In this document: positions 1-30,895 of the stretch, piece after piece
How positions within the stretch are numbered: the stretch's first letter is position 1
How the letters are laid out: every line of letters begins with the position of its first letter
IMG/VR virus record: IMGVR_UViG_3300026097_000772
Coordinates: 1-30,895 of that record
Direction: 5' to 3' (one strand)
DNA from: a virus
DNA length: 30,895 bases
Notes under the pieces: generated by a model
Databases searched by the model: none
What the model saw: only the letters and a program-made list of their open reading frames with translations
What the model was told of the DNA's origin: nothing
Program-made: the position numbers and the translations under genes

Positions 1-98
1 GCGGGGATGGAGATATTCGCCCAGGCTCCATGTCGACATCTTCGGAAACGCCTGGGGAACCTAGTATGGAACAAAGAGCAAGAGAGGCAGGATTATGA
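1..98 (+). CDS. 3' end of an upstream phage gene (partial)
   Basis: Reading frame 3 is open from the window edge to a TGA at 96-98, giving 31 residues that are rich in Gly, Ser and Glu and end in REAGL. Its stop overlaps the ATG at 95 as ATGA, the same coupling used by several genes downstream, which is the main reason to believe this frame. The other two frames also stay open for part of this stretch (frame 2 stops at 62-64, frame 1 at 106-108). Too little is present to assign a function. Confidence 0.5.
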   Translation, partial: GDGDIRPGSMSTSSETPGEPSMEQRAREAGL

Positions 99-499
99 GT
101 TGGTTTAGTAAACTATTTGGTAATACACAGGCTGATGTTAACAGCGTCATGTCAGAGATTAAAGAGAACAGTCTTAGTCCGGAGGAGGCAAGAAGAGCAA
201 GTCTAGAAACAGAGAAACAACTGGCAACAGAAAAGGGCGAACCTTGGGTTGCTGTGTTAGACACTCAGTTAAATCCAGAAAATATTCGCAATGGATTCTT
301 TGAACTCGACTGGAACAACGAGTTTATTGAGCAGTTACTAGATGCAGGATATTCGGGCGAAAGCAATGAAGAAATTGTAGACGCATGGTTTAAAACAATT
401 GTGATGCAGATGTTGGAAGAAGAAGGACTTGACACTGATCGCGGAATGGGTTATATTAATGTAATACCTATCGACAAAGGCAAATCAGAGGTTTCATGA
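95..499 (+). CDS. Conserved-type phage hypothetical protein, 134 aa
   Basis: A small acidic protein that starts MSWFSKLFG and is rich in Glu and Asp in its N-terminal half, with predicted helices and no membrane segment. The start is supported by a GAGAGG ribosome site at 82-87, seven bases before the ATG, and by the ATGA overlap with the preceding frame. It ends in an ATGA overlap with the exonuclease gene, so the two are probably translated together. I do not recognise a catalytic motif. Its position beside an Rnh-like nuclease suggests a replication or early-to-middle role, but that is context only. Confidence 0.85.
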   Translation: MSWFSKLFGNTQADVNSVMSEIKENSLSPEEARRASLETEKQLATEKGEPWVAVLDTQLNPENIRNGFFELDWNNEFIEQLLDAGYSGESNEEIVDAWFKTIVMQMLEEEGLDTDRGMGYINVIPIDKGKSEVS

Positions 500-1479
500 G
501 CACTTATATTTTAGTAGACACTGCTAACACATTCTTTAGAGCCAGACACGTTGTGCGTGGCGATATTGATACAAAAGTTGGCATGGCGTTACATATCACA
601 CTCAACAGCATCAAGAAAGCATGGCAGGATTTCGATGGAGATCATGTTGTGTTCTGTCTTGAAGGACGCAGTTGGCGCAAAGATTATTACGAACCCTATA
701 AGCGTAATAGACAAGAAACCCGCGATGCAATGACTCCTAGAGAAGCAGACGAAGACAAAGTGTTTTGGGAAATCTTTGACGAGTTCAAGGACTTTGTGTC
801 CACTAAGACAAACTGCACTGTTATCAGACATCCACAACTGGAAGCTGATGATTTGATTGCGGGCTGGATACAGAAGCACCCCAATGACGATCATGTGATT
901 ATCAGCACAGACGGTGACTTTGCACAATTGATTGCGCCTAATGTTCGGCAGTACAACGGTGTTAGCAATACCACTATAAGTCACGAAGGATACTTTGATG
1001 ACAAAGGTGCTCCTGTGATTGACAAGAAGACAGGTGAACCCAAACCTGTTCCGGATCCTGAGTGGCTGCTGTTTGAAAAATGCATGCGGGGTGATACGTC
1101 AGACAATGTGTTCTCAGCTTATCCCGGAGTGCGTAAGAAAGGCACGAAAAACAAAGTGGGACTGTTAGAAGCATTTGAAGATAAGAGTTCTAAAGGATTT
1201 AACTGGAATAATCTAATGTTGCAGAGATGGGTAGACCACAACGGTGAAGAGCATCGTGTGTTGGACGACTACGCAAGAAATGTAACACTGTGCGATTTAA
1301 CAGCACAGCCTGAGCATGTAAGACAGTTCATCGACGAAACAATCGATGCTGTTGAAATTAAGAACATCAGTCAGGTAGGTATGAGACTGATGAAGTTTTG
1401 TGCTAAATGGGACATGCAACGTATTGCAGATCAAGCACAGAGCTTTTCGGAGCCATTAAACGCAAGGTACAACGGATGA
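496..1479 (+). CDS. T4 RNase H-like 5'-3' exonuclease (FEN/PIN-like nuclease)
   Basis: A 327-residue FEN-1/5'-3' exonuclease family protein, close in length to T4 Rnh (305). In that family the enzyme removes RNA primers and flaps from lagging-strand fragments using two metal ions. The acidic cluster is visible in order: D8 in the N-terminal LVDTANTFF strand, E116/D118/D119 in LEADDL, D139 and D141 in STDGDF, and D200/D203 in GDTSDN. A helical-arch region with many Arg and Lys residues lies around 60-75 (RSWRKDYYEPYKRNR). The helix-hairpin-helix region after GDTSDN is recognisable but has an insert before it (about 165-185). It starts by ATGA overlap with the gene before and ends by ATGA overlap with the gene after, so it is part of a translationally coupled run. 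Assignment to the family is firm; equivalence to T4 rnh rather than another phage exonuclease is likely. Confidence 0.92.
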   Translation: MSTYILVDTANTFFRARHVVRGDIDTKVGMALHITLNSIKKAWQDFDGDHVVFCLEGRSWRKDYYEPYKRNRQETRDAMTPREADEDKVFWEIFDEFKDFVSTKTNCTVIRHPQLEADDLIAGWIQKHPNDDHVIISTDGDFAQLIAPNVRQYNGVSNTTISHEGYFDDKGAPVIDKKTGEPKPVPDPEWLLFEKCMRGDTSDNVFSAYPGVRKKGTKNKVGLLEAFEDKSSKGFNWNNLMLQRWVDHNGEEHRVLDDYARNVTLCDLTAQPEHVRQFIDETIDAVEIKNISQVGMRLMKFCAKWDMQRIADQAQSFSEPLNARYNG

Positions 1480-1937
1480 TAGAACTAAAAGCATTATTAG
1501 AAGACAAATTTTGGATTGTAGAGGACGCAGGAACGAGAATTGGAACTCTTGCCTTTGACAATGAGAAGTATGTGTTCTCAAATTCTGCACAAACAAAATT
1601 CTTTGACAACAAGAAACAAGTTAAGAGATATCTAGGTGTAGACATTAAGAAAAGTATCACGCTGAGTGATGCCAGTGCTAATACATTGGAAGTACACGGT
1701 TTTCCAACCAGTGTTACTCCGCACAACACAATGTTTGACGTAAAGAAAAAACTTCCCCTGTTTACCAAGTCAGAAAAATCAAAGAGTTTGTACTGTGCAG
1801 GATATTATATCATTCAGTTTGACAAAGGATGGGTGAAGAGTTTCTGCCCTAAACTGTTAACCATTGAGCGTTATGTATCCAAGGGTCCGTTCAGAACAGA
1901 GTCCGAAATGAAAGAGGCGTTGTGGAATGTCAAATGA
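1476..1937 (+). CDS. Phage hypothetical protein, 153 aa
   Basis: I chose the ATG at 1476 because it overlaps the exonuclease stop as ATGA, like its neighbours. An in-frame ATG at 1407 would give 23 more residues but overlap the exonuclease by 73 bases. The protein begins MIELKALLEDKFWIVED and has alternating beta-type segments, two Cys (in YCAGYYI and SFCPKL) and a basic C-terminal third. No known catalytic motif is visible. It resembles the small conserved proteins of unknown function that follow the nuclease in marine T4-like phages, a resemblance I recall and could not check. Confidence 0.85.
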   Translation: MIELKALLEDKFWIVEDAGTRIGTLAFDNEKYVFSNSAQTKFFDNKKQVKRYLGVDIKKSITLSDASANTLEVHGFPTSVTPHNTMFDVKKKLPLFTKSEKSKSLYCAGYYIIQFDKGWVKSFCPKLLTIERYVSKGPFRTESEMKEALWNVK

Positions 1938-2169
1938 ACCCTTGAACACAATGGCATTCCAACAGTTTATCCAGCAGGTTAAATCAGCGGATTCCTCCAA
2001 CGCCAAAGAAGTTAAACTGTCAATGCAACAGGCGAAAAATCTTGCATACACGTTGGGGATTGCCATGTCCAGACTTAACGGAGACTTGGAGAAGTTACTG
2101 ATAAACAATAACACCAAAGAAGAAGTAATAGAGGTAAAAATTGATGGTGGATCAGGCTTCAAAGACTAA
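1927..2169 (+). CDS. Small phage hypothetical protein, 80 aa
   Basis: An 80-residue, mostly helical protein (MSNEPLNTMAFQQFIQQVK...) with alternating charged residues that could form a short coiled coil around residues 20-60. It overlaps the previous gene by 11 bases and the next by 26 bases, so it belongs to the same coupled run. A purine-rich stretch, GAAAGAGG at about 1910-1918, could serve as its ribosome site. No function can be given. Confidence 0.75.
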   Translation: MSNEPLNTMAFQQFIQQVKSADSSNAKEVKLSMQQAKNLAYTLGIAMSRLNGDLEKLLINNNTKEEVIEVKIDGGSGFKD

Positions 2170-2515
2170 AATTGAACAAACTATGCTAAATACTGTGCAG
2201 GATAATGAAGGAAATTTGCACAGTATGAGTAGGCCCAAGCCAACTGTGTTACTAGAACACACCGATAACAAAACGTATAAATGCGAGCAGATCCTAGAAG
2301 CGGAAGCTATCTGGGCTGTTTTCTATCAGGGTAAGCCTTTCAATCTGAAAAGCTCAAACATGCTCACAAACTATCCTGGACCCAAGTACAAAAAGACTTC
2401 ATTTTCAAATCCTGGACATGCACACAACCTTGCGGATCGTTTGAACACAATGTTTAAAAGCGAGGACTTTGCAGTTTATAAACTCGTTGACGGACAATAC
2501 GTTGAAGAAGAATGA
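2144..2515 (+). CDS. Phage hypothetical protein, 123 aa
   Basis: The ATG at 2144 was chosen because an AGAGG site lies at 2130-2134, at suitable spacing. A TTG directly before it and an ATG fourteen codons downstream are weaker choices. The middle of the protein (KPTVLLEHTDNKTYKCEQIL, then AIWAVFYQGKPFNLK) looks like a small beta domain, followed by a KYKKTSFSNPGHAHNLADRLN segment. It ends by ATGA overlap with the next gene. I see no known domain. Confidence 0.8.
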   Translation: MVDQASKTKIEQTMLNTVQDNEGNLHSMSRPKPTVLLEHTDNKTYKCEQILEAEAIWAVFYQGKPFNLKSSNMLTNYPGPKYKKTSFSNPGHAHNLADRLNTMFKSEDFAVYKLVDGQYVEEE

Positions 2516-2901
2516 ACTGGAAAGAAACCTACACTAAAATCTTTCTACAACAGCTAGGCAAAAGCACCAACGATATTACAGTTAAAGAATATCTTCCTGT
2601 ATGGTGGCAAAACACTCGCGAGAAAGATTCAGGCGGATTGCGCCTAACTGACGCAGGCTACAAAGTTCTAGAAGAATTAGAAATAGCCACATACGACATT
2701 CCTTACCCGCCCGAAACTCCCATCACAACTCAGATAATAATTTATCTTGACAAATTCATCGATTGCCCATATTATCTAACTAACAAATGGATAACAGTAA
2801 CCGACGAAAAGAAAGCGGTTGAACTCACAATGTTCTCCGGTGATCTAAGAAAATATGGTTTGACAAAAGCCATGAGACAGAAAGACGAAGATAACGGTTG
2901 A
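2512..2901 (+). CDS. Phage hypothetical protein, 129 aa
   Basis: A small protein that begins MNWKETYTKIFLQQLGK, coupled to the gene before by ATGA. The segment GGLRLTDAGYKVLEELEI (about 41-58) reads like a short winged-helix-type helix. It is followed by a hydrophobic beta-rich core (TTQIIIYLDKFI, CPYYLTNKWITV) and a charged C-terminus. The arrangement suggests a compact nucleic-acid-linked fold, but that is only an impression. Its stop codon lies inside the -35 element of the next promoter, so this gene closes the first coupled run. Confidence 0.8.
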   Translation: MNWKETYTKIFLQQLGKSTNDITVKEYLPVWWQNTREKDSGGLRLTDAGYKVLEELEIATYDIPYPPETPITTQIIIYLDKFIDCPYYLTNKWITVTDEKKAVELTMFSGDLRKYGLTKAMRQKDEDNG

Positions 2902-2926
2902 CAAACATCACAGCGATGTTAACATA
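2898..2926 (+). promoter_or_regulatory. Sigma70-like promoter with a palindrome in its spacer
   Basis: A perfect -35 hexamer, TTGACA, lies at 2898-2903. A weak -10 (TAACAT or AACATA, 2920-2926) follows at 16-17 bases. The spacer at 2904-2920 is exactly a perfect inverted repeat, AACATC-5 bases-GATGTT. It reads towards the MoxR ATPase gene at 2958, whose ribosome site GAAGGG is at 2946-2951. A repressor or activator site between the hexamers is a reasonable guess. Confidence 0.5.
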
Positions 2927-2957
2927 GTTAGTACATAGACAAACAGAAGGGTAAAAC

Positions 2958-4043
2958 ATGTCAGATAGTACTCGCACAGTAACTCCTAACAAAGCGAAAG
3001 CTTCTATTAAACACGCAATCCTGAAACAGCGTCCTATCTTCCTTTGGGGGCCTCCAGGTATTGGTAAGTCAGATATTGTGGCACAGATCACACACAGTCT
3101 GCCTAATTCATGTCTCATCGACATTCGCTTGAGCTTGTGGGAACCCACAGACATTAAAGGTATTCCTTACTTCGACAGCAACTCCAGCACAATGGCTTGG
3201 GGTGCTCCTTCGGAACTGCCAGACGAAGAAATGGCGGCGAAATATGACAACATTGTTTTATTCTTAGACGAAATGAACTCAGCTGCTCCTGCTGTACAGG
3301 CGGCGGCTTATCAGCTTATCCTTAACCGCAAGGTTGGTACTTACAAACTTCCAGACAACGTTCTTATTGTTGCGGCTGGTAACCGCGAAGCTGACAAAGG
3401 TGTTACGTATCGTATGCCTGCTCCGCTGGCTAACCGCTTTGTACACTTGGAAATGGAAGTGGACTTTGACGACTGGTCGCACTGGGCTACAGCAAACAAT
3501 ATTCACGCAGATGTTGTGGGTTATTTGACATTTGCTAAACAAGACTTGTACACGTTTGATCCGAAAGGTTCCAGTCGTTCGTTCGCAACGCCTCGTTCGT
3601 GGAGCTTTGTAAGCGAGCTGTTAGACGATGACATCGACGAAGACGTAACAACTGATTTGGTATCAGGCTCCGTAGGAGAAGGTGTTGCTGTGAAGTTTAT
3701 GGCACATCGCAAGATTGCAAGCCAGTTGCCTAACCCTACAGATATTCTTGCAGGAAAAGCAAAAGAGCTGAAAACAAAAGAGATTTCAGCAATGTACTCG
3801 CTTACAGTGAGCTTGTGCTACGAACTGCGTGATGCTTGTAACAAGAATGACAAGGCATTTGACAAGAAAGTAAACAACTTCTTGCGCTTTGCAATGGACA
3901 ATTTTGAGACTGAGCTGGTAGTTATGGGCATTAAACTTGCTCTTACACAGTACAGCCTGCCAATTGACCCAGATGCGGTTGATTGCTTCGATGAGTTCCA
4001 CGAGCGTTATGGCAAGTATATTAAAGCCGCACAAGGTTCTTAA
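2958..4043 (+). CDS. MoxR-family AAA+ ATPase
   Basis: A 361-residue AAA+ ATPase of the MoxR type, which usually acts with a VWA-domain partner as a chaperone that remodels or matures protein complexes. Walker A GPPGIGKS is at 31-38, Walker B LFLDEMN at 101-107 (D104, E105), the sensor-1 Asn at 142 (AAGNR), and an arginine-finger candidate at R160 (PLANRF). The C-terminal helical lid is present from about 200 onward. It has its own promoter and a strong GAAGGG ribosome site. The next gene encodes a VWA protein with a metallopeptidase motif, the expected partner. A hairpin and a second promoter separate the two, so they can be expressed separately. The family call is firm; the client is unknown. 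Confidence 0.93.
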   Translation: MSDSTRTVTPNKAKASIKHAILKQRPIFLWGPPGIGKSDIVAQITHSLPNSCLIDIRLSLWEPTDIKGIPYFDSNSSTMAWGAPSELPDEEMAAKYDNIVLFLDEMNSAAPAVQAAAYQLILNRKVGTYKLPDNVLIVAAGNREADKGVTYRMPAPLANRFVHLEMEVDFDDWSHWATANNIHADVVGYLTFAKQDLYTFDPKGSSRSFATPRSWSFVSELLDDDIDEDVTTDLVSGSVGEGVAVKFMAHRKIASQLPNPTDILAGKAKELKTKEISAMYSLTVSLCYELRDACNKNDKAFDKKVNNFLRFAMDNFETELVVMGIKLALTQYSLPIDPDAVDCFDEFHERYGKYIKAAQGS

Positions 4044-4045
4044 TA

Positions 4046-4065
4046 GGGGGCGGGAAACCGCCTCT
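4046..4065 (+). terminator. Hairpin after the MoxR gene (terminator or attenuator)
   Basis: A GC-rich stem, GGCGG-GAAA-CCGCC at 4049-4062, is capped by a stable GNRA-type tetraloop and can be extended by G-U and G-C pairs to 4046-4065. It begins three bases after the MoxR stop. The bases that follow are CTCTT rather than a long T run, so termination may be partial. The next -35 element starts four bases downstream. Confidence 0.6.
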
Positions 4066-4068
4066 CTC

Positions 4069-4097
4069 TTGACATCTTACATTTCTTTTGTTACTAT
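4069..4097 (+). promoter_or_regulatory. Sigma70-like promoter for the VWA/metallopeptidase gene
   Basis: A perfect TTGACA at 4069-4074 is followed, after 17 bases, by TACTAT at 4092-4097 (four of six matches to TATAAT). The -10 is contained in the inverted repeat at 4091-4110. The gene starts at 4125 with GAGG at 4116-4119. Confidence 0.6.
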
Positions 4098-4110
4098 ATA
4101 TGTATAGTAA
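4091..4110. repeat. Perfect inverted repeat over the -10 element
   Basis: The arms TTACTATA (4091-4098) and TATAGTAA (4103-4110) are exact reverse complements with a 4-base centre. The repeat covers the -10 and the expected start of transcription, a typical operator position. The hairpin would be A+T-rich and weak, so a protein site is more likely than an RNA structure. Confidence 0.55.
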
Positions 4111-4124
4111 ACAGCGAGGTACCT

Positions 4125-5447
4125 ATGAGTGTTAAAGACACTGCAAGCAAAGCAAAAGGCTTTGAACCCAATCCAGATATCACAGAAGAAGAACTTGCAG
4201 CAATGCGAGTTGAAGTGCAAGATCGTGTTATCACCGCGCGAGTAGGACTTCTGCTACGACATCCTTTCTTTGGTAACATGGCAACACGTCTTAAGATTAC
4301 ACCCTGTGACGACTGGTGTCCTACAGCGGCAACAGACGGACGTCACTTGTATTACAACACGCAATTCTTCAATGCGATGTCTAACAAAGAGATTGAGTTT
4401 GTAATTGCACACGAAATCTTACACTGCGTCTACGACCACCTTATGCGCAGAGAGGACAGAGTTCCTATGCTGTATAACATTGCCGCGGACTATTGTGTAA
4501 ACAACACACTGGTACGTGAACGCATTGGAGAAATTCCCAAGCTGGTAGACTGTTTCCAGGACTTTAAATACGATGGCTGGACTTCAGAAGAAGTCTACGA
4601 CGAGCTGTTTGACAAAGCAAAAGAAGACATGGAAGAGTTCCTTGAAGAAATGGAAGCTCTGGGCAATTTGCTAGACGAGCACGTTGACTGGGAAAACGGT
4701 GACGGTGAAGATGCAGACGGTGACGGTGACTCAGAAGGCAGTGAAGGAAACAGTTCCGGTAAACGTCCTAAGTACAGCAAGGAAGAGCTGAAAAAAATCC
4801 GTGACGAGATTAAAGAGAACATGATTTCTGCGGCGCAGGCGGCGGGTGCAGGTAACGTACCGGGCGATGTACAGCGTATGATCAAAGATCTCACAGAGCC
4901 CAAGATGAACTGGCGTGAGATTATCCGTCAGCAGATTCAGAGCACTATCAAGAACGATTTTACATTCCAGCGTCCTAGTCGCAAAGCGTGGCATACTGGT
5001 GCAATTATTCCAGGACAGAACTTCGACGAGACAATCGATGTGTGCGTTGGACTTGATGTAAGCGGCTCCATTCGAGACGAACAACTAAAAGACTTCCTCT
5101 CAGAAGTCAAAGGCATCATGGACGAATACAAAGATTACAATATTAAGATTTGGTGCTTCGACACAGAAGTCAGCGGAGAAGACAACTTCTCGTCCGACGA
5201 CGGAAGAGACTTACTGGACTATGAAATCACCGGAGGCGGTGGTACTGACTTCATGGCGAACTGGAACTACATGAAAGAGCAGGGCATTGAGCCCAAGAAG
5301 TTTATCATGTTCACAGATGGGTATCCTTGGGACAGCTGGGGTGATGACAGCTACTGTGATACTATCTTTATTGTGCACGGACATCACAACAAAGATCTGC
5401 AGGCACCGTTCGGAATAACAGCACACTATGAAGAATCAGCCGCTTAA
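4125..5447 (+). CDS. Metallopeptidase-like plus VWA domain protein (MoxR partner)
   Basis: A 440-residue protein with two parts. The N-terminal half has a zinc-peptidase-like helix, AHEILH followed by H five residues on (H96, E97, H100, H105). The C-terminal half has a VWA-type MIDAS: D311, S313 and S315 in LDVSGS, T374 in GGGGTDF and D398 in FTDG. Between them lies a very acidic linker (about 188-212, Asp/Glu/Gly/Ser) and a basic helical stretch. This order matches the DUF2201-type family, a putative metallopeptidase domain followed by a VWA-like domain. With the MoxR ATPase upstream it probably forms a chaperone or processing pair. It ends 20 bases inside the next gene. Whether the peptidase site is active cannot be told from sequence. 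Confidence 0.88.
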   Translation: MSVKDTASKAKGFEPNPDITEEELAAMRVEVQDRVITARVGLLLRHPFFGNMATRLKITPCDDWCPTAATDGRHLYYNTQFFNAMSNKEIEFVIAHEILHCVYDHLMRREDRVPMLYNIAADYCVNNTLVRERIGEIPKLVDCFQDFKYDGWTSEEVYDELFDKAKEDMEEFLEEMEALGNLLDEHVDWENGDGEDADGDGDSEGSEGNSSGKRPKYSKEELKKIRDEIKENMISAAQAAGAGNVPGDVQRMIKDLTEPKMNWREIIRQQIQSTIKNDFTFQRPSRKAWHTGAIIPGQNFDETIDVCVGLDVSGSIRDEQLKDFLSEVKGIMDEYKDYNIKIWCFDTEVSGEDNFSSDDGRDLLDYEITGGGGTDFMANWNYMKEQGIEPKKFIMFTDGYPWDSWGDDSYCDTIFIVHGHHNKDLQAPFGITAHYEESAA

Positions 5448-5724
5448 CGTAACATTTGATGTAAACCCGTACAATGTGTTTGGCATAAGAAAAGTATCTT
5501 ATCCGCCAGAACATTTTGAGTATAGCAACATAGAATATAATTACAATATCAAAGATGCTATAGAAAAATGGGTTGAAACTAATCTGAAAAGCCGATACTA
5601 CATCGGCCAATCAGTGGAACTAGACAAAAATAACACTGTGTCTAGAGGAGTAAGGATAGGATTTGAGGACAGTAAAGAATTAAGTTACTTCCTGCTAGCT
5701 TGTCCATATTTAAAATACAACTAA
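5428..5724 (+). CDS. Small phage hypothetical protein, 98 aa
   Basis: A 98-residue protein rich in aromatic residues (several Tyr and Phe), with a pattern of short strands and one helix (DAIEKWVETNLKSRY). It overlaps the VWA gene by 20 bases and so is probably translated after it. It has no Cys pairs, membrane segments or catalytic motif. Its stop codon lies inside the left arm of an inverted repeat. Confidence 0.75.
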   Translation: MKNQPLNVTFDVNPYNVFGIRKVSYPPEHFEYSNIEYNYNIKDAIEKWVETNLKSRYYIGQSVELDKNNTVSRGVRIGFEDSKELSYFLLACPYLKYN

Positions 5725-5734
5725 TAATTAGTTG
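5718..5734. repeat. Perfect inverted repeat in the gap before 5764
   Basis: CAACTAA (5718-5724) and TTAGTTG (5728-5734) are exact reverse complements around a 3-base TAA. The left arm contains the stop codon of the gene before. The region after it (GATAATTATATATG) is A+T-rich and could hold a weak -10, but I see no convincing -35. It may be an operator or a weak terminator. Confidence 0.45.
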
Positions 5735-5763
5735 ATAATTATATATGTCAGAGGAGACTTTAC

Positions 5764-6096
5764 ATGACAGACAAAACTGAAGAAAGCACTTTTGAAGAAC
5801 CAACAATTGGAGATACCACAATGGAAGAGCAAATGAAAAACTCTGCCGAAGAGCAGGTTGCAGACGCACAGGCTACAACAGCAGGTGAGCAAGCAGGTGT
5901 TGCAGATCTAACTGTACAAGACCTACAAGCACTTAAAGTAATCATCGACGTTGCAAGTCAGCGTGGTGCATTCCGTCCTAACGAAATGACCACAGTGGGT
6001 GCAACTTATACGAAGCTGGAGCAGTTCTTGGCTGCAATCGCCGCTTCACAACAGAATCAACCGCAAGAGCAGGAACAAGCTCAAGCACAAGGATAA
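5764..6096 (+). CDS. Phage conserved-type hypothetical protein, 110 aa
   Basis: An acidic, low-complexity N-terminus (about 1-45, Glu/Thr/Ala/Gln) is followed by a helical core at 48-92 (LTVQDLQALKVIIDVASQRG, then TTVGATYTKLEQFLAAI) and a Gln/Glu/Ala-rich tail. The core resembles a small conserved protein common in marine T4-like phages, a resemblance I recall and did not check. It has a very strong ribosome site, GAGGAGA at 5751-5757, seven bases before the start, which suggests high expression. The next gene begins four bases after its stop. Function unknown. Confidence 0.85.
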   Translation: MTDKTEESTFEEPTIGDTTMEEQMKNSAEEQVADAQATTAGEQAGVADLTVQDLQALKVIIDVASQRGAFRPNEMTTVGATYTKLEQFLAAIAASQQNQPQEQEQAQAQG

Positions 6097-6100
6097 GGCA

Positions 6101-6706
6101 ATGGTAAACATAAAGCATGTCGGAAGACTCATTAAGAGTAAGAGACGTGTAGTTGTTGCTTATCGCGTAGTACCGGGCGAGCCCGAAAACTGTGTTGTGA
6201 TTACAACAGAAACACTTTCAGCAGACGAGCATGACGCTCTAATGAAAGTGATTGAATCACACGCAGGGCAGGAAGCCAATGAGCTTGCTCCGGTGCTATC
6301 AAGGTCTACTCTACCGGACGGTCGCAACATGCTTGCGGCCTTTCACACAACTGGTAAAATGATGAAACATGCTACCAGTGACGTGGAAATGATTCCGAAC
6401 AACACAACCACTATTGCGCTAAATGAACTCAACGAGATGATTGCGCAACAAATGGGTGTTACTGTAGCAGATCTTGCAATGGCTGATACCACAACTACTC
6501 AAACTGCTCCAGCAGAAACAGCAGAAGAAATTGCTGTTGAACCCGCAGTTGCTCCTGCAACCGACGGTGTACTTACGGATGAGGACTTGGCTAGACAGTA
6601 TAGATCGCAAGCTGACGCCATGTTCAAAGAAGCCAAAAGACTGAGAGAACAGGCGGAAGAACTTGCTCCAACAAAAAAGAAAACAAAGAGTGAGCAAACA
6701 GAATAA
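6101..6706 (+). CDS. Phage hypothetical protein with coiled-coil tail, 201 aa
   Basis: The start at 6101 (MVNIKHVGRLIKSKRRVVV) follows the previous stop by four bases. A longer in-frame extension from 5999 would overlap the previous gene by almost 100 bases and reads as out-of-frame sequence. The N-terminal 120 residues form a mixed domain (VVVAYRVVPGEPENCVVITTETL, DEHDALMKVIES). A Thr/Ala/Glu linker (about 135-160) leads to a charged helix (DEDLARQYRSQADAMFKEAK) likely to be a coiled coil. No catalytic motif is visible. The layout would suit a structural or scaffold-associated protein, but that is a guess. Confidence 0.82.
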   Translation: MVNIKHVGRLIKSKRRVVVAYRVVPGEPENCVVITTETLSADEHDALMKVIESHAGQEANELAPVLSRSTLPDGRNMLAAFHTTGKMMKHATSDVEMIPNNTTTIALNELNEMIAQQMGVTVADLAMADTTTTQTAPAETAEEIAVEPAVAPATDGVLTDEDLARQYRSQADAMFKEAKRLREQAEELAPTKKKTKSEQTE

Positions 6707-7007
6707 ACTCCCACCAGAAATAATCGAACATTGGCCGGAAGTTTTCGATGATATTGAAATCAAATCCGTGCCAATCGATTATATCAACAGTATCCACGTG
6801 TTCTTTCACAGTGGAAAACTGTTTACCATTGACGTCCGAAAAGAAAGAAACAAGTATCAAAATACTGCTTCACTGGAAGAGTCGCTTGAAGAGTTCTTTT
6901 CCGAGTACGACAACCACATTAAAAGCATAGATTTCAGCATAGACACTCCTAAAGTTAAGTTTGATATTCAAAAACGTACTAAGTCATTCATGAAAAAACT
7001 CAAATAA
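6690..7007 (+). CDS. Small phage hypothetical protein, 105 aa
   Basis: I chose the GTG at 6690, which overlaps the previous gene by 17 bases. A TTG at 6663 would add nine basic residues, and no ATG is available near the N-terminus. The protein reads VSKQNKLPPEIIEHWPEVFD, then a strand-rich middle (SIHVFFHSGKLFTIDV) and a basic C-terminus (KRTKSFMKKLK). It is acidic overall with a positive tail. No function is assigned. It is the last small gene before the fibre gene. Confidence 0.75.
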   Translation: MSKQNKLPPEIIEHWPEVFDDIEIKSVPIDYINSIHVFFHSGKLFTIDVRKERNKYQNTASLEESLEEFFSEYDNHIKSIDFSIDTPKVKFDIQKRTKSFMKKLK

Positions 7008-7009
7008 GG

Positions 7010-7017
7010 CATAAATA
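7010..7017 (+). promoter_or_regulatory. T4-type late promoter octamer for the fibre gene
   Basis: CATAAATA differs from the T4 late consensus TATAAATA only at its first base. It lies three bases after the stop of the gene before and 30 bases before the fibre ATG. With the usual T4 spacing, transcription would start near 7023, inside the inverted repeat that follows. Confidence 0.6.
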
Positions 7018-7033
7018 CAGTATAATATACTGT
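7017..7033. repeat. Perfect inverted repeat at the expected late start site
   Basis: ACAGTATA (7017-7024) and TATACTGT (7026-7033) are exact reverse complements around a single A. The repeat overlaps the last base of the late-promoter octamer and would cover the start of transcription. It could be an operator or a 5' structure. The CAGGAG ribosome site at 7034-7039 directly follows. Confidence 0.55.
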
Positions 7034-7047
7034 CAGGAGTTATCAAT

Positions 7048-9780
7048 ATGCCTTTACGATTAAGACGTGGCACAGAGCAAGAGCGTTTAACTATTACCCC
7101 GGCCGAAGGCGAGCCAATCTATGTTACAGACACTCAAAAGCTATACATAGGTGATGGTACCACAGTCGGCGGCAATCAATTATCTGGTTCTGGAGACCTC
7201 GAGGTCGGTGCATTGGAAATTACGGCGGATCTGCCTCTGAACGGATTTAATCTATTAGGAGAAGATTCAAAGGTAATTTATGACTCTAGTACAGATGCGC
7301 TGACAGTAACAAGTATTACAGCAGATCTAACCGGATCTGTATTTGCAGATGATTCTACTAAATTAATTGACGGTATAAACGGAACAGTAGTTAGTCCTGT
7401 AGTTGACGGCAATATAAGTTTTCTTGGTAGTAACGTCGATACAACAATTTCTGTAAATGGAGATAAACTACACGTAGGAAATCTTGAAACAGATTCATTA
7501 AGCCTTACTTTTCCTGCATATAATCCAATTTTGGACGCTACGATCCCACAAGATGTTGTAAGTTTGCAAGGAGTACTAGACGAAGGTGTAGTTGACACTA
7601 CTAGAAAACTTGAAATTACAGATACAGGCGGTGCTGATCCTTATATAACAATTATTGGCGGGAAAGGCGGCGCATTCGACACTAGAACAAAACTTTCACT
7701 AGGTGGCATTTCTGACTTTCCAGAAACAATCGATCCAGTACAACCGGAAGGAAAAGGCGAATTATTTAGATGGGAAGCAGCTTATCTAAAAGATCTAGAT
7801 GTAGACGGGCCTGGCATATTTACCGGACAAGTTGTAGCAGACAGTTTCAAAGGAAATATTGTTGCCGAAGATTCATCTATATTATTTGATGCTTCTACAG
7901 GGGAAGTATCCATTGATATAATTACCACAGAAGCAATTACAATATCAAATTCCATACAAGCAGATTTTGATCTTACTATTGAAGCTAGATCAGCGAATAA
8001 CTCTCCATTTATAAATCACGTTGTAGACAGATCAGGAACAAATTACAATGTAACTGGCATTACCGCAGGAGCAGAAGCCTCAGGAATCTCATATAGAATT
8101 AGTAGAGGATCTGTAGATTCTCCAGAGACTGTAGAACCTAGTGATATCTTAGCATTAGTAGCTGCAACAGCATATGACGGATCTGATTATATTTTATCAT
8201 CTGCTTTAGTTCAGATGATTGACCCAAATGGTATAATTGTAGATAGTAATGACAATGTGCCTGGGCAAATTGCTTTAGTTACATTTGAAGACGGCGATGC
8301 TACAACTCCGCAAGGATTATATGTGGATCGCAGAGGATGGATCACTATTGGCAGGGCCAGTGACGAAGATGCACAAGCTGTTTTAGACGTGAATGGAGAT
8401 GCATTATTTACAGGACTAATTAGCGGCGATGTAAAAGGATCACTTTTTGCCGACGATTCGACAACAATAATAGATGCAATTAATAATACTATATCAAACG
8501 GTTCTATATTACTAGATGCATCATCTATAAAATCCAACAGCAGCGAATTAATCATAGATGGCATAGATAGAGCAACAAGCACTCCTGTTATTAGGCAATA
8601 TTCTAATATTGCATCTATTAGTCATATTACTACTGGTTTAACTGACGGTGCTAGCGCACCTGGTATATCTTATGAAACAAGTAGAGGAAGTATTGACAGT
8701 CCGGCGGCGGTACAAAATGGCGACTTGCTTAATGTAATCCTTGCACAACCGTATGACGGAACACAGTATGCACTATCGGGCGCTTTGGTCATGCAGGTTG
8801 ATCCAAATGGCACAATTACTAGTGGAGATGTTCCAACACAACTCAGTTTGGTTAACTTTGCAGACGGAAACCCTTTAACACCAGAAGGACTTACGGTTAA
8901 CCGTAAAGGCTGGGTATCTATAGGAAGATCTGCTACACACGATGCTCTTGCTAATTTAGATGTCGACGGTGATGTGCTAATTACCGGTAACTTAACAGTT
9001 CAGGGAACAACTACAGCAGTAGATTCTAATAACACAACAATTAAAGACAATCTAATTGTTCTAAACCAAGGTGAATCAGGAGCGGGTATTACGCTAGGCA
9101 CCGCAGGCATTGAAATTGACAGGGGTACTGAATCTGCTGTTTCATTTGTTTATGACGATTCTGTAGACAAGTGGACACTAGGATCAGAGACTCTTATAAC
9201 AGGTGGTTTAGAAATCACTGGCGCATTTGCACTTCCAACAGCTGACGGATCTGCAGGACAGGTATTAACCACAGACGGTTCAGGCAATACTTCATGGACC
9301 ACTGTGAGCGGTGGCGGAACTGCTACTTCTCTAGATGGTGATGTAACAGGTAGTGTGTTTGGCGATAATAGCACACTGTTAGTAGACGGTGTAAACAACA
9401 AGATTGTTGGTGAAATTGATACACAGAGTGACATTGAGCTAAATGGAAACAATATTGAAGGCATTAATGTTATCAACACAACACTAGGTGTGCATTATAT
9501 TTCAATGAATGATGCTACTGCAATGACACTAGGCTCTAATAGAGGTGTACAAATACAAGGCGGGGCAGGAGCTAATATTCAAATAGGTAACAGCACAAGC
9601 GGCACAGTTACACTAGGAAGTGGTTCTAACACTGTTGACTTTGTGTCAGGCACCACTGTAGACTTTACAAATGCTAATACAACAGGATTGTCAGACTATA
9701 TTAGTGTTGTAGAACTTAAGAATGTTGTTGCAGCTAGTACAGATTTTGCAGACTTCCAAACTAGAATAGCAAATCTATAA
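7048..9780 (+). CDS. Tail-fibre-like structural protein with Mtd-type N-terminus
   Basis: A 910-residue, Gly/Ser/Thr/Asp-rich, beta-repeat protein with only short helices. Residues 1-45 (RLRRGTEQERL, TPAEGEPIYVTDT, LYIGDGTT) match the N-terminal motif of the phage major-tropism-determinant/fibre family, which usually joins the fibre to the virion. Short repeats of the form GSVFADDST-LIDGIN recur near 96-112, 463-479 and 767-784. A larger module of about 120 residues is present twice (about 336-455 and 528-647). There is no visible intramolecular chaperone peptidase at the C-terminus. Ribosome site CAGGAG lies at 7034-7039 behind a late promoter. It is probably a host-contact or fibre-connecting protein. 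It stands immediately next to the enzyme island, which makes it one candidate substrate. Confidence 0.88.
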   Translation: MPLRLRRGTEQERLTITPAEGEPIYVTDTQKLYIGDGTTVGGNQLSGSGDLEVGALEITADLPLNGFNLLGEDSKVIYDSSTDALTVTSITADLTGSVFADDSTKLIDGINGTVVSPVVDGNISFLGSNVDTTISVNGDKLHVGNLETDSLSLTFPAYNPILDATIPQDVVSLQGVLDEGVVDTTRKLEITDTGGADPYITIIGGKGGAFDTRTKLSLGGISDFPETIDPVQPEGKGELFRWEAAYLKDLDVDGPGIFTGQVVADSFKGNIVAEDSSILFDASTGEVSIDIITTEAITISNSIQADFDLTIEARSANNSPFINHVVDRSGTNYNVTGITAGAEASGISYRISRGSVDSPETVEPSDILALVAATAYDGSDYILSSALVQMIDPNGIIVDSNDNVPGQIALVTFEDGDATTPQGLYVDRRGWITIGRASDEDAQAVLDVNGDALFTGLISGDVKGSLFADDSTTIIDAINNTISNGSILLDASSIKSNSSELIIDGIDRATSTPVIRQYSNIASISHITTGLTDGASAPGISYETSRGSIDSPAAVQNGDLLNVILAQPYDGTQYALSGALVMQVDPNGTITSGDVPTQLSLVNFADGNPLTPEGLTVNRKGWVSIGRSATHDALANLDVDGDVLITGNLTVQGTTTAVDSNNTTIKDNLIVLNQGESGAGITLGTAGIEIDRGTESAVSFVYDDSVDKWTLGSETLITGGLEITGAFALPTADGSAGQVLTTDGSGNTSWTTVSGGGTATSLDGDVTGSVFGDNSTLLVDGVNNKIVGEIDTQSDIELNGNNIEGINVINTTLGVHYISMNDATAMTLGSNRGVQIQGGAGANIQIGNSTSGTVTLGSGSNTVDFVSGTTVDFTNANTTGLSDYISVVELKNVVAASTDFADFQTRIANL
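8053..8412 (+). repeat. Fibre module, copy 1 (about 120 residues)
   Basis: This codes for residues 336-455 of the fibre: GIS.R.SRGS.DSP, then YDGSDYILSSALVQM-DPNG, GLYVDRRGWITIGR and LDVNGDALFTG. The same ordered motifs return at 8629-8988. The copies match clearly at protein level but not at long stretches of DNA, so the duplication is old or has diverged quickly. Confidence 0.75.
8629..8988 (+). repeat. Fibre module, copy 2 (about 120 residues)
   Basis: This codes for residues 528-647: GIS-ETSRGSIDSP, YDGTQYALSGALVMQVDPNG, GLTVNRKGWVSIGR and LDVDGDVLITG, parallel to copy 1 at 8053-8412. Between the copies lies the second GSLFADDST repeat. After copy 2 the sequence changes to a glycine-rich connector (GSAGQVLTTDGSGNTSW) seen in many phage fibres. 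Confidence 0.75.
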
Positions 9781-9782
9781 TA

Positions 9783-10337
9783 TTATGCCCATCTAGGATG
9801 GGCATTTAACGTTTGATAAAATTTTTTTACATCTAACTTCCAAACTGTTTGCCAAGTACCCCTATACTCCATTTCGCAGATTTCTTCTGCTTGACCAGTC
9901 TTTACCATTGCAGGAAAATAAACATTGTGTACCAATCGTTGACTTCCGCCTTCTAGGTTATTTGAAGTGATATATAAGTTATTTTTCTTGCCTGCCCATT
10001 CTATGCATGCTGGTATTAAAAATTGACCAGTAACATGCTGTTGGGTAACTATTTGGTTTCGAGTTCTCAGTGTCGGTGTTGGTATTTCATCTGTTAGTAC
10101 ACAGGTTCTTGCGGCTATTCTATAACTGTTCTTTCCCATTTCGTCAAAAGAATGTGCGGCTACTGATCCTACAGGATTATTATTGTAATATAGAATCCAT
10201 GTTTGATGTTTCCTTTCTTTCTTGAAACAGTCTACCAGCATGTGTTTAGATGCATTATTAATAAATCCTTTTCCTTTAGCTTTTCGATAAAATATTTCTA
10301 GGTCTAAATCATCAGAGAAAGGAATTATTTTATACAT
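9783..10337 (-). CDS. GNAT-like acyltransferase
   Basis: A 184-residue protein that I read as an acyl-CoA N-acyltransferase fold. It has a WILYYNNNPVGSVAAHSF beta-hairpin (about 46-64), the strand pattern before the acyl-CoA site (RIAARTCVLTD), a helix around TGQFLIPACIEWAGK (about 103-117) and a following strand NLYITSN. The classic Q/RxxGxG/A acetyl-CoA motif is not clean, so the assignment is moderate. It is the last gene of a four-gene minus-strand block and overlaps the kinase-like gene upstream by 8 bases. In such families the substrate can be a protein, sugar or small molecule; nothing here shows which. The last codons lie in the terminator hairpin. Confidence 0.6.
   Translation of the reverse strand: MYKIIPFSDDLDLEIFYRKAKGKGFINNASKHMLVDCFKKERKHQTWILYYNNNPVGSVAAHSFDEMGKNSYRIAARTCVLTDEIPTPTLRTRNQIVTQQHVTGQFLIPACIEWAGKKNNLYITSNNLEGGSQRLVHNVYFPAMVKTGQAEEICEMEYRGTWQTVWKLDVKKFYQTLNAHPRWA
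9785..9805. terminator. Bidirectional hairpin terminator
   Basis: ATGCCCATC (9785-9793) and GATGGGCAT (9797-9805) form a perfect 9-bp stem with a 3-base loop, five bases after the fibre stop. It is followed by TTTAACGTTT on the + strand. The convergent gene at 9783-10337 uses the same bases for its last six residues and stop. So one hairpin probably serves both transcripts. Confidence 0.75.
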
Positions 10338-11031
10338 ACAGTGATACTGCCTTATCTATAAAATCTCTAGAATAATTATTAGAAAAACTTTCAAAGCATA
10401 ATATCTGTAACTTATTCCATTCCTGGGGAGCATCTAAGTCAATACCCATAGCTTCCATTTGGGGGAATAATTTTTCTCTTCTAGAATGACTAATATGGCT
10501 TAAGTGACTTCTGACATTTATTTTTTGCTCGTTTTTATGGTAAGTAAAAAAATAGTTGATACTTTTAAGCTTACCATCTACAACAAAATAACTACTAGGA
10601 TGTAGACTATATTTGTAAAGGCCTAAATCTTTATGTGCTTGTAAAATCTCTAGCATCTGATCTTGCCAGTCTCTTAGCACAGAAGTATAATCTAAACCTG
10701 TACACCCTGCTTGTTCCCACATGTCAGCACCTTGTATTTCGAAAAATATTTTTTTGTTTTCTCTGTCTATTTCTATAATGTTCGGAACATGCTGAGGATA
10801 ATGTTCTTGCATAATGGTAAAATACTTTAGCTCTCGCTCCCATTTTTCCTGCATCTTAGCAATGTCAACTACTTCATTCATTCCTTGGTGATATTGTGTA
10901 TCATTGTGGTACCATTTACAAAACATTGTTTTGTCTTTATTAACAAGACTGGTGTATATTAGATTATTTCTACATAACCCTTTTTCAGGAACATTATTGT
11001 AGTAATATTCAAAATCTATGCTTGTATCCAT
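10330..11031 (-). CDS. Kinase-fold-like protein with degraded catalytic loop
   Basis: A 233-residue protein with the order of a protein-kinase/APH-like fold: a Lys after a strand (K39 in TMFCKW), a helix-C-type Glu (WERELKYF, 64-71), a hinge-like strand (KKIFFEIQGADM, 93-104), a helix, then GLYKYSLHPSSYFVVDGKLKSI. In active kinases the last segment carries the HxD...N and DFG residues. Here the expected Asp and Asn positions are Ser, and the DFG position has no Asp, so it may be inactive or use other chemistry. The protein at 16065-16622 shares the same pattern, including GxYKxxxxPxxFF. It overlaps its neighbours on both sides by 8 and 16 bases. The fold call is an inference by eye. Confidence 0.5.
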   Translation of the reverse strand: MDTSIDFEYYYNNVPEKGLCRNNLIYTSLVNKDKTMFCKWYHNDTQYHQGMNEVVDIAKMQEKWERELKYFTIMQEHYPQHVPNIIEIDRENKKIFFEIQGADMWEQAGCTGLDYTSVLRDWQDQMLEILQAHKDLGLYKYSLHPSSYFVVDGKLKSINYFFTYHKNEQKINVRSHLSHISHSRREKLFPQMEAMGIDLDAPQEWNKLQILCFESFSNNYSRDFIDKAVSLYV

Positions 11032-12269
11032 ATGACATTTGATTCCTTTATTTTTTCTTCTGCTTGTTCTATAACATTAGATTCGTAAAATATTTCAGTC
11101 CAGGGATATACCGAAAATATTGTGCTGGTCTGTAATACTGTTCTACCGCATGCTTGTTTTAACAAAACATCAGTTTCTGTTATAACATCACAATCTAAAA
11201 ACAAAAACTCTCTACTATTTTTCCAGTCTTCCCAGTCTGTAAATACTCGTTCAGTGATTATAGTACTAAGTTTTTTTGCTCTAACCGCATCTATTTCAAA
11301 CACAGGCTCTGTACTGAGATTATTTACATCAGCATATTCTTTAGCAAAAGCATCGTAGTCTATACCGTCCCATTCTTCATATAAGGTTCTCTTAAAGTGG
11401 ATATTGTTTTTGTTTTTATCATAAAATACAATTTTTTTTGCGTTACCTATTAACGCAAATGTTTCTGCTAAAAATCCTGTAGCTGGAACTATTACTGTAT
11501 CTACTGATTCGTCTAATATTGCTTGTTCATAATGCCAAACATTTATTAGATTCATCTGCTTGGCTTTAATAAGAGCATCCATTAAAACACTTTGCGCTTC
11601 GTCTAGTCCTGGCACCATTGTGATGTTTTTTAAAGCATATTCAAATGCCTTAGTGGCTCTTGTGGGATAACAAAATCCTCTGCTAGGCAACCTAACATCT
11701 AAAATATATTCATTTAGGTGCGGAGGATATCTCCAATCCATATCCCAGTTGCTGGTACTATAGCCATTTAGAAGACAATGTTCTATAAGTTTGGTTCCAA
11801 AGGCATCTTGTCGTGTTACTTTGTTTTCGCCTAAGGTAAAATACAACGGAGCATGACCGTCATGCATGTCTTCTGTACTTCGCAGTATTTCCCAACTTTT
11901 GGTTTCGCCGGTAGAAAAATCTAACTTTGTAAATGCTTGTGTGTTTATAATAAAGAACTGTTCGTGCATCCACGGAGTCTCGTCACCGTGCTGCAATAGA
12001 TTTCCCATGAGGCCAATATTCTCATCAATCTCGTGTATTTTTTTCCATAGATGATCTCGTTCTATGATTATGTTACCTGCTGTTACTACTATGAGATAAT
12101 CGTATATTTCTAAATACTTATTTAGGTCATGATAATCTGCTATTTCATGTACTGGATAACCCGACATATTGAGAGTTGCCAAAAATCTTTTGGTTATTCT
12201 CATCATTTTGTCGTTTAACCATTTACTGCTAGAAAAGCTCGGTACTAAAAAGAAACTGACCTTGTTCAT
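11016..12269 (-). CDS. Large unknown protein, possibly two-domain transferase
   Basis: A 417-residue protein I do not recognise as a whole. The N-terminal part (YLIVVTAGNIIIERDHLW, then GLMGNLLQHGDETPWMHEQFFIIN) reads like a GT-A-type glycosyltransferase core, where an Asp-containing loop after a buried strand binds a nucleotide sugar. The C-terminal part (TVIVPATGFLAETFAL, then KKIVFYDKNKNNIHFK) looks like a Rossmann-type strand-loop-helix, with an acidic residue after the next strand as in class I methyltransferases. It overlaps its upstream neighbour by 41 bases and the kinase-like gene by 16. Both domain suggestions are weak, so treat this as an unknown modifying enzyme. Confidence 0.55.
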   Translation of the reverse strand: MNKVSFFLVPSFSSSKWLNDKMMRITKRFLATLNMSGYPVHEIADYHDLNKYLEIYDYLIVVTAGNIIIERDHLWKKIHEIDENIGLMGNLLQHGDETPWMHEQFFIINTQAFTKLDFSTGETKSWEILRSTEDMHDGHAPLYFTLGENKVTRQDAFGTKLIEHCLLNGYSTSNWDMDWRYPPHLNEYILDVRLPSRGFCYPTRATKAFEYALKNITMVPGLDEAQSVLMDALIKAKQMNLINVWHYEQAILDESVDTVIVPATGFLAETFALIGNAKKIVFYDKNKNNIHFKRTLYEEWDGIDYDAFAKEYADVNNLSTEPVFEIDAVRAKKLSTIITERVFTDWEDWKNSREFLFLDCDVITETDVLLKQACGRTVLQTSTIFSVYPWTEIFYESNVIEQAEEKIKESNVIWIQA

Positions 12270-12885
12270 TTGATTCCTCTAGTGCATCTATCATTAACTG
12301 TTTCCATTCATCAGTACTGTCGTAATGATGCACGATTAAATGATATCTGTCTTGGTTACTGTTGTTTTTTACACTGTGTTCGTAGCTGAGATTCATTGCA
12401 TAAGCATCGCCAGGATTGAAGTTTACCGTAGATCCGTCTTTCCAGTGCCAAACACAGTCTTGGGGGTTTGTTAGCGCAATATTGATTGCTCCGAGAACAC
12501 TATGAGTAGTATCGATGTGAGGTTCTATATATCCACCTGGTTCTAATAACATAAATCTTACTCTTGCATAGCTATTACTAGGGTATACCGTTTTTAACCA
12601 GTTTGTTGTTACCGGACACAAGTCTGCTATTTCTGTATATTCCATATCAAAGGCGGCATCTCTAGCTGACGAATATTCTTCGTAACAGTTCCAAGCATAC
12701 GGCTCTGTGCTAGATTTTCCAATAATAGGTAAACTATGCCAGCCACTTGTAACATATGTGCTTCTATAAGGTACAAACTTTTCTCTTAGCCGCTTTGCTT
12801 CTATTGCCATTACTTCATGCGGTACTTCTATATTTAACTTTAAACAACGAGCTGTAGATAAAAGATATTCTCTGCCATTAAACAT
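12229..12885 (-). CDS. Aspartyl/asparaginyl beta-hydroxylase-like oxygenase
   Basis: A 218-residue cupin-type Fe(II)/2-oxoglutarate oxygenase. The iron site is visible as H123-x-D125 (PGGYIEPHIDT) and H170 (LSYEHSV), with R180 (NQDRYHL) in the place that binds 2-oxoglutarate. LxPGGxIxPHxD and the GSTVNFNPGDAYAMNLSYEH stretch are typical of the Asp/Asn hydroxylase family, which hydroxylates Asp, Asn or other residues or small molecules. It is the first gene of a minus-strand block. The ATG is preceded by GTTAAGTA five bases upstream, a weak match to the late octamers used at other block heads. Family call is firm, substrate unknown. Confidence 0.88.
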   Translation of the reverse strand: MFNGREYLLSTARCLKLNIEVPHEVMAIEAKRLREKFVPYRSTYVTSGWHSLPIIGKSSTEPYAWNCYEEYSSARDAAFDMEYTEIADLCPVTTNWLKTVYPSNSYARVRFMLLEPGGYIEPHIDTTHSVLGAINIALTNPQDCVWHWKDGSTVNFNPGDAYAMNLSYEHSVKNNSNQDRYHLIVHHYDSTDEWKQLMIDALEESNEQGQFLFSTELF

Positions 12886-12932
12886 ATATGTACTTAACTG
12901 TTATCATATGTATTCTTTGTAATACTGATGTT

Positions 12933-12940
12933 GATAAATA
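12933..12940 (+). promoter_or_regulatory. Late-promoter octamer five bases before an ATG
   Basis: GATAAATA matches the T4 late consensus TATAAATA at seven of eight positions. It is followed by TCTTT and the ATG at 12946. T4 late promoters start transcription about six bases after the octamer, which would be the A of this ATG. The start codon at 12946 was chosen partly for this reason, over an ATG at 12928. Confidence 0.55.
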
Positions 12941-12945
12941 TCTTT

Positions 12946-13755
12946 ATGATAAAAGGTATCGGCGGTAAGCCTTACATAAACTTAGACCAATATTTGGATA
13001 TAGATGGATTTCAAAAATTGCATCCAGAAATCTGCAAAGGATTTGCACTGGCTAGAGAATATGCCAAAGAAGGAACTTGGATGACTCCCGGATTTAACTT
13101 TGACGATATGAGTTATATTGTTAATTGGAAACCTATATATAAGGCATTTGCAGAATTCCAAGAGTTACCAGACGACAACCCTATTAAAGTTCACGGAATG
13201 GAAATATTTCCCAAAGATTTTAAGGACTATCGTCAAAGAAATATGTTTACAAGATACCTGAAAGGTGCATTAGGAGCAAACGATCCTTACATTTATTATT
13301 TCCTCTGGGAAGAAGGAAGCTGGGACGAACGTAATGCTGAAAGAGCTCCAACTGAAGAACAACAATATTTTCCAGGAGTGGTTCGCTGGGTGGAAAATCT
13401 CATTGATGAAAGTATTATTGATCGGATTGGGCGTGTTATATTCTTCCATTGTGATCATAACGGACATGCATTCGAGCACAGGGACCTAGACGGCAGACAT
13501 GGCGACGACCAAGGTTATAGTCCGCACAATAATGAGTTTATACATATACGCTACCGTACAAAAAGAGGGTTTTATATTTGGGATCCAGAAGAAGAAAACA
13601 AATACTACATTAACAGTAATGCTGCTTTTTGGAATGATCAAGATTGGCACGGAGGCGAAGGATCTAAAGAACAAGAATACGGTTTAAGAATAGATTGTAC
13701 CTTTACTCCAGAGTTTAGAAAAACTTTAGGTATAGATCATTTAGACAGTTACTAA
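12946..13755 (+). CDS. Fe(II)/2OG oxygenase-like protein
   Basis: A 269-residue protein. The C-terminal half has the jelly-roll oxygenase signature: H178-x-D180 (FEHRDLD), H235 (DWHGG) and R248 (YGLRID), in the order expected of Asp/Asn-hydroxylase-like enzymes. The N-terminal 110 residues are a mixed domain with a GGKPYIN start. An ATG at 12928 would add six residues that read into the promoter octamer, so I prefer 12946. Its stop overlaps the ATG of the following twitch radical SAM gene (TAATG), so the two are very probably coupled. This is the only block with an oxygenase directly upstream of a radical SAM gene. Substrate unknown. Confidence 0.78.
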   Translation: MIKGIGGKPYINLDQYLDIDGFQKLHPEICKGFALAREYAKEGTWMTPGFNFDDMSYIVNWKPIYKAFAEFQELPDDNPIKVHGMEIFPKDFKDYRQRNMFTRYLKGALGANDPYIYYFLWEEGSWDERNAERAPTEEQQYFPGVVRWVENLIDESIIDRIGRVIFFHCDHNGHAFEHRDLDGRHGDDQGYSPHNNEFIHIRYRTKRGFYIWDPEEENKYYINSNAAFWNDQDWHGGEGSKEQEYGLRIDCTFTPEFRKTLGIDHLDSY

Positions 13756-15014
13756 TGAAATATTCAAAGGACACAATCTGTCCATATCCTTTTAACTATA
13801 TTAGCACAACTAACAGCGGCACATTTCGTACCTGTTGCGAAAGCTTAGGTATCGGAGTTTCGGCAGAAGATTATAATGCAGACGAAGTTTGGAATGGAGA
13901 TTTTTACAAAGGATTACGTAAAGATCTTATTAACGGAATACAACACCCTAACTGTGCAAGATGCTGGAAAAATGAGCAACAAGGTCTTATTTCTACAAGA
14001 CAAAAAGAAGTACTAAGCTACGACGAAGACTATCTTATTTCTCTGATAGACAAAACAGACGAAGACGGTTATTTAGATTATACTCCAGAAACATTTGAGT
14101 TTAAGATAGGTAATCTATGTAATCTCAAATGCATTATGTGTACGCAGATGGAAAGTTCCCAACACGAAGCGGAACTAGTATTTTTTAGACAAAAACAAGT
14201 AGACCTTCCACAGACTCTAAACTACATAGAGGAACACGTACGAGATAAAGATCAGATTTATCGTTATCAAAAATCTCAACAGAAAAAAATGTTAGATAGA
14301 TTACTAACTATAATGCCCAATCTTAAACTTCTTAAGATAGTAGGCGGGGAACCTTTTATAAATCCGCTGACCAATGACATATTAGATCTTGCAATAGAAC
14401 ACAATCATCATAAAACAATATCTTTAGAGATTATATCCAACCTCTATCAAACAGATTTTAAATATATACAAAAGGCTAAACAGTTCAAAAATTTTAGACT
14501 TTTATGTAGTATTGATCATATAGAACAAGAAAAATTCAACTTTATAAGATTCCCCTGTAAATATACCGAAGTAGAAAATAATTTTTTCAAACTATTACAC
14601 GATACAGAAATAGATTTAGAAATATCAGCTACATTTAACATTTTTAATATTTTTGACATGAAGGAAATTCTACAACAATTTGAGTTTTGGTCTAAACAGA
14701 GAGAAAAAGAACTTCCTGTTAGAATAAATTATGTAGACGAACCAAGATATTTTTCGTTTCAATACCTTTCACCGGAGCTAAGACAACAAGTAGAGATATT
14801 AGTAGAAAGGGTAGTTTTGGAGTTTGAATCTAGTAAGCTTTTTGCAGAAAACAATCAGTTATATGATTATCTTAAAAGCACAAAGAACTTTATAAAACAC
14901 CCTCCTGAGGATTTTAAAGAAGTTGTAGAAGAAAGATCAAGAGTGTTAAAACTTTATGATAATACTCGCGGTACAGACTATAAATCTTTATTTTTACATT
15001 TAAACACGCTCTAG
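13755..15014 (+). CDS. Twitch-domain radical SAM enzyme
   Basis: A 419-residue protein with an N-terminal twitch-like cysteine region (C9; C27-C28; C67 and C70 in HPNCARC) placed before the radical SAM core. The core has CNLKCIMC (C122, C126, C129), which holds the 4Fe-4S cluster that cleaves S-adenosylmethionine, and GGEP at 197-200, which contacts the SAM amino group. Long helical and charged segments follow to the C-terminus (KFNFIRFPCKY, then YDYLKSTKNFIKHPP). This arrangement matches the N-terminal-twitch radical SAM family. The reaction is unknown. It is coupled to the oxygenase upstream by TAATG and its end overlaps the convergent SDR gene by 15 bases. The C-terminal third is A+T-rich and Lys-rich. 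Confidence 0.9.
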   Translation: MKYSKDTICPYPFNYISTTNSGTFRTCCESLGIGVSAEDYNADEVWNGDFYKGLRKDLINGIQHPNCARCWKNEQQGLISTRQKEVLSYDEDYLISLIDKTDEDGYLDYTPETFEFKIGNLCNLKCIMCTQMESSQHEAELVFFRQKQVDLPQTLNYIEEHVRDKDQIYRYQKSQQKKMLDRLLTIMPNLKLLKIVGGEPFINPLTNDILDLAIEHNHHKTISLEIISNLYQTDFKYIQKAKQFKNFRLLCSIDHIEQEKFNFIRFPCKYTEVENNFFKLLHDTEIDLEISATFNIFNIFDMKEILQQFEFWSKQREKELPVRINYVDEPRYFSFQYLSPELRQQVEILVERVVLEFESSKLFAENNQLYDYLKSTKNFIKHPPEDFKEVVEERSRVLKLYDNTRGTDYKSLFLHLNTL

Positions 15015-15518
15015 TCCGGGCACTCCGCCATTGGTAATTTCGTAAACCTTTGGCAAAAATGCCCGTCTAGTAATAATATCGTTAACCGCATAGATTATTT
15101 GATCTGCTTCAACTTCGGGAATATTGTTAGAACCTTGGCCAAACTTTGAAACGTTGATTATCGCACTGTTCTTTATTGAAGAATGCACATATTCTAAAAA
15201 AAGCTTATGAGCAATATATTCATGAGTGCCATAATATTTCATTTGATTCCAGGAAAACTTTGTTATTAAACTGCCAAAACTTATATTGATTTTTGCCTTA
15301 CTTCTTTCCAATAAGAAACTTTGGACAAATCCAAGATGAGCAATATTCAAAAAAACATCTGCAGAATTTGTTAATTGAACTAACCTATCCTGTTGCTCTT
15401 CTTTATATAAATCCCAGCCATATAATCTGCTTATAGGAGTTACATTATAAATAACTTTATAATGATCGTATAACATTTTGCCTATAGGACTAGTAGCTCC
15501 AGTTAAAACTATATTCAT
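15000..15518 (-). CDS. Short SDR-type NAD(P)-binding oxidoreductase/epimerase-like
   Basis: A 172-residue protein with the glycine-rich nucleotide motif at the N-terminus (VLTGATSPIGKML), a later SFGSL strand where SDR enzymes have the catalytic Ser, and YIAHK matching the YxxxK pair. It is shorter than most SDRs (about 240-330), so substrate-binding parts may be reduced. The ATG at 15518 shares one base with the stop of the oxygenase-like gene upstream (TAATG), so I prefer it to a TTG four codons earlier. It closes a minus-strand block and overlaps the end of the opposing radical SAM gene. Sugar-nucleotide modification is possible. Confidence 0.75.
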   Translation of the reverse strand: MNIVLTGATSPIGKMLYDHYKVIYNVTPISRLYGWDLYKEEQQDRLVQLTNSADVFLNIAHLGFVQSFLLERSKAKINISFGSLITKFSWNQMKYYGTHEYIAHKLFLEYVHSSIKNSAIINVSKFGQGSNNIPEVEADQIIYAVNDIITRRAFLPKVYEITNGGVPGLERV

Positions 15519-16102
15519 TATATTCCCCAAACATTAAACAAAAATTTTGTTGATAGACCGGCATTTGACCCTGCATGCCAACTGGATCGTTCTGGCCATT
15601 TATATATTGCACCTTTATATTCATTGTAAAAGCAATGATCATCTACTACAAAAAAATGCCCGGGCTGAGGATCTGTAATATGACAATGAAATCTTTGAAC
15701 AGTTTTTGTTTCGCCTATAGTCCGATATTCGTCGGTGATATCCCAATGCCAAGGCGCCATATGACCAGGTTTAATGCTGCTGATCCAACAGAAATAAGAC
15801 TCCTCTAGTCCAACATATTTACAGAATTGGGTTAAAACCGTCATTTCAAAATCTTTACCCGGAAAATACATTCCCCAGCCCATGCTTCCGCCTTCTGACA
15901 ATAGGCAGTGTCCGGCGGACCTTATCGCAGAGGCAACATTATATGCTCCTTCTACATTAGCTGTGTTTACATCATGTGTAGGACCAACATAAGACGGCTC
16001 TGTATTTGTAATCTGTTGGACTACTTTATCCCAATCTATAATTTCGGAACAATTACCAATATAATCAGCCACAAATAAAATTTTCCGGCCAATTGCCAAC
16101 AT
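15518..16102 (-). CDS. Fe(II)/2OG oxygenase-like protein, short
   Basis: A 194-residue protein. The C-terminal half carries PWHWD (H119 and D121) and SSWHAGSN (H176), which together would make the iron triad of a cupin oxygenase. The usual 2-oxoglutarate Arg position is Lys (K186), a change that some oxygenases tolerate. RFHCHITDPQPGHFFVVDDH between them fits the jelly roll. I use the ATG at 16102. A TTG at 16117 would be an alternative. Either overlaps the kinase-like gene, by 38 or 53 bases. It is third in a four-gene block headed by an Asp/Asn hydroxylase. Activity is plausible but not shown. Confidence 0.7.
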   Translation of the reverse strand: MLAIGRKILFVADYIGNCSEIIDWDKVVQQITNTEPSYVGPTHDVNTANVEGAYNVASAIRSAGHCLLSEGGSMGWGMYFPGKDFEMTVLTQFCKYVGLEESYFCWISSIKPGHMAPWHWDITDEYRTIGETKTVQRFHCHITDPQPGHFFVVDDHCFYNEYKGAIYKWPERSSWHAGSNAGLSTKFLFNVWGI

Positions 16103-16622
16103 TTTTTTGGATGGCAATATTATACGATTTAACGATATCCAAATAATTTCCTACAAAAGGAAATCTTTCTTTATCGTGAATAGTAGATTCAATATCTGCT
16201 TTAAGTATTTTTTCTTCGCCGTGAGCAATTGCATAATTGTCTATAAGAAAAAAATCTTCATTTTTATAGAAAAATGTGTGAGGATAAAAATTAAGTTTGT
16301 AAATTCCATTATCTTCTAAATCTTTTTTAATTTCTAAAATTTTTTGTTTATAGTTTTTTGGCAATCTGTTAAAATGTATCATATGATTAAGATTGTCTTC
16401 ATATGCTAAAGAAACTAATCGTTGTTCTTCGTCCACTTCAGTAATTTGCGGAGCATAGGGTTTATTTTTCAACATTTCTATACCCAAAAGCTCACGCCGA
16501 AACCAATATTCAGATTTAAAATACATTGTATAAATGGTACTATCATAATATGCATCGTATACATCATTAGCATTTGCATAACGCCCTTCTGTGTCATATT
16601 TGAAAAACTTTTCTTTATTCAT
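16065..16622 (-). CDS. Kinase-fold-like protein (paralogue of 10330-11031)
   Basis: A 185-residue protein with the same order of motifs as the protein at 10330-11031: a Lys in a strand (K36, YTMYFKS), a helix Glu (FRRELLGIE, 41-49), a strand pair (RLVSLAYED), then IYKLNFYPHTFFY and FFLIDNYAI. Here an Asp is kept where kinases have DFG (D128), but the catalytic-loop Asp is Asn (N111) or missing. It is shorter, starting eight bases inside the Asp/Asn hydroxylase gene. The two kinase-like genes each follow a hydroxylase in their block, so the pairing is repeated. Fold assignment is by eye and should be tested by structure prediction. Confidence 0.5.
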   Translation of the reverse strand: MNKEKFFKYDTEGRYANANDVYDAYYDSTIYTMYFKSEYWFRRELLGIEMLKNKPYAPQITEVDEEQRLVSLAYEDNLNHMIHFNRLPKNYKQKILEIKKDLEDNGIYKLNFYPHTFFYKNEDFFLIDNYAIAHGEEKILKADIESTIHDKERFPFVGNYLDIVKSYNIAIQKNVGNWPENFICG

Positions 16623-17298
16623 ATGTTACCACCATGTTTTCTAAGTTAAGCGTCTTAAAATTTCCAAGTAGACTTTCGCACAACTTAAACGAAGCAGTGC
16701 TTCCATCAAATTTGAAATTTGAAATTTTTCCTGCTTTGTTTGCTGAATTCAAGAATGGACTTATATTCTTATCAAAAATATATCTTCCATTTACAACCTG
16801 AGTGGTTATAGATACAAAAACGGAAGCTGTGTTGCTACTCTTTAATAACTCGCGCACTACTAGCTGCATTCTTGCATGATCTCCAAAATTTACAGCAGTA
16901 TGTACAACTCCGGCATCCATATACCACCAACTTGCATCCTTTACCAATTCATACATGTTGTGTAAATTTAAATCTATTAAAAAACACTGCTCACCTGATA
17001 AGTTCATATGCCAGCGGTTGTCAATATCACTATGTGCCATATAACAGTCGCCGGGTTGCATTATAATAATGCGTGCTTCACCTTTTCTACCTTCTAAACT
17101 ATTGTATAATTTTTCAAGTGGAGTATCCTTGTATTCTCTTTTTAGGTTCCACTTGTCATAGAAGAAATCTCCACTAGGCTCATTTAGAATCATTTTTATT
17201 TTATCGTCATAGTTAATGTATGGATACTGTGTTAAAATATATTTGTAACAATCTTGAATATTTTTGTTATTTACTGAACAGGAAGTCTTTGTTAGCAT
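16615..17298 (-). CDS. Aspartyl/asparaginyl beta-hydroxylase-like oxygenase
   Basis: A 227-residue protein with H89-x-D91 (GDCYMAHSD), H133 (GVVHTAVNFGD) and R143 (ARMQLV), the iron triad and 2-oxoglutarate Arg expected of the Asp/Asn hydroxylase family. NRWHMNLSGEQCFL (94-107) fits the family, in which a conserved His and Arg follow the HxD. The C-terminal 70 residues are an extra beta-rich tail (SVFVSITTQVVNGRYIF). It is the first gene of a minus-strand block and has a late-type octamer four bases before its ATG. It overlaps the kinase-like gene by eight bases. It differs strongly from the other hydroxylase at 12229-12885, so the two are not a recent duplication. Confidence 0.85.
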   Translation of the reverse strand: MLTKTSCSVNNKNIQDCYKYILTQYPYINYDDKIKMILNEPSGDFFYDKWNLKREYKDTPLEKLYNSLEGRKGEARIIIMQPGDCYMAHSDIDNRWHMNLSGEQCFLIDLNLHNMYELVKDASWWYMDAGVVHTAVNFGDHARMQLVVRELLKSSNTASVFVSITTQVVNGRYIFDKNISPFLNSANKAGKISNFKFDGSTASFKLCESLLGNFKTLNLENMVVTYE

Positions 17299-17302
17299 AT
17301 AC

Positions 17303-17310
17303 TATTTATC
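17303..17310 (-). promoter_or_regulatory. Late-promoter octamer four bases before a minus-strand ATG
   Basis: On the minus strand GATAAATA reads towards the hydroxylase gene at 17298 and is followed by GTAT and ATG. It has seven of eight matches to TATAAATA. Together with the octamer at 17339-17346 on the other strand it forms a divergent promoter pair inside a 53-base gap. Confidence 0.55.
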
Positions 17311-17338
17311 AGTTCGTTAACAGACAAAAAATTGTATT

Positions 17339-17346
17339 GGTAAATA
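17339..17346 (+). promoter_or_regulatory. Late-promoter octamer five bases before the PP-loop ATG
   Basis: GGTAAATA (six of eight matches to TATAAATA) is followed by ATTTT and the ATG at 17352. The spacing is the same as at 12933-12940. It supports 17352 as the start, since an in-frame ATG at 17220 would place the octamer inside the gene and overlap the divergent hydroxylase. Confidence 0.5.
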
Positions 17347-17351
17347 ATTTT

Positions 17352-18071
17352 ATGCTGATAGACCAAGTCGAAATACCTATACATTCAAAATGGAGCCGTA
17401 TAGGAATCAGTGTAAGCGGCGGGGCCGATTCTGCATTACTAGCTTATTTAATATGCAGTAATACTGATGCTGATATAATTATAACAAATCAAATTAGATG
17501 TTGGAAGACCCGGCCGTGGCAAGAATATGTAGCGGACACTGTAATTAGTTATTTGCAATCTAAGTTCAGTAACATAAAATATGTAGAAAAAAATTTTATA
17601 CCTCCAGATCTAGAATGGGGTAGAAATGGTCCAAATATAATTGACGAGTACGGCAAATTGAAAAGCGGCAACCAAATAATTTTAAGAAGTTTTAACGAAT
17701 ATATCGGACACAAGTATAATCTTGATGCTTGGTTTGCGGCTATAAACAAAAATCCTAGTATAGATATTCCCGGTGCATTAGAAGATCGTAATCAAGGACA
17801 TGTTTCTCCCGCAATGACACACATGGGGATATCTGTCTATCATCCCTTTGTACACATAATGAAAGATTGGATCATTAAACAATATTATAATTTAAAAATT
17901 GAAGGGTTGTTGGCTTTAACTAGAAGTTGCGAAGGTGATAAGATAGATTATCCACATATATTCAACGACTTAGATTATACAACATATACACCTGGACAAA
18001 TTGTTCCTACTTGCGGAGAATGCTTCTGGTGCAAAGAAAGAGAGTGGGGCATTGAGCAAGCAACCAAATAG
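17352..18071 (+). CDS. QueC-like PP-loop ATP pyrophosphatase
   Basis: A 239-residue protein of the N-type ATP pyrophosphatase family. The PP-loop SGGADS is at 22-27 after a SRIGISV strand. The C-terminus has C193 and then CGECFWCKER (C221, C224, C227, R230), the spacing of the zinc site of QueC, which makes 7-cyano-7-deazaguanine (preQ0) from carboxydeazaguanine. Length (QueC is about 220-230) also fits. QueD and a clear QueE are not seen in the window, so the substrate could be the host's carboxydeazaguanine or something else. I leave the symbol empty for that reason. It heads a four-gene + block. The next gene starts 20 bases inside it. Confidence 0.78.
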   Translation: MLIDQVEIPIHSKWSRIGISVSGGADSALLAYLICSNTDADIIITNQIRCWKTRPWQEYVADTVISYLQSKFSNIKYVEKNFIPPDLEWGRNGPNIIDEYGKLKSGNQIILRSFNEYIGHKYNLDAWFAAINKNPSIDIPGALEDRNQGHVSPAMTHMGISVYHPFVHIMKDWIIKQYYNLKIEGLLALTRSCEGDKIDYPHIFNDLDYTTYTPGQIVPTCGECFWCKEREWGIEQATK

Positions 18072-19323
18072 TTGTACATTCTGTATGCATCCTTTTACTG
18101 GACTTGCTACACGTGAAGACGGCGCTATTAAAGTATGCTGTCGCAGTCAGCCCGTCGGCTGGATACAGAAAGAAAGTTTAGAAGAGGCATGGAATAATGA
18201 TGCCATGCGTGAAGTGCGTAGGCAGGTTTTAAACAATGAAAGACCCGATGTTTGTAAACCCTGCTTTGACCTTGAAGATCAGGGTGTCGAGAGCTTACGA
18301 CAGCGTCACACAGCGGGCGTTATACCCGAAGCACGTAGCAACTTATATCCCGACGCATTAGATGCGCTAGAAGACGATTATACTATGCCTTTTGAATTTC
18401 CCACAATGGAAATCAAACTTAACAATCTTTGCAATCTAAAATGTCGCATGTGTAATCCACTTGACAGTACTAGTTGGAAGGATTGGGGCGCAATACGAAG
18501 CCATTATGAGAAAGAAAATAACTACCTTATTCCCACAGTGGACGCATTAGTTGACACTCCTGGACAGTATATAGGTCCTTTTGACAACAGTGACAATTGG
18601 TGGAACAGTTTTGAAAAACTCCTACCTCACTTTAGGCGTGTTGAATTTGCAGGCGGTGAGCCCCTGATGGATCCTTACCACTATAAGATTCTTGACAAAT
18701 TAGCACAGTATGGTGAGAACATAGAACTGAAATATGCAACTAATGGAACCACATTAGGAATTAAAGGCGGACGTACAATACACGACTACTGGCCCAAGTT
18801 TAAAAGCATTGCTGTAAACGTAAGCATAGACGGCATACACAATGTTTATGAATATATTAGAGGCAATGGCAAGTTTTCGGAAATAGAAGAAAATATAAAG
18901 GTATTTAAATCGTTTCCTAATGTTAGTAGAGTGGTAGGTGCATTTACAGTACAAGCAAATAATATCTTACAGATTGCAGAAGTAATAGATTACTTCATAA
19001 ACAAAATGGGCATAGTGTTCTATTCTCATCGCGTTAATTATCCAAGAGCATTGAGTGCGCAAACTTTACCTCTGCCGTTAAAGAAAAGAGTTATCGCAGA
19101 ACTAGAAGATATGAAAACAACAGTTTTAGAATATCCAATGGTAAAAGAACATAAACTTCTAGAACAAGTGACCCTGCAACAAATACAAGATAACATAAAT
19201 TTTTTACAAGCAAACGATCTTAGCGAGTTTTGGCAAGATTGCATAGACTTCAATTTAAGCTTAGATGCCACTAGGAATCAAGAGTTCTTTTCAGTTAATC
19301 CCGAGTTTAAACGTTATGCTTAA
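18052..19323 (+). CDS. Twitch-domain radical SAM enzyme, TTG start
   Basis: I choose a TTG at 18052, preceded by GAGAGTGGGG, because the only nearby ATG (18085) would cut away the first two cysteines of the twitch region. The resulting 423-residue protein has C8 and C11, C29-C30 and C68/C71 (VCKPC) before the core, then CNLKCRMC (C117, C121, C124) and GGEP (191-194). It is close in layout to the proteins at 13755 and 21997. The end (WQDCIDFNLSLDATRNQEF) is helical and carries one more Cys. It overlaps the PP-loop gene by 20 bases and the next gene by eight, so translation is probably coupled. The substrate is unknown. Confidence 0.9.
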   Translation: MSKQPNSCTFCMHPFTGLATREDGAIKVCCRSQPVGWIQKESLEEAWNNDAMREVRRQVLNNERPDVCKPCFDLEDQGVESLRQRHTAGVIPEARSNLYPDALDALEDDYTMPFEFPTMEIKLNNLCNLKCRMCNPLDSTSWKDWGAIRSHYEKENNYLIPTVDALVDTPGQYIGPFDNSDNWWNSFEKLLPHFRRVEFAGGEPLMDPYHYKILDKLAQYGENIELKYATNGTTLGIKGGRTIHDYWPKFKSIAVNVSIDGIHNVYEYIRGNGKFSEIEENIKVFKSFPNVSRVVGAFTVQANNILQIAEVIDYFINKMGIVFYSHRVNYPRALSAQTLPLPLKKRVIAELEDMKTTVLEYPMVKEHKLLEQVTLQQIQDNINFLQANDLSEFWQDCIDFNLSLDATRNQEFFSVNPEFKRYA

Positions 19324-20113
19324 AATAACAATCACTAATGGTAAGGAAGACTATAATTTATACTTTAATGTTCGTGATACGGATATTGCAAAAAAATGGC
19401 TAAATGAAGTACAAAAGAACTACTGTTTAGACGCTATCGATAGATTCACTAATTGGGGATATAAGAATATTATAAATGAGTTGAATGAAAAAATAGATCA
19501 TATTAACTCCTATGAAAAACTTATTAACTACAAAGTTGACAAAAATACCAAACAGAAGGATTTGAATTATCTACATAAATTTTTTGAAGATTTAAAAGGG
19601 GGAGAAGGCAATTCAGAATGGTATAACAATGCGCCCGATGATATTCAGCATTCAATAAGTAAATTGAATATTTTAATTCACGAATTAGAATCTCAGATTC
19701 GAAAAAGCGATCATCCTACTATTGTTGTAACCTACAAAAATCCTCCACTGCTGAAATTGACAGATAAAGATGTAAAACATTTTACCTTTAAATGGTCTCA
19801 TGGAACAATCTACATAAATTACCCTCATGTAGGGAAACCAATATTAGATGTGTTTAAAGATAGAGACTCTATTGCAGAAGTTATTCTTCCTCAAAGCCAT
19901 TACAGTGCAGATTTTATGATAAAGTTTGGTCCTTCTGTAAGTACACTACACTTTTTTGCTAGAAAAATTCTTATAAAGTTTTGGTTATGTTTTCAAAAGT
20001 TTAATTTTGAAAATTTGAATTTAGGAATGATTCCTGTTGCAGATATTAACCACAATGTAGAGTTAGAATATCTTTATAAGTTTGATAGGATAAAGGATGT
20101 ATGCGTAATTTAG
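19316..20113 (+). CDS. Phage protein of unknown function, 265 aa
   Basis: The ATG at 19316 was chosen because it overlaps the stop of the twitch radical SAM gene by eight bases; an ATG 17 codons earlier would overlap 59 bases and read as out-of-frame sequence. The protein opens with a small beta segment (MLKITITNGKEDYNLYFNVRDTDIAKKWLNEV), then a charged helical region (about 50-130), and a second beta region (HPTIVVTYKNPPLLKL). It has three cysteines that are not grouped. The coding DNA is among the most A+T-rich in the window. It sits between two radical SAM genes in the same block, so it may supply a scaffold or substrate-binding part. I do not recognise the family. Confidence 0.8.
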   Translation: MLKITITNGKEDYNLYFNVRDTDIAKKWLNEVQKNYCLDAIDRFTNWGYKNIINELNEKIDHINSYEKLINYKVDKNTKQKDLNYLHKFFEDLKGGEGNSEWYNNAPDDIQHSISKLNILIHELESQIRKSDHPTIVVTYKNPPLLKLTDKDVKHFTFKWSHGTIYINYPHVGKPILDVFKDRDSIAEVILPQSHYSADFMIKFGPSVSTLHFFARKILIKFWLCFQKFNFENLNLGMIPVADINHNVELEYLYKFDRIKDVCVI

Positions 20114-20994
20114 TCAGTAGATGGGGTCATGAAAAATTTGTCAAGATTGAATGGAACATAGGTAAAAGATGTAACTTAGACTGCGCCTATTGTCCTCCTA
20201 GCATACATGACAACTTCAGTCCACACAGAGAAATTAAACACATGCTAGATGCTGTAGATAAACTAGACGACTTAGCAAATCCAGTGAGACTTAGTTTAAC
20301 AGGTGGTGAGCCTAGCGTACACCCACAAATAGAAGAATTAATCTTACACATAAAACAGTCTGAACACATAGACTGGCTAAGCATGACCACAAATGCTCTG
20401 CGGCCTGTTCGCTGGTATATTGAACAGCCTGTAAATCAATATGTGTTCAGCTTGCACTTTGATAACGCACAATGGTCTAAAAGTTTAAACAATGCAATTA
20501 ACGTCGGTAAAGAATACGATAGACAAATTGTAGCTCATGTAATGGCACATCACGAACACATGGATAAAGTTAGACAGGCATGGGACATGTTGCGCACTAT
20601 GAATATTCCCGCTGTAGTAAGAAGAATAAGATGGACAGAAGGCGATCATGACTGGTTTGATGATTTACGATATAAGCCTGAGGACTTAGACTGGATTTTA
20701 AGCACTGAAGGCACTGTGAAAGAAAACGTAGTTGACGAGGACGGCAATCTATATGTGGCTAACGATATAATCAAAACTCATCAAAACCAATTTAAAGGAT
20801 GGACTTGTAATATTGGCTTAGAAAGTTTAATGATAAATTGGGACGGTGATGTTCATCGTGCAACTTGCCGAGTCGGCGGCAGTTTGGGAAATATTTATGA
20901 TGGCAGTTTTGAAGTGCCAGAGGATGCGGTAATTTGTACTCGTAATTGGTGTACCTGTGCCGCAGACATTCCTATATCTAAGAGCGCCACTTAG
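20101..20994 (+). CDS. Radical SAM enzyme (GWxCNxG C-terminal subgroup)
   Basis: A 297-residue radical SAM enzyme without the N-terminal twitch region. The cluster motif is CNLDCAYC (C24, C28, C31), and GGEP is at 68-71 in LSLTGGEP. The C-terminal part has GWTCNIGLESLMINWDGDV, then TCRVGG and ICTRNWCTCAADI, a second group of cysteines that probably binds an auxiliary cluster, as in SPASM-type enzymes. The same C-terminal layout occurs at 20978-22000 and 23991-24995. It overlaps the gene before by 13 bases and converges on the next with a 17-base overlap of the coding ends. The reaction is unknown. Confidence 0.9.
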   Translation: MRNLVSRWGHEKFVKIEWNIGKRCNLDCAYCPPSIHDNFSPHREIKHMLDAVDKLDDLANPVRLSLTGGEPSVHPQIEELILHIKQSEHIDWLSMTTNALRPVRWYIEQPVNQYVFSLHFDNAQWSKSLNNAINVGKEYDRQIVAHVMAHHEHMDKVRQAWDMLRTMNIPAVVRRIRWTEGDHDWFDDLRYKPEDLDWILSTEGTVKENVVDEDGNLYVANDIIKTHQNQFKGWTCNIGLESLMINWDGDVHRATCRVGGSLGNIYDGSFEVPEDAVICTRNWCTCAADIPISKSAT

Positions 20995-22000
20995 TTATGT
21001 GTGTGTCTGGTTGACAACCGCAACTGTTAAACGGACAGGTAATTGTATCCAGATTAAAAGCAACTTTATTAAATTGGGTTTCAAAATCTTCGCTAAATAC
21101 ATTTAAATTGGTATCTTTAAACAATTGCGCCTGACAAGACCCCTTTACTTGTCCGTCATATTCAATAACTAAATTTTCTAATCCTACATTACAATTCCAT
21201 CCTGTATAATAATTAGTTCCTTCATTAATATAATCGCTTGTTCTTTTTGGCTCTACAGAAAACTCATCATAAATTGCTACACTGTCATGCACTCTAAAAT
21301 TTTGCATATGGCTTAACAAAAATTTACTATCCGGCAATCTTTTTAAATCTGGAGTCATATAAGATTTTTGTTCATCGGTGTAACTTTTACTATCTTTTCC
21401 TGCAAAATCTACAATAGGTTTTACTTCTATGAACCAAGGATATTTACTTTTTTGCATTTCCTGTTCTATCTGTTTACATTTATTGAATTCTTCTGCATCC
21501 ATTAAAATCAGTGCAGTGCAGGATATGTCTTGCGAATACAAATAATCTAAAACTTCGATTGAATGAGCAATGTTTGCAAATTCATGATGAACGCTAAGAG
21601 TTACCTTATCTAGATATTGAGAGTTGTCTGCCCACCATCTCAATGTACGACTGCCGTTAGTTGTTACAGTGAGTTCAACATTGTGTGTTGCTTTAATACC
21701 TTTGCAAAATTCGTTAAAGTGCGGCCAAAGTGTAGGCTCGCCGCCCCCAACAAGATTAATATCAAATTTGGTTTTATTATACTTTTCTTTATAGAGATCA
21801 AACAATAATCTAAAATTTTTGATAACCGTATCTATGTTTTTAGGATAACGGTAGACAGCATCTTTACTATTGGGAAAACAATATGTACACTCAAAATTAC
21901 ATATGTCTGTTGGCCAAAATCTTACATCTAAGACTTCCTTTGGTTGCAAATTAACAATTCTAATAGGTTGATTTTCAATAATTTTAATTTTATCTGTCAT
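20978..22000 (-). CDS. Radical SAM enzyme (GWxCNxG C-terminal subgroup)
   Basis: A 340-residue protein with CNFECTYC (C34, C38, C41) and a GGGEP motif (85-89). The C-terminus contains GWNCNVGLENLVIEYDGQV, then SCQAQLF and CPFNSCGCQPD, parallel to the opposing gene at 20101-20994. It is the last gene of the eleven-gene minus block and starts by ATGA overlap with the twitch radical SAM upstream. The coding ends of the two convergent paralogues overlap by 17 bases. A Lys- and Asp-rich middle (YPWFIEVKPIVDFAGKDSK) may be the substrate-binding part. Family firm, substrate unknown. Confidence 0.9.
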   Translation of the reverse strand: MTDKIKIIENQPIRIVNLQPKEVLDVRFWPTDICNFECTYCFPNSKDAVYRYPKNIDTVIKNFRLLFDLYKEKYNKTKFDINLVGGGEPTLWPHFNEFCKGIKATHNVELTVTTNGSRTLRWWADNSQYLDKVTLSVHHEFANIAHSIEVLDYLYSQDISCTALILMDAEEFNKCKQIEQEMQKSKYPWFIEVKPIVDFAGKDSKSYTDEQKSYMTPDLKRLPDSKFLLSHMQNFRVHDSVAIYDEFSVEPKRTSDYINEGTNYYTGWNCNVGLENLVIEYDGQVKGSCQAQLFKDTNLNVFSEDFETQFNKVAFNLDTITCPFNSCGCQPDTHITKWRS

Positions 22001-23406
22001 AATAAATGTGCTAATTCTGGAAATATTTTCTTTGCATCTAATCCACGAATATCGTCTAACTTATTAGTATATTCTTTGAATCCCGGAAGCAGATGACTGT
22101 TGTCTTGTGCATCCATATGATCAAGAACTGCTTCCCATCTACGCCATCCGTAAGGATTAATTTTCCAGAAGTCGTCGTCCTGTCTGTAGTTCTTCCAAAG
22201 CCAGTCTTTGAAATTCATATATAAATCGCGAACTTCTTGTTTGTCTTCTTTGGGAAGTATTTGTATACTTAGAAATGTAGGTATGTATAGCAGATGCATA
22301 TTCACCAGTCCACCACCCATTTGTACACCTCCCGGAACTGTGCCACTGTTTAACTTTTTGAATCCGCTTTCTACTTTCCACTTCATGAAGTCGGGTAGGT
22401 GTTTTACATTGAATATTTGAATTGCTGTTGCAAGACTTGTCTGTATATTATCAGGCGTATTATCTAGTAAATGTAGTGTGCGATCCACAGTGTCCCAATC
22501 TGTAGGGAAGCGAATGTATTCATCCCGTTCGTATGCAGCATCCATGCTTACTGCAAACTTAACCTTTTTAAACTTGCTCCACAATTCAATTAAATCTTCA
22601 TCTACTAATAGTCCGTTAGAGTTATATCTTAACAAAATCTTATCTTGATATCCTTGACGTACTATTTCCTCTATAAACTGTTTGTGTTCTTTGATCATTA
22701 GAGGTTCGCCGCCGGCAAAGTACACTTGTTTTAGATTTGGTATTTGACGATACATTTCTTCCCAAAATGTATCTTTCTCGTGCCACTTGTTATTGAACTC
22801 AGATTGATCCCATTGCATCTGTTGCTTAACTTCATCTATCTGAAGCACAGGAATTAGTTGCTTCCAATCTTTAACCCATTTTGAACTGTCATGGGGCGAA
22901 CACATTACGCACTTAATATTGCAGGTATGTCCTAGCCTTAGATCAAGATACACCAATTCTTCAGGCACAGTGCCATCTTCTTTGGTCTGTCTTATAAGTT
23001 CAGGAATATCTACTCCATCTTCGTGCCATGTCCCTGTTTCCCAAACACGTTTGCTTACTACTCCTACCTTTTCTTCTTCGAAGCACTTACGACAACTGTT
23101 AGGTATTTCTCCTTTTAACATAGTTGTACGAACACTTTTCATGTATTCATTGTTCCATGCCTCCATAGGAGTTTCTCTGCCAAAGTTTGCAGGGCGGCCA
23201 TGTTCCATTTTAACAAGGCCTACTTCGTGATCTTCTCCTGCACCGCTAGCATTTGCGCTACAACACAATCTCATATCCCCGTTCGGACGAGTAGCGAAAT
23301 GTATCCAAGGTAATACACAGAATGTAGGAGTTCCTGCAACACTTTCTATATCTCTTTGATATTTTCCTAATTTAGAATTTTCTGCATTATACCAAAATTT
23401 AGACAT
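21997..23406 (-). CDS. Twitch-domain radical SAM enzyme, 469 aa
   Basis: The twitch region is complete: C30 (TFCVLPW), C48-C49 (LCCSA), C105 and C108 (SCRKC). Between them is an EAWNNEYMKSVR segment similar to the EAWNNDAMREVR stretch of the protein at 18052. The radical SAM core follows with CNIKCVMC (C162, C166, C169) and GGEP at 232-235. After the core, a VSMDAAYERDEYIRFP segment and an aromatic C-terminal part (FWKINPYGWRRWEAV) follow. It starts eight bases before the end of the methyltransferase gene, and its stop couples by ATGA to the next gene. The similarity to 18052-19323 suggests they share an origin, but the other radical SAM groups are not close. Confidence 0.92.
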   Translation of the reverse strand: MSKFWYNAENSKLGKYQRDIESVAGTPTFCVLPWIHFATRPNGDMRLCCSANASGAGEDHEVGLVKMEHGRPANFGRETPMEAWNNEYMKSVRTTMLKGEIPNSCRKCFEEEKVGVVSKRVWETGTWHEDGVDIPELIRQTKEDGTVPEELVYLDLRLGHTCNIKCVMCSPHDSSKWVKDWKQLIPVLQIDEVKQQMQWDQSEFNNKWHEKDTFWEEMYRQIPNLKQVYFAGGEPLMIKEHKQFIEEIVRQGYQDKILLRYNSNGLLVDEDLIELWSKFKKVKFAVSMDAAYERDEYIRFPTDWDTVDRTLHLLDNTPDNIQTSLATAIQIFNVKHLPDFMKWKVESGFKKLNSGTVPGGVQMGGGLVNMHLLYIPTFLSIQILPKEDKQEVRDLYMNFKDWLWKNYRQDDDFWKINPYGWRRWEAVLDHMDAQDNSHLLPGFKEYTNKLDDIRGLDAKKIFPELAHLL

Positions 23407-24001
23407 TCTGTTTTCCTATAATCATATAACGATCGTATTTGGGCAATTCTAATTTATCTGAGAATATAATATCTAAATTTGCCTTCTGTTCGAAATTTTC
23501 TAAACTGTCTGCACAATTTATGTGTTCATCTAAATCAAAATAATTGTTGCTCTGTAAAACGTACAAAGAACTGTTAGGCTGAATATACTGCCAATAATAG
23601 TAATTCAGTTGCGGAATATGTTCACAGCTTGTATTTATAATCACATCTGCTTGTTCTACATGTTTACACATGTCTGCGGTTACTGCACGAAATCTGCCCT
23701 CTATTTCGTACCTCTTATTGACGGTGTATGCTGTTTCTTCACAAGCAGGATCTATGTCCACGCTGGTTATTCTATCCACTTGTATATCGCTGTTAAAGAT
23801 AAGACTGGCTAATACACCGTTCCAGCCACCGTGAATAACGATGTGTTCCCATTTTTTGTCTTGAAATTTCTGTAGATTTTCAATCAACCAAATCTTACTA
23901 TTAACTTGCCCTTTCCAAAAACTTTCCAGTGTTCGGTACCGATCGTCACTGTTGCGGATTGCATCCATCCAGAACAACACATCTTGTATATCAACTTTCA
24001 T
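23399..24001 (-). CDS. Class I SAM-dependent methyltransferase-like
   Basis: A 200-residue Rossmann-fold protein. Motif I reads VIHGGWNGVLASL (HGGWNG at 57-62) and the acidic motif II ends ITSVDIDP (D82/D84), together the SAM-binding loop and ribose contact. DVIINTSCEHIPQ is in the place of the catalytic strand (motif IV). It has no extra target-recognition domain, so it is not a typical DNA methylase. It overlaps the genes on both sides (8 and 11 bases) within a radical SAM operon, which suggests that it modifies the same product. The substrate is unknown. Confidence 0.82.
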   Translation of the reverse strand: MKVDIQDVLFWMDAIRNSDDRYRTLESFWKGQVNSKIWLIENLQKFQDKKWEHIVIHGGWNGVLASLIFNSDIQVDRITSVDIDPACEETAYTVNKRYEIEGRFRAVTADMCKHVEQADVIINTSCEHIPQLNYYYWQYIQPNSSLYVLQSNNYFDLDEHINCADSLENFEQKANLDIIFSDKLELPKYDRYMIIGKQNV

Positions 24002-24995
24002 ATTTTACCTTTGGCAATTTACTATCGGCAGAGCTTACACAGGACTTTGTTATACATTTACGAGGCTTGTCAAATATCTTAAATCCATCTTCAAGTGTTC
24101 CAATGGTCTCGTCATCGCAACTGTAACTTCTCTTTACTTCTGTGTCTCTTATTACTATCCCTTGGTATCCTGCGTTACAAGTCCATCCTTCGAACTTATT
24201 AAAATCAAATGCGTTAAACCTTTCTGCTTGATCAAGATAATACTTATTATGTTTATCATCTTCCAGTTCGACCTGATATAAAGGAATGAGTTTTTTATAC
24301 TCATCGGGGATTATTTGAGGGAATCCTGTTTGCATAAGGTCACGCTGTTCTTGTGTATAGCCGTCCACAATAAAACTCGCTGTAGGGTCGCTTTGAGGCT
24401 TTAACGTGACGTTTATACCTCTATCTGAAAGTCTATGGCATCTATTGTAATACTCGTCAAACATACCAGGAACCATAACTTGGTTTACGGTTACAAACAC
24501 TCCTGCATCTGCTAGCATAAGACATTTATCACCAAACTCTGTTTCATCTGCGTATTCGGCATGGAAACTGGCAGTTATACTTCTACGTTGTAGACTTTGT
24601 GTAGTGGTCAACCATCTATCCCACCACTTAGGTCCCGGCGAAATATTTGATGTCATATGTATGCTTTGATATTCTGGGACAGTGTCATTTGCATAATATT
24701 CGATAACATCAAGAAAGCCTTTAAGTGCCGTCGGTTCACCGCCACTGAAGCTAAAATGGAAGTCTGTAAAGTCATTAGCTCTTGCCTGTGCCTTGATACT
24801 ATCAATGGTGTTTAAGTATAATTCTAGCGGTTTCTTATCTGGGACACTAGATCTTGCGTATGGCCAGCAGTATGAGCAGTTATAATTACAATATCTTGTG
24901 GTTATCCAGGAGACAGTGAAAAGACGATTATCTAGAAGGGTTTTCTGACCAAATCGAACTATATTGTCCCACGGAATGCTTTGAAAGTCTGTCAT
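23991..24995 (-). CDS. Radical SAM enzyme (GWxCNxG C-terminal subgroup)
   Basis: A 334-residue enzyme with CNYNCSYC (C36, C40, C43) and GGEP at 85-88 (FSGGEP). The core is followed by ITASFHAEYADETEF and VTVNQVMVPGMFDEYYNRCH. The C-terminal part has GWTCNAGYQGIVIRDTEV, then SCDDE and KCITKSCVSS, as in the proteins at 20101 and 20978 although the last cysteines differ. It starts by ATGA overlap with the SPASM-like gene upstream and overlaps the methyltransferase by 11 bases. It is probably a third member of one subgroup. The substrate is unknown. Confidence 0.9.
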   Translation of the reverse strand: MTDFQSIPWDNIVRFGQKTLLDNRLFTVSWITTRYCNYNCSYCWPYARSSVPDKKPLELYLNTIDSIKAQARANDFTDFHFSFSGGEPTALKGFLDVIEYYANDTVPEYQSIHMTSNISPGPKWWDRWLTTTQSLQRRSITASFHAEYADETEFGDKCLMLADAGVFVTVNQVMVPGMFDEYYNRCHRLSDRGINVTLKPQSDPTASFIVDGYTQEQRDLMQTGFPQIIPDEYKKLIPLYQVELEDDKHNKYYLDQAERFNAFDFNKFEGWTCNAGYQGIVIRDTEVKRSYSCDDETIGTLEDGFKIFDKPRKCITKSCVSSADSKLPKVKYES

Positions 24996-26041
24996 TTTCT
25001 TGTATCGTATAACGCCTTAGAACACACTTTTACGCATGTCATACATTTGTTTTGTCCTTCCCAGTAAGAATTTAATGTTTCAAACAACATTAGATTAGGA
25101 ATGTTTAAAACTCCGTCTTGACATTTTGGTATACCTACAGCATTCATTATGTCTTTGGAATTTTGTACACTGAGGTTTCTAAGGACATGTATAGGAAGTT
25201 GTTCTTCAACTGGTGTTTCTAAATAATCTCCACCTATCCAGCAACAAGGAAATACACTTCCATAAGGATCCACATATATTCCTTGATCAGTTTCGCACAA
25301 TGGCGTTATTTCTGCATTTTCTAACACAGTGTCCCGTACTTTTTTGTCTACTAAAACGTCTAGCCTGCTGTTAGGAGTCTTTTTGTATTCCTGCCGCTGT
25401 GCAGGTTCTAAGTCATATAAATGAATACCGTTTTCATTTTGTACAGGAAATTTTTCCATTTCATAGAAACGAGTTGTGCTTACAAAATTAACCTGCTCTA
25501 CTCCTAAATCTAACAGGAACTTTTCTAGTTCTTCTGTGTCATGTTCGTTGTGTGCGAACACAAGACTATCTACACGGGCCGTTCCGCCTGCATCTATAAA
25601 TGCTGTTAAGTTCTGTATTACTTTGTCAAAATTAGTGTTGCGTCTATAAATTTCATGTTTTCCTTTAAAGCCGTCAACAGCAAACACCACCTGAACGTTT
25701 TGCTCAGCTAATTTTTTCCACCATTTTGTATCTCGCATGCCGCCGTTCGTATGTATAGCGAGTCTTACACCTGGGTTGCAGGATCTAACATAAGAGTAAA
25801 TTTCCAAACAGTCTTTTGCAAATGCAGGGTCACCGTAATTGCCACAACTATAGAAATTGTCTAATTGAGCTAAGAACTGAGGCGGAAACCAAGATTTAAA
25901 ATCGTTAATGCCGATATCGCCATTTTTAATAAACGGTCTGGTTGCGCCGCCATGATAATTTCTAGCACACATAGGACATTGTGCTTGACACTTATCAGTT
26001 AGTTCTATATGAACTGTTTTTATATTTTTAACAAGTTGCAT
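24992..26041 (-). CDS. Radical SAM/SPASM-like enzyme
   Basis: A 349-residue protein with CQAQCPMC (C18, C22, C25). The GGEP position reads CGNYGDP, a variant that keeps the Gly-Asp-Pro end. The C-terminal part has CETDQGIYVDPYGSVFPCCWIGG and later CMTCVKVC, a SPASM-type group of cysteines that would bind auxiliary Fe-S clusters. In this family the auxiliary clusters often bind a peptide or enzyme substrate. It overlaps the glycosyltransferase-like gene by 14 bases. The region between (ENAEITPLC) keeps spacing typical of SPASM. Family firm, reaction unknown. Confidence 0.9.
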   Translation of the reverse strand: MQLVKNIKTVHIELTDKCQAQCPMCARNYHGGATRPFIKNGDIGINDFKSWFPPQFLAQLDNFYSCGNYGDPAFAKDCLEIYSYVRSCNPGVRLAIHTNGGMRDTKWWKKLAEQNVQVVFAVDGFKGKHEIYRRNTNFDKVIQNLTAFIDAGGTARVDSLVFAHNEHDTEELEKFLLDLGVEQVNFVSTTRFYEMEKFPVQNENGIHLYDLEPAQRQEYKKTPNSRLDVLVDKKVRDTVLENAEITPLCETDQGIYVDPYGSVFPCCWIGGDYLETPVEEQLPIHVLRNLSVQNSKDIMNAVGIPKCQDGVLNIPNLMLFETLNSYWEGQNKCMTCVKVCSKALYDTRK

Positions 26042-26699
26042 CGAATTTTTCTTTTAGCCAATCGAAGTCATTTATAAGAGAGATATTTAATCTATTATTT
26101 TCACCGTATGCTTTTCCTGCTGTTGCTCCTAAAATAGCATATTCACCAAACGGTCTGTTGTGTCCTACGGTTGTCCAGATTTTAAGTCTCTGATTTGTTT
26201 CTTCCTCATTTTGTCTGTCGATGGCTCTTGATGCAAGTTTAGCACACTCTCTAAATGCACTTTTCCAAGTATTAAAGGGATCAGTATTAAAAGCTGTTAT
26301 ATTAGATATTTGTTGCATTGGTTTAAAATACTTTCCAATGCTTGTTGTCATATCCGGACTGTCAACTCTCATATTTTTCGTTAACTTTCTAGGAAGTAAT
26401 TTAACGCCTCCATAACCGTATGTTAAATCATTTATTGGATTTATACTCCGCCAAACATGCACTGTTTCTATATCAAAGTCATCAACTATATGCGAAAAAT
26501 TAAAATCGTCTTGTATAACAGCATCGCCGTCTACAACCCAAAACATTTTAGTAAAACATTTTTTGGCGGCGGCGATATGTGCTTGATGTATTCCCTTAAC
26601 ACCGTTAATTCTTTGTGCTCTTGAGAATTTGCTCTTTAAATTAATCCAATTTTCTTCTGCATTAGGTTCATTATACGATATGAAAGCTATATCATACAT
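26028..26699 (-). CDS. Glycosyltransferase-like protein (GT-A, DxD)
   Basis: A 223-residue protein starting MYDIAFISYNEPNAEENW. After the first strand it has a KGIHQAHIAAAKKC helix and MFWVVDGDAVI, whose DGD (57-59) is the DxD-type motif that binds a metal and nucleotide sugar. Later stretches (VHVWRSINPINDLTYGYGGV, FNTDPFNTWKSAFREC) fit the acceptor half. I set the start at 26699; the open frame continues upstream inside the radical SAM gene but would overlap it by more than 230 bases. The gap to that gene is four bases. It could glycosylate a base, a protein or a sugar. Confidence 0.7.
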   Translation of the reverse strand: MYDIAFISYNEPNAEENWINLKSKFSRAQRINGVKGIHQAHIAAAKKCFTKMFWVVDGDAVIQDDFNFSHIVDDFDIETVHVWRSINPINDLTYGYGGVKLLPRKLTKNMRVDSPDMTTSIGKYFKPMQQISNITAFNTDPFNTWKSAFRECAKLASRAIDRQNEEETNQRLKIWTTVGHNRPFGEYAILGATAGKAYGENNRLNISLINDFDWLKEKFDATC

Positions 26700-26703
26700 A
26701 CAA

Positions 26704-27678
26704 TTAATGTCCTTCCATATAATCTTTAAGAGTAAACTGTGTACCGAGCATATAGTCTGTACTAGCAGCCGGGTCATTACTCCATACAAGCACTTCGGGA
26801 TCTTCGTATAAGAAATCACAATTCTTGCAGTATTCGATGCTGTCAAAGTTTTTCTCGGCATGGGCTTTACGAAGCTGGCGGTATTCTGTTCCATTCCATA
26901 TTTCTTCGATGGTTTGTGTTTCCGCATGTCCGAGCACACTTAGACTTTCGTTCGGTGGACCCATTGTTTGGCAACAAGGAGTGACTGCTCCTTTAAGTCC
27001 TCCGTTGCCACCGCTTCTAATAGTAATCTCCGGAGCAAAAGGTCTACCGCATGTTCTTCGCTGACTAGGATCTCTAACGTATAACGGCTGGTAGTTGCCG
27101 CTCCAGTTATGCATTTTCCAAATATAACCGAGCACTCCGGTCGGTCCTATAAAGTTATTTCGATACTGATCAACTTCATATTCTACTTGTGTGTTATCTA
27201 ATATCAAATGGTAACTTGATAAAGTGCATTTTGCATCTTGTTGTTTGATATATTCTTTGGCCTTTGTTACATTTGTTTTTAATAGATCAAAGTTATCAAC
27301 ATCCATCCATTCTTTATACTTTTCTCTGTCGTAACCTATACAACTAAACCGAGCAAAGGTAAGGCCGGCGTCAACACAATCTTGCATAAAGTGTCCACTA
27401 AAGAAACTGCCGTTGGTGTACATAAAACTAGGAAGTCCTCTCTTCGTGCACTCTGCAATGTATAAAGGCAAGTCTTTAGCCATTGTGGGTTCGCCCGAAC
27501 CTTCTAGATTAATTACAGGCTTACCTGGTAGTTGATCAAGAATGTTTACAAACATATCCAAAGGCATCTTACGTGTCCACTCTTTGCCACGACCTGTAGT
27601 TTGAGGACACATTTGGCATGTATAGTTGCATCCGCCAAATACTTCTATGACTGCTCGTTCCAGTTTAGGCACCGACAT
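26704..27678 (-). CDS. Radical SAM/SPASM-like enzyme
   Basis: A 324-residue protein with CNYTCQMC (C17, C21, C24) and EGSGEPTM (GSGEP, 60-64) in the GGEP position. The C-terminal part has TCGRPF, then VTPCCQTMG and YCKNCDF, a SPASM-like cysteine group with CxxC. IEEIWNGTEYRQLRKAH before it is a helix commonly seen in SPASM proteins, where it precedes the last cysteines. It overlaps the unknown gene at 27665-28459 by 14 bases. It is similar in layout to the one at 24992-26041 but has different motif variants, so it may act on another substrate. The reaction is unknown. Confidence 0.9.
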   Translation of the reverse strand: MSVPKLERAVIEVFGGCNYTCQMCPQTTGRGKEWTRKMPLDMFVNILDQLPGKPVINLEGSGEPTMAKDLPLYIAECTKRGLPSFMYTNGSFFSGHFMQDCVDAGLTFARFSCIGYDREKYKEWMDVDNFDLLKTNVTKAKEYIKQQDAKCTLSSYHLILDNTQVEYEVDQYRNNFIGPTGVLGYIWKMHNWSGNYQPLYVRDPSQRRTCGRPFAPEITIRSGGNGGLKGAVTPCCQTMGPPNESLSVLGHAETQTIEEIWNGTEYRQLRKAHAEKNFDSIEYCKNCDFLYEDPEVLVWSNDPAASTDYMLGTQFTLKDYMEGH

Positions 27679-28459
27679 TTGTAATTTTTACTCCATGGTC
27701 GTTATAGTAATCATAATTCGGCAATAAAACTAACCCTTTTAGGATATTTTCAAAATCATCTGGGTTTTTTAAATTTAATTTTAATGTTTTGGATTTATTT
27801 TTGTTATTATTTTTTAAAACCCAATCGGGTACGTTTCCTTGCACATTAGTAGTTTGCCAAAAATCAATAATTCGCTTGGATTCTTTTCTTACACTGTTGG
27901 TAAGCCTTCCTTGGTCAAAATGTACATGGGGTATTAAGCTTCCCCACTCGGCACAAACTACCAAAAATATGCCGGTATTTGGAAAATATTCATTTAGTTC
28001 CTCTTCGCTAGAAAATGTTTTTTTAAATTGGCAAGATTTGCCTTTAGTATTGAAGGCTAGAGCGAGGATAGTATCAGGGCCAAAAAGTTTATAAACAATT
28101 TGTCTAGATCCGCCGGGATGGATCTCCCAAATCTGCTTAGGCGGATTATATATAGCACCAATAGGATTTTTAAATATATAATCAGCCTGTATATATTCAC
28201 GAGCAAGCCATACCAATTTTACATAATTTTCAATATTTGCTCTCCACTTTGTTGGGTCGTTATCCATAATATCTAAGTAATTAGGTAAATGCATACCTGT
28301 GGTGAAGAAATTTTCAACAGTTTTAGGCAAATAATCAAAAGATCTGTAGTTAAAATCATTCTTAGAAAATTCTGCTATACCTAAACTTTCAGTTGAATGC
28401 TTGTATGTGAAAAAAAGATTGCTGTGAGTTTCTATTTTAGGAAGAGTTTCGTATACCAT
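27665..28459 (-). CDS. Phage protein of unknown function, 264 aa
   Basis: The ATG at 28459 is favoured by GGAG at 28467-28470 on the minus strand, with good spacing. An alternative start at 28498 would overlap the SGNH gene by 62 bases. The protein has an aromatic N-terminal region (NLFFTYKHST, NYRSFDYLPKTVENFF), a conserved-looking IWEIHPGGSRQIVYKLF stretch, then VCAEWGSLIPHVHFDQG with several His and Asp residues, and a Lys/Asn-rich C-terminus. The HPGGSR segment might be a nucleotide- or phosphate-binding loop, but I cannot name a family. It is encoded between an SGNH hydrolase and a SPASM-like radical SAM. Confidence 0.78.
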   Translation of the reverse strand: MVYETLPKIETHSNLFFTYKHSTESLGIAEFSKNDFNYRSFDYLPKTVENFFTTGMHLPNYLDIMDNDPTKWRANIENYVKLVWLAREYIQADYIFKNPIGAIYNPPKQIWEIHPGGSRQIVYKLFGPDTILALAFNTKGKSCQFKKTFSSEEELNEYFPNTGIFLVVCAEWGSLIPHVHFDQGRLTNSVRKESKRIIDFWQTTNVQGNVPDWVLKNNNKNKSKTLKLNLKNPDDFENILKGLVLLPNYDYYNDHGVKITNVGA

Positions 28460-29279
28460 TAAATAGCTCCTTGTGTAATCTATTAGCAAAGTACTCATGA
28501 ACTTTTTCTACAAAGTGCCCACCAGGTAACCCATGATGTTTGATATTGTGATCAGAGAGTCTAAACTTAGGATTTATAATATTTCCACATAGATGAGTTA
28601 ATCCGTGTCTCTCATCGTTAGTATGATATGTACTTTGATCTTTAATTCCCCATGACCACAAACTACTGTCAAAAAACATCACAGGAATTTTATGAGCATC
28701 TAAGAATCCTTTTAATCCTTGTATGTGGCAATAGCTATGCCAGAATAGATCATAATAATCATAGTGAGTTAACACATATTTTCCAAATTGTGCCTTTTCT
28801 TTCCTTTGTTTTTCTAACCCATTAAAATGAATTGTTTCGTAATTATATTCATTTGACCAATCAGCATCTTGAGAAATAGGTGCTCCGAACCTCAATGGAT
28901 GAGTAATCATAATTAAACAAGCTAACTCAGTTGACGGTGTGCCTTTATTAAGCTCTCTTATAACTGTCATAAGAATTCTGTGACAAATATCCTGATTAGA
29001 TGCTCCAGGAGAGGCTGTATTCTCAACAGTAATTCCTATTTTTTTGGAAAGTATTGCTGGCCAAGCGCGGTTTTTTCTAATATCATCATACTTAAAACTA
29101 TCATCTCGAGAAAGTTTTTTTAACTTTTCCTTATATCTTTGCCAAGCATTTTTTCTTTCATTTTCGTTTGCTCCATCTTTTACTATTGCAGAATATCCCG
29201 GAATGTGCAAATCTCCGTCTAGTTCGTCGCCGGCTGTAAAGCTATCACCTCCTACTATAATTTTTTTAATTTGTTTCAT
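28437..29279 (-). CDS. SGNH/GDSL-type hydrolase
   Basis: A 280-residue protein with the GDSFTAG block at 11-17 (S13 as nucleophile), GASNQDI at 92-98 (block II Gly and block III-type Asn), and GLPGGHFVEKVHEYFA at 250-265 with H255 as the likely catalytic His. These make a credible SGNH esterase/lipase family assignment, although the usual DxxH near the end is altered. SGNH enzymes cleave or transfer acyl groups, often on sugars. A Lys/Arg-rich insert at 36-70 is unusual. It starts by ATGA overlap with the radical SAM gene upstream. An esterase with glycosyltransferase-like and GNAT-like genes points to a glycan or acylated product, which is inference. Confidence 0.8.
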   Translation of the reverse strand: MKQIKKIIVGGDSFTAGDELDGDLHIPGYSAIVKDGANENERKNAWQRYKEKLKKLSRDDSFKYDDIRKNRAWPAILSKKIGITVENTASPGASNQDICHRILMTVIRELNKGTPSTELACLIMITHPLRFGAPISQDADWSNEYNYETIHFNGLEKQRKEKAQFGKYVLTHYDYYDLFWHSYCHIQGLKGFLDAHKIPVMFFDSSLWSWGIKDQSTYHTNDERHGLTHLCGNIINPKFRLSDHNIKHHGLPGGHFVEKVHEYFANRLHKELFNGIRNSS

Positions 29280-30655
29280 ACTGTTCGGGCTATAACATTT
29301 TCATTTAATTCTTTGCAACTGTTATAAAATTCTGTGTATTCTGGAAAAGTTTCTAACAAGTTTGTATCTAACCTGCGATCATTTTCTGAAAAGAATTTGT
29401 AGAAATCTCTTCTTCCTTGCAATATCTTATCCTGGGAGATAGGATTTTGAAATGCGTAATCCCTTACTCTGCGCATTTTTTCTAATTCTACATCGGCAAA
29501 AAATTCTTTGTGATCGATTATGAACTGTAAATTGTTATCCATGTGTTCTTCTAAAAAATCTTGCGGTAAAATATTTAACATCCAATGAGGAGGTTCTTTT
29601 AGATACGGTATATCAATTTGCAGAAGCCGTTCCTTGCCTTGCTCTAGGAGTTCTTTCCGCCAGTGAATTACTCTATTCAAAAAATTTGTATATGTAGCAA
29701 CGCATAGCACATTAAAAGTACACATTATACCAACCTTGAATCCTCTATCTAATGCTTGCTTAAAATTCTTTTCCCAGTGGTCACATTGTAATCCAGTACG
29801 CATATACTCAGCCTGGGGGCCCCACCCTTCGATACTGGTAAACATACTGAAACTTTTAATCTTTTTTTGATCTAATAAACTTTCTACTCTATCATACATC
29901 TTACTGACTTTATTTTCAGTTACACCAAGGTTTGAATTTATACTTATTTCTAGCTGAGGGGCAGGCTCGTCTTCTAACAGATCAAAAAACTGCATTGCTC
30001 CTGGATTCATTAAAGGCTCTCCCCCTGTGATTCGTAAAGTCCATAAATCTTTACGCAAATCTGGCCACCACTTCCAGAAAGCTTCTATGTAAGGATTATC
30101 ATCTTTGGGCCCATAATACGTGCCGCTTTCTAAGAATTCAATGCCATATTGATTATAAGACAAGTCATAATTTCCATGCTTTTGAATTTCATCCATCCAT
30201 AGTGTACTAGCTTGGGGACAACAATACCCGCAACGATAATTACACCCGTTTCCAAAACTAATTTCTAAATATTTAGGATTTATATCCTTGTCCCAAGACA
30301 TTTTGCCTAGTTTTTCGATTTCATTAACTGCAAAATTACTCGAACTATGAATCATTCTATCTGATATATGTTCACCTTCTAAATCTTCAATATTCCAGCA
30401 ATAGTAACATTCGTCTGGCCGGCCGCCTTCCAACATTATTTTTCTTTGTTGTTTTTTCCATTCAGTATTATGAAGGGCACTTGGATTGGCCTTGACTTCG
30501 TGCACAGGAATATGATGGGGTCTAGGATGATAGCAACTGTGATTGTCACCAGTGTGCAGATATAGTGTTTCGTGTAACCACTTCATAGCACACATACCCG
30601 GGCCAATGTCGTTTAATCGATCTCTAGTTTTTTTTATATTATCTACATTCTGCAT
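29276..30655 (-). CDS. Twitch-domain radical SAM enzyme, 459 aa
   Basis: N-terminal cysteines are at C22 (GMCAMKW), C41 (HSCYHP), C83 and C86 (ECYYC). The middle one is a single Cys, not the CC pair of the other twitch proteins. The core has CNYRCGYC followed directly by another Cys (C138, C142, C145, C146) and GGEP at 211-214. The C-terminal 80 residues form a helical part ending FFSENDRRLDTNLLETFPEY, which is repeated in the partial gene at the window edge. It overlaps the SGNH gene by four bases and the partial gene by 17. Function unknown. Confidence 0.9.
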   Translation of the reverse strand: MQNVDNIKKTRDRLNDIGPGMCAMKWLHETLYLHTGDNHSCYHPRPHHIPVHEVKANPSALHNTEWKKQQRKIMLEGGRPDECYYCWNIEDLEGEHISDRMIHSSSNFAVNEIEKLGKMSWDKDINPKYLEISFGNGCNYRCGYCCPQASTLWMDEIQKHGNYDLSYNQYGIEFLESGTYYGPKDDNPYIEAFWKWWPDLRKDLWTLRITGGEPLMNPGAMQFFDLLEDEPAPQLEISINSNLGVTENKVSKMYDRVESLLDQKKIKSFSMFTSIEGWGPQAEYMRTGLQCDHWEKNFKQALDRGFKVGIMCTFNVLCVATYTNFLNRVIHWRKELLEQGKERLLQIDIPYLKEPPHWMLNILPQDFLEEHMDNNLQFIIDHKEFFADVELEKMRRVRDYAFQNPISQDKILQGRRDFYKFFSENDRRLDTNLLETFPEYTEFYNSCKELNENVIARTV

Positions 30656-30895
30656 TTAGATTCTCACACTCTATAATAAAATTTTTTAATTCAGGAAACA
30701 TTTTTCTAATATCAGTATTTCTACGACGATCGTGTTCTTTAAAGTATATATCGAAATTTTTCATTGCTATTGTTTTTTCCTCTTTATTCATAGGCGTCTT
30801 TGCCCAGTCATAAAGTCTTTGGACTTTGTCTATTTCAAAATCTTTAAACCCTTTATACCGACAGTGCGAAGTTTCTATATTCGCTTTCATAAATT
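30639..30895 (-). CDS. C-terminal part of a probable radical SAM gene (partial, window edge)
   Basis: An open frame enters from the right edge and runs to a stop at 30639. It codes for residues such as KVQRLYDWAKTP, then YFKEHDRRRNTDIRKMFPEL. These match the C-terminal end of the neighbour at 29276-30655 (KMRRVRDYAFQNP, then FFSENDRRLDTNLLETFPEY) in both parts. An ATG at 30890 would make an 83-residue free-standing gene, but the frame remains open through the last bases, and the similarity extends to both sides of that ATG. A longer upstream radical SAM gene cut by the window edge is therefore more likely. The next gene starts inside it by 17 bases. Confidence 0.65.
   Translation of the reverse strand, partial: FMKANIETSHCRYKGFKDFEIDKVQRLYDWAKTPMNKEEKTIAMKNFDIYFKEHDRRRNTDIRKMFPELKNFIIECENLNAECR

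Follow-up and report, generated by a model that had tools for sequence, protein, structure and literature searches.

The window analysed here is a stretch of 30,895 nucleotides, positions 1 to 30,895 of the IMG/VR virus record IMGVR_UViG_3300026097_000772, and is included in a longer IMG/VR contig of 82,491 bp (IMGVR_UViG_3300007609_000010, designated G001). Two clear divergent gene pairs are located within the window, and all four genes at their heads (12885-, 12946+, 17298- and 17352+) carry an octamer of the form NNTAARTA 4-5 nt before the ATG (Table 1). An earlier note had claimed that octamers lie 4-5 bases before the ATGs at 12946, 17298 and 17352, that a weaker octamer lies five bases before the ATG at 12885, and that the fibre gene, which has an octamer together with a leader and a ribosome site, serves as an internal contrast. 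All of these claims held; the gaps of the first three octamers were 5, 4 and 5 nt, respectively, and the fibre gene has the layout of an ordinary leadered late promoter. There is no space for a Shine-Dalgarno (SD) sequence between the octamer and the ATG at 12946, and T is found at position -1 of all four heads. No shared feature emerged when the starts of the four mRNAs were folded. Between 13755 and 30655, the window also contains a dense cluster of genes for radical-SAM proteins (several matches), on both strands and beside 2OG-oxygenase-like genes, which is unusual for a phage.

Table 1 Octamers and genes of the window, with the S21 genes of related phages. Promoter function is putative, and leaderless mRNAs are predictions inferred from sequence alone.
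Feature	Position	Strand	Remarks
Putative late-promoter octamer GATAAATA	12933-12940	+	5 nt before ATG 12946
Gene heading + block	12946-13755	+	Predicted leaderless mRNA from 12946
Weaker octamer GTTAAGTA	12891-12898	-	5 nt before ATG 12885; TAAGTACATATATG at G001:69936-69949
Aspartyl/asparaginyl beta-hydroxylase-like gene, heads - block	12229-12885	-	PF05118, E 8e-16
Putative late-promoter octamer GATAAATA	17303-17310	-	4 nt before ATG 17298
2OG-oxygenase-like gene, heads - block	16615-17298	-	Weak PF05118 match
Putative late-promoter octamer GGTAAATA	17339-17346	+	5 nt before ATG 17352
QueC-like gene	17352-18071	+	phrog_1550, E 5e-5; predicted leaderless mRNA from 17352
Contrast octamer CATAAATA	7010-7017	+	30-nt gap and AGGAG before fibre-gene ATG 7048
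Ribosomal protein S21 gene	G002 332212-332364
Ribosomal protein S21 gene	G003 181826-181981
Ribosomal protein S21 gene	G004 23004-23159
Ribosomal protein S21 gene	HTVC008M 91237-91392

Mechanical open reading frame (ORF) calls placed the starts of the two rightward genes at 12928 and 17220, both upstream of the octamers. The start at 12928 is probably wrong and 12946 the true one, because the latter is supported by conservation and the upstream ATG is missing in most relatives. The start at 17352 was favoured because of the octamer, because the longer ORF overlaps the opposite gene, and because of the closest homologues. The chance level that the earlier note had proposed to count was also determined. 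RRTAAATA was not in excess in the window (6 occurrences versus 11.2 expected from shuffles). Half of these occurrences (three), however, end 4-5 nt short of the ATG of a gene start, where 0.015 were expected (P about 5e-7). The informative feature of the octamers in the window is therefore their position, and not their number.

Conservation was assessed at homologous loci. For the 12946 gene, 80 viral loci were reduced to 40 clusters by removal of near-copies, and the TAARTA core was present at a gap of 4-5 nt before the ATG in 32 of them. These 32 clusters had the octamer and no SD, seven had an SD-like motif and no octamer, one had neither and none had both (Fisher 4e-7), which demonstrated that octamer and SD are mutually exclusive at this locus. 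Where a co-oriented gene lies upstream, the octamer was absent in 6/6 cases and an SD-like motif was found instead. The codons directly after the ATG were kept, with synonymous changes. For the 17352 gene, 80 loci yielded 47 clusters, of which 36 carried the octamer at a gap of 4-6 nt; the start shifts by up to about 11 codons among these homologues, and the octamer shifts along with it. The octamer/SD contrast did not reach significance among the 47 clusters, since copies without the octamer were scarce and an SD was seldom present in them. The conservation check proposed in the earlier note was thus passed at both the 12946 and 17352 heads, where the octamer and its distance to the ATG were kept in relatives. 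The 12885 and 17298 genes had almost no identifiable homologues, and the direct evidence for conservation is therefore limited to the octamers of the 12946 and 17352 genes.

Five larger relatives (G002-G006, 160-358 kb) were then pooled, with simple ORF calls taken as genes, and TAARTA was counted before every ATG within the first 30 codons of the called genes. The motif occurred 19 times at gap 4 and 63 times at gap 5, only 1-6 times at each gap from 6 to 15 (about three per gap), and again in a broad second hump at gaps 16-31. Internal ATGs, used as a control, showed no peak, with 10 occurrences at gap 5 among 4943. The gap distribution therefore indicated two classes of site, one fused to the start codon and one leadered. 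The octamers read NNTAARTA, mostly RRTAAATA or RRTAAGTA, with mostly R or G ahead of TAARTA, and the start codons at gap 4-5 were ATG in 82 cases and GTG or TTG in three.

The fused class also differed from other genes around the start codon. An SD of four or more bases was found in 17/87 fused genes (20%) versus 602/928 others (65%) in G002-G006, and the counts overall gave 20% and 10% of the fused class versus 65-67% of other genes. The SD-like four-base matches in about 20% of the fused class lie mostly within or upstream of the octamer. A pyrimidine occupied position -1 in 94% of the fused class versus 39% elsewhere (p 1e-25), and in 99% of the gap-5 cases; T was dominant and C accounted for 20%. 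Genes that lack both SD and octamer showed no such bias, with a pyrimidine at -1 in only 41-49%. These counts are not fully independent, as the pooled genomes share orthologous late genes. Direct observations are the motif and its conservation, the constant distance and link to the ATG, the lack of an SD, the -1 pyrimidine and the presence of a gp55 gene. Gap-4 octamers were followed by C in 65% of cases and gap-5 octamers mostly by T or A; the spacer may possibly adjust start-site choice.

Fused sites were also present in cultured phages. In pelagiphage HTVC008M, 11 start-region ATGs have TAAATA at gap 5, and those starts that were checked in the independent GenBank annotation lay exactly 5 nt after the box. 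The genes so placed include gp2, gp4, gp48, the tape measure, the baseplate wedge, tail completion and others. Six fused sites were found in Mosig and three in the OM43 phage Melnitz, versus 1 among 400 start-region ATGs in T4 and 0 among 294 in Syn9. The three sites each of Melnitz and of Rhizobium phage RHph_I1_18 are at most weak evidence alone. Gene 2 is preceded by ATAAATA-N5-ATG in HTVC008M, Mosig and Melnitz, and gp2 of HTVC008M is <40% identical to that of the other two. The fused class thus extends over a large group of T4-like phages from aquatic habitats, some of them cultured on SAR11, an abundant ocean bacterium. As a separate observation, TATATT immediately before the ATG was strongly over-represented among the starts of HTVC008M, Mosig and Melnitz (21 versus 1 expected).

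The most compact form of the arrangement was found between divergent genes. Among the 12946 clusters with a box on both sides, the divergent ATGs were 26-27 bp apart in 23/25, in the arrangement CAT-N5-TAYTTA-N4/5-TAARTA-N5-ATG. In L005, L022, L041 and about 20 other homologue loci, back-to-back octamers occupy the entire 26-28 bp between the divergent ATGs, and there is therefore no space for a leader on either side. The gp2/gp4 pair of HTVC008M (18917-18942) is one such case. IMG/VR was scanned for the back-to-back element, and the cores were separated by N4 in 118 stretches, by N5 in at least 120 and by N6 in 106. After removal of near-copies, ORFs of >=80 residues lay on both sides in 49/73, 65/86 and 42/65 of these, respectively, versus 2.7% of random CAT-N26-ATG pairs under a slightly looser rule. 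A rigid palindrome with fixed octamer spacing was rejected, as real gene pairs were found with 4, 5 and 6 nt between the cores; the variable spacing indicates two abutting promoters.

A gene for a gp55-type late sigma factor (phrog_234) is present in G001 at 6337-6675 (-), with an E value of 1.7e-23. Six other relatives also encode it, and E values over the whole set, G001 included, range from 3e-22 to 1e-24; no phrog_234 match was found in G003. In G002, fused octamers precede genes for the terminase, tail tube, baseplate wedge and virion proteins. The pattern is thus wider than the earlier note held: it extends to virion genes and to pelagiphages in culture, and takes in divergent promoters placed back to back. 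A run of CTATTTTTTTGRG is conserved directly before the fused octamer of the terminase-type gene in G002 (58087, -), G003 (251723, -), G004 (109129, -) and G006 (143106, +); it looks as though an intrinsic terminator of the previous gene might abut the promoter.

Taken together, the octamers are most likely T4 late promoters in a leaderless version, a reading made without RNA 5' ends or protein N-termini, in which leaderlessness is inferred. In the proposed mechanism, the octamers would be T4-type late promoters whose -10 box is read by the phage gp55 sigma factor, and transcription would begin on the A of the ATG or no more than about one base away. Late mRNAs made in this way would be leaderless and translated via their 5'-terminal AUG without an SD. 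Ordinary late promoters, 16-31 nt upstream of an ATG with an SD, are kept in the same phages. The T4 late octamer spans -13 to -6 (PMC2988020), so that with a 5-nt gap +1 coincides with the first base of the ATG; the claim of the earlier note that a T4-type start falls there is supported by this geometry, as an inference. Polymerases favour a purine at +1 preceded by a pyrimidine, and because of this preference the -1 pyrimidine together with the A at +1 matches a start at the A of the ATG. The sequence tests likewise support the prediction of nearly leaderless late mRNAs. Use of the octamers by gp55-RNA polymerase, late transcription dependent on gp55 and gp45, the exact start site and leaderless translation are inferred, as no expression data were available.

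Several points weigh against this reading. The match of the octamers to -13 to -6 itself presupposes that +1 is the A of the ATG. A gap-4 site puts a T4-type +1 on the T of the ATG, and some start-site flexibility is therefore needed. The octamer letters depart from those of T4, TAAGTA being frequent, and it is possible that an upstream promoter giving a leader coexists with the late octamer. The missing phrog_234 match in G003 and the four-base SD-like matches in about 20% of the fused class count against the reading as well.

The alternative that survives best is that the octamers are late promoters, but that transcription starts several bases upstream or downstream, giving very short leaders, or that a downstream start codon is used. 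The gap is either 4 or 5, and RNA polymerase start sites are known to wobble by 1-2 nt. We consider this alternative unlikely, since the -1 pyrimidine preference falls on the ATG itself, the codons after the ATG are conserved in the 12946 homologues, and gaps 6-15 are nearly empty. It is very improbable that TAARTA is a translational or operon feature, either the TAA stop of an upstream gene by the next ATG or a -1 U that pairs with initiator tRNA. In its favour, T predominates at -1, and in 6/87 and 3/21 cases the upstream gene ends with the TAA that the motif contains. Stop-codon coupling was rejected, as it accounts for only these few cases and most motif TAAs are not stops; furthermore, 32/87 are divergent heads with no adjacent same-strand upstream gene, C at -1 is unexplained by U pairing, and SD-less genes without the octamer show no -1 bias. 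It is also very improbable that the boxes are -10 elements of the host sigma70 type, from which early or middle mRNAs without leaders would arise: hosts are known to have TA-rich boxes some 10 bp ahead of leaderless genes (PMC3160421), but the box is TAARTA and not TATAAT, it agrees with the T4 late octamer, the phages encode gp55 and virion genes are in the class.

Ribosomal protein S21 is encoded by G002, G003, G004, HTVC008M, Mosig and Melnitz, and is absent in T4 and Syn9. A link between S21 and leaderless late mRNAs did not survive extension to further phages: S21 is also encoded by PA5oct, Atu_ph07, SCTP-2 and Phosso, and their TAARTA-N5-ATG counts were not clearly above the reversed-pattern control.

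Under the preferred reading, that of a leaderless T4-type late promoter, the kind of promoter known from T4, a textbook system whose mRNAs have leaders and ribosome sites, appears to yield leaderless virion-gene mRNAs in very abundant marine phages. Fused promoters would pinpoint start codons, which gene calling based on SDs may overlook, and offer a direct route to test leaderless translation during infection. The fused octamer also supplies a late-promoter motif for pelagimyophages, in which published late-promoter prediction failed (PMC7029224). No description of a fused late-promoter class was found in the open-access literature searched. A bolder reading, toward which we lean only slightly, is that a large aquatic T4-like lineage that includes the pelagiphages runs part of its virion programme via leaderless late mRNAs, with the promoter fused to the start codon, divergent pairs compressed to 26-28 bp, and late translation dependent on leaderless initiation by host ribosomes, a pathway that the phage may tune.

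The fused promoters resemble the T4 late promoter (TATAAATA, gp55/gp33/gp45) in octamer type, in the presence of a gp55-type sigma gene and in their place before virion genes, and the leadered subset at gaps 16-31 with an SD resembles T4 as well. They differ in that a second class lies 4-5 nt before the ATG without an SD, TAAGTA variants are frequent, and the two 5' letters of the octamer are different. They are similar to the TA-led leaderless genes of bacteria and archaea (Zheng et al. 2011, PMC3160421), which lack an SD and have a box resembling a -10 element some 10 bp ahead of the start codon, yet the box here would belong to a phage late sigma system, and neither host sigma70 nor an archaeal TATA box would be involved. 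Like bidirectional bacterial promoters (PMC12825309), the back-to-back octamers predict divergent starts within a very short stretch; those of E. coli are most often 18 bp apart, with 10 and 23 bp also common (PMC12825309), whereas here two separate octamers stand back to back, with 26-28 bp between the ATGs and both transcripts predicted to be leaderless.

Follow-up and report, generated by a model that had tools for sequence, protein, structure and literature searches.

The question raised by this locus is what a virus gains from carrying so many radical SAM genes. Catalysts of the radical SAM type are costly and sensitive to oxygen, and since at least ten of them are kept here in a fixed order and under purifying selection, the gain from their product ought to be large. 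The window, as we call the whole stretch analysed, is 30,895 nucleotides of viral DNA (positions 1 to 30,895 of IMG/VR record IMGVR_UViG_3300026097_000772), in which a sequence-only reading had counted nine complete genes with a CxxxCxxC motif and a tenth cut at the edge. The HMM search which that reading proposed recovers a radical SAM domain in nine of nine proteins, all above the Pfam Radical_SAM (PF04055) cut-off of 29.5 bits (30.9-48.3 bits; E-values of 4e-7 to 2e-12), and a six-frame search of the window independently returned the same nine genes. The tenth, a second F1-type N-twitch gene (CNLKCAYC) of which the window holds only the C-terminal end (30639..30893, minus strand), is complete at 50772-52193 (473 aa) in G001, a contig of 82 kb that overlaps the window with 100% identity across 30,555 bp. 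With all nine above curated cut-offs and with strong selection, a chance pile-up or artefact can be set aside, as can recent tandem duplication of one gene: the core families form separate clades, several of them common to bacteria (F5 and F7 trees).

Radical SAM layouts and the fixed core

The layouts distinguished from the sequence largely stand. The four genes credited with an N-terminal twitch region, at 13755..15014 (RS1, plus strand; CNLKCIMC), 18052..19323 (F11, plus; CNLKCRMC), 21997..23406 (F7, minus; CNIKCVMC) and 29276..30655 (F1, minus; CNYRCGYC), all match NCBIfam NF033640 (N_Twi_rSAM) over its full model length at 277-396 bits, F7 scoring 396, against a curated cut-off of 170 bits; to our knowledge, this family of twitch domain-containing radical SAM proteins has no assigned function. 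An alignment mixing the twitch subfamilies is too divergent to be used for scanning a collection. The three genes with a GWxCNxG tail, at 20101..20994 (F10, plus), 20978..22000 (F8, minus) and 23991..24995 (F5, minus; CNYNCSYC), have in common a Cys-rich C-terminal region that resembles an auxiliary-cluster domain; hhalign matches F5 to F10 from end to end (99.7%), and the CxxxCxxC motif, GGEP and tail cysteines are invariant in an alignment of 18 F10 sequences. As for the two genes called SPASM-like, the one at 26704..27678 (RS8, minus; CNYTCQMC) scores 46 bits for Radical_SAM and, above cut-off, 43.7 bits for SPASM, whereas the one at 24992..26041 (F4, minus; CQAQCPMC), which also has C-terminal Cys motifs, reaches 14.5 bits against a SPASM cut-off of 21.5. 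The Cys triad of the CxxxCxxC motif is invariant in the alignments of F4, F5, F7, F8 and F10.

Six of these families (F4, F5, F7, F8, F10 and F11) belong to one fixed core that recurs in divergent marine phage contigs, the same block being present in the 12 contigs compared. In window order, its first half consists of an oxygenase-like gene, a PP-loop ATPase, an N-twitch radical SAM gene and a GWxCN radical SAM gene, and the operon facing it of a GWxCN gene, an N-twitch gene, a methyltransferase, a further GWxCN gene, a SPASM-like gene and a GT2-type glycosyltransferase. F5 follows F4 in 76/77 F4-anchored loci, a glycosyltransferase (F76 or F3, a pair in most viruses) precedes F4 in 73/77, and F8 follows F7 in 62/78 loci, so that the neighbourhood is a shared one and not a scatter of single genes. 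All core gaps in the window are negative, as expected of the tight overlaps described earlier, and dN/dS (omega) is 0.04-0.24, indicating purifying selection. This recurrence and selection, together with a core subset in bacteria, bear out the earlier suggestion of a dedicated modification or biosynthesis island. Relatives of three core genes lie in 123, 125 and 593 IMG/VR stretches; the island is thus widespread in that collection, yet its core families were absent from the cultured phages searched, and the core is not described in the open-access literature searched (subscription papers and preprints lay outside that search).

The enzymes accompanying the core radical SAM proteins fared variously. 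The methyltransferase (F6, 23399..24001, minus) has a predicted class I SAM-dependent fold (AlphaFold pLDDT 88.9) of natural-product type, with a Foldseek match to DnrK at E 1.9e-11. The gene taken for a glycosyltransferase (F76, ~26028-26699, minus) encodes a protein whose predicted structure (pLDDT 91.4) matches the GT-A enzymes WrtF, RmlT and ArnC at fold level only (TM about 0.4). The window protein alone has no Pfam match; a bacterial F3-F76 fusion scores 29.8 bits for Glycos_transf_2 (cut-off 23.3) and a DxD motif is invariant in the family alignment, which points to F3/F76 as probable GT2 glycosyltransferases. The PP-loop assignment of F14 (17334..18071, plus, its start probably near 17334) holds in that SGGxDS and CxxCxxC are invariant in an alignment of 17, while its likeness to QueC stays below the model cut-off (17.5 bits against 22). 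F4 has as its best solved relative BlsE, a radical SAM enzyme with a sugar nucleoside as substrate, to which it aligns over about 260 residues (TIGR04466, 46.8 bits; equivalog cut-off 400). F6, F14 and F13, the last a virion gene family discussed below, gave nothing usable in a profile search of the PDB.

Around the core lie variable radical SAM cassettes, RS1 and RS8 (family F36) among them, and 39 long records carry 2-15 radical SAM genes each (median 9). Of the oxygenases, F16 (12229..12885, minus) is of the Asp/Asn beta-hydroxylase 2-oxoglutarate type (Pfam Asp_Arg_Hydrox, 58.7 bits; cut-off 22.6), and F15 (16615..17298, minus; 9/12 contigs), an Asp-hydroxylase-like neighbour of the core, falls just short at 20.7 bits. 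Several further resemblances are by eye: F12 (12928..13755, plus; 10/12 contigs, no Pfam match) has an oxygenase-like HxD...H pattern; F0 (15518..16117, minus) resembles 2-oxoglutarate oxygenases and has many paralogues (25 copies across 10 contigs); F2 (10330..11031, minus, with a paralogue at 16065..16622, minus) resembles small-molecule kinases and recurs as several paralogues per virus, with no Pfam or PHROG match; F21 (9783..10337, minus; 8/12 contigs) is GNAT-like, with weak similarity only to FeeM; F54 (11016..12269, minus; 4/12 contigs, no database match) joins a GT-A-like to a Rossmann-like part; and F53 (15000..15530, minus; no Pfam match) resembles short-chain dehydrogenases, its weak relatives adjoining bacterial F5/F6. 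The supposed SGNH hydrolase (F100, 28437..29279, minus) found no database support, its likeness being by eye only. Two genes have no assignment: F31 (19265..20113, plus; 6/12 contigs) and F101 (27665..28498, minus; no database match).

Virion neighbours and bacterial counterparts

Contigs that include a capsid gene come from jumbo phages related to Pseudomonas phage PA5oct, their major capsid protein being 67-70% identical to those of the PA5oct group, Vibrio phage 2.275.O and Phosso; PA5oct itself has no radical SAM gene. The island adjoins the tail-fibre/virion module, bounded by a fibre gene with an Mtd_N domain and by fibre and F13 virion genes. In the window, the left boundary is a 910-aa fibre/adhesin-type protein (7048..9780, plus; Mtd_N 43.3 bits, above the Pfam cut-off). 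F13 is a homologue of PA5oct gp360, which was detected by MS/MS.

Five core families (F3/F76, F4, F5, F6 and F7) are also clustered on Bdellovibrionota chromosomes, where they too are accompanied by glycosyltransferase genes. F5 occurs in 22/369 Bdellovibrionota genomes, mostly as a single copy, at 51-52% identity to the window protein. Phage and bacterial sequences split cleanly in the F5 and F7 trees (bootstrap 100 in each), and the module is therefore old; by the same split, the idea that the bacterial copies stem from a recent phage insertion is unsupported, and recent capture from bacteria by phages is unlikely. One genome, G223, holds F13, F30, two F9 genes and F3 together with radical SAM genes and F5, and its F5 groups with the bacteria, not the phages. 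As this is the only one of 369 genomes with F13, that protein is ruled out as a universal substrate in bacteria and cannot serve in general as carrier for the shared core. The Bdellovibrionota counterpart offers a route to cellular study of the pathway, and F5, highly conserved and usually single-copy, a simple marker for finding a tractable host.

What the pathway might make

We tentatively favour, at somewhat less than even confidence, a pathway of several enzymes by which a surface glycoconjugate is assembled and tailored. Its carrier would most likely be a virion protein of the tail-fibre region or, failing that, the infected cell's surface. The F3/F76 glycosyltransferases, probably with the F9 pair outside the window, would attach a sugar to this carrier; the six core radical SAM enzymes would remodel it by hydrogen abstraction (decarboxylation, epimerisation and dehydrogenation are examples), using the SAM cluster and, in most, Cys motifs that may hold additional Fe-S clusters; the methyltransferase, PP-loop ATPase and 2-oxoglutarate oxygenases would complete the product, and interchangeable radical SAM, oxygenase and kinase cassettes at the flanks might vary it between viruses. 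We infer this substrate, carrier, set of reactions and order of steps from the fixed core with its glycosyltransferase, the evidence on F3/F76, the likeness of F4 to BlsE, the glycosyltransferases of the bacterial module, the nearby virion genes, the G223 cluster and the purifying selection. Against it we count the fold-level nature of the F76 match, the assignment of F9 (by eye, with no database match), the rarity of F13 in bacteria, and the QueC-like ATPase, which would suit nucleic-acid or small-molecule chemistry equally well. More tentatively still, the island may represent an undescribed multi-radical-SAM pathway that jumbo phages and Bdellovibrionota have shared since ancient times. Its product would be a modified glycan or glycoprotein of new chemistry on surface structures of the virion or the predator, and its hallmark a permutable GWxCN auxiliary-cluster domain.

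It is somewhat unlikely that no sugar is involved and that the enzymes instead mature a protein, installing cross-links, epimers or methylations on the tail fibre or on F13. The nearest relatives by profile include SkfB and YydG, which mature peptides, radical SAM enzymes that act on peptides typically have N-twitch and SPASM-like domains, tail-fibre genes adjoin the island, and F13 carries a GYG motif that is invariant and has Q or E after it. However, glycosyltransferases are consistent members of the core, whose neighbours overlap in nearly every case and leave no space for a small precursor gene, and Pfam found no RiPP recognition element in the nine radical SAM proteins, a search blind to diverged ones. 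A RiPP cluster as such is ruled out by the missing short precursor and the overlapping junctions.

Remodelling of the host envelope, with an altered surface polysaccharide that blocks superinfection as proposed for pelagimyophage glycosyltransferases, would fit a region of host-recognition type (PMC7029224), the GT2-type genes and cassettes that vary much as serotypes do; we think it improbable, as the core is strongly conserved rather than variable and is kept on Bdellovibrionota chromosomes without a phage. Improbable, too, is a diffusible natural product or cofactor produced in infected cells or by Bdellovibrionota, such as a nucleoside- or aminoglycoside-like compound: the BlsE-like F4, the PP-loop ATPase, the F6 fold, the oxygenases and the kinase-like genes could all serve it, but the window shows no recognisable gene for a transporter, a carrier protein or resistance, and the neighbours are virion genes. 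Phage radical SAM enzymes are known to take part in the hypermodification of DNA bases, and the QueC-like motif of F14 would allow it to act with the radical SAM enzymes and methyltransferase on DNA or tRNA; this is very unlikely, given QueC and QueE matches that are weak or below cut-off and no 7-deazaguanine synthesis partner genes seen within the window. A prokaryotic viperin (NF038283, best score 52.8 bits against a cut-off of 180) and anti-phage defence (PADLOC on ten island proteins gave only generic pVip similarity and no system-specific match) are ruled out.

Comparison with known systems

Like RiPP clusters with several radical SAM/SPASM maturases, the island combines auxiliary-cluster domains with a methyltransferase in one operon, but it differs in having no precursor peptide or recognition element and in the glycosyltransferase of its core. 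Four window genes match the NF033640 family in full; what sets the island apart is the presence of several paralogous subfamilies in a fixed order with other enzymes. BlsE and other sugar-acting enzymes of nucleoside and aminoglycoside pathways can be aligned with F4, which stays far below the equivalog cut-off, and such pathways use one radical SAM enzyme whereas the island has six in its core.

The earlier view that phage radical SAM genes usually come in ones or twos does not always hold: radical SAM matches number 11 in Campylobacter phage CP21 (three of these contain in-frame stops), 6 in Vibrio phage K566 and 4 in Sinorhizobium phage Phosso, and five genes are described in phage CC_R7 (PMC12398825). 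In CP21, K566 and Phosso the genes are likewise several and partly clustered, those of CP21 and Phosso lying close to genes for fibres or large virion proteins, but they fall outside the core subfamilies, scoring at most 86 bits with models that give mostly hundreds for island and bacterial members. The hypervariable host recognition cluster of pelagimyophages (PMC7029224), defined by a position between VrlC and gp14 in a T4-like phage, resembles the island in lying beside tail fibres and in containing glycosyltransferases and radical SAM cassettes. There, however, the cassettes are reported as variable, whereas the island has an invariant core of six radical SAM families, in jumbo, PA5oct-related viruses wherever a capsid gene was found.

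Radical SAM genes of the window and their fixed core

All nine complete radical SAM genes claimed by the sequence-only reading encode proteins that score above the Pfam Radical_SAM cut-off, and an independent six-frame search arrived at the same nine places. Its three layouts stand as well. The four proteins assigned an N-terminal twitch region (13755, 18052 and, on the minus strand, 21997 and 29276) match NCBIfam NF033640 along the whole of the model at 277-396 bits, and the three said to carry a GWxCNxG tail (20101 and, on the minus strand, 20978 and 23991) do have a C-terminal GWxCN region in common. Of the pair called SPASM-like, 26704 (-) exceeds the SPASM cut-off but 24992 (-) falls below it. 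The tenth gene, cut at the window edge, is complete in G001, an 82,491-base contig whose end overlaps the window, itself an IMG/VR fragment of 30,895 bases, by 30,555 bases with zero mismatches, and there encodes 473 aa with the motif CNLKCAYC.

A shared neighbourhood in marine phage contigs was recovered as a single fixed core across the window and 11 other contigs, one of which (G001) is the same virus. In the window it runs from an oxygenase-like gene (F15, 16615, -) through a PP-loop ATPase (F14, 17334, +) to the radical SAM genes F11 (18052, +) and F10 (20101, +), which is faced by a minus-strand operon of F8 (20978), F7 (21997), the methyltransferase F6 (23399), F5 (23991), F4 (24992) and the glycosyltransferase F76 (26028), all radical SAM genes except F6 and F76. 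Some viruses have the order of F4, F5 and F6 swapped or an extra gene inserted, and some carry a cassette of variable content before F76. When F7, F4 or F5 served as bait to fetch 223 loci, F5 came next after F4 in 76 of 77, F76 or F3 (also a glycosyltransferase) lay ahead of F4 in 73 of 77, and F8 came next after F7 in 62 of 78; as baits are present by construction and long contigs were chosen, these are adjacency figures and not prevalences. The members do not belong to one species, since at 75% identity there are 13 representatives of F5, 18 of F7, 20 of F10, 39 of F4 and 41 of F8. Variable cassettes surround the core; 39 long records have 2-15 radical SAM matches apiece (median 9). The island is a conserved unit. 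Pairwise dN/dS of its core genes is 0.04-0.24, similar to the phage core genes F19 and F20, values that are rough because several of the pairs are almost saturated in dS.

G+C falls from 0.422 (positions 1-9780) to 0.355 in the island. Among cultured phages, the left-flank AAA ATPase has its closest relatives, at 51% identity, in Pseudomonas PA5oct-type jumbo phages. As no capsid gene was found in the G001 stretch, we infer the lineage from relatives: 5 of 12 related contigs tested have a Gp23-type capsid, among them a 357 kb record with a capsid protein that shares 67-70% identity with those of PA5oct-type phages, Vibrio phage 2.275.O and Sinorhizobium phage Phosso. Contig G003 (L238-L245; 155 kb) has 238 ORFs of at least 55 aa by the standard code, against ~142 in relatives of similar size, which may point to a non-standard code, to a chimeric contig or to a separate lineage.

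Enzymes and a possible substrate

The core holds six radical SAM enzymes. Two of them, F10 and F5, are homologues throughout their length (hhalign 99.7%), and their tail cysteines are invariant; at five loci (L289, L297, L298, L300 and L302) relatives of F10 carry the GWxCN region N-terminally, an apparent domain permutation. The structure predicted for F6 shows the fold of a class I methyltransferase (pLDDT 88.9; Foldseek 1.9e-11) and that for F76 a GT-A fold (pLDDT 91.4), with DxD invariant in the alignment; a bacterial F3-F76 fusion exceeds the Pfam GT2 cut-off. In F14 an SGGxDS motif is invariant and accompanied by a Cys triad.

The nearest solved relative of F4 is the sugar-nucleoside enzyme BlsE, and F7 and F10 are closest to the peptide enzymes SkfB and YydG, so that sugar and peptide cannot be told apart from sequence alone. 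A Pfam search of the nine radical SAM proteins found no recognition domain. No core junction in the window has a gap, and the gaps across contigs are almost all negative, which leaves essentially no place inside the core for a precursor peptide gene of its own. The favoured reading, held with somewhat less than even confidence, is that the island acts on a glycoconjugate. It draws on the glycosyltransferases, which never leave the core in phages and are often present in bacteria, and on the position of the phage island next to genes for virion fibres.

The core module in bacteria

F10 was used to scan 84,980 genomes of bacteria and archaea and gave seven loci, of which five lie in assemblies of Bdellovibrionales or Bacteriovoracaceae. 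F5, F4, F7, F6 and F3/F76 occur together in the fetched bacterial neighbourhoods, for example in the orders F5-F4-F7-F6 (G042), F6-F7-F4-F5 (G044) and F5-F4-F7-F3-F6 (G164). Of 369 Bdellovibrionota genomes, 22 match the F5 profile, with few exceptions in single copy (E ~1e-160). Judged by eye, the flanks look like chromosome (genes for EF-Tu and ribosomal proteins, pheT, trmD), although the sequences are metagenome assemblies. Four Bdellovibrionota genomes (G041, G045, G042 and G044) have 10 to 42 twitch-type radical SAM model matches each, far above what one pathway would lead one to expect.

Two bacterial copies share 51-52% identity with the F5 of the window. In a core-domain tree (139-column alignment) F4, F5, F7 and F10 each unite phage and bacterial members with support of 0.93-1.0, and F11 with 0.80; in fuller alignments phage F5 and phage F7 each stand apart from all bacterial copies (bootstrap 100). 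This separation speaks against recent transfer in either direction and marks the core module as an old pathway common to phages and bacteria.

At one Bdellovibrionota locus (L359, G223:C21, 10388-14799), F13 (a homologue of a phage virion protein, with a GYG motif), F30, two F9 genes, read as glycosyltransferases, and F3 adjoin F5 and several radical SAM genes. Outside phages, F13, F30 and F9 were seen only there, on an apparent chromosome, and its F5 groups with bacteria. A 108 kb contig of the Gammaproteobacteria MAG MED685 (L285, G040:C3), which could be viral or bacterial, has a nearly full core set and, by eye, sulfotransferase-like and SGNH-like genes; among 399 genomes sampled from its phylum, the F5 profile matches this assembly itself and no other.

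Virion genes beside the island and known phages

The right flank of G001 presents, in order, a 4769-aa protein, fibre-type proteins with PHROG tail and virion matches, two F13 genes, F30, two F9-type genes, one more gene, F3, two F1 (N-twitch) radical SAM genes and the rest of the window, in which a 910-aa Mtd_N fibre-type gene is the left limit of the island. The 4769-aa protein (G001:22909), very large and virion-type, lies upstream of the island and corresponds in position to PA5oct gp355.

Single parts of the island are of known kinds. Radical SAM cassettes have been noted within the host recognition cluster of pelagimyophages (PMC7029224), and five radical SAM proteins in a Campylobacter phage (PMC12398825); a jumbo phage of Burkholderia is reported with three, along with two 2OG oxygenases and one QueC-like protein (PMC11898562). 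The portions of these papers drawn on here do not describe a fixed core. In the open-access library searched, neither the conserved assembly nor its counterpart in bacteria seems to have been described. Campylobacter phage CP21 (HE815464.1) has eleven radical SAM matches, three broken by in-frame stops, which suggests decay or phase variation in its fibre region. Sinorhizobium phage Phosso has four matches near its 13.7 kb virion gene, which belong to other subfamilies than those of the island. PA5oct differs from G001 in that no island follows its virion run and a radical SAM gene is absent from the whole phage, but like the G001 flank it has a large virion protein, a tail fibre, a virion protein and the F13 homologue gp360, which has been detected by mass spectrometry.
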